Part shown: piece after piece, positions 1 to 64,000 of the stretch | Position numbering within the stretch: position 1 is the first letter of the stretch | Layout of the letters: each line of letters begins with the position of its first letter | Program-made: the position numbers and the translations under genes | Notes under the pieces: generated by a model | Told to the model about the DNA's origin: nothing | Databases searched by the model: none | Seen by the model: only the letters and a program-made list of their open reading frames with translations | DNA from: Laburnicola sp. R22_1 | Lineage: Eukaryota; Ascomycota; Dothideomycetes; Pleosporales; Didymosphaeriaceae | NCBI GenBank assembly: GCA_014281115.1 | Contig: JACONQ010000005.1 | Location: 3,038,001 to 3,102,000, forward strand | Direction: 5' to 3' | DNA: 64,000 nt

Positions 1-3000
1 TTCGAACCCAGCTTGCTCATCATCTATTGTTAACGACATCACTTCACTCCACTCGTTTCCATCGGCGCGATATCCTCGGATCATTACGATGATTTCGCCC
101 TCCTTATCTCCATTGCGCGCAGAGATGCGATTCAATTGTATAGGAGGAAGCAGGAGCCAGCGTTCCGCATTGCCTACTTCGCATATTAAGAGGTCTCCGC
201 TGTTTCCATGCCCTGGTGCATCATCACGCAATAGCACCTCGACACGGCAATCGATCTCTTGTCCACTCGAGTGATATAGATGCAGATCGAAATGATCTCT
301 CGCACGGACGCAACGATCGGGGTCGATACGTACGCCCGCAAGAGGGGCAAGACTAACAGGGTCGCGCGAACGCGTGGCGTCAATGTTCGAGGCAGCTTCG
401 TCTTCTAGACGTGCGTGCTCGTCGTTCGAGCGTTTCCGAGCAGCATCAACGAGGTCTTGGAAGATAGTTGTCATTTTACCTGACCGCTCTGTGGGCTTGA
501 CGTGATTGATGCCCTATCAGCAGTCAGTGGAGAACGCACATGAATATTCACATATCAACCAACCTTGATGGTCTTAGCAAGATATTTCAATCGGACCAAG
601 GGACGCTTGAGCATGTACGCAACATCGACTCGTTCGCCCTCACCGTTAACGACGTAGCCTTCGGCATTGCGGGGCATTCCTTCGTCCCATGGCGCGCCAT
701 CGTCGGGACCATTCACAACCTTCGCCGGCTTGAAAGGATCCTCGTCAGCAGAGGCAAGACTAATGACCACGTCTTGGAAGCCGAGACGCCAGGCAGCAAT
801 ATAGTCGGTGTATACTCGTTGGGCGCTCTGTGCCCACGATAAGAACGCGTCCGAGTCCTCCTTGGGTACACGTTTGTGCAACACCTTCAGGCGCTCAAGC
901 GAAACTCCCATATCAACGATGGGCTTCGTAACGGTATTTGGGTCGGTATGAGTTGATCGACTGAACAATCCAGCGGCAACGGCGGAGTCGGATTTGGATA
1001 GAACGCAACTGAGAAGCACAGGTATGACGCCGTCCACCAGGGTGCGGAGTTCTCGCATATATTTGTTTTCGTCTGAAGCAAGCTCGTTCATGATATCGCC
1101 AACTGTGGCAGTAGCTAAGCGGCTTCTGTTCGTTCTAATGCTCCGCGCGGACACAATACTCTTCGTGCTTGCCTTGGGCATGGAGAGCACCGAAATCAGG
1201 TCCGCGTGGCTCGCAAGCCTGTTGCGTCTTGTACTCTTGCGGCTCACAATGGTCGAAGTCTCCACACGGAACTGTGACTCCACTTCCGACGCAGCTACCG
1301 TCGAAATTGTGTTGCTTTCCTCAGTCATGCCTTCTCTTGCTTCTGAGTGCACGGCCTCAGAGGGTGCAGTTTGCTGCATCTTCGTTGCAAACGTATTCAT
1401 GGAGACAATCGTTGAGAGCGGTTTGCCCCTCGAGGGGAATACCCGGCGCATCGCTAGTTCCATTGCCTGCGGTTCAATAGAAGAGGACGGAGTAGATGAA
1501 GCGGGCTTCTCTTCCTTCTTCTGCAGTTCTCGAGCAGGCAATGACATTACGCGATCCTTTGTGGGCGAGTGTTGCGTGCGTCTGGCGCCACGGCGCTTTA
1601 GTGTAGGGGTAGGTGTCAATTCCCCCTCTTTGTCCGCAGTGGGTGACTCCGTGGGTCCTGCCGAAGACACTATCGATGCTTCCTCTGTTGCGGGTGGTTC
1701 TATCCGAATAGTGGAACTCCTCTTCCTCCTCCGTCGCCGGCTGTCGCTTGTACGCTCCGGGACATCCTCGACCGGTGCGTCTTTCGCGTCTGTAGATGCG
1801 CTCACATCCGATTTGTCTGCTTTTGAGGGCAGCTCTAAAGTAGAGACAGACTCTTTTGATTTGCGTCGGCGACGTGATTCTGGCTCGACGAATGGGTCTG
1901 GGGTTGTCTGGAGCCACGCTTCTAGACGACTTCCCAGCTTTTGGGGTGGAGTTGCAGGAGCAGCTGGTTCGGGTGCTTGGGGCGAAATGTCCTGCTCTTC
2001 TTTTTGATATGATCTGCGATGGGATTTTCGTCTGTCTGTGCATGTGGGGTCCGGCGAAGTCTCACCCGATACATCACTGTGGACTTTTCTCCTGCTCTTC
2101 CGCCTTCTCTCTCTAATCTCATTACGAATCCGTATTTCTGTTTCGCTCGGCTCGTATTCAACCGTGACTATGCTGGCGGGATCTTCGCTAAGTGCCGTGT
2201 CTGACACACGGATAGAGTGTTGTTTAATAGGTGTGACGTCCTCGGCAGAAAGCGACCCTCGAGGTGACGTCCGCGCTCGTGGACGGCGGCGCACCCGTAC
2301 TATTTCCGTCTTTTCCTTCTCCAGTGGCGGAGAAGGCTGCAATGCCACCCCCTCGTTCCCGCTCTCTGCATTTTTTCCGCTTCCCGACCCGCTACTGGCC
2401 GGTCGTTCACCGTTCCCGGAGCTTGTTGGACGCGACAGTCTTCTTTGTCGCTGTGCGCGCATCCGTTGCCCCGTACTCTTAGATGTGAAATTGATCAAGG
2501 GCTTCGGCAGTAGCGGCGGGGTCGAGAGCTTGGGCTCGGGGCTGTCGGCTTTTTCGGCTTTTTCGACTTTCTCGACTTTGCGGACGGCGGGACGCACCCA
2601 GGCGGTGGGTAGCTGCTTTGGCGACGTACGCTTGGTTGGGTTCTTCGGCGGCGACGTCTTGTTGCGCCAGTGCGAGTCGCTTACGACGCGCTTCTTGGGC
2701 GCGGTTGCGATGTGGACCTCATCGTCGAGTTTGTTGTGCAGCGGCGGCTTCTTCGCGCTCTTCGGACGCTCCGCAACAGCTTCAACCGACTCGGGCGGTG
2801 CAGGCGCAGATAGCGGTGGTGGTGTCTCCTCAGCAGGCTTTGATTTGGGAGTCGAGGGCAACTTGGGCGACGGCGCGGCTTTGGGCTCACCGTCACGCAC
2901 TGCATTCACTGCATCGGGGGCGTCCTCTGGTTCCGCGTTGAGCTCGACCTGCCATTTCCGGATCTTGTCCTTCACGTTGGCCGGGCGGTCGATTCCAATG

Positions 3001-3116
3001 GCCTTGCCGAAATCTGCACCTCTCATGGTGCTGCTGGGTGCGGCCGTCTTCGCCTTGACATCCTCCTTCTGGCCGGGCGCGTGGTTAGGGCTTTGCAGTG
3101 CAGGCGACGGGGGCAT
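1..3116 (-). CDS. RhoGEF (Dbl-homology) protein, 3' end outside window
   Basis: Seen: the ATG at 3116 opens an 851-codon exon (3116-564). A 50-bp GT...AG intron follows (563-514), and the frame continues open through 513-1 to the window edge, so the C-terminus is missing. Residues 1 to about 660 are low-complexity, rich in Pro/Ser/Lys/Arg and probably disordered. From about residue 670 the sequence fits a DH domain (GDIMNELASDENKYMREL, later LKRPLVRLKYLAKTIK). The second exon (GINHVKPTERSGKMTTIFQD onward) looks like the end of DH plus a PH-like region. Known: DH domains exchange GDP for GTP on Rho/Cdc42 GTPases and act in polarity and cytokinesis. The subfamily is not determined. The many long frames on the opposite strand here are shadows of this GC-rich exon. 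Confidence 0.85.
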
Positions 3117-3912
3117 GTAGGCTTCTGCTGGACATTGGCGCCGGCGGTGGGTGCGCGTGAGGCGTGCGGGCAGGGACGTCTGTTGCTTTGGTCGACGGCT
3201 GCTGACCCAAAGACGTCAACACGGGCTTATGGAGGCTATACCCCCGCACTTCTGTGCCTACAGCGCCCGGAAGCGCAGGCAGACGGCGGGTGAGGGCGAG
3301 AAGAACGAGCGTGGGTAAATGGCAGTGAAGGACACCAGGCCATGCAGCGGCTGCATTCAAGATCGGCTCAGAAGACAAACCGGCTAGCGAGCCGAAGCGT
3401 CGAAGGCCCCTGTCGATGGCGTAGATCGAGCTTGTTCATGCGAACACCCGCCGCGCCATGTGCTCGCAGCTTATGGGGCGCTCGACGCTGGCTGCGCTCC
3501 CAGCCACCGTTTATGCCTGGGAGACATGCGCTGCGCTGCGTTGCCAGGCGGCCAATCCCCAATACGGTTACCACCTCCGTGGCCCGCGAACCTCGTGTGC
3601 AGTCCCAGCATGCCAGGGCCTATATCCACGACTTGCCCATGCCGACGACGCATATATGTACATGCCAAAGTCACATGTACCGGGTGAACAACCCAACGAA
3701 TCATGGTTGATTAACGATTAATAGTAGTGAATAACAAACACTTTTGTTCCAGCCAGGGTATCATCGAGTTCCGCACCCAACATCCACCACTCCCGATGGC
3801 CACGCCGAGTCCCTCTGTGGCGTCCTGCACCTCGGGCAACCTCCTCTCCACGCGGCGAATTAGAAATCGGCACCGAGAAGACGCCGGCCGACGTGTCGCA
3901 CAGGACATCCTC
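3117..3912. other. Intergenic region between RhoGEF and EBP-like gene
   Basis: Normal composition. Several short frames overlap on both strands, but none has a recognisable domain or a convincing start and intron structure. It should hold the RhoGEF promoter and 5' UTR and the 3' end of the EBP-like transcript. I see nothing else. Confidence 0.5.
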
Positions 3913-4742
3913 CTACAGCCTCTTCTTCGCGCTGCCATTCTGCAGGCCCCCATTAATCACCTTCTCTGCCCTGTCAAGCGCGCTGAACGCTCTCGAGCAC
4001 GCGCCAACGCTCTTGCAAATCAAACAAAAGGGTATGACAATCCAGAACGAGTTCATGAGAACAAAGTAGCCCCAGTAGTACGCCGCTTCTGGCCTTGAGT
4101 ATGAAAGACCCAGCATCGCCTCGTCAAACATGCTGGTCGCGTAGTACAGGACGTCGCCGTAGAACTGTCCGAGGGATACGATGATCTGGAAGGGGTGGCG
4201 GAGCGGGTGGTCGACTGCGATGAGCGACGCGGTGAGGAAAGACAGCGGTCCCCAAAAAGCCTGCGCAGTCAGCATTAAGCAATCGCGTCGGGCTAAGGGG
4301 CATTTACAGCAGTGATGCTCTCCATACAGAGCACAAACGCGCTATCTGCGGTAAGATACCTCGAGTCGGAGAGCGAGTATTCTTTCCATAGCTGGCCAAA
4401 CAGATCCTGGTTTCCCCCGATGGTTTTGAAGTTGTAGGCGTAGTAACCTTCGAAGAAAAGGTGTATGCAACCACCTGCCTCAACGTTAGCAAGCGCTCTT
4501 ATCCCGTCGACAAGGTAACATAACGTACACAGGACAAACCACATCAAAACCATAACATCCGACATGGGTATACTCGGTCGCACCCTTTTCACCACCCAAT
4601 ACGTGACGCTGAAAATGGCAGCACATCCTGCCGAGAACAGCGACACGAGCTCTACAGTGTTGTACTCATTGGCGAGGTAGCCCACGATTTCGGACTCGAT
4701 GGGGTAGTAGGGATGCTTTGGGACAGCCTTGATGGTCTCCAT
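3913..4742 (-). CDS. EBP/EXPERA-family sterol delta8-delta7 isomerase-like membrane protein
   Basis: Two exons, 4742-4308 and 4260-3913, joined across a 47-bp intron (donor GTAAAT, branch CTGAC, acceptor GCGCAG) in phase 0, giving about 260 aa. Family landmarks across the join are HLFFEGYY, WKEYSLSDSRYL, CMESITA then AFWGPLSF, HPLRHPFQ, GQFYGDVLYY and the C-terminal VLMNSFWIVIP. H94, E98 and E141 fall where emopamil-binding protein has its catalytic H76, E80 and E122. Several hydrophobic helices are visible, and the tail ends KKRL, compatible with ER residence. Known: EBP moves the sterol double bond from C8 to C7 in the ER, while most fungi use the unrelated ERG2 for this step. Whether this copy works in ergosterol synthesis or a side pathway cannot be told here. 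Confidence 0.85.
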
Positions 4743-5590
4743 GGCGGTAGTTGGTGGTGAAAAGGAGTCCTGCTGGGCGCGCTACGAAAAGAGCCGCCAT
4801 GGTGTTGCACCGTGTGAGAAAATTGGCTAGCACGAGTCGCGCTTGCCCAGACTTGCAATTTCGCGCGACGGCACGTGCTCACTCATCTCCACTACGTCAT
4901 ACCATCGAACCACTAACATAGGTATCCGCGAGTAGGTCCCGAGGTCCCTAGGTAGGCACCTGCATACGATCCCACTCGTGACCTTGGCATTCCTTCATAC
5001 TTTCGAAAACTCTCCCTCCGTTGTGACAGTGCTCCTCTCGTACGGGTACCGGTTTCTTCAGACCCTACGACCTGCGTCCTGCCTGCGGACCTTGAAACGT
5101 CTCCAATTGAAAGAACAATATAGAGGAGTACCTGCCCTTCTAGATCTTCCTTGCCAGTGACATACCTTATTCTATCGATGACCACACTCCTGGTCGGATG
5201 GGTTGCCTACTCTGGTTATGCTTAACAACCTTGGAAGCATGCAACTCACATGCTACTGAGTACCTACCTCATTCACTGCGGAGTACTGTATTACGGTATA
5301 TCCAAACATCAAGGGCCTAGCAATTTGCACCAATCTTGAGTGTTTGCCCTGGTTTGCAAATGTCGACGCTCCCGGGATCAAGGTTCCCCGCACGTCGATG
5401 ATTGCCAAGAACAGACGACAATTCTGCAGATGCAGCGGGCGTACATAATTCTCTCTATAGGCGCTGGGGATTAGCATAGCCCCGTGGCCTGAAGCCGACG
5501 AATATATAGCAGTCAGATCGTCCGTCACGAGGAACGTATCTCTTGTAGCAGAGAGAAGACCCGCCTTGGAGTCCAGGCATAACTCGCAGT
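4743..5590. other. Intergenic region upstream of EBP-like gene and GH27 fragment
   Basis: Unremarkable composition with only short, unrecognisable frames. It presumably carries the divergent promoters of the EBP-like gene (leftward) and the alpha-galactosidase remnant (rightward). No repeat or RNA gene seen. Confidence 0.45.
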
Positions 5591-6016
5591 ATGTTGCTCG
5601 AACTCATCGCATTACAAGGCCTCGTTTCAAGCGACGCATCGCTCGTTTTGAAAGGCAACGTTGGAAGGCTTCCAGCATTGGGGTGTAGGTTGCCACCCAC
5701 AACCTATGCCGCTTCACTCACAGTTCCCAGGGAATAGTTGGAACGCCTATGCCTGTGATATCACCGAATCGCAGTTCCTCTCGGCTGCAGAGAAGCTAGT
5801 CGAACTAGGCTTGAAGGTACGTTTGAAACAATGAAACAATTGCTTCGTAAAAGGCCTCCAACTAATCAAGATATAGGATGTGGGTTACGAATACGTCAAT
5901 ATCGATGACTGTTGGGCCGAGAACGAACATGATGCTACTACGGGACGCCTACTGCCTAATCTCACTCGTTTCGCCGATGGCATCAAGGGCACTGCAGACA
6001 AGGTTCATGAGATGGG
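5591..6016 (+). pseudogene. GH27 alpha-galactosidase, 5' exons only
   Basis: Three consecutive exons can be read: 5591-5684 (starts MLLELIALQGL, ends GRLPALG), 5731-5816 and 5877 to about 6016. The introns are 46 and 60 bp, the second with an ACTAATC branch site. Joined, they give the GH27 N-terminal signature LGWNSWNAYACDITESQFLS, then GYEYVNIDDCWAENEHDATT and FADGIKGTADKVHEMG. The Trp of GWNSWN is split T|GG by the first intron, which supports the model. The frame ends in a 19-nt poly-T tract, before the region holding the nucleophile Asp. About two thirds of the enzyme is missing, so this is a truncated gene. The intact family releases galactose from raffinose-type sugars and galactomannan outside the cell. 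Confidence 0.85.
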
Positions 6017-6200
6017 TTTTTTTTTTTTTTTTTTTGTGAACAAAACTGCATCCCGCAGCTATACTATGGTAAAAGAAAATCTAGCTATAACATTTTTTTT
6101 CTGTGTACCAGCTCTGTGAGATAGATACCATGTGAATACATGTGAAAGCGAACAGTTTAATAGCTAAAGTATATAAAAAAAAGAGTGTAATTAGAATTAG
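6017..6200. other. Poly-T/AT-rich junction replacing the end of one gene and the start of the next
   Basis: A 19-nt T run (6017-6035) is followed by about 165 bp of AT-rich non-coding sequence with runs such as ATAAAAAAAAG. It sits exactly where the alpha-galactosidase stops and before the SDR becomes recognisable. A poly-T on this strand could be the A-tail of a LINE- or SINE-like insertion in the opposite orientation. I found no target-site duplication, as expected if a deletion accompanied the event. Confidence 0.5.
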
Positions 6201-7178
6201 CTATGTATAGTGTATCAACACGTCCAGGCGCAAGCATATGGAGTAAAGAAGTACCATGTCTGCTCATTGCTAGCTTTCTCACACAAAGCAGAAGCGATTC
6301 AAGACACAGCCACTACAAACAACACCAAAGCATGGTATCGCCCGCTCAACATTACCGACGCAGATGCCATCCCGCCGGTATTCGATGCTATTCGAGAAGA
6401 AATACGATCCCCAATACATGGGCTAGTAGCCTGCGCGGGCATATCAGGCGTTTGCGACGCGACGTCTTACCCCGTTGACGCTTTTCGCAAGATTCTTGAT
6501 GTGAACATCACTGGGACATTCCTGACAGCCCAGGCTGTTGCCAAAGAGATGCATGCCGCCAATGTTCCAGGGAGTATGGTTTTAATAGCTAGCATGAGTG
6601 GATGGATTAGCAACAAGGGTATAAATACCGCAGCATACAACGCTTCCAAATCTGCTCTGCATCAGCTAGCGCGCTCACTGGCTGCTGAATGGGTCCATCC
6701 ACAGAATAGTTTCTGGTACTACCCTGCAGATGCATATCTGCCAATTCGAGTTAATACTATTAGTTCAGGTCATATTCAGACGCCTTTGACCGCAGAGACG
6801 CAAGAGAGTGGTTTGGTGGACGAGTGGGCGAAGCAAAACATGCTGGGCAGGATCAGTCAGGTTGAGGAGTTATAGAGCACCTGTTTTATTCTTGCTTACA
6901 GAAGGCTCGAGTTATATGACTGGGGCGGTAAGTAGCCTGCCTCATCATACAGGGTGTTGGCACGTCGGGAGTAACCCCTGTAGACACTCTAGCCTTTATT
7001 AGTATAGACCAATAGGCTGTGATTGGCTAGAGGCTCTAATCTGCCAATCACAGTCTCGAAAAATACAGTTAGCTCTAGCAGGGGTTACTCCCGACGTGCC
7101 AACACCCTGTAGATAGCGAAGCTACTTGCTAATTGATTATAGGATCTTCGCGTGGATGGTGGGCATTGTGCGTGGTGA
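6201..7178 (+). pseudogene. Short-chain dehydrogenase/reductase, 5'-truncated and frameshifted
   Basis: The recognisable part begins around AIQDTATTNN and runs through LVACAGISG (the usual NAG-type motif), the active-site YNASK with the Ser of IASMSG upstream, and GRISQVEE. An extra T near 6870 shifts the frame. Reading on in the next frame gives YRAPVLFLLTEGSSYMTGA, a typical SDR C-terminus. The intron 6928-7142 is followed by a last exon, 7143-7178, encoding DLRVDGGHCAW and a stop. The N-terminal Rossmann TGxxxGxG strand is absent. The product resembles fungal NAD(P)-dependent polyol or sorbose-type reductases, but substrate cannot be assigned. Truncation plus frameshift make it a pseudogene. 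Its last intron contains the MITE described separately. Confidence 0.8.
6950..7109. mobile_element. 160-bp TA-flanked MITE inside the last SDR intron
   Basis: Perfect 31-bp terminal inverted repeats begin CAGGGTGTTGGCACGTCGGG (6950-6980 and 7079-7109), flanked by TA on both sides (6948-6949, 7110-7111). A nested inverted repeat (CTGTGATTGGC at 7017-7027, GCCAATCACAG at 7043-7053) makes the interior foldable too. No coding capacity. Removing the element and one TA leaves a 53-bp intron, the local norm. The TA target and CAGGG end indicate a non-autonomous Tc1/mariner-superfamily element. Confidence 0.9.
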
Positions 7179-7525
7179 TATTAACTAGGTAGGCAGCATG
7201 CTCCACGGTGAGACCTACAGAACTGTGTGGAAAAAAAAATCCAAACTGCGGGCTACAAGAAAGACATACCAATAAGAGCGTGTTGTGGAAAGATCGGTCT
7301 TGTCGAGTTGAAGCGCATATACAGCCTCACGCCCAGGTCGAAAGTTGGAGACCGTACCTCGTGTCCGTCTACCACAATTCCATTTCAATACCTAACAGAG
7401 CGATAGGCACCACTACATTAGGCGCACCCTATTCCACTGTTAGACATCCTGCTCATAACCCCGGGTCGATATTTTGCGGAAGTGCACCAAGACCTGAATG
7501 CGAATCACCCTGGTATGCCAACAAG
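7179..7525. other. Intergenic region up to the isochore edge
   Basis: Normal composition changing to TA-rich sequence near 7525. The long plus-strand frame here lacks an ATG start and any recognisable motif, so I do not call it a gene. Confidence 0.5.
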
Positions 7526-8812
7526 CCTTATAGCTATCTATGTAAAATAATAAGTATTAACGTTAGAAGTATATAATTAATACTATAGTTACTTAAAAGA
7601 CCTTAGGTGCTATATTAGCAGCTCTACTTAAGACCACGTAGCGCGGCCGCAATATTAAGCTTCTAAGTAAATCTAAGTAGGACGGGCTAATTGCGGGCAT
7701 TAATTTCTACTAAGATATCTTGTAATATTAACTACTATATATAGTTTTATGCGCTTTTTTTTGTAATTACCTTTTTTACGCTCTTTTTAATTACTAAGCA
7801 GGGGGCTCTGCTTTTTTTGTCATGTTATTTGGTTTTTTTTTTGCGACTAAGGGGTTTCTAATAAAATTATTACAATAATAGCAGTTATCCCTCCTACTAT
7901 TATTAATATAGAAAAGCGTTTTAAGATATTTAATAAAAAGGGGTTAGCGTATTATAAGCAAGCTAAGTAAGCTTAGTAAGCTTAGCGCGTATACTTTAAG
8001 CAAAAAAATCTATATACAAAATATAATAAGGCCACATCGCTATACTATAGTTTAGAGTAGGGGGAGAATAAGAAAGTACTTAACTCTTATCTTCCTCCTC
8101 TACTATTATCCCTAAAGATATTACTAAAAGTAATAGCTATAATAGTAGGTTTATACTACTTATAAGATATATACTAGATAAAAGCTTATATACTATAGGT
8201 ATACTAATACTTTATCTTTATATTAAAGTTAATCTTAAAGAGACTTCTACTACTCTATTTTCTACTATCCTCTTAAGCCCTAATACTAAAATTATAGTTA
8301 ATACTACTTAAAAGTATACTTTCTATTTACTTACTACTATTACTAGGGCTACACTAAAGTACTACTTTATTTAAAAGATTATTAATAGATTAAAGTAAAA
8401 GTATACTTTAGTTTATATAAGGCGATTTTAGTATACTAGTTAGGCTAGTAATAGATTAGTAACTAAAGGCGCAATAATAAATATATAAAGTTTTTACTAT
8501 AGTTTCTTATATTATTATAAGTTAGAAAGGCGGTAATAAAGGGCAAGATTAAGGGAAAGAAGAGAAAAAGGTATTTATTAATAAGTTATTAAGGGAGAAA
8601 AGTATTATATAAATATATTAGATTCTTATAATTATTATAGTGTTAAATAGTAAGCGTATTATATAAGTATATTATATAGTAGTGTATAAATATAGCGTAA
8701 TTACTAATAATAAAGTAAAAGTTAGTTTACTATATATACTTTAAGTAAATATAATAAATATTAGAGTGTTTATAAATATTAGGTAAGTATATAGTTTATA
8801 AACTATTCTTAT
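7526..8812. repeat. RIP-degraded AT-rich repeat DNA at the left isochore edge
   Basis: TA-dominated sequence with stops in all frames. It contains a block (about 7770-7830: TTAATTACTAAGCAGGGG then CTCTGC) that recurs near 23.7 and 47.4 kb. A second block (about 7850-7935) begins TAAGGGGTTTCTAATAAAA and recurs inverted near 38.58-38.68 kb. The parent elements cannot be named. Confidence 0.6.
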
Positions 8813-9100
8813 TATCTATACACTATATAGGTAAGGGCACCTAAGGGTGTTAAGATTTTAATATTATCGCACAATAGTATTATATGAGAATTATATAATG
8901 CCTATACGTCGCGGTCTATACGCTATAAGATCTTCTTCTTTCTATTTATACCCCTTCTAGATATAAGCAATTATTACTAAAGTTAGTTCTATTATATATT
9001 TTTTTCTTATATAATTACCCTATATACTCTCTACACTTACTAGTATAGAGAATTAGAATTTAATATCTATATAGCTAGCTATAGAGTACCTATTTAACAC
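8813..9100 (+). repeat. 5' LTR of the RIPped Copia relic
   Basis: Shares long stretches with 15578-15853, with 38831-40992 (itself interrupted) and with 46809-47083. Differences are dominated by C/T and G/A changes next to A/T. The ends are approximate because RIP has eroded the TG...CA termini. Confidence 0.65.
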
Positions 9101-12100
9101 TAATTAGTAGTTAACTAATTCTTAACTATAAATTAGTAAGAGTAAAGACAAATCGCATAAGTTATTATTAGCTATATAATTTATTTTACATACTCTATCC
9201 TCCATATATAAAAGAATAGTAGACTAAAAACTTTATAGAGTTAGTAAGTAGATATTACTACTATACAAAACAATGAAAGTAATTATATAAGATATTATTA
9301 ACTGTATAATTTGTTTTATTATATCCTATTCTCTATATATAAGAGAATAGCAAATTAAACCTTTATAAAGTTAGTAAGTAGATATTACTACTATATAAAA
9401 CAAAGGAAGCAATTATATAAGACGTATAAAACCTATTCTTATCTATAAAAAGAGTAGATTAACTCTTTTATTAAGTTAGTAAGTAGATATTACTACTATA
9501 TAAGATTTAAGAAAAGATAGTGCACTAAGCACACTACTAGTAACTATATAAACACATAGTTAGATAATAATACACTCTAATAAAGCGCAACTCTCTATAT
9601 AACTAACCTATTAAACAAACTAGTTATATAATAGCTACCCCTACTACCTTATAAAAAGCCTCTGCTATCTTATATAAAGTTTCTACTATCTTATAAGATA
9701 ACACTAATATGCCTAAGTATACTAGACTATATAATTAGTATATTAAAGAAATAGAAATATTAGAGAAAACACTGCGTAAGGGAACAAGACTTATATATTA
9801 AAATAATAAGATTAATATAGCAAACAATTCTTTTTAGTTAGAAATGTAATTATACGCAGTATATACTATTACTAAATATTATATATTATACTAGAAAGGG
9901 ACAGCTTTCTTAGAGTTATTCTAGAAAGACTTTAAAGAATAGAAAGAGTACTATTTTTTAGAGTTAGGCTATACGTATAAAAGAGAGCTTATAGCAGTTC
10001 TAAAAGAAAAGGGCATTAAGCTAAGAATAAATACTAAAGCTATAAATACTAGCAAATTATACAAAGTAGCCTAAGGTAATATAGATACTACTTATATAAC
10101 ACTGCCTTTGCTAGCTTGCCTAATACCTTATACGCAGACACTAAAGCTAATTCTAAAAATACTAAAGCTAACTAAGCTATTATATAAACCTAAATAGAGT
10201 AAGCTACTACTACTATAGGTATCTATATAGGTATAGTACTAAGAATAATCTTATTTATATAAATAATTAAATAAACTACTACTTTTTATATATAGTACCT
10301 AACTACTATTTTGCCTACCTATTTGCGACTATTAAACACTATATAAAATAGAGTTACTACTAGCTAAACGCAAATTATAGGCACTATACTAATCTATATT
10401 GCCTAAGCCTATGCTATAATCTAACCTATATAAGCTTTCGCCTAAGCACAATCTACCTCCTTAGAGACTTCTAGCCAATAAGCTAATCTATTTTTAAAAG
10501 GTATAGAATAAGAAAAATAACTATATAGGAGCTCTATATAATATTTTAGTAAATAAGACTAGAATCTTTATAGACCTATATAGACGCCTAAATATTGCTA
10601 GGAATTAATATCTAAATATCTTTTTAGATATCCTTACTAGCTATGCAGCATAGTATTACCTCTATACTATCTACCTTAGATAATTATAGAAGCGCTTATA
10701 CAAAGCACTTAATAGTTACTTTAATACTACTATTAACTACAACTAGTATTAGACAAACTAGACTATAATAACTTTTATATAATACTAGCATAAAAACCCT
10801 AATAAGAGTCTATATAAAGTTCTAGAGATAATAATTAATAGGCTTACCCTTATATAAAAAGCATTAGGTGTAAACTTTACTAGGGAAATTCCTCTATATA
10901 CTACTATTATATAAGTATACTATAAATAACTAGAGCTAGAGTAGGCTATATTTACTATTAAGCTAACCTATAAAGCGCTATTTGCTAATCTCTATGCGTT
11001 AATCTAAGTTATAATTAATTGCTAATCTAATTAGCACTTATAAGAGGCTAATATATACTATACTAATTGCAAATATAACTTTTTCGCATAAAGAGATAGA
11101 TTACTAGTCCCTTATAGATAAGGATTTTGTAAAAGATTTGTACTATTATTATTACAATTTAGATCCTAATTAAATAATATTTATATAAGATTAAAGAAGT
11201 GTTTTATATACTATAAGGAAAGTTATTAGTCTTTAAACTATTTGCGTAAGAAGCGTACCCGCGTAATAAGATAGTATATTACCTTTTATAAAGAATATAA
11301 TAAGGAAACGCCTTTATATAAAGCTGTTTAGTTCTATATCTAGAAGTTTAAAGGCTATAATAATAAAGAACCTACCCTATATAAAAAGAGAAGTAGAGTA
11401 AAAATAATAAGAATAGTAATAATCTAGTGTCCTACCTAACTACTACTACCTAACTTTACTATATAACTAGCGAATATATCTATAAGATAGAGATAAAGAA
11501 GTGTATAGAATAGTTTATCCTTAAGAATTAATATTATATAATATACTAAGATAAATTATAAAATATAGGTGCAGTAAGAATTTTTACTATTAGTAAGACA
11601 TAGCTAGAAATATATATATAAGAAAACCCTTATATAAAGATTAATTAGACACCTAGTAACACTAATATTAGCTTTAGAGGTTAGAACCTATAAGAATCTC
11701 TAGAAACTATATAAATTATAAATCTAATAGAAACAGTTACCTACTATATCCTAAATACTCTAACACTATTTCTACTATTACTAGTAGATGCTAATAAGCT
11801 AGGTGCCTACTTTAGTAATATTCTTAATATTATTATATAAAATAATAGCATAACTATACCTATTATACGCAAATAGGAACATTTTTTCTTTAATATTAGT
11901 AAGGAAGAAAGTGTGTCTTTCTTTACTAAATAAGAACTTCGCCGCCTTTATTAACAATTTAGATATCCCTATATAAAAAGACTTTAAAATATACTTATTA
12001 ATACTAGCTATAAAGTTAATACTACTATACTAAATAAAATCTAAAAGTTTTGCCACTACTACTAATTGCACAAGTAAGCGCTATATTACTTTAAGTTTAC

Positions 12101-12830
12101 TATTAAGGATAATACCTACTTTAACTATAAGATTATTATTAATATTATATATATTAGAACTAAGAACGCACTATATATTATAAATACAAACATATTATTT
12201 TAAGCTATAATTTTCTTAAAATTAATATCCGTATAAGGTACGTAGGAAGCTCTTTATAAATACTAAATTAATATCTACTAAGGTCTACCTAATTGCATTA
12301 TATATAACCCTAGTATAAACTTTATATTAGATAAGTTTAGAAACTATATAAAGATTATTAGCGCAACCTATAGGCAAATATCTATAAAAGCATATTAGGT
12401 AATAGGAAAGATTAAGCGTTTACACGCACCTCTCTATAGAGCCTTTAATATTTTTAAAGCTAAACTAGGAGACTATATAAATAAGAAGGATATTCTCTAG
12501 ATAGTTGTTAAAGCTATTAATAACACTATAGACCTAGATAGCCTTATACCTACACTACTAGTCTTTACCGTAGATTCTAGGATTAGTATAGACTTTCCCC
12601 TATTGCCTAATATTATCGCACGCGCGAATGCTGTACAAAAGCAAAGAATAAAGGAACTTATATTAATAGAGATGCCTTAGATAAATGTATAGTTTGCCTA
12701 GGAACTAGTTAGGAGGGTAATACACATTCTTTCGCCTAAAAGAGCTACTATAATAGTATTAAAGCTAAAGAGGCCTAGCTAGTTAAGACCTACTAGTACA
12801 AGCGCTATTATTTACACTAAGTTAGTATTA

Positions 12831-14951
12831 CAGTAGGGTGACACAAAAAAAGTCCCCCCCTAAAAAGATACCTTTTTAAAAGTTATATAACTAAGTGAGT
12901 TTTAATACTATGTAAATAAAAAGTATACCGTTTTAAAGGGGACGTTTGGCCGATTTGGTATAGAGGGTTAGTGGGGTCTTAGTAATCAGCGCTAACTAGA
13001 GGTATCTTAGTAAAGTTAAGGAAATTTTTTCTTAAAACTTTGACCCTATATAACTTTTTTTTCTACGTAGATAAAATTCTATAACTTATATATATTATAG
13101 TGTAGTCCATAAGGACTATATAACTTAATTTTCATTATAGGTTTATTCATAGAAATAATAATTATAAGGAAAAAGATAAAAATTAATTAAAATTAAATAA
13201 TTAGATAGAACTAGTAAAAAATATATTACTAGTACTTAGTATGCCATCCTTTAGCCTCTATAACGTCATTATAACGCTTAGGCAAAGATAGTATACAATT
13301 ATCTAAAGCCTCCTGTGGAATTAAATCCCACTCCTCTTGTATGGCTCTTTTAAAGGCTTCTACACTAGATTTACTAGTGCCAAAGCCTAAAGAAGCCCTA
13401 TTTATTTTTCCTAGTTTATCTTTTAATAGACTGCAAACGTTTTCTATAGGATTTAAGTCTGGTGAATAGGGTGGATGCCCAAAAACAAAGACTTTATTCC
13501 TAGAAAACCACCTTTTCACCTGTGGAGTTCCGTGGATCTTCGAATTATCCTGTTGAAATTTCCAGCCTAGTTATAATTAGTATAAAGAATAAGATTATAA
13601 AAATATAATATATATATATATATTATATATATTAAAAGAAAAAAGAAAAAGAAGAAAAAGAGGTACTTTACTTACCTCTTTTTAAAAGAGGTTTTAAGAC
13701 AGGATTTAAACACTCCTGTATATATCTAGTGTTATTAAAGGTCCTAGTTTTAATAGGGTCCCTTAAAAACACTAGTTTAGAACGTCCTCCTATCCAAATG
13801 CAGCCCCAGACTAAGATAGAAATATCTCGCGCTTTTAGTAAATTAGTACTAGCTCAAAAAAAAAGATATACACAAGGTAAAATAGCCTAATTATAGAGAA
13901 AAAAGGGCTCTATAATTCTAGAATTTAAAAAATTTAATAACTTACTAGTTGTTCGGTTTTTGTGCTGTTCAGGCCTAATATTCGATTTTCCCCTTTTTCT
14001 TATATATTCTTGCCTATTACCATGCCCCCTTTGGATAGTAGACTCGTCAGAAAATATAACCTTAGTAAAGTTAATATTTTCTAGCTCCTTAACTATCTCT
14101 TTAGCCCAGAATTCTCTTCTTTTAGCTCTTTCTTTAGTTAAATAGGCGTTTTTCTTAGAGACGTTACAAGAATAGTCTTCTCCTTTTAAAACTCTCTGTA
14201 ACGTCCTCTTAGTAAAGCCAAACGTATTCTCTTCTAATAGCCTCTTATTTGTCTTCTTAGGGCTTTTGGTTAAATCCCTATTAATAACTCTTTTCTCCCT
14301 AGAAGTAACCTTAGTTACTCTCCCCTGTTTTACTCCTTTTAATAAGTTATCTTCCTCTTTTTTTATATTAATACGTTTAATAGCAGATTTAATTAATTGT
14401 AGAGGCTTATTAAGGGTAGTAGCAATAATAGAATTAGAAGTATTTGCTTTTTTAAGTAAAGAAACTTGACTTTCGAGTTTTGATAATTTTGGCTCCATTT
14501 GAGGAAATACGAAAGAGAAAATTTACTAGACAAAAGATATTATATGATACTATAATCTGAGTAATAAATCACGTGATTTAATTAACTTTTAAAATCACGT
14601 GATTTTTTAACCTTAAATAATTTCTTAATTAAGTTATATAAGCACTCCGAAATTTTGCTTACATAATCTGCAGTAGGCCTGGAATAGCTAGTAGACATAT
14701 CAGCCTAGTAGCATACTAAATAAAAAAGTTCTAACGCCTTAAAAATTGACTTTTTTGAAATACTAAATTTAGAGATAGATACCTTAAGGACCCTGCTTAG
14801 TAAGCACGTGACTAGTACGTAATCTTAATCTCCTATATTGCCTCTTTAAAACGGTATACTTTTTATTTAAATAGTATTAAAACTCACTAAGTTATATAAC
14901 TTTTAAAAAGGTATCTTTTTAGGGGGGGACTTTTTTTGTGTCACCCTACTG
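12831..14951 (-). mobile_element. Complete Tc1/mariner (DD34E) transposon
   Basis: The 2121-bp element is flanked by TA duplications (12829-12830, 14952-14953). Terminal inverted repeats are about 106 bp and begin CAGTAGGGTGACACAAAAAA. They differ at only two sites over that length. It carries one leftward transposase gene with two introns and no inactivating change that I can find. It lies within the integrase/pol part of a Copia relic full of RIP stops, so it arrived after that relic was mutated. Confidence 0.93.
13229..14498 (-). CDS. Tc1/mariner transposase, intact, two introns, DD34E
   Basis: Exons 14498-13946, 13831-13676 and 13566-13229, with introns of 114 and 109 bp, both phase 1 with GTAAG donors. 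Joined they give 348 aa without stops. The N-terminal region (MEPKLSKLESQVSLL onward, about 1-120) is a helix-turn-helix DNA-binding part. The catalytic triad is the D of IFSDEST, the D of FQQDNSKIH and the E of PPYSPDLNPIEN, with exactly 34 residues between the second D and the E. The C-terminus VIEAKGWHTKY is typical of fungal family members. The frames look like separate ORFs only because of the introns. Function: cut-and-paste transposition at TA. Activity is inferred from integrity, not shown. Confidence 0.9.
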
Positions 14952-15577
14952 TATATAAAGACAAAATATTATATAATAAGGGATATAGTTTAGCACTATA
15001 TAAAATAGAAAATTGGCTTAATAAAAAGAGAAAAGAGCTAGAGAAAAAGGACATATACAGAGAAATATTTAAAGTAGAAAATAAAATAAAAATAAAAGAA
15101 GGAAAGTCCGCCTTATATACCTCTCCCTTCTATCTAGAGCCTTAATTTCTACCCCTTATTAGTGTTTATCTTTCCCTTATCTAACGTTGCACAATTACCT
15201 AATATTACTACCTAAATAGATAAAATAAATATGTCTATTTATTATATAAGGAATAAACTAAGCAAAAGGGCTTTATATAGATAATATATTACTCCTATAA
15301 TTACGTTATTAACTATATAATCTTACCTTTAACTACTATTAGCTAGATAGCTACTCTACTATTAATAAGCCTAATTACGCCTCTAATAAATAGAAGTAAA
15401 ATATAACAAATAGTTACTTAATAGAATCTTTCTACTAACTAGAGTAGACTAGCGAGATTAGGAGGATGTATAGATAGGAAAATAATATATAGATAAGGTA
15501 AATACTAGTAAGTAGATAGTTTATATAGAGAAAGGAAGAACTACTAATAGTAACCTTAAAAATAAAAAGTTGCTAGT

Positions 15578-15853
15578 GTCTGTATACTATATAGGAAAGG
15601 GCATCTAAAGGTATTAAGATTTTAATATTATTATATAATAGCATTATATAAGAATTATATAATACCTATACCCTATAGAATCTTATTCTTTCTATTTACA
15701 CCCCTTCTAAATATAAGCAATTATTACTAAAGTTAGTTCTATTATATTATTTCCTTTTCTTGTATAATTGCCCTATACACCCTCTACGCTTACTAGTATA
15801 GAGGATTAGAATTTACTATCTATATAGCTAGCTGTAGAGTACTTATTTAACAC
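15578..15853 (+). repeat. 3' LTR of the RIPped Copia relic
   Basis: Partner of 8813-9100. It retains GGGCATCTAAAGGTATTAAG where the left copy has a closely similar string, and the same GCTAGCT region before the end. Confidence 0.65.
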
Positions 15854-16125
15854 TTATAAACTATTATTATATTAGTAAAGACTAGAAGTAGACTATATTT
15901 TTAGGCGCTATACTAGAGTGGCCTTTTTATCCTAACCTACGTAGGCTTAAATTAAAAAAATGTATTAAAAAAGGTAATTAACACTAAATAAACAATGCGA
16001 CTGTTATATTATTTAAGATAAAAGCCTTTGTTATCCTACCCCTAGGTAGATAAATTAAACGCCACATACTATTTACTATATTTTTATTATTGTTACTTTT
16101 TTAAAATAAAAGTTATATTAACATA
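15854..16125. repeat. AT-rich RIPped spacer with the recurrent CCCCTAGGTAG block
   Basis: Contains AGATAAAAGCCTTTG followed by CCTACCCCTAGGTAGATAAA (about 16015-16055). The same block recurs near 23.75 and 47.48 kb. No gene. Confidence 0.5.
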
Positions 16126-18325
16126 TTCTATTAGTAGCACGAATAGATTAGTCCGCTGGATAGTTTTTGCCAAGACCATAACACTTTACTATAAATTATA
16201 ATATCTTAATAACACAATGTATTATTATCTAATTAAGAAAGCAGAATTAAGCTTACCCTTTACGCCTATTAGAATAAGCAAATTTTAAGCCTATAATGCG
16301 CTACTGTAGTATATAATATCCTAAAGTCTATACTAAGCAATTAAATTAATAGAATTACCGCCTAAGTAGATATATAATTAGGTATAGTAAAGCTTACTAT
16401 AACTAAAGAGCAGACGCTTATATAGTATATTCTTAATCTAAATTTGCAAGAATTTGCACCCTAGCTAGATAAGGTAGAAAATATAGCTAATAAACTACTA
16501 GCTGCGTGGTATAAAGACCCTATAGGATAATACTAGGCTTAGCGCTTTATAAAACACATACCTAAGCTTAAAATAGCTTTTAATTAAGCGAAGGACTAAT
16601 AAAAAATATAATAAGAAGATCTAGAGGTTATAAATGCGTAGTTTTAGCTAGTAGAGAATACAAAAGCCAAGTATAGAGTGTAGAATAAAGATATTTATAA
16701 CTTTAATAAGATAGACTTCTAAATAGGAGTTATTAGCTTAATAAAAGTTATAACTAGTTTAGAAAGATATTCTTAACCTACGCTTATTTAGCTAGGCGAT
16801 TATAAGTAGATTATAGTAATTTAGAGTATTTGCGCTACTAGGTATATTATTCTACCCTTTATTATTTATAAAGGGTAAGTCTATATCTTAGTATAATATA
16901 AGGAGACTAGTATTCCCTATAATTAGAAGCTCTTAGTCTCTAAAACTAGCTAGACTAATAATAAGCTTAGAGTTATATAGTTAAAGCACTTCAACGCGTA
17001 TATAAGGCCGCGTATAGTAGGGTTATAAATTACTTATTTTAGATAGCTATAAGAGCTACTACTCCTAGGATTTTAAGAATTATTATCTAGAATAAAAGAT
17101 TTTAATACTTTATATACTAGCGCACTTATCTTATATTCTCTAGCCGCTTAATATAGTCTATTTTGCGCTGCTAAAGCTAAAGTACTTTTAGTATATATAG
17201 GACTTAGCACGCTAATACATCTTTTATATTAATAAAAAGGGCTTCCTACTAGCCTTTTACAACGCGTTTTTTAATATATTTATACTAGAAAACTATAAAA
17301 AAGCCTTTAAGGCCTCTAGGCTTATTTCTTTAAATGCGTTAGTAGTAGTAGATTGCCTTAATATACGTATTCACACTCTACCTTAGAGTACTCTACTAGA
17401 TACACTATAGTAAGCTAGAACCCTAAGTAATACTTTTAAGTTTAGATTCTAGTTAAAGCTTATATATAACTCTTTTATTTAGTCTTTACCTAATACTAAA
17501 TTAAGCTATTTATAGCTTATAAAAGGTGCTAAACTTATACTCTACTATAGTGTACTTTAAAAAACCTATATTAAAAAACTTAAAAAGCAAATTAAGATTC
17601 TAATAAAGTAAAAAACACGTAAAAAAAGCGTATTTAGAAAGGTAGGACGCTAGGCTTTGCTTAGAGAGTAGATTTAGAAGTAGAAAGCCTTTTTATTAGA
17701 GTAAAATTGTTAAAAAGAGCGCAAGATAGTAGTAAGGAAGAGGTAGATCCCTTAATATAACACTACTATAGGAGGTGCGAAGAGCCTAGACACAACGCAA
17801 GAACCTATTAGATAGATAAAGAAATAGAGGAGAAGTTAAATATTACCTTTAGCAGCTTATTTTTAGATAGCGTTAATAGTAAATTAGAGTAATTTTATTA
17901 TAGGTTACTATAAAACTAAAAATAATAGATTAACTTTATTTTATAATAGTATGCACTTAGTAACTAAAAATTAGATAAAGTACTACTTAAGATATAGTAT
18001 ACTTTACTACGAATTATAATAAGTATATTATATATTACCTATATATAGTATAGTAGATAATATATTATATATTATAGAGAGTCTTATTATAAGTTTATAC
18101 TGCTAAAAAGTCTCCTTAGTTTTATATAGCTATAATAGCCGCGTAAAGAGGCTATATAATATAAAAAGTAGATTAAATAGTAACTTAGTATATTATAAGT
18201 TATAGTAGGTTATTATAAGTTACTATAAAGTAATATTAGTAGTATTTTATAATAAGTTATAAGGGACCTCAAAGTTACTAAGAAAAACTATCTAGCGGAC
18301 TAATCTATCCGGGCTACTAATAGAA
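16126..18325 (+). mobile_element. RIPped Fot1/pogo-type DNA transposon
   Basis: Terminal inverted repeats of about 45 bp (TTCTATTAGTAGC..., 16126 on, and its complement ending 18325) between TA dinucleotides; 2200 bp. A rightward transposase can be followed through stops: NKDIYNFNKIDF, IGVISLIKVITSLERYSRP-like, IVIESICA, IWLKHFNAYIRPRIVG, then a C-terminal basic region to about 17850. These match the order of Fot1/pogo DDE transposases. Inside the repeat a GGATAG word recurs at 17 bp. GCCAAGACC follows, as in the pogo element at 38989. Confidence 0.8.
16270..17850 (+). pseudogene. Fot1/pogo transposase, destroyed by RIP
   Basis: The conceptual frame carries dozens of TAG/TAA stops, many at positions where the family has Trp (TGG) or Gln (CAG). 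The first catalytic region reads YNFNKIDF, where the family has D-E, so the active site is also altered. Its C-terminus (LDTTQEPIRQ then stop near 17820) can still be read. Confidence 0.75.
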
Positions 18326-19920
18326 TATATTAGTATTAAACTTATTAATATTATAGTTAAAGTAAGTATAATATTACTTTATTTAGTAATAATAATAGTT
18401 ATAAATTTTTTTATAAAATAGTATTAGTATTTATTATTATTAAACATCTTCGTCGTGTAGAGATTCTAACTAAGGTCGAGTTCGCACTATACATAGAGAG
18501 AAGTAAAATAGAAGGCACTAAAACCTAGTACCTAGCACATAGTAGTAGTAATAAAATATATATAAAATAATAATAATTTTATTATTAACTTTCTTTATAG
18601 CAGTATTGTTAATAGTAGTTAATAAATAGTCTACTATTTAGCATAACTAAGTTATATATTATCTCTTAACTAGTAGACTATTAGAGAGCTGTAGTAGACC
18701 TATGCGGAGTTGCAACCACAAGAGTAGTATAGGTAATAAGACATTTAACTATAGTTTAGTTATCGCGTTTACAATCTAGTAGCTATAGCGCAACTATGGT
18801 TTGCTATACGTATAGCGTATAAAGTCTACCTCTTATAATATTAGTAATGCCTAGTACACTAAATCTTTATCTTTAATATATAACTACCACTACTATCTTT
18901 TAAATCTAGGTCTTTATCTATTATATCTAGTAACGTAATAATATTCTAGTAGCCTAACTACACTACTTCTTTTATATAAGGCAGCACAGCTATAGTAGAG
19001 TTTTAAAAGTATATAGAAAATTAGCTAGACAAAGTTAAGGATAATCTTTAGAGATTTAGTAATCTTATACAGTAAGCAGAGTTATTAAAGGGGCCTCTTA
19101 ATCTTAATATCTTTAATAACACCTAGCCCTAGCTATTTAGGCCCTATTAGCTAGTCCTATAACTCTAGATCCTAGAGTGTAAAGTACTTCTTTAGTATCT
19201 AGATAGAAAGTTAAGTTAGGCGTTTATACTACAATAATAGAATAAAGTAGAGGCGTTACTAGAGAAGCTTAAAAATAAGAACTAGTAAAGCAAAGGCATA
19301 GGGCGACTACTAGATAATAAGTAGTAGTTTTTTAGGGACTATAAAAGTTTAAAAGCGTAGCTATAGCGCGAGAAGCTTATAAATATAGTAGCAATTATCT
19401 AAGATGCTATTAAGGCAGGGGACTATAACTAAGCAATAAGAGTAAGAGTGAGCGGCGGCGGCAAGAGTATAGAGGAGATAGGCGACGATAGCAAGGTTCT
19501 AGGTAGTAGTATACAGCTCGCTAGTTGTAAGGAAAAATTCACTATAGAAAGAAAGTTAGATAAAATAGTTAGATTAGTTACTATTATAATTGTTATTATT
19601 ATTATTGCAGTAAAAAATGCTATTAAAGAAATTATTAATTACGTAATATAGTAGTTAGTTAAATAGCCGGCCTAGAATTACATAACATTATAAATTAATC
19701 CTAGAGAAGAAGTAGTTATTATTATAATTAGTATTAGTATTATAGGCTATATAAAGTAAAGCCTATAATCTAGTTAGTATTATAATAGCTATAAATAATA
19801 ATATATATATATAAAATTTAATAGGGCTACTATTTTTTATTAGTAATAAAAGTATATAGTAAGTATTTTATATTAGTAAGATTAGCTATATAAAAAGCTA
19901 TTAAATTAGCTATTAAAGTT
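18326..19920. repeat. AT-rich RIPped DNA without identified element
   Basis: Very TA-rich with stops in every frame. A gag-like stretch may survive near 19000-19440, but I cannot assign it. The 67-codon open stretch at 19448-19651 is probably a chance frame at the edge of less mutated DNA. No tRNA or rRNA seen. Confidence 0.5.
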
Positions 19921-20015
19921 AATTTGAGTTAAGTTTTAGGGGGGTGAGGAGAGCTAAGCGACAGCCTTGTGTTTCGTAGAGCTGTGAGGGTGTTAGGGTG
20001 CGGATTACAAATTGA

Positions 20016-20039
20016 TGCGCATTACGCGCACAGACACTG
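20016..20039 (-). repeat. Solo end of the 58.2-kb foldback-MITE family
   Basis: TGCGCATTACGCGCA followed by CAGACACTG and a TA (20040-20041) matches the outer 24 bp of the foldback element at 58196-58896, in reverse orientation, with one C-to-T type mismatch. Nothing further inward is preserved, so it is a truncated end. Confidence 0.7.
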
Positions 20040-20068
20040 TACATGTTTCGTGGGTCCTGCGATGGCAG

Positions 20069-20352
20069 GGACTTCCTACATCGCGAAACCGCGCTCGAGC
20101 TGTTTAAAGCCGAAAAACGCCGGTACGCTCTAAACCCCTAGCACACTTAGTACTAGTAGCTGCCTATGAAACAATTAAATAAGATGTGAGGTTGTTGCTG
20201 CTGGACTTCCTACATCGCGAAACCGCGCTCGAGCTGTTTAAAGCCGAAAAACGCCGGTACGCTCTGAACCCCTAGCACACTTGGTACTAGTGGCTGCCTG
20301 TGAAACAATTGAATGCGAACTACCACGGCCAAGATGTGAGGCTGTTGCTGCT
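20069..20352 (+). repeat. Tandem duplication, left copy carrying RIP-type changes
   Basis: Copy 1 (20069-20202) and copy 2 (20203-20352) both begin GGACTTCCTACATCGCGAAA and end in GTTGCTGCTG. Copy 1 lacks 16 bp found in copy 2. It differs from copy 2 by five TpG-to-TpA changes and one C-to-T, with no changes the other way. Copy 1 lies nearer the AT-rich isochore. Confidence 0.9.
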
Positions 20353-20479
20353 GCGCTCTCGAGCTCCTACACCTCGTTTACCTTCAATGTTAGTATCAGT
20401 ACTCGACCTCGGCCGAAGCAGCTTAGGCACAAAGCAGTTGATTATGGCTAAGCCTCCATTTATTGAGAGGAGATAATGG

Positions 20480-20487
20480 TATATAAG
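20480..20487 (+). promoter_or_regulatory. Putative TATA box of the M35-like gene
   Basis: TATATAAG in non-RIPped DNA, 111 bp before the ATG at 20598. Position and form fit a fungal TATA element; no experimental support. Confidence 0.4.
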
Positions 20488-20597
20488 GCCGATAAGAAGC
20501 TATCATCGTAGGTGCATCGGCACAAGACATTCACCGCATTCCTTTCTTTCACTGCATCTGGGCTACAGATCCAGGTAATTTGCAGCAGTTTTCAGCC

Positions 20598-23077
20598 ATG
20601 TATTCGAAAAAGATCTCTTCCCTCTATACTGTATTCTCCGTTGCCCTTGTTTTCTCCAGCACTGCGGCTGCTCTCAGCAACGACGAAGCTCACGATAAGC
20701 TGCACAAGCGAGTGCTGTCTTCTGTTGCCATAATCGGCGGCGACACAGACCGCTTCGCTTGTACCGAAGACCAGAGAACCACCGTCAGGAGGGCAGTCAA
20801 TGATGCCAGGGCCTTGGCCACTGCCGCAAGCGCAGTGTTGGAGATCTCTGGCTCTGAAACTTCGGAGGCTTTTGAACAGTGGTTCGGACTAAGTAAGCCT
20901 CTTCTGGCACCAGGGTGAACCGCTCAACTGCTGATACCCTGCAACAGCAAATGCAAGATCTCGGGCTGCCATCAGGACCAGCAACTATGAAGCGCTGCTC
21001 ACCGACCTGAACGAGCCGACCGTTGTGCTGGAGGCCCTCTCCGATAACAATTTGGATGCGTCCGGCCTGACTTTCGCCTGTGGCGGAGATACCATGCCCA
21101 GCTGTGGGGCCGGGAGTTCTACTATTGCTATTGCGCACGAGAACGATGAGGAACTCACAGGGAATGTCATCGTGCTTTGCCCACGCTTCTTCAACCTCAT
21201 TTCAAACCAGGAAATGCTCAGCAATATCCTCGTGGGCAGCTTCCCCGACCCCTCCCAGGGCTTTGCCTTGGTGCACGAAATCCAACATCTGAGTGCAGTC
21301 GTCGGCGCGCAGAGACGATGTGCAGATCAGCCAGATCCCTCTGGTGGTCGCTGCTACAGTACGCAGTGGTATGTCGCAGCCTGTCCCCCTTATACCCTCT
21401 CTCGGCATCGACTGATCACCATTCCAGCTGCTCCTCACTCCCAGATAACTTGAAGATCTTGAACGCCCAGAACATGGCCTATTTCGCGGCAGATGTCATG
21501 GCCGATCCCAGCAGAGGAGCACCGCCGGAGCAAAACCAGTGTGTTGTCCAGAAGCGCTCCGACCAGTCGATGGCGAATCTCCGTCGCTGGGAGAACCAGT
21601 TCAACTCCCTGAGGACCGTAGGCAGGAGGCAGGCCACGAATTCCGCCTCCAGCACCTTTCAAGTTATCGCCTCTTCTGCTCCTAGCTCCAGACCCGCCTC
21701 TTCTGCGGCTTCTACGAGATCCGCCTCTTCTGCGGCTTCTACGAGATCCGCCTCTTCTGCGGCTTCTACGAGATCCGCCTCTTCTGCGGCTTCTACGAGA
21801 TCCGCCTCTTCTGCGGCTTCTACGAGATCCGCCTCTTCTGCGGCTTCTACGAGATCCGCCTCTTCTGCGGCTTCTACGAGATCCGCCTCTTCTGCGGCTT
21901 CTACAAGTGCTACCTCTTCTGCGGCTTCTACAAGACCCGCCTCTTCTAGTTCTGCTCCGCCCCCTACCATGCCTCCTGTAAATCCTCCTGCAGGTTCGAC
22001 GAGTTCCAGCCCGCCCCCCCCGGCCACCACCACCAACAATGGCGGCGGCGGCGGCGGCGTCGTCCCAGTGGTTCCCCCTGCTCCTGTTGTGCCCCCTGTC
22101 GCACCCGTACCTCCCGCCAACCCCGGTGGTGATCAGCCAGCAAACAGCCAGCCAGCAAACAGCGAACCCACCACCACGACAACCCAGAGATGTTCCTCAG
22201 GCACGGCTAGGCCCTTCCCAACGGGAAACGCCCCGCCAGACGCAGATGGACTCAGCGCCGAGGACATCCAGCAACTGCGGAGGCTTGCTGCCCCTGCTCA
22301 GTCTACAGCACGCTCCTCACGTGCAGTCACCGCAGTCCCCTCAAGTGTCACCGTAGTCCCCTCAACCCAAGCATCCTCTCAAACCTCGACTGCGACAGCC
22401 TCATCGCTGCCCCCGCTGCCGCCTCAGCCCGAGTATTCTGACGTTCCAGGGTTCACCAAGGTCTTCGAAGCCGATGGGGTGTCCAGCATATTCCAAACAG
22501 CAGAAGCGGATACCGCGAGTGAGGGCTTCACGGGAGATCCGTTGCCGTGGTGTGTGGACAAGTGTAAAGGTATGACTATGCGATGCACGTGGAAGGGGAT
22601 GAGGAACTAGTGCTGACCCGATGATATCTAGACGGATGCGATTCTATTTTCCTCTCACGACAAACGCAGTTATCAGGAGGTGAATACAATGTTTATTTCA
22701 TCTGCAACCAGTAAGTCGTTCCCAGCAAGCTTAACCCTACCCTGATCGAACAGACGTCGGAGTACCAGCTGCTCACACCATAATAGATACAATAGAACAT
22801 TTGGAGACGACTTGCTTATAGAGAATCAACAGGGCAGGGTCGATTCGGCCGTAGCCTACAAGTAAGTTTCAATGACCACCTGGAACCCTGAGTCTGGCCA
22901 GCTTCTGACTTGAATAGCAAAAATTGAACCCGGTGCAGGATTGCCGCAAAGAGGGAATGCCGGGGACTCCAGTTGGTGGTATACATATGAGATCTGCAAT
23001 AAGGGCTGGACCTTTATTGTATCAAATTCGAAGCCACATTTGAAGTGGCGGGATGCTGTCTCGACCGCTATCCAACT
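20598..23077 (+). CDS. Secreted M35-like (deuterolysin-type) metalloprotease with Ser/Thr/Ala stalk and Cys-containing tail
   Basis: The ATG at 20598 opens a signal peptide (MYSKKISSLYTVFSVALVFS...AAA), then LHKR, a likely Kex2 site. The exons I support are 20598-20892, 20948-21368, 21428-22569, 22632-22710 and 22787-22861. Introns are 55, 59, 62 and 76 bp with matching phases. The protease part has the zinc motif HEIQHLS, a downstream CYSTQ/CSSLPDN region and NAQNMAYFA, in the order of aspzincin peptidases. A 9-residue repeat (SASSAASTR) and a Pro/Gly/Ser linker follow, then a tail with CVDKCKDGCDSIF and YFICNQYNR that I do not recognise. The last exon is unresolved: LPQRGNAGDSSWWYTYEICN reads well but needs a one-base frame change after 22861. 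The sequence turns AT-rich near 23080, so the 3' end may be lost. The gene could be a damaged allele. Confidence 0.65.
21694..21936 (+). repeat. 27-bp coding minisatellite (about 9 units)
   Basis: The unit CCGCCTCTTCTGCGGCTTCT+ACGAGAT encodes SASSAASTR. Units 2 to 7 are essentially identical; the outer ones vary (PASSAASTR, ATSSAASTR). The repeat is in frame inside the metalloprotease gene, so copy-number changes keep the frame. It should form an extended O-glycosylated stalk. Confidence 0.95.
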
Positions 23078-24330
23078 CCTGGTTTGTTTGTATATATCTT
23101 ATTATCCTAGAAGGTTATATATCCTTAGTTTGCTAGTGTTATATAGATTAAGGCTGCAATTATAAGTGCCAATTATGCCTGCGTTTATTAAGTAAGTAAC
23201 TGCGTGGCGCGTGACCTTAGACTTAGTGAGGAGAGTTTAGCTATTAAAGAGCAACTTAGAGCAAACAATAGCAGGTTATTACATTAGAAAAGTTTTTTCT
23301 AAAGAGGCTACTTAACTGTGCATAAATATGCGCATACCTATGTATTTTTGTATAGGTAATTTACTAGTATAAAGACACGCAAATATATATAATTAGTTTA
23401 AATAATTTTTTAAAGCTTTATAACTTTTATACTAGTAAAGCTATAAATTTAACTTTTTAATAGATTTATAGAGAAAATACTATATTAGAAAAAGTTTTAA
23501 GTAAGTATGTGTATCTATAGCACCTAGGCAGCTCTATACACACATTAGAAAAGGTTTTTCTAAAGAGGCTACTTAACTATATATAGATATACGTATACTT
23601 ATATATTTTTATATAAGTAATTTACTAGTATAAAAATACTTAGAGACATATAAATATATATAGACTTAACGCATTTTTATAATTATCTCCTTATGCTCTT
23701 TTTAATTACTAAGCAGGGGGCTCTGCGTTTTTGTCATATTATTTAAGATGAAAGCCTTTATCGTCCTACCCCTAGGTAGATAAATTAACACTATATATAT
23801 AGACTTATATAGATATATATAGACTAGTAAATAGCTTTAGAGTACTTAGCTTAGATATAGGGTTAGGTTAGAGTTATATAAACTCTAGATATAGGTTAGA
23901 TGTTAGATATAGGGGTATTCTTAATAAGATGAGATGGGAAGTAGTATAGTTGATTGATTGATGTTTTTTTTCTTGTTGCTCCTGGAGAAGCTCGGCTATC
24001 GCGAGAAGTATCTATCTAGTGCCAAGACACACTAGTACTATTTGGGATAGTATAGGGGCAGTGCAAAACAGTGGTGCGCCGGCCTCTTTTAATTTCACAG
24101 TGAAAACACTGTGATTTACACTAATTGCCAGTGTGTACAGGTTATATAATCGGACACACCTACCTATCGTAATTTATAGTGAAATTATAGTGATTTATAG
24201 GGACTGTCTATCTGACATTAGGTTAGAATTATAAAGACTCTAGATATAGGGTAGGTTAGGTTATATAGACTCTAAATATAGATTATATTAAGTTATATAA
24301 ACTCTTAAGTATAAATTAAGTTAAGGTATT
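23078..24330. repeat. AT-rich repeat block after the metalloprotease gene
   Basis: Contains a direct repeat of about 110 bp (near 23281-23390 and 23541-23650; shared TTTCTAAAGAGGCTACTTAA), with TpG-to-TpA differences between copies. It also has the recurrent TAATTACTAAGCAGGGG / CCTACCCCTAGGTAG block (about 23700-23780). A short-period array of GGTTAGGTTATATAGACTCT-like units (about 23860-23930 and 24230-24330) flanks a less AT-rich 300-bp insert. Confidence 0.6.
23935..24235. other. Less-mutated 300-bp insert, possible solo LTR or transposon end
   Basis: Ordinary composition inside AT-rich DNA. It holds the dyad GTACTAT-N5-ATAGTAT (24035-24053), just after GCCAAGACAC, as at the end of the pogo element at 38989. 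It also has a perfect hairpin CACAGTG-AAAA-CACTGTG near 24100. The outer context TGTTAGATATAGG...CTATCTGACA could be LTR-like. I cannot decide between these. Confidence 0.4.
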
Positions 24331-27300
24331 TATTAAAGTTATATAACTTATATTATATAAAATTAATAGTAATAAGATTAGTAACTTTAGTTACTCTCGA
24401 AAGGTATATAAGAAAAAAATCTAAATAAAAATAAAAATAACGCTATTTGCTATTAATATATATATTTATTATATTTTATTATTACTAATATTATAGTAGC
24501 GCTAAGGCCTTAACTACTTTTATAGTAGCTACTCCTAGTAAGAAAAGTTAGTAGCTTACTATCTAAAATCTTAGAATTTTATATAGATTTAATAGTCTCT
24601 TTATTAGCTAGTAGCTTATATAAATTATTTTCTTTATTTAATAGTACTATATTCCCTAAATTATTCTTTATAATAGAATCTAATAACTTAGTAAATTACT
24701 TATTAGCTATTATAAGCTTAAGTATTATAACCTTTTAAATTATTTAAGTAGTAAGATTGTGCCTTTAATTTCTAATTATATTTTTACTAGTATTAAAAAT
24801 ATACTTAACACTTACCTATAAAATATATACTACTAGAATATTCTTTATAACTTATATAAGTTAAAGGTAAAATATTTAATAAACTTTCTACTACTTTAGT
24901 GTAAGGATATTACTAGGGCACCTAGTAGATAAAGAGATAGAATAGGGTAATATTAGGAGGTAGGTAGTAGTAAGATAAATTACTATCTACTCTTATCTAA
25001 AATAAAGGGTTTTTTATCTAAATCCTTACTAGGCTATAAGAAGCTATAAGGCCCTATTTAGTTATTTAAGCAGTAGTAGTGCCTTATAATATTCTCCTTC
25101 TAGAATTAACCTAATCTAGACTGCCCTATAAGGCTAGACTACCTAATATTCTACTATCTATTTTATAAAAGTAGATAGTTACTACTTTATAACTATATAG
25201 TAATAGTTATTATTATTCTAAATACTATTATACTATTAAAGTGCTTTAGGTTACCTAACTAGTTTAGGAGCTAAAAGTACTATTAAATAAGACTTAGCGT
25301 AGTTATTTTAATTTTTGTCTATCTTTATACTACTTTTACTTTTTACGCCCTAATTAGTTAAGTTAGGTATACTATTCTATCTTTATTACTCTAATATACC
25401 CTAATATGCCCTTCTTTTAGTATTATAGCTACTAAGAAGATACTTACTATATAGTAGATAAAATCTGCCTATTACTAACTTATAAGTACTAATTCCTATA
25501 TTTATTATATTAAGCTTATTTATAATAGTAATTAACTTTATACTTATTACTTTTTAAATTTTAAGCTTATTTTTATAATCTAGATTAATAGCGTATAGCT
25601 ATCTAGGTACAAAGACTACTTAATTTAAAATAACTATTACTTTATAGTAATATATCTCTCTATTAGGCACTATTATATTACTAATTAGCCTAGTATAGTG
25701 TCTACTTAACTTTACTAATAAAGTAAATATCCTTTTAGATACTTAAAACACTCTTTATAGTACTAATTTAGAAAAGAATAAAGAGTATATCTATAAGACT
25801 ACTAAAAAGCTTATAAACTATATTAAATAGGTATAGTTATTCTTATAGCGCCTTTTATTAACTAATAGCTTCTTAGTCTTTTTAAGTCCTATACCTAGAA
25901 TCTTTATATTTATAATAGCAGCAATATTTATTATTTAACCTATTATTATATAGAAAAGTAGGCTTATACTAATACTAAATAGATGTTATAGAAATAAGGC
26001 TCTAACTAGGTGCGATTATATGCCTATAATTATGTAAGCAGTATTATTTTAGTCCTACTTCTTTCTATAAGCGTATATATAGTTTATTCCTTTAGCTTTT
26101 TTTTCTATATAGTAAGATTATCCACTTTACTTACTAAATCTAAGATTCTAGCTTATTTTCCTTTATTAGTTATAAGCCTAGCGCTTTAAGATTATAGGCT
26201 AATTCTCCCTACGCGCTTATATATTAGAATTCTAATTTATACACTCTAATTACTTTATACTATATTTCTAATTCTCTTCTACGCTTAAATCTTACTTATA
26301 ATTAAGATAACTAATACTGTAATTTCTACTATAAAGGTGCTGCTTACTAACTAAGCAAGCTAGTCTTTCTAGTTTATCTAGCTCTAATTTTATACTTAGT
26401 CTAAAGAGATTTAGCATCTTATTAATCTTAACGCTAAAGAAATTATTAATTAAGATCTAGTCTAACTAATTTATTCTATACTTCTAGAGAAGATAGTAAG
26501 CATAAGTAACACTATATATAATAATTTAATTAAAGTTTATAATATTTAGATTGTAGAATATTAAGTAAAAGTATAAGACTAGTAGATTGATGTAATAAAG
26601 ATCTAGAATCTTACCCTATAGATTTATACTATAGTATCCTAAGATTTACTAGTACTAGCTATAATTATAATAAATAATAAAAAGAAGACCTCTTTATAAG
26701 CGCTTATTAAGATACTTTAAAAGAATCTAGTTCTAATAAAAGCAAGCATAAAGAATCTAGTATGCACCTAATACTAAGCACATCTTAAAAAAGCTAAATA
26801 TAAAAGGCAGACACCTAAAATATAGTACTAGAATTAGTAGCTCCTTTTTAATAAGGCTAAGAGTTTTAAACTTTCTAATATAGAAGGTAAGCTTACTATA
26901 TATAACTTTTTAGACGCACTAGTAGTTAAACTTATACTAGAATAGACCTAATTTATAAACTAGCATCTTATATAAGACATCTTACTTTGTATTAAGATAA
27001 TAGATCTTGCTAATATTAGGAAGGTCTACTTTATGCTTATTTAGGAGCACTAGCTTTAATCTACTAATAGAAAGTTATTTAGTGTATTTATAATAATTGC
27101 TAGTGAAAGTAATAATTAAAAGAAGTAAGGTAGTAGTAGCTTAAATAAAGGGAAGGCTTATAAGTATAAGGGTAATAAGTGCCCTTATAAAAAAATGAAG
27201 TATATATAGGACTATTTTAATTACTAATATCTTTAAACTACTATTACTAGCAAATATCCTAAAGGAGTGCTATTAATTACTCTTACTAAGAAAGAACGTA

Positions 27301-28874
27301 AGGGTATTAATAATTATTTAGCATCTCTATAATAGAAAGAGCTTTGCGATAGGATTAAAACAAAAGGATAGAAGACTATATCTATAGTAAGAAGCTTAAC
27401 TACTTCTACCTACCTAGGGTTAATAGCTTACGCTTTAATTAATCTATTAGTCTTTATTAAGTAGCTATAGGAAAGCTAAAAAGTGTACTTAATACTATAT
27501 CCTAGCAATTACTTATTTACACAAAGCACTATTTTTAATAAAGAAGTAGTAGTTTATTTTATTAATAATTATTTACTTCTAATACCTAGCTTACTTAAAA
27601 AAGTAAGCTTAACCTAGAATATTAAAGCTAGGACTTAGGCCCTTCTAATTTTAGAACTAAGAGATTAACTTATAAAGAGCAACTTACTAGTAAGTGTAGT
27701 GCGTATATAAAGAATCTTTTACTTAAGGATATTATAGTTATAAAAGAATTTTATATTAATATTATCTCTAAAGCTTACTTAAGAAAGGTAGAAATCTAAT
27801 ACCTAGGTTTAGATAGATTATTGCGTATAGGAATTCTTACTTAAAATATTATCTTAGCAAAACTAAGTAGTGTCTATAATCTTACCTTTATTAAATATAA
27901 GCCTTTTTCCTACTATTCTTTAGCTATAGTAATTAGATAATTATACTAAAATTTTCTATAAGCAGATACTAAGGAACTCTAGCACCTTTAATTAGGTTAT
28001 TTAGACTAGTAAGTATTTTAAGCTTTAGTTTAGAACGCGTAAAATATATATATCTTTAGTACTTAGAGGAAGAACTATTAGCACTATTCTATAATATATA
28101 TAATAAGAGTAATTTTAAGATACCTAAAGGAATAATCTCTAAGACTATTCTACTATATTTTATAGGATCTATTTAACTTCCTAGTAGAATAGCTTAGAGA
28201 GCTATAGAGCTTAATTATTAAGAAAGAATTTAGCAGAAAGATCTATAATAATAACCTTATATTAAAATCTCTACCAGAGATTATATAAGTAATAACTTAG
28301 CTTAATTAATAGGTAGAAAATAAGTATAGGATTAGAATTGTTATAATCTATTAGGATAATAATACTACTACTCTTTCCTAAAGGGGATAATTAGCCTATA
28401 AGGACTATATAAATAAATAAGAAATTAAGATTAGCTACACCCTATTATATACGCACAAACTAAATAGAGCACTAGAATAAGTAAGGTAAGAAATTATTAC
28501 TAAGGCTATAAAAATAAGAGAAAGCGCAAATCTACTACCTAAAATATAGCCTAAAATTATAAGTATAGCCGCTTATCTCTATAGTAAAAACCTATTAGCT
28601 TTATATACGTTTTAAGTACTAGATAAAGTACTTAAAAATTAGTTTAGGTAGTATTTCTATTAGTATAAGCCTACTTAAATATAAGTATAGATAGCTAATC
28701 TTTATTCTAATTAGAGTAGAATTTATACCTATAGCTGTTAAGTATATTCTTTAAAAAGGGATTAAGTAGTAGAATAGAATAAGTAAGAATTTAAAGTAAA
28801 TTCTAGGGACTATATTAGATACTTAGTTAGTTATAGAGTATTAAATCTTTATAGAATATAGATCCTAGTACTTA
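24331..28874 (+). mobile_element. RIPped Copia relic B, first part (gag to integrase)
   Basis: TA-rich with stops in every frame. From about 27.95 kb a Copia pol can be followed: a pre-integrase-like stretch, then at 28.4-28.86 kb ISYTLLYTHKLNRALE, KIWPKIISIAAYLYSKN-like and YRVLNLYRI. The frame is interrupted at 28874 by a younger Copia and resumes at 34035. Upstream of about 27.9 kb the coding assignment and the left LTR are not visible to me. Confidence 0.65.
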
Positions 28875-29038
28875 TGTTAGATTTGAGCACTATTTGAGCT
28901 CATTGAGATGGGGGTCTGATGGATGAGATGGATAAACAGTTGTATTGTGTGTCTTCTGTGACTTGTTGGCTCGAGGTCTAATTTAGAGGGTGGAGCCGAC
29001 CACGTGCCCTTGTTCGGCAACACGGCTCTAATCTGACA
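28875..29038 (-). repeat. 3' LTR of the complete Copia
   Basis: Begins TGTTAGATTTGAGCACTATT and ends CTCTAATCTGACA. Four TpG sites that are TpA in the other LTR are kept here, but position 4 is T where the other LTR has C. Confidence 0.95.
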
Positions 29039-29089
29039 CACCCCCTCAGCTTAGGCTTATCCTTAAGCTGGACCCCTTGTAGCCGTCCT

Positions 29090-32000
29090 TTATTCTAGAG
29101 TAATAGCCTCTATCCTTTGTTCTAGCTTGTTAATTTGTACCTCCTTTCTGTTAAGATCCTCTGCCATATTAACAAGTCCTAGTTGATCTAGAAACTTGCT
29201 CCATTTGTTGACAGGAAGGGCCTTCGTGAGCCCATCAGCTATCATTTCGTTCGACTGAGTGTAGGTGACCCTGATCCTTCCTTGCGCTACCTCTTGCCTT
29301 AACCAATGGTTATGAATATCTACATGGCGGAGTTTAGTATTGAGCTGCGCAGTCTCCTTAGCGACAAGCTGTATTGTCTGCCGGTTGTCGCATTTGATAG
29401 TAATTGTTTGATCCGCGAGCTTGACCTGGAGCTTATTGAGCAGGCGTGATGTAAATAGTGCCTCCTTGGCTACCTGTGACAGGGCTAGTAGCTCGGCTTT
29501 AGTGGTGGATGTGGTTACAGTATCTTGCTTGCTTGCTTTCCACATAATTAGCCCACTAAATAGTTTGATAATATATCCTTGAGAACTCTTTTGGTCTAGT
29601 GTATTGTCCGCAAACGAGGCATCGCTTGCTACCTCAAAACTGTCTTCTCCACCTAGCTGTAACGCCCTTGTGTGTGTTTCTTGGAGGTATAGCAGGACTC
29701 GATCGGCGGCATCTTGATGTTGGCTGCCAGGGTTGGTGAGAAATCGTGCTAATTGGGAGGACGCGAAAGCAGTGTCCGGCCGGGTGGTGACTGCGGCGAA
29801 TAGGATCGATCCGACCTTGCGTTGGTATCTGTTGATCTCGGATGGACTAGCGAAGCCTGATCGTGGAGTAAGCTCGATGCTACTTATTGGGGTATCATGC
29901 CTAAGGCTTTAGTTATCGACTAGCCTGGCGATCTTGTTAACATATGACGCTTGTGAGAGCCAGATCTTTTGTTGCGGGCGGTTCCTAAGAATCTCAACCC
30001 CTAGGAACCATTGGAGATCTTTTCCTCCTGTAAGGGTGTACTTTTCTTGTAGCTGCTTAATAACTAGCTCAGCCTGGGGTTTGTTCTCCTGTTTATAGGC
30101 AATGATGATATTATCTACGTAGAAGAAGATGATTACGCCTTGTTTAATCATATAGCAAGGTTCATGGGGTATGCTAATAAGGCCTAAGCCTCGCAGTGTT
30201 GAAGTGAACTCTCTCTGCCAGAGTAGTGGTGAGATCCGGAGTCCGTATAGCGCATTGTTGAGCTTTAGGATTGTCCCAGGTTTGTTGTAGCCTTGTGGCA
30301 TCCTTATGTATATATCTCAGTCGATCTTCGCGTGAACAAAAGCATTCGTGACGTCGTATTGAAGGAGCTCTAGGTCGAATCGCGCCGCAATCGCCATAAG
30401 CATGCGAAATGATCGTCCGGCCAATGTTGCCGCATATGTATCTTGTGACGTGATATTTCTCTGTTGATCGCCACGAACGACGAGGCGTGCTTTGCACTTC
30501 TTAAGTTGGTGATGTTTATCAAACTTGTAGGTGTATACCCACATACAGTCGAGGATCTGTTCTCCAGTCAGCTTGATTGTTTTAGCTGGTATCTCGGTCC
30601 AGGATCTCATGTCCTGGTGACTGTTCAGGTGCTGTTTCTTAGCTTCCTTGAACATATCGCACAGTGGATGTTCTTTAAGCTTATTGTGTTAGGAAGGTGG
30701 CATAGGCAACTGGCTCCTGTGTAGCTTTAATCCTTTAGAGAGCAATCTTTTTAACCGCGCCTTATCTAATGTTTTCCCATTAAAGTTCCCTGCGTTTGCC
30801 GCTTCGGTGCCGGCTATGAATGCTGCGGCCCATGGGCATGTTGTTAATGATAAGGGTTGGTGGTCTTTCCCTTTGTCTTCCTCTACCAGTGATTGTGCAA
30901 GGAGTGTCACTGGTGGTGGTGTGATTGGCGGAGTGGGATAAGTATAGTCCACTTTCCTACCTTGTTGATATCCAGGCTGGTCTTTATCCTGCGGGTTATC
31001 TTGAATCGTCTTATCTTCATAGAACGACTCTGTCTCTGATTCAGTTGGTTTAGCTGTGGATAGTAGTTCAACTGATCGGACCCATGCGGCGATCTCTTTG
31101 AGGGTATTGTGCATAAGGTTATCTATAAGGTCCTCTGTCTTTCCGCTAAAGATGCTGTCTTTGTTAAATATTACGTCCCAGGTGCTGATTACTTTCCCAA
31201 GCGAGGGTATCTATATCCGAAAGATGTTGGAGGATCGGTATCCTACCAGATATCCAATCCACGCCTTTAGGTCGAGACGTTGTAGCCTGCTCTTGCCATG
31301 GCGGGTATTATCTGTCATTGCAAAAGCTTTGCACCTATATGCCTTAAGATAGGTTTGATCTGGCTTTTGTGGTGCTGTAACCACTCCATTCTAGAAGGCC
31401 ACTGTTGTGAAGAAGACTTCGTATGGTGTTCTCCAGTGATTCGCATAGTTTGGCGTTCGATTATAGAGGTAGACAGCTGACCGGGTGATCTCTGGCCACA
31501 TCTCCCATGGTAGGTTGGCATCAAGTCGCATTGCCCGGGCTTTGTCTTTTATTACACCCCCTAAGCGTTCAGCTCCCCCATTCTGTGCTTGTGTGTCAGG
31601 TGCTGAAGGCTCAATTGTAATCCCCTGGGCTGTGCACCATCAATCGACTTCTTGTTTAACTGTGAATATTTCGTTGTCCGCTTCAATTACCTTAACTGTA
31701 AGGTTAAATTGGTTCTTCATAAACTTTGTAAAAGTGGCCAAAGTTTGGATAATAGATCGAGCTGTGCGATTGTCCTTGAAGTAGAAATCCCACATTAGTC
31801 CTAAGTATCGATTGGTGATTAGCATTTGGCTCTTCTCTTTTGTTAAGCTGCCATCCTCGTAGCTGTGGAAGTCTATTGCGACTCGTTCTCCTGGTCCTTT
31901 ATTAATTAGTCGTGGTGTTTGGCGGATTAACCTCTTGGATTTGGCTCGTCCGCAGGCGTCGCACTGTACTGTGGTGATGCCTTTGATCCACACCCCCTTA

Positions 32001-33833
32001 GATTGCTGCACTAGGTGCTTGAGAGCACTAGGGCCTGGATGCCCTAGTCGCTTATGCCATCGCAGTGCGTCTGCCTTTTGCGGGGATCTCTTGGTGCGTG
32101 AGGTGATCCTGTGGGTGTGGAAGGTTGCCTGTTCTATTGGTTCTGGTTGGTATTCTAGAACCCATTAGTTGTAGAGCTCTTGCAGCTCAGCAATAACTAT
32201 ATTATCTACTCGCTTTAGGCTTGTGGGTTCTGATTTAGTATCCCACTATAGCCCTTAACGCCGTAGTATCCTAAAAGACACTAGGTTGCATAGAAGGTCT
32301 GGGCAATAGGCCACATCGTTAAGGCGTAGTATCCGCCGTCCAGCCGGGCCCTTCAGTTCAAGGTAAACTGTGCTATATCCTTTAACCCATATTTGTGTAT
32401 TTCCAGCCCATATAAAGTCTCCAGGCGATAGAGGGCGAAATAAGACAAATCGATTAAGGTTGTTCGCAATGTGGCAGGTGGTGCCTAAATCAAGGATTAA
32501 GGAGTATCATAGTGGGTAGCTCGTAGAATCGGATTAATATGATGCCGCATTAAAGCTGGCTCGGATAGTGGAAATTTTCCGTCTATCTAGTTAATTATTA
32601 TTGATCTTAGGAGTAGGGGTATGTGAGTTCTTGATTTGTGGGGTTTGAGACCGTGGTCTCTTTACCTTCCTTATCTCCTCTTGTAGATCTGAATTATTTC
32701 TAATTCTGTATTGTACCATGTCTATAAAGCCAGGTTGTGGCCTGAACCACTCTGGTGCATGTTCTGGATATGCGTAGAAGCAGTCTTTTAGACTATGCCT
32801 TTGTCTATAAGTAGGGCATTTTCTGCCTTTAACTGCCGTTGTATCCTCTATTAAGGACTGCTTGGATATAGTACTTTGACTAAAGGATTGTTTTTGTTGA
32901 GGTCTCCCCCATCCACGTTAGTTATTCGTGGAAGATGGCGCGTCTTTAGCAGCGTGAGAGGCGTCCCTGTTAGTGCCTAGGGTGGATGCACCACTAGTAG
33001 CGAGAGATGGCTTACTAGTAGCAAAGGCGCCCCTATGCTATTTGCCCTTAATTGGGTGGAGTATTGCTATATGTTCTTAGAAGCGTTTTATTATCTCCTT
33101 CCTTGTTATATCTGCGTCTTGGCGTCCAGTTTCTTGAAAGGACACGCCCTAGGTGGGGGCAGCCTTCATAATCGCAGTTAGGAAGTCCTTTATAGTATTA
33201 TGGATTGATTGTACTTTGGCGACATTGTTCGTTTCTACTTCTGTAGCTGCCTGATCATACTTAGTTAGCCAGGTATCCTAGTTTAAGGGTTGTCTTATCG
33301 GCTTAAGAGCCTGTAGGTATCGCGCTCTCGCCCTATCCCGCTTGTCTTCCTTATTAACGCCTACTGTCTGCGTTAGAGATTTGATCCATTGCCAGATCTG
33401 CTCTCTAGGCTTGCAGCAGTTACGTTGCAGGTGTTGCGACACAGTTAATTGGATATAGATAACCACTTTCTTAAGACTTGTTCTCTCCTCTTAGTATTCC
33501 TTGTCCTTAATCTTGTAGTCCTTAAGCTGTATCTTGTAGAACTTAATGTCCTCCTTATATGCCTTAAGGCCTGAATTTAATAGCTCTGATGGGCGCGTTA
33601 GAGGGTTTTGTTGATTATCGTTGTTTACGCGGATAATCGGCTGGTAACTCGCTATTTCTGGCGGCGACGGCGGTGTCGGCTTTTCGCGTGGGAGTTTGGC
33701 TCCATCTGGACTAATAATGGGCCATATATCCATTAGCTCGCATCGCGCTTTTAGCTGCAGCAGCTATGGTGTATAATTGGTGTAATTGGTTAACACGATT
33801 GTTGAGTCGCGGAGCGTTGACAGCGACATTGTC
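29090..33833 (-). pseudogene. Copia gag-pol polyprotein with scattered stops
   Basis: Starts near 33833 (MSLSTLRDSTIVLTNY) and reads leftward. Gag-like sequence includes MDIWPIISPDGAKLP. Integrase follows near 32.1-31.6 kb: WHKRLGHPGPSALKHL and CDACGRAKSKR as the zinc finger, then AIDFHSYEDG. The RT spans about 30.66-29.91 kb (RLVVRGDQQ, YDVTNAFVHAKID, NNALYGLRISPLLW). RNase H is at 29545-29090 (STTKAELLALS, ADGLTKAL). The RT catalytic box reads FYVDNI where Copia has YVDD, so the second Asp is lost by a G-to-A change. Several stops interrupt gag and pol. The copy is dead but far less mutated than its neighbours. Confidence 0.9.
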
Positions 33834-33870
33834 TTTTCTTAGGGTTAATTAAGGCAGTGAGACTCTTAAT

Positions 33871-34034
33871 TGTCAGATTTGAGCACTATTTGAGCTCATT
33901 GAGATAGGGGTCTAATAGATAAGATGGATAAACAGTTGTATTGTGTGTCTTCTGTGACTTGTTGGCTCGAGGTCTAATTTAGAGGGTGGAGCCGACCACG
34001 TGCCCTTGTTCGGCAACACGGCTCTAATCTGACA
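33871..34034 (-). repeat. 5' LTR of the complete Copia
   Basis: Begins TGTCAGATTTGAGCACTATT. Carries four TpG-to-TpA changes relative to the other LTR. Followed at 34035 by the ACTTA duplication. Confidence 0.95.
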
Positions 34035-35372
34035 ACTTAAATAGGTAACTACTACACGCAATATTATATTTAATAAAATATTATTCTATAAGGGCAAAGA
34101 TAATTAAGGTATATTTTATAAAGAAGTAGTAAAGATTGTTAAAATTCTATACAAAGGGAGATTAATAACCTAGAAGAAAAGTTTATAAATATTCTTAATT
34201 TTCTTACTATATTAAATAAGTAAGTAAGTACTAAGTAAGTAGAGAATAGTACTCCTATTTAGTAATCTAAGAGTATAGCTAGCTAGGCTAGCAATTAAAT
34301 AGCTAATAAAATTAATATATAGGTAGTAAGCTTAGCTAGTAAGTAGCTAAGAATTTGTATAGTTTAAAGTAAGCATATAGGGCCTATAACCCCTAAGTAA
34401 ATACTAGAGCTAGATAATATAGAACATAATAAGTTAAGGAATTATAGGGAAACTAATACCTACTAGAATATATACTAATCTAGGTAATCTAGCCTATTAG
34501 ATTCTAAAGAGTATTCTCTCTAAAGTGTAAAGACTAAGAGCTCTATAGCTGCCTCTTAATCTAGCCCTAAAAGCTTAACTACGCTAGAGAAAGTAGATAA
34601 CCTATTAATAAGCTAAAGGTAAAGGCAAAATTACACACCTATAAGATTAAGTAAAAGATTCTAAGGTAGTAATATAAACATATACGTTTAGGACTATTTA
34701 TCTCTTTAATAATAAAGAGATTATAATTAGTATAATAATATTACTAATTAGCTAAGGGGTAGGTTAGGTATATATACACTAATTGCTAGTTTTATAATAA
34801 AAGATCTTTAAGATAACTTTCTATTTATATATATTTTAAAAGTATAAGGAGTCTAGAATAAACACTAAAAGTATACTATAATAAATTCTATAGTTACTAT
34901 AGCAATACTTAAAAAGATGCGAAAGGCATTACTTCTTACTTATCTATATAGAGATAAGCTACTAAAGCCGCCTATTTTATAGAAATATCTTACTAATTAT
35001 TTACTTAAAAAGCTCTTTAAGTAAGTCTTTTATATTAAGATTAGTATACTTAAGAAGAAAGAAATCTAGATAGTAATCTATTAAGTATAAGCTACTAGAT
35101 AACTACTCCTATTAAAGTGGGTTTAGATCTATAAATTTAATTAGAATAGGTACTTTCTAAAGTATAAGGCTTAAATTGTTATAAAAGGTAATCTCTAGAA
35201 TAAGGACTTGCTATAGTTTATCTATATAGCAATACTTATAGTATAGTTATTTAGAACTATAATAGTAATTATAGTAAAATTTAATCTAGAGATTATTTAA
35301 TATAATATAGTAGAAGCGTTCTTAAACACTTATATTATAGCTAAAAACCTAGTTATTTATAAGCTTTTAGAT
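34035..35372 (+). mobile_element. RIPped Copia relic B, second part (integrase end and N-terminal RT)
   Basis: Continues the frame broken at 28874. The RT part ends with FNLEIIQYNIVEAFLNT and YKLLD at 35372. Normally the GF...GKC segment and ALYGL follow here; that continuation is found at 37190, beyond the host-DNA island. Confidence 0.7.
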
Positions 35373-35842
35373 AGACCCGACAAGTTTTGTGTTGGCGCGG
35401 TGCTTGTCGATGGTGACACTGGTGCGATCCTCTCGACGGGCTATTCGATCGAAATCCCCGGCTACATGGAAGGCGACATGGGCAGCACGCACGCCGAACA
35501 GTGCTGTTTCATCAAGGTCGCCCAAAGCCACGGTCTGTCAGCTGTACGCGCCGAAGAGCGAATCATCGACTTGCTTCCTGCGAACACGGTATTGTATACC
35601 ACCATGGAGCCGTGTAATGCAAGGCTGAGTGGCAATCGCACCTGCTGCGATAGGATTGTGGCGTTGAAAGAGAAGCTAAAGACTGTTTATGTGGGTATCA
35701 GGGAGCCGAACACGTTCATTGTCGATAATGATGGGAAGCATCGACTGGAGGCTGAGGGCATCAAGTTCGAGATGGTCGAGGAGACCCACGACCTTTGCTA
35801 TGAGGCAGCTATGAATGGTCATGATAGTAAGACGCATGGATA
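35373..35842 (+). pseudogene. Cytidine/DRAP deaminase-like gene, 5' end missing
   Basis: The open frame begins directly at the junction with Copia DNA: RPDKFCVGAVLVDGDTGAIL. It carries HAEQCC (zinc His and catalytic Glu) and TTMEPCNARLSGNRTCCDR (zinc Cys ligands), and ends HDSKTHG-stop. The fold is the deoxycytidylate/riboflavin-type (Rib2 C-terminal) deaminase. The usual N-terminal helix and any ATG are absent, so only the tail of the gene was carried in. No RIP-type stops. It lies 409 bp upstream of the kinase gene in the same orientation. Confidence 0.75.
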
Positions 35843-36251
35843 AGAAATCTGGATCGAGAGCCGGCAGCATGATACTTGAGGTATAGGAGTCAAGTATCAT
35901 GAGTTTTATTGCCATGGTCTAATGAGAGATATCGGTCAGTGGGCGACGTAAAAGGTACAATAAATATGCATGCATTCGTAATGGGAACCTAGAAAAGGTG
36001 TGCAAATTTACTCTATTGGACTCCTTGGCTGTTCCACTTGGCTTAGAACGTATGATTGGATGACCAGACATGATATCGTAGCTCGAGTAGATATCTCCTT
36101 CTCCACGCATCAAAACTGGGCGCGTAGAGACTGGGGGCTGAAAGATGTCTAGCCCCCTAGCGTATCGCCTGTTCATCCGGCGGCACGACCATCCCCGCTT
36201 AAGAGCGGGCCTTCCGCCCTCCCTCTATACCATCTCAACTGCTACCAGACC
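35843..36251 (+). other. Host intergenic DNA within the island
   Basis: Ordinary composition between the deaminase stop and the kinase ATG. It holds a short perfect inverted repeat (CATGATACTTGA / TCAAGTATCATG, about 35868-35900) that could form a hairpin terminator-like structure after the deaminase. No other gene seen. Confidence 0.5.
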
Positions 36252-37196
36252 ATGAATTACGAGGGCGCTCCAGGATTGGAGTTCGGCGGAGACAATACCG
36301 AGATTGACCCCAGTGTTGCGAAAGGTCTGTGGTGCCTTCAAACGTTTGCAACGGCCAAAGGCTTCATCCGCTTACCAAACCTCAGCTCTACCACAAGGCT
36401 GTCGCATAATCGCAACAGAAAGCCATGGCGTTAGCTTCTGGGCCAATACGGGTCGCATCGACGTCCAGCTACTCGACGGATCAGAACAATCATTCTTCAT
36501 CAAGGTTGAATCCCAGGATGTTGGCAAGAACATGCTCAGCAGCGAGTATGAGTCCATGAAAGCAATCTATCGACTTGCACCTGATTTTGCACCCAAACCC
36601 ATCGCTTGGGGCACCTACGAGTTGATACCTAGCACCCATTTCTTCATCAGCGAGTTCCGGGACATGCTTCCAGATATGCCTGATCCAGACAAGTTCGCTG
36701 CTCGTTTGTCTGCACTACACCAGTCGAGCAAGTCTCCCAACGGGAAGTTTGGGTTCCATGTCATAACACACGCTGGCAATCTTCCGCAGTATACTGCATG
36801 GGAAGATAGGTGGGAGACGTTCTTCTCAAAGAGTCTGAGGCAGGCTCTTGACCTAGAGATACAGGCAAAAGGATACGATCCAGAATTTGACACGCTGGTT
36901 CCGGCGATTTTCGATAAAGTCATACCGCGCCTATTGAGACCGCTCGAGAGTGAAGGACGCTCCGTAAAGCCATCCTTAGTGCATGGAGATTTGTGGTTTG
37001 CTAATTCCGGCATTACGAGCGAAGCCGCGGAACATTTGGTGTTTGATGCATGTTGTTTCTACGCGCATAATGAATGTATGCAAAGTAGTCCTTTTCTATC
37101 AAGGCCTGCTAATTTTGATATACAGATGAATTCGGTCAATGGAGGCCGGTCTGCAACCGCTTCGGCGCCGAATACGTAGATGCATACCAGGTTTAA
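36252..37196 (+). CDS. Fructosamine/ketosamine-3-kinase family protein, C-terminally truncated
   Basis: Exons 36252-36324, 36386-37075 and 37126-37196 join across introns of 61 and 50 bp. The first has an unusual GTCTGT donor; the second has GTATGC and branch TGCTAAT. Joined, the frame reads IDPSVAKALPQGCRIIATES, then SFFIKVES (ATP-binding Lys), LVHGDLWFANSG (catalytic HGD), VFDACCFYAHNE and YEFGQWRPVCNRFGAEYVDA. These match the FN3K/fructosamine-kinase family, which phosphorylates sugars attached to proteins or amines. The frame stops at once after DAYQ, where Copia sequence resumes, so the final helices are lost. Catalytic residues remain, but the truncation probably inactivates it. Confidence 0.75.
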
Positions 37197-38200
37197 GCAA
37201 TATAGCAAGTGCGTGTCCCTTAATTAAGCTTTATATAGATTAAAAGACTCGCTACTACTTTAGTATAAAGAGTTCTTAGGATCGTTACGATTTATAGAAC
37301 TTACTACCTTAAAAGAAGAACCTTATTTATTTATAAGTAAAGATTATAGAACCTTAGTACTTGTCTATATTAATAATATACTTTTAATTTTTAATAAAGC
37401 TTACAAAGTAGAGGTATAAAAGCTCTAGAGCTAGGTTAAAACAAAATATAAGATTAAAAACTATAGACTAGTTAAATAGTTTCTAGATGTCTAGATAATC
37501 TAAAATTATAAGAACAGAACAATTATACTTATTTATAATACTTATATTAATAAGATTATAAAGAAGTTTAATCTTAAAAATAGTAGAAGTTTCTCTATAA
37601 CGCCTCTTCTATTAGAAGAGCTTATAAAGAATACTAGGAAGCGACTAAGTAGAAGATTAAGAACTACTAGAAACGCGTTAGCTTAGTACTATATATAACA
37701 ATTATACTTAGGCCTAATATTATATTTGCTATTTTAAAACTCTTACACTTTCTTATAAATTTAAGTAAATAATACTTTATTATAGTTAATTAAGTAATTG
37801 TATATCTTTAGAAAACGCGCTAGCAATCTATTTAGTATAGCTAATATAATAGACCTAACTTTATAATTTGCGGCAATACAGTATTTATAAATAATTTAGA
37901 AACTTAGAAATTATCTTATAGCTATATAGTTATACTTTATAGTAAAGCAATACTCTAGAAGGCTACTTATTAGAGTATAGTTATAACCTCTACTACTAAG
38001 GCTAAGCTACTTACACTTAAGTATATAAGCAAAAAGTAATAGCACTAAAGTATTTCTTTAAGAAACTTAATATTAAAATATTTTAAGAAACTTAATATTA
38101 AAATATTTTAAGAAACTTAATATTAAAATATAAAGCTAAAAATAATTTTACTTTATTAAGCTTTTATTTTATAGTAATACTTATTATCTATTATATAGTT
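37190..38200 (+). mobile_element. RIPped Copia relic B, third part (C-terminal RT and RNase H)
   Basis: Resumes the RT: FKQYSKCVSLN, then ALYRLKDSLLL. A YVDD-box region (TCLYQQYT-like, RIP-altered) and an RNase H tail (STTKAKLLTLKYISK) follow. Stops throughout are TAG/TAA. The 3' LTR should follow near 38.2-38.5 kb, but I cannot match it to a left partner. Confidence 0.65.
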
Positions 38201-38830
38201 TATACTATTGATTATATAGTAGTGTAATAAGTAGTTACTTATCTTTTGGCTTGTTGTCTAGTTTAAGATTAGACGAGAACGGACAGTCTAGAAAGTCTAG
38301 ACTTTAGAATTTTCTTTATTTTATTAATCACGTGTTATTGCGTAATTTTAGATAAAGACTTATTAGTTTCCTAAAGTAGAACTTAATAACTTTCTAGCAT
38401 ATGTATAGTCACGTAAATTTATCTATATAAACAAGCCAAAACCCTAAGTTAGAAAAATTTATCCAAGTTAGTTATCTTACTATTTATCTTATTAAGAATA
38501 CTATCTACCTTATTATATAAGTATTTTATACTTATTATATTACTACCTACCTACCTTCCACTATATTACGTAATCTATTTCGATATTATCCCGTTTTATT
38601 AACACTTTAAAAAGCTTTTTATATATATAATAGTAGTAGGGATAATTACTATTATTATTTTTATTAGAAACCCCTTAGTTATATAATAAAACTATATATA
38701 CTAAGAACAAAGTACTATTACTAGTACGCTTAAGACGTATTTAGTATGTAGGCATATATAAGTATATTAGAAAAGTCTTATGCGTATATATATATCTATA
38801 GCACCTAGATAGCTCTATATATACTTATAC
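38201..38830. repeat. AT-rich spacer with an inverted copy of the left-edge repeat
   Basis: About 38575-38680 is the reverse complement of the block at about 7850-7940 (shared GGGGTTTCTAATAAAA / TATCCCTACTACTATTA). Around 38780-38820 a CTATAGCACCTAGATAGCTC segment recurs from about 23510. No gene. Confidence 0.5.
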
Positions 38831-38988
38831 TATCTATATACTCTATAGGTAAGAGCCTCTAAAAGTGTTAAGGTTCTAATATTATTGTATAATAAGCATT
38901 ATATAAGGATTATATAATACCTATACGCTATAGCCTATACGCTATGGAACTTTCTTCTTTTTATTTATACTTCTTTTAAATATAAGTA

Positions 38989-40859
38989 ACGTACTTTGCA
39001 CTCGAGTCGATCATTCCATCGAGTCGATCACTTTGCCAAGACCCCACCAAGTTCTGTACTATTCACGATAGTACAGAGTCAACACGAACTATTTTCGATA
39101 GTCCAAATAGGCTAATCTATTCAGAATCTACTTCTACAGGCTGCCTACAGGTTGTTTTGTTATGCCCAGGCTTGCCGCAGCGTCCACAGCGCCGTTGAGC
39201 AGATTCGCCTCCATCAGCGCGCACCCTCTTCTTCGCCTTTTGCCCATCACTGCGCGCCCCAAACTCCTTTAGAGTGGCCAGCCGCTGGCCCTCTTTAGCT
39301 ATAAGGACTCCTTTACGCTGTGCTCGCTTTCTTTTATGCGATTTACGTCGCGTGGCGGCCTCACTAGCAGCTTAAAGTTCAGCGTTGCGTTTAGTCATCA
39401 ACACTAAAGAATGCCCTATTAGCTTAGCGCCTTTAACGAGCTTTTCCACCGCCTTAACTATATAAGTTAGGGAACTATCTACATGCCTTTGAATCCTCTG
39501 CTTAACCAGCGTCGATTGCGACCCAAGTTCTGTACTATTTCGCGGAGTTTGCGACTCCCATGTACTATCGCGAATAGTACAAAGTGGAGGCGTACGCAGG
39601 CGGACGTCAAGCTGCGATATTACAACTTCTAGGTCGTGGGGCACTAGGCCAGCACCTCGAAAGCCTCCTTTAATATTACTTTCAGTAATTAAAGCCTTAA
39701 AAGCAGCAATAAAGCAAGGTAGGAACTTGATTTTAGTGATGTGCGTAATGTGGTTGCGCATCAGATTCTCAGCTTGGCGCCTATACGCCTTCTTTAACAG
39801 CGCAAAACAACCTATATTAAGTGGCTGCAAGAGGTGCGACGAGTGTGGAGGCATACAGAGAGTAATAATATTACTCTTTTTGCAGTAATCCTGGAATTCG
39901 AGCGAGTTGTGACTTTCGTGGCCATTAATAATGAGCAAACGTGCTCCACTAGTAGTACGCCTCTTTGTATGCTCATTAAAGTGCTTTAGCCATTGCAGAC
40001 CAAGCTTATTTGTTGTCTAGCCGTTCTTAGAGACTGCAATAACCCAATCATAAGGTAGATCCTTCTCCTTATACCAGGCGGAGAGGTGGTGCTTGCCCCT
40101 AAAGATAATGAAGGGTGGGATCCACCACCCCATTGCGTTAATGCCTTGGATAACTGTTGTCCACTCCCTATTGTCCTGCTGCACCTGCTTTGGCCGTCCT
40201 CAACACTTAGAGCCTGTAACTACCGCTCTAGTCAATATTATGCCTATTATAAAGCCAGACTCGTCAAAATTGTAGGTGTCCTTATCTAGGATACCATACT
40301 TGGCCTTTATGTTCTCCACAAGCCGGAACCAGCCTTGTATCACCTTAGGATCCTCCTAGAGGGCTCTCTTATAGTCGTACTTTCGATTGAACTTAACTTA
40401 AAGCTTTAGCTAGCGCTTAACAAAGTCATAAGGCCACCTCTAGCCAACTGGCTTGTAGTGGCGTGCAGCCAGTAAAGAATCGGCCATATCTTTTATAGCA
40501 TTAAGCCGGGGCGGAAATCCTCGCGCGTCTAGGTTAAGTATATGCTGCATAATTACCTGCTCCTCTCTTATAGTAAGTCTTATTTTGTTGGGTGCGCAGT
40601 CGCGTCTAAACATCTTTCTAGCGCGTTAGTTACTAAGTGTACTTTAAGAGACGTTATAGAGGGCTGCAGCGCGTCGCTAAGAGAGTGTCGCGTCTTGTTT
40701 AATAGCCTAGATTATAAGCTGTATACGCGCTTCTTTTAACGCCAGTAGTTTGTTGTGTGGTTAAGGCATCGCGTTGTACTATTGCTGATAGTACGTTTTG
40801 GTGGGGTCTTGGCAAAGTGATCGACTCGATGGAATGATCGACTCGAGTGCAAAGTACGT
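38989..40859 (-). mobile_element. Pogo/Fot1 element D, 1871 bp
   Basis: Perfect inverted repeats of about 62 bp begin ACGTACTTTGCACTCGAGTC, flanked by TA (38987-38988, 40860-40861). Removing it restores ATATAAGTAATTAATATT, matching the uninterrupted LTR elsewhere. Within the repeat, TCGAGTCGATCA occurs at offsets 14 and 31. Three GTACTAT-N5-ATAGTAC dyads lie in the element. Confidence 0.92.
39372..40740 (-). pseudogene. Pogo/Fot1 transposase of element D, inactivated
   Basis: The leftward frame reads, through several TAG/TAA stops, a HTH/CENP-B-like N-terminus, YNFDESGFIIG (first catalytic Asp kept), VIQGINAMGWW and LLIINGHESHNS, where the family has LDGH, so the second catalytic Asp is Asn. 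MPPHSSHLLQPLNIGCFALL follows (third Asp also Asn). The C-terminal 188 codons (39938-39372) are open, ending MTKRNAEL. Two lost catalytic Asp residues and the stops make it inactive. Confidence 0.85.
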
Positions 40860-42090
40860 TAATTAATATTAAAGTTAGTTTTATTATATTATATTTTTTC
40901 TTATACACGTATTTTATAAACCTCTATACTTACTAATATAGCTAAGTTTCCCCCTATCTATATAGCTAGCTATAAAATACCTATTTAATACTTATTAGTA
41001 GTTAATTAGCCTTTAACTATAAATTAGTAAAAGTAAAAATAGAGCGTATAAGCGTTATTAGCTATATACTTTATTTTATTATACTCTATCCTTTATATAT
41101 AAAAGGATAGTAGATTAAACCTTTATAGAATTAAAAAGTAAATATTACTACTATATAAAATAAAGAACGCAATTATATTAGGAAGAGAAACAGTGCAGAC
41201 CTTTTAGTATATAGTATAACGCTATAAGAGAAAGCTATAGGTATGCTAAAAATATATTAAAAAAGGTAAAGCAGTAAAATAGGTTAGTCTAGGTAGAAAC
41301 TAATTGTTAGCACGTGAAAACTAGCCCCTTATACTAATAATAAGGTAGTTAATTATAAAATATACTATTTACTAAAGTTAATAATAATATAATATATAGC
41401 TACTACCTATATAGTATAACATACATAACTAGATAAAGATTACCTATTTACACAACCTTTCTATTCTTGCAAATATTTAATTACTAGTTAAGATCTTAAG
41501 GTTAGTTACTATATTTATTTCTTACTCTAAAGACGCTATTACTACTAGATATATAATATTACGCCTCTACCTAGGAGATGTAAATAATAATAACGCGACT
41601 AGATATAATAGCTAGACGCTACTTAATATTAAAAACTATATAGTCTATACTAAGGACCTATAAATAGCTACTATAGAATTAGATTACTATATTAAGAAGA
41701 ATATAGATCTTAGTAAGCAAAAGCCTAAAATTAGTAAGATAAGTCTTATAATATAGATTGTCATATACTAGTTTAGATATAAGGTGCTTATAATTATTAA
41801 GAATAAGGACTAGAAAAATATAAATATTTTTATATAGTAAGAGTCTAGATTAGTAGCTATATACTACTACATAGCTTATAGTAATTACTACCTAAGATTA
41901 AATCTCTAATTAATACCTGCTTACTTTAAAGATAGTAGTTATACTAAGTAGGTACTAGAGATATAAAGGATATATAAATATATAATTATATTATAGAATA
42001 TTTATAGGTAATAGGTAGAGTAAGACTAGTAAATTATTAAAGTATTATTTAGTATTAGGAGTAAGAAGCGCGCGCAATTTATTATATATT

Positions 42091-42128
42091 ATAGTAGTAG
42101 TATTATAGTAGTAGTAGTAGTAGTAGTT

Positions 42129-42167
<39 letters not shown>

Positions 42168-42205
42168 CGCAGTAGTAGTAGTAGTAGTAGTAGTAGTATA
42201 TTATA

Positions 42206-42291
<86 letters not shown>
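42091..42291 (+). repeat. (TAG)n microsatellite
   Basis: About 200 bp of nearly pure GTA/TAG repeat, broken by a few interruptions (TTTAG, CGCAG, TATATTATATAG). It is the longest simple repeat in the window and lies inside a RIPped retroelement. Confidence 0.97.
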
Positions 42292-45200
42292 AAGCGTATA
42301 TATATATAGTAAATTGTCTATTATCTAGTAATATAGTAGTAGGTAAGCAAGTTAGGGTGTTATTATTATAGGGTTAGTTATCTTAGAAGCTAGAAAGATA
42401 TTAAAAACTATAATACGCTCTAGGCTTAGCGCGTATATAATATTATATGGGTAGTAGTAATGTAATAAAAAAATATAGTAATTAAATATAGTAGGGCCAC
42501 TTAAAAACTAATAAGTAGAGATAGTTTATACTCCTACCCAGAAGAATTACTTTAACTATAAGATTATTATTAATATTATATACATTAGAGCTAAAGACGC
42601 ATTATATATTATTAATATAGATATATTATTCTAAGCCGCAATATTCCTAAAATTAATATCCACTTAAGATATCTAGAACGCTCTCTATTAATGCTAGATT
42701 AATATCTACTAAGGTCTACGTAACTATATTATATACAACCTAGATACAAACTTTAAATTAGATAAGTTTAGAAATTATATAAAACTTATTAGTATAATAT
42801 ATAGGTAGATGCCTATAGAGGCATATTAGATAGTAGGAAACGTTAAACACTTACACGCACCTCTCTATAAAGCCTTTAGTATCCTTAAGGGTAAATTAAA
42901 GAATTATATAGATAATAAGAATGTTCTCTAAATAGCTATTAAAGCTATTAGTAATACTATAGGCCTAGATAGCCTTATACTAATACTACTAGTCTTTAGC
43001 GCATACCCTAGAATTAGTATAAATTCTTTTCTAATACCTAATATTATTACACGTGTAAACACTATATAAAAGACAATAAAAATACTATAAAGAAAAAGAG
43101 ATAATACTAGTATTAATTATGCGCTAAATATTTATAATAGCCTAGTAGTAGTGTATAAGATTCTTAAACTTTTTTTTAGATCTAAGGTTATAGTCTAGAG
43201 AGAGAAAGGTGGTTAGACTAGTCTATACGCAATTAAGAGTATTAAGAATAGAGATATAATTCTTAATTTTAGAAATATCTTAGTAAAGTTTTGCTATATA
43301 TAGATTAAGCTATACTACTATAAGAAAGATTATATTCTTCTACCTTCGCATAAAGTTAATAATATTACTCTAGTATAGAGGAATCCTTTAGAAAGGAAGA
43401 AAAGAAAATACCTAAGAAGAGACGCTATATAATAATCCACACTAGTGCTATAAAATAGTTTTCCTTTAAATAGTAAACTATATCCTAATATAGTTTTCCT
43501 TTAAATAGTAAACTATATCCTATATATAAAGATAAGACACCCTATTTAACTATATAAGAAATCCCACCTTATATTTGCTATACTAGAGCTCTATATAGAA
43601 GGTGTAATTATAACACCTAAAGCACCCTTTAAAGAATTAGACTATATAGAAATAGACGTCCTTATTACTAATAGCATACTTAAGATTCTTTCCTTTAATC
43701 TATCTAAGTATATAAGTAGAATCTTTAACCTCTGCCCTATATAAGAAGTTAAAGATAAGACTATTTAACTATATAAGAAATCCCACCTTATATTTGCTAG
43801 TTACTTAGATAAGAAAAAGAAGAAAATTCTTACTTAATTACTAACTATCTAGAGGATAAGCTAGCGCCTACTTCTTATACTAGGAGCAAGCCTAAGGGCT
43901 ATATATAAAATGTATTTTAAACTATAAAATATAATCTAGACCTATATTTAGTCTACTAATAAGCTATTTTATATACTCTATACTAGACTACTAAAGAAGT
44001 TGCGTATAAGCTTTCTATTAAATATAATCTTTTATATTATATAACTACTTTATAGCGTAGCTAAATTAGGTCTATACTAGTTTAAAACCTACTACAACTA
44101 TTATAAGGAGAAGCTTAGAATAATAACTTTATTATATAATCTATATCTACTTATTACTAATAAAGGAAAGTATACCTTTAGGATTACTAGTCTTTAGATA
44201 GATAACACCTTTAGTATTATTAACAAGAACTTTGCATAGAAAGAAGAGAAAGAGCTAAAAAAGCAGCCTTTTATATAAAGGATAAGACTATTCTTACTAA
44301 GGATTAACTTATTAAATTTAATAGTAAAAGAATTTAACTTATTAATAATACTATAGTTCTTATATAAAAGGGTTAAGCAAAAGGTCTTTATATAATTAAT
44401 CCTAAAAATAAGAATACTACTTAGAAGTATATAGAGTAGCGTATATAAGGTGCATATATTATATTTATATACTAACTAGAGGCTGTATTTAACTTATCTA
44501 TTACTGCTTAGACTATAACACCTTTATATAAAGACATTAAGGTGTTAAATATATAAATTTAGTAGTAGATTAATAATAGTAAGTATAGTTTTACTTTTAT
44601 ACTATTAGATCTCTACTATATAAAGCTGTTTACTTTTACTAATAGCTTATTTACTAATAATAAGGACCTAAGCTTATAGCTAGGATTTTTAATTACTCTA
44701 GGCAATAAACACTATATAAAAATAGCAATAATCTTAAGATTTGCGCTAATATTATATACTAGAATTTAACTAAGTATAAAAGAGTAATAAGGAGTGTCCT
44801 AGCTAGTAAGCTATATAGTATTGTAGGAGGGTTTAATAATACTATTACTATTAGCACAACTCTTTAGAAAATTATATACACGCTTAATCTACTACTAATC
44901 CTAGCAGTTGTCTATATAAATTTAAAGTCTCTCTATAATTACCTTATATAACTAAGAACTATAAATAAGAAGCGTCTTATAATTAATATTATATTGCTCT
45001 ACAAATTGTATAAGTATTATAAGATCTCTAAGATTAGATAGATTAATAGAAAGGATAACTCTACTAATGCCTATATAAAAAAGGCTCTAAACTAGGCCCT
45101 AAAGTCCTTATTTCTTACTAACACTCTAATAATTACTATTAAAGTATTAGTTAATTATCTAGAGTCCGTACACGCAAGCTCTATCTAGTCTTTACCTAGA

Positions 45201-46356
45201 ATAGTTTCTTTATTATCTATTTATTTCTTTGTGTATACACTTGTTTATCTTCTATATATATATATATATATTACTAGAAAAGACAATTTTTTATTTTACT
45301 TTGCACAAAGAAAAGATTAGAATATTTATTTTAGAGAAGGGTTTTTAATCTAGAATATATAGATATTAGACCCCTAAACCTATTACTCTAGCATATTAAT
45401 TATAGTAATCGTACTAAGCACTATAGCTCTACTATATATAAGAACTACACATACTATTCTAGAAAGTTGCAATTATATAACAATTAGTAAATGGTAAAGG
45501 CCTAATATTACTACTATAGCGGCGTATATAGAGTGCCTATAAGCTAACTATAAGACTATATAAGAACTATATAGAAGTATTCCTTATATTAAATAACTTT
45601 AGTAGCCTATAGGCGTAGGTCTACACTATTTAAAAGAATAATATTAATATTATACAAAGGCATCTGCGCGATAGTCTACTTCTTAGGCTATTTTAAGTTA
45701 ATATGTATATAAAGGCAAACCTATAAAAGAACTAAAAACTTATATTAATAGAAATATTTAGTAGGAATATATAATTTGCTATAGACATAGTTAGAAAAGT
45801 AATATAAATATATCTACTAGACTTATTATATATAGTAAGAGCAAAGCTAGAAAGGGTAACTTAGTTACTAATAGGCTGGAGAGCTATTTTCTATAATAGT
45901 TTAGCACTATACAAAATAACGTATTATATAATAAAAAGAGAAAAGAGCTAGGGAATAGAGGATACGTACAAAGAGATATTTAAAGTTAAGAATAGAAAAA
46001 AAAAAGAATAAAGAAAGGAAAGTAAGCATTTTATACTTTTTTCTTCTATATAGAGCCTTAACTACGCAATCTCCTAGCGTTTAACTTCCCCTTACTATTA
46101 ACACCTAATATTGTATAAAATTACTTAATCTTACTACCTAAGCAAACACGCTAAGTAAGTTAACCAATTATATAAGAAATAAATTAAATAAGGAAACTAC
46201 TATATAAATAGCATATTATTACTATAATTTTACTATTAACTATGTAATTTTACTACCTGCTACTATTAGCCTAATCGCCTAGATTAATCTACTATTACTA
46301 ATAAGCCTAATCGCAATTATAATAAATTATTACTTAATAGAATCTTCTTATAAAAT

Positions 46357-46978
46357 AAAAATCTAGCCTTATATAGGAAATATAGAGCATGCGTATATAT
46401 AGAAGAAATAAGAGTAAGTAGATAGTTTATATAGAGAAAGGGAGAACTAGGTATAGCTAATAGCAACCTTAAAATAAAAAGTTACTAGTGTCTATATACT
46501 ATATAGGCAAGACTTCTAATAGTGTTAAAGTTATTTTATAATAGGCATTATATAGGTGTTATATAATGCCTATACACTATAGCCTATACGCTATAGAGTT
46601 TTCTTTTTTTTATCCACACTTCTATAGAATAAGTAAGTAATAACTAGATTTATTTGCCTCGCTCTTTTTATAAACTAAAAATCTAGCCTTATATAGGAAA
46701 TATAAAGCATGCTTATACATAGGAGGAATAGGAGTAAGTAGATAGTTTTTGCGGAGGAAGGAAGAACTAGACATAGCTAATAGCAACCTTAAAATAAAAA
46801 GTTGCTAGTATCTATATACTATATAGGTAAGGCTTCTAATAGTGTTAAGGTTATTATATTATAGGCATTATATAAGTGTTATATAATGCCTATACACTAT
46901 AGCCTATATACTATAGAGTTTTCTCTTTTTATCTATACCTTTATAGAATAAGTAAGTAATAACTAGATCTATTTGCCT
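46357..46978 (+). repeat. Tandem duplication of the pol end and LTR start
   Basis: Two copies of about 310 bp (46357-46668, 46669-46978) both begin TAAAAATCTAGCCTTATATA and run through CACTATAGCCTATA to TAGATCTATTTGCCT or its variant. The second continues into the complete LTR. They have diverged by mostly C/T and G/A changes. Confidence 0.8.
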
Positions 46979-47083
46979 TGCACTATCCCCTATATACTAT
47001 GTATACTATACAACTCTCTCTCTCTTACTAAATAAATGTGTAACCATTCTATTTATGCAGCGAGCTATAGAGCCTATTTAATA

Positions 47084-47570
47084 ATTTTATTAATTTATAT
47101 ATTTTTTAGCTAAGGTGCTATAGGTATAAAAGTAAAATATATTAACTTTTAAAGTAATTTTAATATAGTAGTAAAAAGAAAAGGTAGAGAATATAATAAG
47201 TAAGTGTTACTAAATATTAAAACCTATAGTATAGACTTATAGAAAGCTAGTTAATAGTTAATAGTTTTACTTATAGTAATATTTTATCTATACTTATAAT
47301 TTATAAATATAGAATAGTTACTACTAATATATATATATATAGATATAGTACTATACTAAAATAATATTATATAATTACTAGTAATAACTAAGTATATATA
47401 ATATATGCCTTTCACGCTCTTTTTAATTACTAAGCAGGGGCTCTGCTTTTTTTATTATGTTATTTAAGATAAAAGCCTTTGTTGTTCTATCCCTAGGTAG
47501 TTAATTAACAACACATATAATATATAATTACTATAGCTAGCTAATATTCCTCTTAGTAAGAATAGCCTAG
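47084..47570. repeat. AT-rich DNA to the right isochore edge
   Basis: Contains another copy of the TAATTACTAAGCAGGGG ... CCCTAGGTAG block (about 47410-47500), in the same orientation as those near 7.8 and 23.7 kb. Composition returns to normal near 47570. No gene. Confidence 0.55.
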
Positions 47571-49008
47571 TAAAAACAAAACAAAATTATTTACTCATCT
47601 ATAACATTCCAAAAAGCACAATACGATGAAAACACATATCTCGTTTTGCGTCTCTGGATTTGCTGATGAGACTTGGTCACAAGACGCTCAGCGCGAAAGC
47701 GCAGGCACAGTTCTCTAAACCTCAGGTATTCAACGTAGAGGTTCGCCTACTATCTGATGTCCCTCTTCGGCATAGCTGAGCTTAAAAAGTCTAGAGATTT
47801 ATTGGGGATTGAGTTACCCCAGGATGCAGAAGAGAAATGGGTATCGAATGCAAGGACTACATACCAAGTGACAGGTCGCCTCGCATCGTAGATTTCTACC
47901 TTGTTTTGGATCTGAAAGGTCCGTTTCCAACAAAGCTTGCAGATCGTCTTGCGTGTATAGAGGGTTTTCGTCTGATGATAGCGCCTGCGATGCCAGTGCG
48001 CTAATCCGCCTTGCCATGTCGTGTTCCGAAGGACGAGAGGACGCAAAGCAATGTGCCAAGGGCTAGGGAGTAGTCGCGGAGACGAGCCCTGGAGAGGACT
48101 AGAGGACGCCAGTCAAGGTGCTGAGGGCGAGGGAGTGGCCAGCGCAGCCGATGACAAGAGGACGCAAAGCAATATGCCAAGGGCGAGGGAGTAGTCAGCG
48201 CAGCCGCGGACGAGAGGACGAGATGACGCGCTGAGGGATGGGGGTGTTGGTTGTGTGAGTCTTGAGGCGCGGCTTCTGCCCGTGGTTGAGTTGAAGCGTT
48301 GTCGTACATCACTCTGCGTTTGTATTATATATCCCCGGGTAACACACAGTAGTTTGACTTGCTGCTGTGATACAAAGAAGGTAGCGGATTCGATAAATAT
48401 CCATGAGCGAACAAGATTTTGGCTATCTCATTAGGGGTGCTTCCGTCAAGTCGAGGTGCTTCTACTACAAACGATAGTAAGCTTCGGCGTCTGTACATAG
48501 GTAACGTATGGAGAACATATATGATATGTGTAAAATTGCTCTTCCATCCAGCTTCTTCCACGTCAACTGAATTCTCTGGTCATTTCGCCGAGAAAGTCTA
48601 GGAGTCGCTCTTCTCGACATAGCCTCTGTCACATTTCCGTTGTAGCGGCATATTATTAATTATATTCTAAAACAAATAGGAAAACCATACCAACATTCGC
48701 GGCAGTTTCACCGGCTAGATGATATGCGTTTGGTCATTCAGCGAATGCCATTATCGGTAGGCTTGATTGGAAATCATTATGCTAATTGTCTACTTTAACT
48801 TAATTTCAACTGTAAATGCTTTAACTTCTACTTAATAGTATCAAAAACGCAATCAAAGAAGCATACCATAGGAAGTACAGTTCAAGGGAATGTCCAATAA
48901 AACAAACGCAACAGGGTAAGACTTATATCTCTCGTCAAAAGCATAGTTTATCCCTTGAGTCTATTCGGACTATATAAAAATCTAGTACAGTTCGGCGTGG
49001 AGCCCAGT
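47571..49008. other. Intergenic region with an imperfect repeat cluster
   Basis: Ordinary composition. At about 48030-48240, GAGGACGCAAAGCAAT followed by GTGCCAAGGGC and AGGGAGTAGTC recur two to three times imperfectly. The open frames over this cluster follow the repeat and look non-coding. No domain recognised elsewhere. Confidence 0.5.
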
Positions 49009-50800
49009 CTATTCCAGCGTATATCCGTGGTGAACTTTTGCCTTCGGCTGAACAGACCCCGAGTAGGAGAACAACTGTTTGGGGTCATACTTGGACTTGA
49101 GCTTCTGCAGCCTAGGCAGGTGATCGCCGTAGTATTTCTCTTGAGCCTTATTGCCCACCAGCCTCGAGTCTGCGTAGTTGATGTACATGCCCCAGTCCGA
49201 TCTAGGTGTCTCTTTGGTAACAGCGTCGACCCAGCCGTCCAGGAACCCAAAGGAGCTGGCAGGATATGTCTCGTTATTCTCGTAACGATCATAAAACTGA
49301 ATGATGTACAGGTGTTCCCTCCAGGAATATGCCGTAGCATCCTTGTCGACCTTGGCGACCTGCGAGTTCTTGCCGCCGTGCATGTCGAGCTGGAAGAACC
49401 AGAAGCGGTCGACGACTTTGTTGGCAACGTCAAAGTAGTAGTCGACGAAAGCTTGAGCGGCGGTACCGTTGAGACCTTTAAGGGTAAGGCTCTTGGCGTA
49501 GAAGTTCTCTTGCTGGCTGATGTTAGTAACCACGCTTCCAAAGAATGGAGCATAGGTGGCGACGAAAACACCGAACACCTTGGCAGCTGTGATATTTTGT
49601 ACAGCCCTCAATGGCATTACAATTTTAGATGATACCAGACTGTTCGTAGTCTTTCGTTTGCTACTGTGGGGGTGGAATTTGACTTACAGGGCTGGGATGG
49701 ATCCAGTCAACCTCCTCATAGTTAGAGTATGCGATAACGGCTTGAATCCAGTTGAGAGACTGGGGCTCGGAGACATTGTAGCCCTTGGGAAGAGTATCAA
49801 GGAGGGGCTGGAATGCCTTCTTCCACTGCGCGGGAGTGCCATAGTAGAGGCCCTCGATTCCAGGCTGGCCCTTGTTATAGTCGCCGATTCGGAAGTTTAC
49901 CTGATATTCATTAGTCATCATGACCCAAACTATCCGGATATACTGCACAGCTTACCTCCCTTGGCATAGTGTCTTTGGCATACTTTTCGACGGCCTCAAG
50001 ACCGGCCATAGCAGTGTCCTTGGTCCACCCAAGAGACACACCAAACTTAGTCAGGGTCTTAGGCGCCGCGAAAGTGCTCAATTTCCACGAGGCGACGATA
50101 CCGAAGTTGGATCCCGCACCCTTGATGCCCCAAAAAAGGTCCGCGTTTTGAAAACGGGAGGCCTCCTTGACACTGCCATCCGCAAGCACAACGGTGACAC
50201 ATTCAACGGAGTCGACAGCAAGACCGTGCATGTGAGAGCTGAATCCAAAACCTCCGTGAAGGAAATGACCCGAAACACCAACGCTACGTATAATTAGATA
50301 CATAAGCTTGAAAAGTGGAAAATAATATGCACTTACCCAGGGCAGGTACCATGAGAAATGGCGCGGCCGTATTGCTCGTAGAGCACAGTCGCTACGTGAC
50401 CCAATCGTGCACCAGGTTGAACTGTCGCAATGTTCTTCCTCGCGTCATAGGTGACGTTGTACATTTGATCGAGCTCGACAACGAGGTGGCCGTTCTCTCC
50501 ACCAAAGCCATACGATGCGTAACTGTGACCACCCGACTTGGCAGAGACCTTGATGCCGAGCTTTTTCCCGCACTTGACCGAGTCCTGGATGTGCTTGGTG
50601 GTGGTCGGTACAGAGATGGCAGTGGGAAGGTAGGGCAGGCGGATGTTGAAGGGCGCAACATCCTCATTCCAACCCTCCGAACCCTTGACATTGATGGGAA
50701 CGCCGGCGTCGGTGAGACACTTGTCGATTGTAGCCTTCGCAACGAGCGCTTCGGCCGTAGAGGCAACCAAGCCAGCGGAAAGAAGAGTAGCGACACGCAT
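49009..50800 (-). CDS. Secreted FAD-linked oxidase, berberine-bridge/AA7 type
   Basis: The ATG at 50800 starts a signal peptide (MRVATLLSAGLVASTAEAL). Exons are 50800-50337, 50283-49956, 49900-49688 and 49512-49009. Introns are 53, 55 and 175 bp, with consistent phases, giving about 502 aa. The first two joins are solid. The third is long but ends after a TTACTAAC branch and gives a family-typical length; a tiny extra exon inside it is possible. The FAD domain carries SGGHSY (H92) and GTCPG (C153), the pair that binds FAD doubly in glucooligosaccharide oxidases. GGENGHLVVELDQM and LFWGIKGAGSNFGIV follow. The C-terminal BBE motif lies in YYGDHLPRLQKLKSKYDPKQ. Known family role: oxidises oligosaccharide reducing ends with production of hydrogen peroxide. 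Substrate unknown. Confidence 0.88.
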
Positions 50801-50866
50801 GATGAGCAACGAAAGAAAGACTGTAGCCTGCGGACGAACGAAGAAACATAGTGAGGACCGAGTGAC

Positions 50867-50874
50867 TTTATATC
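50867..50874 (-). promoter_or_regulatory. Putative TATA box of the AA7 oxidase
   Basis: GATATAAA on the minus strand, about 67 bp upstream of the ATG at 50800. Confidence 0.4.
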
Positions 50875-51441
50875 TCGGTTGCTGACGTAGGACCTTGGTA
50901 GGATTCGCGCGGTCGAGTGAACACGGGTCATCGCCTCGTAACTATGGATAGCTAGCCCGCAAATTTAGTCGAGAACAACAAGCAGATCAAGCCACACTTA
51001 CTGTCTAGTACTTGCAATATATCAGCAAGTAAGCGACAGAGAGATGGTCGACCAGGAAGCCGGACCGGCCCCGCCTACTGCCAGCTGCACAGTCCTTGGC
51101 ACGTCGAAGGAATGCTTCTTTTTGCGTTCATTTCTTGGTCGAGGTAGCTAGGTCCAAGGTTGCAATTACGCGTCCAGATCCTCCGTACCGGTTGTTGGAT
51201 CCTCGCTACCGGCGTAGCGCAACATCTAGAAGAAATCCACGTGGCGCCGTGTCAGATCTTGTGTGCAGACAAGATATGCATGGCTCGAGGATGTACCCGC
51301 GGCCCGATATTCCTGGTGCCTGGATGAGAAGCCGGTTAAACACCAAGGGTTAAAGACCAATTGTAGACGCCACGAAAACGCCAGCTTTGTCCCGTTATCT
51401 TGCCTGCTCAGCTGCTCGGTCAGCACTTGGGAGTCTATGTA
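50875..51441. other. Upstream region of the AA7 gene to the hAT insertion site
   Basis: Ordinary composition with no recognisable coding sequence. The 8-bp hAT target duplication CTTGTGCA starts at 51442. Confidence 0.5.
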
Positions 51442-54238
51442 CTTGTGCACACAATTGTCAACAATCAAATATACTTCCAAATCTCGAGCTTCGAACGGCC
51501 GAGTTGCCAAATCAAGTAAATCAAGTCTTTGCCGTATAAATTGAGGCGGAAATCAAGTCCAAAATAAAGATTTGACTTGGAGATTTGATAGATTTGATAG
51601 TGTTGTTTAGCTATAGAAGCGAGTGGGTGTTGCTGCAAAAGTTGGCTTATTTGGAGTTGTTGATTGGCCACAACTTACTGCCGGCATCACGCCCAGGCCC
51701 CCTAGCCATCTTATCGCGCACTTGACGCGCTGTTTTGTTACTATCGCCTATCCATCGGCGTACTTTTGTTGGTGTTTTAGCTATTGCAGTTAACTTATTG
51801 CGTACTTTTCGCTGCCTTTGCTTACCTTGTGGGCTTGCTAATAGCCCGAGATGCCCCCTAAACGCGCCATCGATGGCAACGCACGCGCCGGAGTACGCGC
51901 CAACGGCGCCGTAGAGGTGACCGATGAAGGTGGAGGTCGCGGCAAGCGTTAGAAAGTACGCACCCAGCGGGCTATTGAAGGCGACTCGCTGCCAGCCGGC
52001 ACTGCCAGTCAGCCGATAGAGCTGCCCGAAACGCAGCTAACTGCGCCGCTGTCGCCTCAATCGTCGCCATTACGGGGAGCTAGCCAGCTAGCCATGCCCG
52101 CCGAAGACCCGCTTGTCGGCCAGGTTATAGATGCCTTACAGCGGCTGTGGGAGCTGCAGTTGCTGGAGTCGCAGGCGTTGTTAACGCCATCGTCGGCGTC
52201 AAAGGCAGCCACGGAGGCTTTGACTGTGGAGGATAATAATGTCGTTAGCGGCGGCTTTGACAAGCGCTTTGCGGACAATTACGATGGCATTGATTAGGAG
52301 AAGCTGGCTTGGTACCAGGTGCCGCGGCGTACTCTTGTTGGCAAGAAGAGCTGGGTCTTTTAGTACGGCTATCGCGTCGCGTTAAAGCAAAGTCCTGCAC
52401 AAATTGCGGCTAATAAGCCTAAGCGTACCTTCTTTGTGTGCCGCTTCTGCCACCACAACGCGCCAACGAGCAGCATAATTGAGGTGACGGATGCCACAAG
52501 CTCCGTGGCGAAGCACCTAGGTTGTCAAAGGCGCGGCCATCGCCTAACTGCGCGCGGGAAGCAGCTGCCACAGCTGCCGGGTGGTTAGTCAACTATCTTT
52601 GACGCGATAAAGAAGGGCGTACCTGTCACGCAAGCTGTGGTTAATGAGCTAAGTAACTTTGATGTTTAAGGCTTCTGGCTCGCCGCTGTGCAATGGCTTG
52701 TTGAGAATAACCATCCGCTGCGCGAATTGGAGACTGAGAGCTTCTGGCGCATGCTACAGTTCGCCAATCCTGCGGCAGTTCAAGCGCTGTGGACAAGCCA
52801 CAACAGCGTGTTGAGGTTCGTACTGTGGCTCTATAACTACCTTGTTCCTATTGTTAAAGTAGAATTAGCGACTGCGAGCAGTAAGGTGCACGTTAGCTTT
52901 GACAGCTGGACTGCAAAAGGTGGCAAGCGCGGCTTCTTTGGTGTCGTTGCTTACTACGTTGACACTGTGGGCAGGATTTGAGACTTACCTATTGCGCTGC
53001 CACAGCTCGCTGGCGTCCACAGCGGCGAGAGGATAGGCGAATGTGTTGATAAAGCGCTGTAGGCGTTTGATATAATGGCGGAGAAGCTAGGTTACTTTGT
53101 GTTAGATAACGCTGCAAGTAATAATGTGGCAGTGGAGTACTTGAGTAAATAGTATAGATTTACTGTCGCTTAACGCCGCCTTTGTTGCAGTTGCCACACT
53201 ATTAATCTTATTAGCCAAACTGTTATGTTTGGCAAGGATAAAGACGCCTACGATAATGACCCAAAGCACGAGAAGGATGAGGAGAAGTTTATGAATAAGT
53301 GGCGGCGGCTGGGGCCTTTGGGAGTGTTTCTAGACATCATCAACTTTATTAGTACGCCAAAATAGTACTCTAGTTTCTCTACTTTCCAGCACCTTGCGTT
53401 AGCTGAAGACCCCACAAATAAGGCCTTATTATTGGCCGTTGTTAAGGCGTGCGTTACACGCTAGAATAGCTATTGTGCTGCCTTTAAGCGTGGGCTTATC
53501 CTCTAACGTCCCATCACTAACTTCGCCAAACACCACATCTCACAGATCGAAGCGCTTAATCAAAAAACTAATAAGCTGCTAGCTGCTTTGGCGTAGATGC
53601 GATCAACTGGTCTATAAGCAGCAGACTAGGCAGTTATCACTAAGTATGTGGATGTGTTGAAGCCGCTCAAAGCAGCTATAGAGCGGCTGGAAGGTCGTGG
53701 TAAGAGCAAGCAGCCAGGTGATTGCAAGCTTAATGGGCGCTTTGGCGCCATTTATGAGGTTATCCCTACTTTTGAGCAGCTTATAAGCGCTTATGAAGAG
53801 CGCTTAATTACCTATTGCGATGTTGACTTTGAGTAAGAAGACGCTCTGGAAGACTATTTGGCCATTAACCTGCGCGGCGCTGTTGCCAAACTAAAGCTCT
53901 ATTATAGCAAACTGAGCGACAGTACTGCCTATTGCGCTGTGATTGTACTCCACCTGCGCTATTATAACTACTGTAAAGTCGCTTGGGTGGGTGACCTAGC
54001 TTAATTACCGTAGCGGCTGCCGACGCTGCCTTTTAGCAACTTTGGCGCCTCTATAGTGGTACTGTTGCTCCCCAGCCGCCTCCACGCCCGCTGGTTAAGC
54101 GGTCCAATACTATTGACGACGCTGTTGACGCGATTATTAAGGCGGAGAGCGACTCTGATAAAGAAACTGGCGATAAGTACAAGCGCTGGCGGGCTTGTGA
54201 GCCGCGTTGGAGCCGCGCCGACTTTGATCGAGAAGGTA

Positions 54239-56026
54239 AGCTAGCGCAGCCGGTTGTGAGACACCCAGGGATATGAGACACCGCGCAGAAATCCTCCACC
54301 CTTCAAAAAATCGCGATAATTGATTCAGCGTAATTACAATTGCCACTCACTACACATAGATTGCAGAGTTTTAGCTGCTACTTCTGCTACTAGTTTTTCT
54401 GCCTCCTTTTCTTTGTCAGGACTATTGTTTTGTTGCTCTATAAGCTTAGAGGCCTCTACTGCTATCTTAATCGTATCTACGTTGGCAAAGCGTTGATTTG
54501 GGTCCATACGAACCCTCTTTTGTGGTGCTTAAGGCTTAAGAGCCTCAAGTTGGCTCTGCAATTGTTTGTTCTCTGCTTCTAGCGCTACTAAGCGAGTATT
54601 TGCAACTGCAATTGCCTTGCCAGCTTTTTCAAACAGTTAGTGAACCTTCCGGCCTATACTCTGCTCTTTGTGAAGCGCTCGCTGAGCTATAAACAGATCA
54701 CAAGGGCCGCGGGGGGTAGAGAGATAGCTCTCAATTAGTTGTTGAGCTTGATTCTGGCGAGGTGGCGTAACAGGCCTTCGAGCGACTTGAGATGAGTTAA
54801 TTACTCGCTCAATGTTTAATGGGCAGATGCCTGCAGTAGCCCATCCAGCGCGAATAACTCTCTTAGTGATTGCACCCTCTCTAGCAACGTAGTAGGCAGT
54901 AATAAAGCGTTCCTTTTTAACTAGGGCAGCATCATTAAGGTGTGATAACTCCTAGATCTGCTGGCGATAGAATTGTTTTACTACTAAGAAAACAGAGAGA
55001 TCTAGGGGCTACAAAACATAAGATAAGTGAGCAGGGAGAAATAGAAGCCTGACTTTATTCTGCTTGCAGATCCACAGGAAGTCTAGGTCCACATAGCTGC
55101 CGTGGCCATCCAAAATCAGCATCCTCTAGCGATCCTCCAAGGGCGCAGTTTCTGGCAGAAATACGCGTTGCAGCCACTCAACGCCAATTGCGTTAGATGT
55201 CCAGCCATTCTCTAAGGTTGCGTATAGCTAGTCAGGTATTATTAATAGAAACTAGGTGCTCTGTAGGTGTTTGCCTTTGAAAATAACCACAGGCCTCAGC
55301 TTCTTGCCCATTGCCAAAACGCACTCGATTATTAACGCCCACTCGCGATTCTCTAGCAACTAATAGTAAGCCTTTGTTTTCTGGCTGTCTGCGAGTACTC
55401 TGGTGTTTGCACATACACCTAGGGCCTTGCCAGTCTTGTCCATATTCCATATATCCTCATTGCGTATGTTCAGCTCAACGCGGAGCTGCTTATAGAGCTC
55501 AAGAAACTTGCGTATTGCCTCCTAAGTTGCTCCCTCAGCTCTCGCAGCCTTAATCTTCCTACCCACAATAGAGGCGACGCGTGAGTTGCGTTTAATAAAG
55601 TAGGATATCCAGTGTTTACCCACTAATGTGGGCTCGCCGTTTATCCTTAGGATTTGATTCGCCATTTCTCGTGTACGAGCGTGAGAAGGAGGATACCCGC
55701 GTGCGTCCTCTTCAAGTATCTATTGTACAAGGAAGTCCTCTTATTATGGAGTTAATCGTTGCTAGTATACGTGGCTATTTTGCCAGTTTTATGAACCGCG
55801 TACGCGCCTCAAGAGCGTGGCTAGGGGGATGTTGTGTGCCTTTGCAGCAGCTCGTTAACTAGGAAAAACGCCAGCATTGAGATTAGTAATAGCTGCTTGA
55901 ATTGCTGCCTCACGATTGGCCATTTTGGTAGGGTGGATGTGGAGATATCGCGATTTTTTTGAGGGGTGGAGGATTTCTGCGCGGTGTCTCATATCCCTGG
56001 GTGTCTCACAACCGGCTGCGCTAGCT
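54239..56026 (-). mobile_element. Pogo element A, 1788 bp, degraded
   Basis: Inverted repeats of about 80 bp begin AGCTAGCGCAGCCGGTTGTG, with one substitution and one indel between ends. TA on both sides (54237-54238, 56027-56028). Within the repeat TGAGACACC occurs at offsets 19 and 36. The transposase is homologous to that of element C, which is also 1788 bp, but the repeats are not similar. Confidence 0.9.
54334..55923 (-). pseudogene. Pogo transposase of element A
   Basis: Starts MANREAAIQAAI and ends LQSMCSEWQL, the same ends as the intact protein of element C. In between it has stops, a frameshift near the N-terminal HTH, and substitutions. The motif NMDKTGKALGV keeps the first Asp, LILDGHGSYVDLDF keeps the second, and LPAHLSYVL-stop-PLDLSVF disrupts the third region. 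Mostly TAG/TAA stops. Confidence 0.85.
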
Positions 56027-56028
56027 TA

Positions 56029-58156
56029 CCGTGCCCGTGCGCGCAGCGACCCACGTCGCGCAACGCCTCACGAACAACATGCTCACCACTTTAAAGATGA
56101 GGTTATTAAGCCACCCACAATAACTATTATTACAAGATACTTTAGTGGAGTAATAGAGTAATGCTTGCGATTAAGTTATACTATTTATATTTACGCGGAA
56201 GGTTAATAGTACGGCCACGAGAGTTGATTTTAGGTGGAGCCTCTGGTGAAGCTTCTGGGGACGCTGCGACAGCTGCAGAGCCGCCACCGCGTCTCTGACG
56301 CTTAGGCTTTGATAGAGGAGGACCTGAAGCTTTGCGCTTCCTGTTCTAGGTAGTTTGAGATGCTCTCTTAGTGTTTTGGGCTTCAATTCGAGCAGCGCGC
56401 GCGGTCTCTTTCTTGGCCTTCTCCCTCTCCCTCACCACCTTGGCTGCCTCTCTCGCCACACGTCTCTCCTGAGCCTGCTGCTCTCTATAGAGCTTGGCAG
56501 CAGCTTGAAGCTCCTTCCTATTAGCCTTTGCAAGCTGCTCTTTATGCTCTTCTTGTTGTTTCACTGTCTCTCGTGCACGTGCCTCTCTAATCTTACGCGG
56601 AGACCAGAAGACGGCACCACCGTGGTACTCCTCTCGCTGCTGCAAGTTAAGAGGTTTGCTGCGCTTCTTATGCTTCTTCTTAGCAGTAAGAGCCTTTCTT
56701 AGCCTATTGTTCTTATAGTGTAGCAGCTCGTTTTGCACTTGGAGTTGGTGGAGTGTTTGGGAGAGCGACTTTGACTCTTCTGCGGCGGTATCCCTCACTG
56801 CAGAGCGTACGAGACGCTCCATCTGACGCCAGTCGCTCTCTTTGGGGGCTGAGGGATCTGCTTCACCTTTATCCTGCTCCCTGGATCCCTCTCTCTGGAA
56901 GCGTTTGAGTATAACCTCTGGCTCCATGGGCCATATACTAGTAGCTTCAAAGGACTTGAGGATAGTCTCTGTCTTGAACAAGGACTCCTACGCTCTCCAG
57001 AATAGTGGGAAGAAGTCTCCCTTCTTAACTGTAATAAGCCCTTAGGTCTTCTAGAGGTGAGTGGAGAGCTCCTTGGAGTAGGCGGCGGAGAGAGGTTTAA
57101 ACATGGCTACGTTGAGAGGTTGAAGCGTATAGGTGGAGTAAGGGGGAAACACGGCTAGGAGGATGCGATAGGAGTCGCAGTAGTTGATAAACTCCTTTAT
57201 AAGGTGACTGCCATGGCTGTTAAGTATAAGGAGACGCCAGTCTCTCCCTTGGCGCGCTTTCTGCTTCGTGCAGCGGTTGAAAACCTGCTCTAGCTATGCC
57301 AAACTAACGTCGTTATTTGTCCAGCCAGATGGAGATGAGGTAATAAAGACGTTGTGCTTCCCTACTTTAACGTTGGCCACCCAGGTTAACTGCAGTGACT
57401 TAGATAACGCTTAAAAGATAAGACTAGGCGGTAGAGCACTCCTATCCGCGCAAACAGCTGCTAAGAGAGTTATCTATTTACGAGAGCCATCTTGGAGTGA
57501 TGCTTGCACCTCCTTTAACTCCTATTGCCGTTGACTAAACACTTGTTTTAAGCGTCCTGTTACACCAATTATAAAGCCCTTCTTATCCATATTGTAGGTG
57601 TGGGACGGCTGTATGTTGTACTGCCTCATCTTACAAAGTAGCAAGTCAAAATATAGTTCGTACTTAACGTATGAATCAGCTTTGTGGCGGCGAGAGTCCA
57701 TCCCAGAGGACCATTTGGAGACGAGATGATCGCCTTGTCGATGGAGAAAGCGGTTAACCCAAGAGTCGCTCACGCTCTCTGTGGCTACTTAGGATGCGAG
57801 ATTTTTTATCATCTCTCTTATAGGAGGCAGCCCTCTCTTTGTAAGGTTTTTAATGTATTGTACGAGCTCTAACTCTTGTTGTAGGTTGAGTATTTGTTGA
57901 TCGCGATCCTTAGCTTCCCGTGGGCGCTGACAACCCTTGTGTCTTCGGGTCAGCGTACTGTACGCCACACCGAAGTCACGAGCAATTGCCCTATATGAAA
58001 AGTGTTCTCCTGGTTCCAGCGATTCGATTGCTGCAATCGCGTCATCGATCGGTGCCATGGTGATGGAGTTACGAGGCGTTGAAGTTTGAGAGTTGTCTGG
58101 TGTTTTGGTGTTCGTGAGGCGCTGCGCGACGTGGGGCGTTGCGCGCACGGGCACGG
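56029..58156 (-). mobile_element. Pogo element B, 2128 bp, degraded
   Basis: Inverted repeats of about 50 bp begin CCGTGCCCGTGCGCGCA. The 3' TA (58157-58158) and the TA next to element A form its target duplication. Without A and B the hAT frame reads DREG-NPVRYW without gap. CGCGCA[A/G]CG[A/C]C occurs at offsets 12 and 29. Confidence 0.85.
56346..58058 (-). pseudogene. Pogo transposase of element B (long coiled-coil C-terminus)
   Basis: Starts MAPIDDAIAAIESLEPGEHF with a HTH (YRAIARDFGVAYSTLTRRHK). A CENP-B-like second HTH follows (SDSWVNRFLHRQGDHLVSKW), then YNMDKKGFIIGV, where the usual D-E is D-K. A stretch with several stops (about 56980-57520) leads to an open C-terminal 211 codons (56981-56346) rich in Lys, Glu and Arg, probably coiled coil. 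It represents a different pogo lineage from A and C. Confidence 0.8.
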
Positions 58157-58195
58157 TAACCCAGTCCGCTATTGGCTTGGGTTACGCAACAAGTA

Positions 58196-58896
58196 CAGTG
58201 TCCGTGCGCGTAATGCGCATGTTCGCGTAATGCGCACCCTTTTACTAGGAAAAGAAAAGAAAATAAGTAACTTTAAAGCTATATAACTCTTTAACTACTT
58301 TTTCTTTTTAAAAGCTTCCTTAACTAAAGTTATATAAAAACACTATCTCTATAACTCTAGAATTTTAGTTTTCTAATAATAAATAGTTTTAAGAAAAAGT
58401 ATAAAAGTACTAAAACTTAAGTCTCTAAAATTTAAAAGTGAAATTTTTTTAAGAGTAAAGTATACTTTTAAAATATATTTTATATTAGGACTTTTTTATA
58501 AATAGCTACTTAAAAAGATAGATTATCTTTCCTAAATTTTATATTTAAAAAAGATAAAAAGATAATATAACTTCCTAATTAATAATTTTATTAAAAAGAA
58601 CTTAATATAAAATATAATTTAAATAATATACTTTACTTCTAAAAAAATATCACTTTTAAATTTTAGAGACTTAAGTTTTAGTACTTTTATACTTTTTTCT
58701 TAAAACTATTTATTATTAGAAAACTAAAATTCTAGAGTTATAGAGATAGTGTTTTTATATAACTTTAGTTAAGGAAGCTTTTAAAAAGAAAAAGTAGTTA
58801 AAGAGTTATATAGCTTTAAAGTTACTTATTTTCTTTTCTTTTCCTAGTAAAAGGGTGCGCATTACGCGAACATGCGCATTACGCGCACGGACACTG
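58196..58896. mobile_element. 701-bp foldback MITE with about 250-300-bp inverted arms
   Basis: TA on both sides (58194-58195, 58897-58898). The outer ~245 bp of each arm are almost identical inverted copies; similarity fades toward the centre near 58546. Ends CAGTGTCCGTGCGCGTAATG. CGCGTAATGCGCA occurs at offsets 12 and 29. The AT-rich interior has no coding capacity. Confidence 0.93.
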
Positions 58897-58936
58897 TACC
58901 TAGTGTTGGCGCAGTTTGTGCTTGATATAATGAGTA

Positions 58937-60724
58937 AGCCGGCTGACGTGGAACCTGCGCACCCCTAGAACCTGCGCACCCCACCAAAACGCGCACCGCG
59001 AACAACAAGACGCGTATTTTATCAACGCCTATTATAGTTGCCACTCTATACACATAGATTGAAAAGTAGTATCAGCTGCTGCCCTCGCTGTAGTTGCGAC
59101 ACGTCTCTGAGCTCTAGGCCTAGAGTTCTGAGCCTCTGTAGCAGCAGCTTGATCAATCGCACGCTTGATACTCTCGACGTCGGCAAATCTCTGATTGTAA
59201 TCAATAGTAACCCGTTTACGCTTCCTCTGAGAGCTAGTAGCCTCTAGTTGATACTGTAGCCGAGAGATCTCTGATTCCTGCCTTGCTACTCGACTATTAC
59301 CAATAGCTATTGCCTTACTCGCTTTCTGGAGCAGTCGGCGCGTAGATCTTGATAGGTTTTCTGATCTCTCAATAGCTCTCTGAGCCGCGTACACGTCTTG
59401 GGGTTTCTGAGGGGTGCGATAGAGTATATTAATTGCGCCGAGATCCTGAAGTAGGCGTGGCGGCGTTGCTGGTCTGCCAATAACCTGTGAGGATTGAATT
59501 ACCTGGTTAGGATTGTAGGGAATAAGGCCAGCAGCGCGCCAGCCAGCCCGAATTACTCTCTCTGAGAGGCCTTCCTCTCTGGCTAGGTGGTAGTAGCAAA
59601 TAAATCGCTCTTTCTTGATAGGTGCGGCGTCGTCGAGGCTCGCCAGGTCGCGGATGAGATTTCTATAGTTTGACTTGATTACTGAGAACCCTGATAGATC
59701 TAGTGGCTGTAGGAGGTGTGTTGAATGAGGTGGTAGAAATAGAAGCTCTACTCGAGCCTGCTTACAAGCCCAGAGGAACTCAATATCCACATGGCTACTA
59801 TGCGCGTCGCAGAGGAGTAGTCGGTATTGGCCACCCTCGGGCGCTGTTTCTGGTATAAACAGCCGGCGCAGCCACTCAAGGCCTATCTCCTTTGAGGTCC
59901 ATCCATTCTCTGAGGTTGTATAGAGCCAATTTGGTATAGATGCCGGAAACCAGGTTGTCTGTAGGCTCTGGCCCTTGAATATAGCGGCGCAGGGCAGCTT
60001 CTGCCCTAGAGCTGATACAGCCTCAATTATTGAGACCCACTCGCGATTCTCTGGCGACTTGATGTAAGCCTTCTTTTTCTGGCTACTTGCGAGCACCCTA
60101 GAGTTGGTACCTACACCAAGGGCAATACCAGTCTCATCAATATTCCAGATATTCTCTGCCTGTATGCCCAGCCTGATTCTGACGCGCTCAAAGAGCTCAA
60201 GAAACGCGCGGATCTGTTCTGGAGTAGCTGCCTCAGCGCGACTAGTATCTAGCTTTCTTCCAATAACAGAGGCAACGCGAGGGTTGCGCCGTATGAAGGT
60301 TTGTATCCACCGCTTGCCTAGAGGCTCGACGTCGCCGTTCATACGGAGAATTCGGATCGCCATTTCTCGCGCGCGCGCGTGTGAGGGAGGGTAGCCATTT
60401 GCGTCCTGCTCAAGGATCCACTCTACTAGGAAGTTCTCCTGATCCGGCGTCAATCGCTGTTGGTTGGCGTGGCTGGCGTGCTTGTTCGTTATGCCACCTA
60501 GTCGAGCGCGTAGGGTGGATGGAGGAATACCGTAGGCCTTTGCAGCAGCTCGTTGGCTTGTAAAAACACCGGCATTGAATTGCGCGATAGCTAATTGTAT
60601 ACTCTGCTCGCGGGCATCCATATTGAATAAGAAGTGTTGATAAAATACGCGTATTTCGTACGGGTACGCGTTTTGGTGGGGGTGCGCAGGTTCTGGGGGT
60701 GCGCAGGTTCCCCGTCAGCCGGCT
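58937..60724 (-). mobile_element. Pogo element C, 1788 bp, apparently autonomous
   Basis: Inverted repeats of about 57 bp begin AGCCGGCTGACG and contain AACCTGCGCACCCC at offsets 16 and 33. TA on both sides (58935-58936, 60725-60726). Removing it joins AGT+ATT in the hAT frame (IMS-IPAF). It carries one uninterrupted transposase gene. Confidence 0.93.
59032..60621 (-). CDS. Pogo/Fot1 transposase, intact, 529 aa
   Basis: A single exon from ATG 60621 without stops. Residues 1-60: psq-type HTH (SQRAAAKAYGIPPSTLRARL). About 60-125: CENP-B-like HTH (FLVEWILEQDANGYPPSHAR, LGKRWIQTFIRRNP). The DDE domain has D162 (NIDETGI), D272 (LLLCDAHSSH) and D308 (LLQPLDLSGF), so D-D-35-D, as in pogo/Fot1. The C-terminal part is Gln/Arg-rich, with basic stretch SQRKRKR, likely nuclear localisation. 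It should bind its own terminal repeats and cut and paste at TA. The intact frame suggests recent arrival or escape from RIP; activity is not shown. Confidence 0.93.
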   Translation of the reverse strand: MDAREQSIQLAIAQFNAGVFTSQRAAAKAYGIPPSTLRARLGGITNKHASHANQQRLTPDQENFLVEWILEQDANGYPPSHARAREMAIRILRMNGDVEPLGKRWIQTFIRRNPRVASVIGRKLDTSRAEAATPEQIRAFLELFERVRIRLGIQAENIWNIDETGIALGVGTNSRVLASSQKKKAYIKSPENREWVSIIEAVSALGQKLPCAAIFKGQSLQTTWFPASIPNWLYTTSENGWTSKEIGLEWLRRLFIPETAPEGGQYRLLLCDAHSSHVDIEFLWACKQARVELLFLPPHSTHLLQPLDLSGFSVIKSNYRNLIRDLASLDDAAPIKKERFICYYHLAREEGLSERVIRAGWRAAGLIPYNPNQVIQSSQVIGRPATPPRLLQDLGAINILYRTPQKPQDVYAAQRAIERSENLSRSTRRLLQKASKAIAIGNSRVARQESEISRLQYQLEATSSQRKRKRVTIDYNQRFADVESIKRAIDQAAATEAQNSRPRAQRRVATTARAAADTTFQSMCIEWQL

Positions 60725-61128
60725 TATTCCAGCCTTCAGCGCGGAGTGTGAGCGCTTGTTCAGCGAACTTGGCGACTTATTAGAGCTGAAGCGGCGTAAA
60801 ATGAGCTCATAGTTACTAGCTGCTCTGCAGTGTGTGCGGAGCTGGCTAAAGGCTGGTTTTATGAGCAGCGACAATGAGGTTGATGAGAGCAATCTCACTG
60901 ACGCAGCAATTGAGACTCTGTATAGTGTATCTAAATAGGACGATTAGCTGCCAAACTGCAGTACAACGCTATAATTTTAGATTAATATTTGCAAATCCGA
61001 CTTCTAAATCAAGTACAAACTGCTGCCAAGACCTCCCAATCAAGTCCTCTAGCGCTGTTGAGGCACATCAAATCAAGTCAACAGGTGGATTTGGACTGGA
61101 TTTGTTTGTTGACAATTGTGCTTGTGCA

Positions 61129-62994
61129 TGCTGAGACTGTTGATCCGTAGACCCGAGTTCACCACCTGGGCAGTACGTTCAACGAGTATGAGCTTGAGAA
61201 AGCCGTGCAGTCTCGAACACGAAAAGAGGAAAAGCAATTGAATGTTTGTGTGGATTCTGGAAGGAAGTAAAGCGTTCCTTCGTGTGGGGGGCTCTTGGCT
61301 CCCGATGGAGGCGGCGACGCACCCCATCCGGTAGGACCGCCACGCTGGTCTAAGTCGACCTTAATCCTGGGGAATGACCTGCCACCCGGACAAACTCTGC
61401 AAGTAGATCTTGCCCACATAATAGCTCGCTTCGATTCGCTTCGTCTTTACGAGCTTATGCTGGAGGACCTTAATTCTGCCGCTCAGATCCGATGATGGCG
61501 TTGATGATGGCTGAGTAAAGATCACATGCTTGCATATTATCCATGGATCATTGATGACACGACATATATCCTTGGGACGGCGTAACCCGTAAAGCCGTGG
61601 ATATAGGTCACTAGGAAGGATGCCTCGACTGGCCTGTCGGCGCGGTGAGCGAGTGGGGGCGGACTCTTTTGGGATAAGGCTGAATCGACGCGATGCGTTC
61701 TCAGGCCTAACTCTGCTCCTCTGTCATTCTATACTTCAAAGTTCGAACTATGTCGATGCCCTAGATCTTCGCTTTTGCCGCAATGGTTGTTGATAATTTT
61801 TCGCACCTGCCGCTTTAGCGTTCCGGATGTCCGCTCGAAACTAAGGCGGTTGGGTCGATTCATGTCCTGATCGTACGCTGTTGGGAGTCGAGCCTGCAAG
61901 CGCGCCGTTCTGCTTCACCTGACTGTCAAACATGACATCCAGGGACTATGTGTATAGGCAATTTTGTCTTACGTGTAAGTCTTTCGATATGTATAGCGTT
62001 TTCGAGCATGGTTTGTTAGTGAGAATGGGGGAGTAATCAATTTACCCATAAATGGGACGCGTGAAAAATTATATTATACGAAACACCGTCGTATGTCTTA
62101 GCTGAACTATTGGCCTTTTCTCCGTTGCTTCCTCCGCACCTCTTCACACAACTCTGCCTCGGTACCATAGCGGTATCAAGGCAACTCACTGCCTATCCAG
62201 ACAATCACTTCATGTTACATTTCTCCTGCGAGATACCACCCGGTACTCAATCGATCCTCCAAAATTCTTCCCTGGCCAGATTTTCCAAATATCTTATTTT
62301 TTTTTCGATGAAGTGGGTGAGGTTATGGTATAGTAATAAATTAGATACTCGTCAGCCGCATATAGCTTCAGGTTGCTAGTATTTGTATGTCGTATGCGAT
62401 TGTAGGTCGTATATGGTCGTGCGTTGTAAATGGCGAGCGTATACCTAGGTATGAAGGCTAATAGTCTGTGCAGAGGATATATACGAAAGGACTCAATCGC
62501 TGGGAGCTGGCAATCCGTGAGCTTCGTCCACCCTGCGAAGCCATTCTAAGCCTGCTGAAGGAAGTATAGAGGTGTATAGTGATCGTGGCTCATCAGTCTA
62601 ACGGAGCCGTGGATCAAGTTGGCTATATACGCGTCGGGGAACTGTGTAGACTTACAAAAACACCTGCGCCTAATGCGGCAGAATGATAGACCTCGACCGA
62701 AAACAAGATCTTCATTTTGCGTACGAATTTTGAGAAGGATATTTTTTTTGTTGTAGTAAGCAAAAAGCCTCGCTTGCTTTTAGTGGGCTCTCACATGCGG
62801 ACCATGGAATGCGCCCTGACACATGATGACAGTGAACCATGGTTCGGGAGGTACGGAAAATAAATGTAAACTGTCTTCTAGAAGGCACGAAGCGCCATGG
62901 TTCGGCGCTGGGTTAGCGCCCGCGTCTATAAAGTTGTACCTCCGCCTTTCAATGTTGGTAGCAGTGCATCTCACCCTTCCACCATACCGGACAA
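61129..62994. other. Right flank, no gene identified
   Basis: Mostly ordinary composition. Short frames on both strands lack motifs and introns I can defend. It may include promoter DNA for the small frame at 62995. Confidence 0.45.
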
Positions 62995-63180
62995 ATGGAT
63001 TGCATCGCAGCCCTCGAAAATCTCGCGGAAATTAGCGCATCGACCGAGAACTATGCGGACGTGGAACGTTGGATGGCGCTATTCGACTTCACGCATGCGC
63101 AAGCTGAACAAACCATCGCCGCCCACTTCAACAACCTCTCGCGCAATAGTAGTAGTAGTAGTAGTAGTAGTATTGATTAA
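62995..63180 (+). CDS. Small hypothetical protein ending in a poly-Ser tract
   Basis: ATG at 62995, 61 aa, acidic N-terminal part (MDCIAALENLAEISASTENY), then a run of eight Ser encoded by (AGT)n and a stop. Composition looks coding and a TATAAAG lies about 65 bp upstream (62927-62933). I recognise no family. The trinucleotide run could equally be a microsatellite in non-coding DNA. Confidence 0.3.
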   Translation: MDCIAALENLAEISASTENYADVERWMALFDFTHAQAEQTIAAHFNNLSRNSSSSSSSSID

Positions 63181-64000
63181 CGTCCAGGAACCTAGGTTCT
63201 AGCCTCCCATGGGGCATGGGGACGCGCCGAGTAGCCATCTGGGGCCAGCCAGATGGTAAAGGCGATTCATGCTATAAACTATTGCCGTCTCTTGCAGCGG
63301 CTCGTAAGAGTCCGCCCCCCTCCATGCGGGGGCTGAATCCGTGTCTTCATGCCTATAGGCTAAGATGTTGGGGTGTAGCTATTATACATATAATAATCCA
63401 AAGCAGGGGCAGCTTCAGCTGCCCTAAAGCTATATTAAAAAGTGCCAAGACCTTAGCGTAAAACTAGTATAGGAAAGGTAAGGATCGTGTAGACAGTAAG
63501 GAGAAGTAAGGAGAGTAGGAGAGCGTAGGGGAGGTTGCCTCGTGTGGCAAGATGTCAGGATAAGAGGCACCCCTACTAGGAGCTCAGACAGAGTCGACGC
63601 CAGAGGAGCTGTCCCAGGTTATTATCGCGCCCGCCAGCATCTATGGCTTAGTAGGCAGTCCATAAAACCAACATTTATTTATTAGTGTTAGTAGGGTTGG
63701 CAAGCTCTAGCAAGAGTTAAAAATCTTTAGGCTCAAGGGTCTTTAAGTATTTAACGCCCTCCTATATGGTGCTAGGAGGGAGAGGGGGTTATTTCGGCTA
63801 GTAGCGGAACTTCCAGACCGCTCGTAGGCAGTAGACTATGTAGTCTGGCGCGAGGTCTGCCCTATAGAAGCATCCTATAACTACGTTGTTGTGTTTAAAC
63901 TTCTTATAGTACTAAGCGTAGTGTCTATAGTAGGTGTGCATAGACAATAGCTTTGCAAGCGTTAGTTATTAGAGGGTAAGCTCCTTTAGCTGTTTTGCAG
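63181..64000. other. Right end of window, unidentified, possibly old repeat
   Basis: From about 63360 TAG/CTA-type words rise again, and both strands are full of TAG stops between otherwise protein-like stretches. This fits a mildly RIPped element running off the window. I cannot name it. Confidence 0.35.

Follow-up and report, generated by a model that had tools for sequence, protein, structure and literature searches.

Predicted head-to-tail transposase sites with a 17-bp step and a helix-linked core at the ends of Fot-type pogo elements in Laburnicola sp. R22_1

Introduction

It is an open question how a transposon family can come to recognise different ends and still keep hold of its own, since the enzyme and as many as four DNA sites have to be altered in concert. 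The 64,000-nt stretch of Laburnicola sp. R22_1 DNA analysed here (the window) raises this question through several pogo-like elements with different short words directly repeated at their ends.

CENP-B, a domesticated relative of pogo, acts on a single box, 17 bp long, in a centromeric role. Wang reportedly found in 1999 that the Drosophila pogo transposase binds a 12-bp word, two per end, and Kachroo is said to have described in 1994 TIRs with 16-bp direct repeats in Pot2. Published accounts give the Trem elements, like Aft1 and Tan1, two 17-bp direct repeats (PMC2836289) and DAHLIAE2 three, and the latter account reports DAHLIAE3 as lacking direct repeats (PMC3441728); the Sclerotinia elements have likewise been reported without them (PMC4188875).

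Results

Fot-type elements of the window

The elements identified in the window and the putative binding sites at their ends are listed in Table 1. The transposase of element C presents matches to PF05225, PF03221 and PF03184, all above cut-off, and hence the domain combination of Fot elements (HTH_psq and/or HTH_Tnp_Tc5 plus DDE_1). A catalytic triad set by eye (D162, D272 and D308) shows the DD35D spacing, with 35 residues separating the last two; among 69 aligned sequences, D162 and D272 are invariant and D308 is found in at least 90%. Terminal inverted repeats (TIRs) span approximately 44-99 bp and start with TA, in line with the 40-100 bp and the TA or TAA flanks of Fot elements, and a target duplication is not strictly demonstrable because TA is palindromic. 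Many of the loci L042-L060 present TIRs of 86-99 bp and TA targets, matching the description of FotC (PMC7386202). The degraded minus-strand transposase reading frame of element A is 53% identical to the C transposase.

In the N-terminal region (head) of the C transposase, AF2 predicts a tandem pair of helix-turn-helices (helices 3-16, 23-29 and 34-41, followed by 59-74, 81-94 and 105-112). A Foldseek search with a single-sequence model of this head (mean pLDDT 61) returned CENP-B on the CENP-B box (1hlv) at rank 1, as a weak match (E 0.07), and comparison by sequence gave E 0.24. In a second look with the head model 1hlv was absent from the best 50 matches, and CENP-B was absent among the matches listed for the full-length model, a list filled by the catalytic domain. 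Like CENP-B, the C transposase is predicted to have a bipartite N-terminal domain with two helix-turn-helices, a likeness at the level of the proteins; CENP-B differs in its single, centromeric box.

Table 1. Elements of the window, their predicted transposase sites and coding features (window positions)
Feature	Position	Strand	Basis or detail
Decayed relic, weak lag-17 repeat	16124..18327	.	ends at 16124 and 18327
Element D, decayed Fot/pogo of the D clade with lag-17 repeats at each end	38987..40861	-	inverted repeats; cores CGAT 39008-39011, 39025-39028 (one end) and 40837-40840, 40820-40823 (other end)
Element A, Fot/pogo, word GAGA then CAC	54237..56028	-	inverted repeats, HTH_Tnp_Tc5 match
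A left end, two sites	54256..54281	+	cores GAGA 54258-54261 and 54275-54278; lag 17 score 9
A right end, two sites	55984..56009	-	cores 56004-56007 and 55987-55990
Element B, Fot/pogo, B clade, degraded	56027..58158	-	inverted repeats; CENP-B_N match below cut-off
B left end, CGCGCAGCG/CGCGCAACG repeated at lag 17	56040..56071	+	cores GACC and GCCT
B right end, lag-17 repeat	58114..58145	-	cores GCCC and GCCT
Foldback MITE, lag-17 repeat at each end	58194..58898	.	inverted repeats; cores GCGC 58215-58218, 58232-58235 (one end) and 58874-58877, 58857-58860 (other end)
Element C, Fot/pogo, intact 529-aa transposase	58935..60726	-	inverted repeats
C left end, two sites	58954..58979	+	cores TGCG 58956-58959 and 58973-58976, CAC after each
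C transposase (P0001)	59032..60621	-	HTH_psq aa 7-43, HTH_Tnp_Tc5 aa 58-113, DDE_1 aa 193-361
C recognition-helix codons, residues 34 (P), 35 (S), 38 (R), 39 (A)	60505..60522	-	AF2 helix 34-41; covariation
C right end, two sites	60682..60707	-	cores TGCG 60702-60705 and 60685-60688

A 17-bp step at Fot-type ends

The first 60 bp of each end were scored for direct repetition at lags of 10 to 30 bp. The initial annotation had placed 17-bp direct repeats at offsets, counted from just after the TA, of 19/36 (A), 12/29 (B), 16/33 (C), 14/31 (D), 12/29 (MITE) and 14/31 (relic); these repeats are present, and lag 17 gave the top score in all six. Ends of C, D and the MITE individually outscored all 300 dinucleotide shuffles at any lag, and A outscored 299. 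B is not significant alone (55/300 shuffles equal it at some lag, 2/300 at lag 17 alone), and the relic, annotated at 16126 as fitting the same register, retains 17 as its best lag without individual significance (82/300 at some lag, 3/300 at lag 17 alone). The annotation had also singled out two elements as lacking the register, and neither has 17 as its best lag: the Tc1 element at 12829 scores 5 at lag 17, a value reached by 12/300 shuffles, and 6 at lag 15, and the 160-bp MITE scores 2 at lag 17.

Across the 64-Mb genome of the host, 17 was the best lag in 30/30 Fot-type ends scored, as opposed to 0/4 control ends. This agrees with the excess anticipated for a larger set of pogo ends, within the limits of one genome, a sample biased in part and a small control set. 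Twenty-four genome ends were scored, of which 12 were defined from inverted repeats regardless of lag; the other 12 were picked out visually at loci fetched with one end, in part through the repeat itself, which biases this half of the sample. The controls comprise three elements with four ends, Tc1/mariner ends being definable at one (L077) of ten fetched loci. The inverted-repeat search returned no ends for L039, L061 and L069, and those of L050 and L055 were taken from the motif only.

Two copies at lag 17 were detected at the end in 18 of the 22 one-ended fetches (L081-L102). These include L087, which has a mismatch and scores only moderately, L096 and L100, where another lag ties, and L082, where lag 17 is second to an unrelated 19-bp tandem. 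The pair was absent in the other four (L084, L090, L093 and L097). Single-site ends occur in some copies (L006, L022, L090 and L093), suggesting that two sites may not always be required. In a Tigger-like family (L031 and others) a 15-bp step was expected, since mammalian Tigger ends show one; one end scored 9 at lag 17 and 7 at lag 15, and neither lag exceeded 3 at the other end.

A variable core within a common frame

The repeated words had been regarded as sharing no sequence, a view that the comparison of 14 related families contradicts. Counting from the TA, A, B and C share CAC at 26-28 and 43-45, D carries CA at 26-27 and 43-44, and CA(C) at 26-28 and 43-45 is common to the 14 families; the MITE is an exception. 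Next to it lies a 4-bp core (22-25, repeated at 39-42) that varies between families, with nine core words among the 14. The two copies of the core are identical in 14/14 families at each of the position pairs 22/39, 23/40, 24/41 and 25/42 (chance expectation 3.7-9.3), and positions 29-36 match their +17 partners at about chance. The abutting, whole 17-bp sites originally proposed hence reduce, in these families, to a repeated part of only about 7-10 bp (roughly 19/20-28). Both unrelated words and a repeated 17-bp unit were accordingly rejected for the C clade; L095 and L098 do repeat the full 17 bp.

An identical tetramer occupies all four sites in 41/46 copies. This count derives from 47 rows, one L009 inverted repeat that is no element end having been dropped, and was made without L056, whose ends differ, and L061-L102. 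The two cores of one end differ by one or two bases in B (GACC/GCCT and GCCC/GCCT), L087 and L040.

Covariation of core bases with the recognition helix

In the 14 families, the core varies with residues 34, 35, 38 and 39 of the N-terminal psq helix-turn-helix. The pairing of residue 34 with base 25 is free of conflict: P (three families) and E (one) occur with G, R (four) with C, Q (three) and A (one) with T, and L (two) with A. Residue 35 pairs with base 23, S with G in 11/11 families and P or A with A in 3/3. A partial Mantel test of the four residues against the word, with the rest of the domain held constant, yielded r = 0.71 (0/20,000 permutations), a value reached by 0/5,000 random four-column sets. 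The helix columns were first picked by eye; the scans blind to the helix and over all columns came later. Taken as a whole, helix 34-41 as defined by AF2 follows the word (r = 0.72, p = 0.0002), as opposed to the control segments (helix 1, helix 2 and the linker; -0.22 to -0.05). Two column pairs were family-wise significant in 400 permutations, 35/base 23 (p 0.005) and 34/base 25 (p 0.018); in the same test 38/base 24 (p 0.23) and 39/base 22 (p 0.85) were not, and for base 22 residue 35 outranks residue 39.

Three close pairs differ at a single one of the four helix positions and at one core base (C/L004, L048/L101 and L042/L102), and an identical set of four residues with an identical word is found on distant cassettes (L004/L088 and L013/L043). 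With the helix masked, the TGAT families do not group as one clade in the tree (AU p 4e-63). The helix changed with the core unchanged in L043/L051, L059/L101 and C/L091.

The 14-family table holds one sequence per family, with A represented by L067 (S38; the window copy has L38). Seven copies were left out as likely RIP-type decay: L029, L054 and L063, single copies with a changed helix and the family word; L003, L014 and L026, altered within or next to the helix at positions other than the four; and L055, whose codon 34 is a stop. High variability of the helix residues was dropped as independent support: among 74 aligned relatives, residues 34 (1.37 bits) and 38 (2.11) are no entropy outliers and residue 39 is high (3.06), the domain mean being 1.37.

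Transfer of the pairings to other clades

Applied unchanged to other clades, the pairings predicted 20/31 bases at the TA register and 21/31 at +17, the next best among 28 shifts reaching 15 (permutation p 0.014). Eleven of the 31 predictions were wrong at the strict register, and inclusion of residue 35 gave 22/39 (p 0.078). The residue-34 rule is broken by L092 (E with C) and L093 (R with A), and L094 (3/3, at -1 or +1) and L096 (3/4, at -1) fit only with a shifted register. The pairings transfer to distant clades only in part. One scan each of viral contigs and of genome contigs returned no relatives of the C transposase. For DAHLIAE2 of Verticillium (JN160809) the pairings predict R34 and R39; no protein named as Verticillium was found among the best 120 of 399 relatives of L040.

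Discussion

These results are consistent with a scheme, to which we assign a probability of about 0.8, in which Fot-type pogo ends carry two predicted head-to-tail sites, with a fixed 17-bp step and a core read by a transposase helix. The repeated block can be tied to the transposase's own recognition helix because its bases covary with the residues of that helix, and this covariation, together with the 30/30 ends, argues for the part of the initial annotation that envisaged two head-to-tail transposase units with fixed geometry and family-specific sequence. Each end would contain a pair of transposase binding sites separated by a 17-bp step. The psq helix-turn-helix would read the core in the major groove through its third helix, with residue 34 matched to base 25 and residue 35 to base 23, and 38/base 24 and 39/base 22 as less secure pairings, and an invariant part of the bipartite domain may touch the adjacent CAC. 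Two bipartite domains would bind head-to-tail per end, the step between them presumably being set by the transpososome. A change of address would then involve helix residues and all four site copies altered together, with constant geometry.

In addition, some close families have similar catalytic bodies and divergent heads and ends, and in some groups families appear to have swapped bodies, each keeping its own head and ends. We lean, with less assurance than for the scheme above, towards the joint proposition that residues 34, 35, 38 and 39 specify bases 25, 23, 24 and 22, that many addresses thereby coexist in one genome, that the same address arose or was acquired more than once, and that bodies were swapped, specificity and catalysis being separable.

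The association of helix and word could also reflect descent without any reading of bases, if the 5' end and the head were inherited as one cassette. In several pairs the head and ends do act as a unit separate from the body, but cassette relatedness is almost uncorrelated with the word (r 0.095), whereas the helix correlates with it at r = 0.82 when cassette DNA distance is held constant (0/20,000 permutations). Moreover, within that cassette helix 1, helix 2 and the linker do not follow the word, which the distant 3' end also bears in 41 of the 46 copies, making linkage alone very unlikely. Likewise, only one copy might be bound, the second being a duplicate maintained by slippage or gene conversion and the 17 bp the length of an old duplicated unit. 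The single-site ends fit such a view, and conversion can homogenise short tandem copies, but in the 14 families agreement between copies is limited to the core, its near neighbours and CAC. The chance-level agreement in the rest of the register suggests that selection acts on spacing and on a short block, and the 17-bp step also occurs, where measured, with transposases 27-38% identical to that of C; we therefore regard a single bound copy as unlikely. A role of the repeats in chromatin, or as sites for a DNA-binding protein of the host, seems scarcely credible: CENP-B-like host proteins derived from pogo exist, with no direct support for their involvement in this analysis, and the words covary, family by family and within a single host genome, with each element's own transposase.

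If the pairings are correct, four residues could suffice to predict the target of an uncharacterised Fot transposase, orphan MITEs could be matched to their enzymes, and natural pairs would allow forecasts of cross-mobilisation between families to be put to the test. The genome constitutes a natural series, with three pairs of related families, each pair separated by a single one of the four helix residues and by one core base at every site.

The 17-bp repeat itself was already known. In the portions available, the accounts of Trem, Aft1, Tan1 and DAHLIAE1/2 describe repeats only, and a helix-tied 4-bp core or a mosaicism of head and ends versus body is absent there; both features, as deduced here from sequence comparison, would go beyond those accounts. 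A literature search covering titles and abstract openings, with subscription journals mostly outside its coverage, returned no report of covariation between helix and ends in Fot/pogo elements.

A minor observation concerns the decayed relic of the window. By eye, the inner flank of one of its ends (TTTTTGCCAAGACC) resembles those of D and L092, indicating that the relic is probably a D-clade element.

Direct repeats in the ends of Fot-type elements

The direct repeats that the initial annotation had described, a short word with starts 17 bp apart inside each transposon end, were found at its offsets in the window sequence, and the feature was examined on further families of the window's own genome (63.9 Mb, 26 contigs; loci bear L-numbers, each standing for a family or copy). 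Each end was scored for ungapped repeats at lags 10-30 over its first 60 bp, with 300 dinucleotide shuffles per end. The autocorrelation that the annotation had proposed gave lag 17 as top-scoring in all 30 Fot-type ends of this one genome, six from the annotation and 24 from the genome, 12 of the latter being located by inverted repeats alone and 12 picked partly by their repeat. The lag-17 score was reached at that lag by at most one of 300 shuffles in 28 ends, and by two and three shuffles for element B and the window relic. The annotation's claim that Tc1/mariner and MITE controls lack this spacing also held, with lag 17 top-scoring in none of four control ends (one each from the window Tc1 element and a 160-bp MITE, both from the Tc1/mariner locus L077); the window Tc1 end scored 5 at lag 17, matched by 12 of 300 shuffles. 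No lag-17 pair was detected in four of 22 one-ended fetches. A Tigger-like family (L031-L038, L041, the outer element of L044, and L062; ends TACAGTCAACTCTCGTTATAACGAT) presented lag-15 and lag-17 repeats at one end and none at the other.

A repeat with a 17-bp step is ordinary in this group and already published: Trem TIRs comprise two 17 bp direct repeats, like those of the fungal DNA transposons Aft1 and Tan1 (PMC2836289). The Sclerotinia elements of PMC4188875 are reported without direct repeats.

Coordinates of elements and ends in the window (C22:3038001-3102000) and in other loci
Locus	Position	Feature
Window	16124-18327	Relic, a decayed element
Window	54237-60726	Four elements: A, B, MITE, C
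Window	56027-56028	TA common to the adjoining A and B
Window	58194-58898	Foldback MITE
L007	633-4556	L004-type element nested in another pogo-type element (ends TACCGTGGGTCACC); host carries 17-bp repeat CACCTCGTGCACGGCCC
L010	25-3951	L004-type element nested likewise (ends TACCGTGGGTCACC); host carries 17-bp repeat
L056	about 806-870	Left end of mosaic
L056	about 2573-2616	Right end of mosaic
L082	about 128-165	19-bp tandem (CCAAAACCCTAGACGAAAC) just internal to one family's end

Anatomy of the repeated site

Alignment of 14 families related to elements C and A, with the TA as position 1, outlined a common frame with C26, A27 and a CAC at 43-45 invariant and C28 nearly so. Variability was among the highest at positions 22, 24 and 25 (1.53, 1.58 and 1.95 bits; 0.75 at position 23). 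Bases 22-25, hereafter the core, matched bases 39-42 in 14 of 14 families at each of the four positions (chance expectation 3.7 to 9.3), and positions 29-36 matched their +17 partners at about chance. Of 46 copies, 41 had the same core at all four sites; the other five had lost one unit (L006, L022) or 1 bp (L017), or carried a single-base change (L003, L040). The two cores of one end differ in element B, which lies outside the C/A clade. Natural single-site ends occur in L006, L022, L090 and L093, as would be expected if one 17-bp unit had been lost.

Correspondence between the recognition helix and the core

The 529-aa transposase of element C is intact and combines HTH_psq, HTH_Tnp_Tc5 and DDE_1 domains with a DD35D triad. 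Its organism-named relatives include Ascochyta, Curvularia, Boeremia, Paraphaeosphaeria and Pyrenophora, and also Podosphaera and Aureobasidium; most of the genera named belong to the Pleosporales. N-terminal proteins read beside the ends of the 14 families were compared with the cores.

Residues of the N-terminal psq helix-turn-helix and core of each family
Family	Residues 34/35/38/39	Core 22-25
C	PSRA	TGCG
L004	PSRD	CGCG
L088	PSRD	CGCG
L091	ESRN	TGCG
L013	QSST	TGAT
L043	QSST	TGAT
L051	QSSM	TGAT
L048	RSRG	CGCC
L101	RSQG	CGGC
L059	RSQD	CGGC
L049	LSHG	CGAA
L042	RPSA	GAGC
L102	APSA	GAGT
A (residues from L067; window copy has L38)	LASR	GAGA

Residue 34 showed zero conflicts with base 25 (12 families have a residue seen at least twice). 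Residue 35 as S accompanied G23 in 11/11 families, and P or A accompanied A23 in 3/3. At residue 38, R went with C24 (5/5), Q with G24 (2/2), H with A24 (one family) and S with A or G; at residue 39, D/G went with C22 (6/6), T/M/N with T22 (4/4), R with G22 (one family) and A with T or G. The usual contacts are Arg-Gua, Gln-Ade and Glu-Cyt, and the R/C, Q/T and E/G pairs would equal these on the opposite strand; Q38 with G24 falls outside the usual pairings. For L044, which did not enter the table, a truncated end gives TGGC next to CAC and the residues are R, S, S and T; this fits the three definite rules in a register set by CAC alone.

The helix was spotted before the statistical tests were run, in which the four residues correlated with the word in partial Mantel tests holding constant the rest of the domain (r 0.71, 0/20,000 permutations) or cassette DNA distance (r 0.82, 0/20,000). 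Cassette distance itself gave r 0.095 against the word. The whole predicted helix 34-41 gave r 0.72 (p 0.0002; control segments of the domain -0.22 to -0.05), robust to dropping any one family (r 0.67-0.77) and to keeping one family per word (nine; r 0.61, p 0.002). In a scan of all variable columns against the four bases (maximum statistic, 400 permutations), 35/base 23 (p 0.005) and 34/base 25 (p 0.018) held up; 38/base 24 (p 0.23) and 39/base 22 (p 0.85) failed the threshold.

Without alteration, the table was then used to predict cores in 14 families from the D, B and L040 clades, the transposases measured (D, B, L040, L046, L064) being 27-38% identical to that of C. Residues 34, 38 and 39 predicted 20/31 bases correctly at the TA register and 21/31 at +17, with 15 as the next highest among 28 shifts (permutation p 0.014). 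With residue 35, whose rule fails in B-clade families, transfer was 22/39 (p 0.078). Misses include L092, L093, L094 and L096, of which L094 (3/3) and L096 (3/4) fit once the register is shifted one base.

Probable separate histories of heads-with-ends and bodies

Across coding positions 391-690 the divergence among L048, L049 and L051 is 3-6%, yet their synonymous differences per site are 0.50-0.70 over codons 1-56 versus 0.01-0.18 beyond codon 130. Between L049 and L051, divergence is 0.29 at both the 5' and the 3' end and mostly 0-0.03 in the body from about position 630. Among eight pairs profiled, this contrast was clear in L048/L049, L049/L051, L048/L051 and C/L013, weaker in L004/L013, and absent in C/L004, L043/L049 and L043/L059. 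Because the synonymous rate is raised in the heads, these sequence comparisons point to recombination rather than protein selection alone. Most simply, overwriting of bodies would have taken place between families whose own heads and ends were kept; alternatively, the head and both ends may have been replaced instead of the body.

The L056 mosaic joins two types: its outermost 5' bases and its 3' end match TGCG (L091), and the inner 5' end, the head and the body match CGGC (L059), so that its two ends bear different words. Nested insertion with subsequent loss or recombination could also have produced it. A helix-masked tree built from ten families does not group the three TGAT families as one clade (AU p 4e-63), indicating more than one origin or acquisition of this address.

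Overall, we consider it probable (about 0.80) that each end holds two head-to-tail sites whose core is read by the recognition helix, with head and end histories separable from those of the body. This estimate was lowered from 0.82 in view of the unequal cores within single ends of B, L087 and L040, and of a body-exchange pattern present in about half of the profiled pairs. Transposase binding, cooperativity and a need for exact spacing are predicted properties. Neither the helix-core link nor the separate histories of head-with-ends and body were found in print among the titles and abstract openings searched. Transposases of the same type, including proteins P0125, P0126, P0135 and P0163, are labelled '4-hydroxybenzoate polyprenyltransferase' by one source, probably a copied misannotation.
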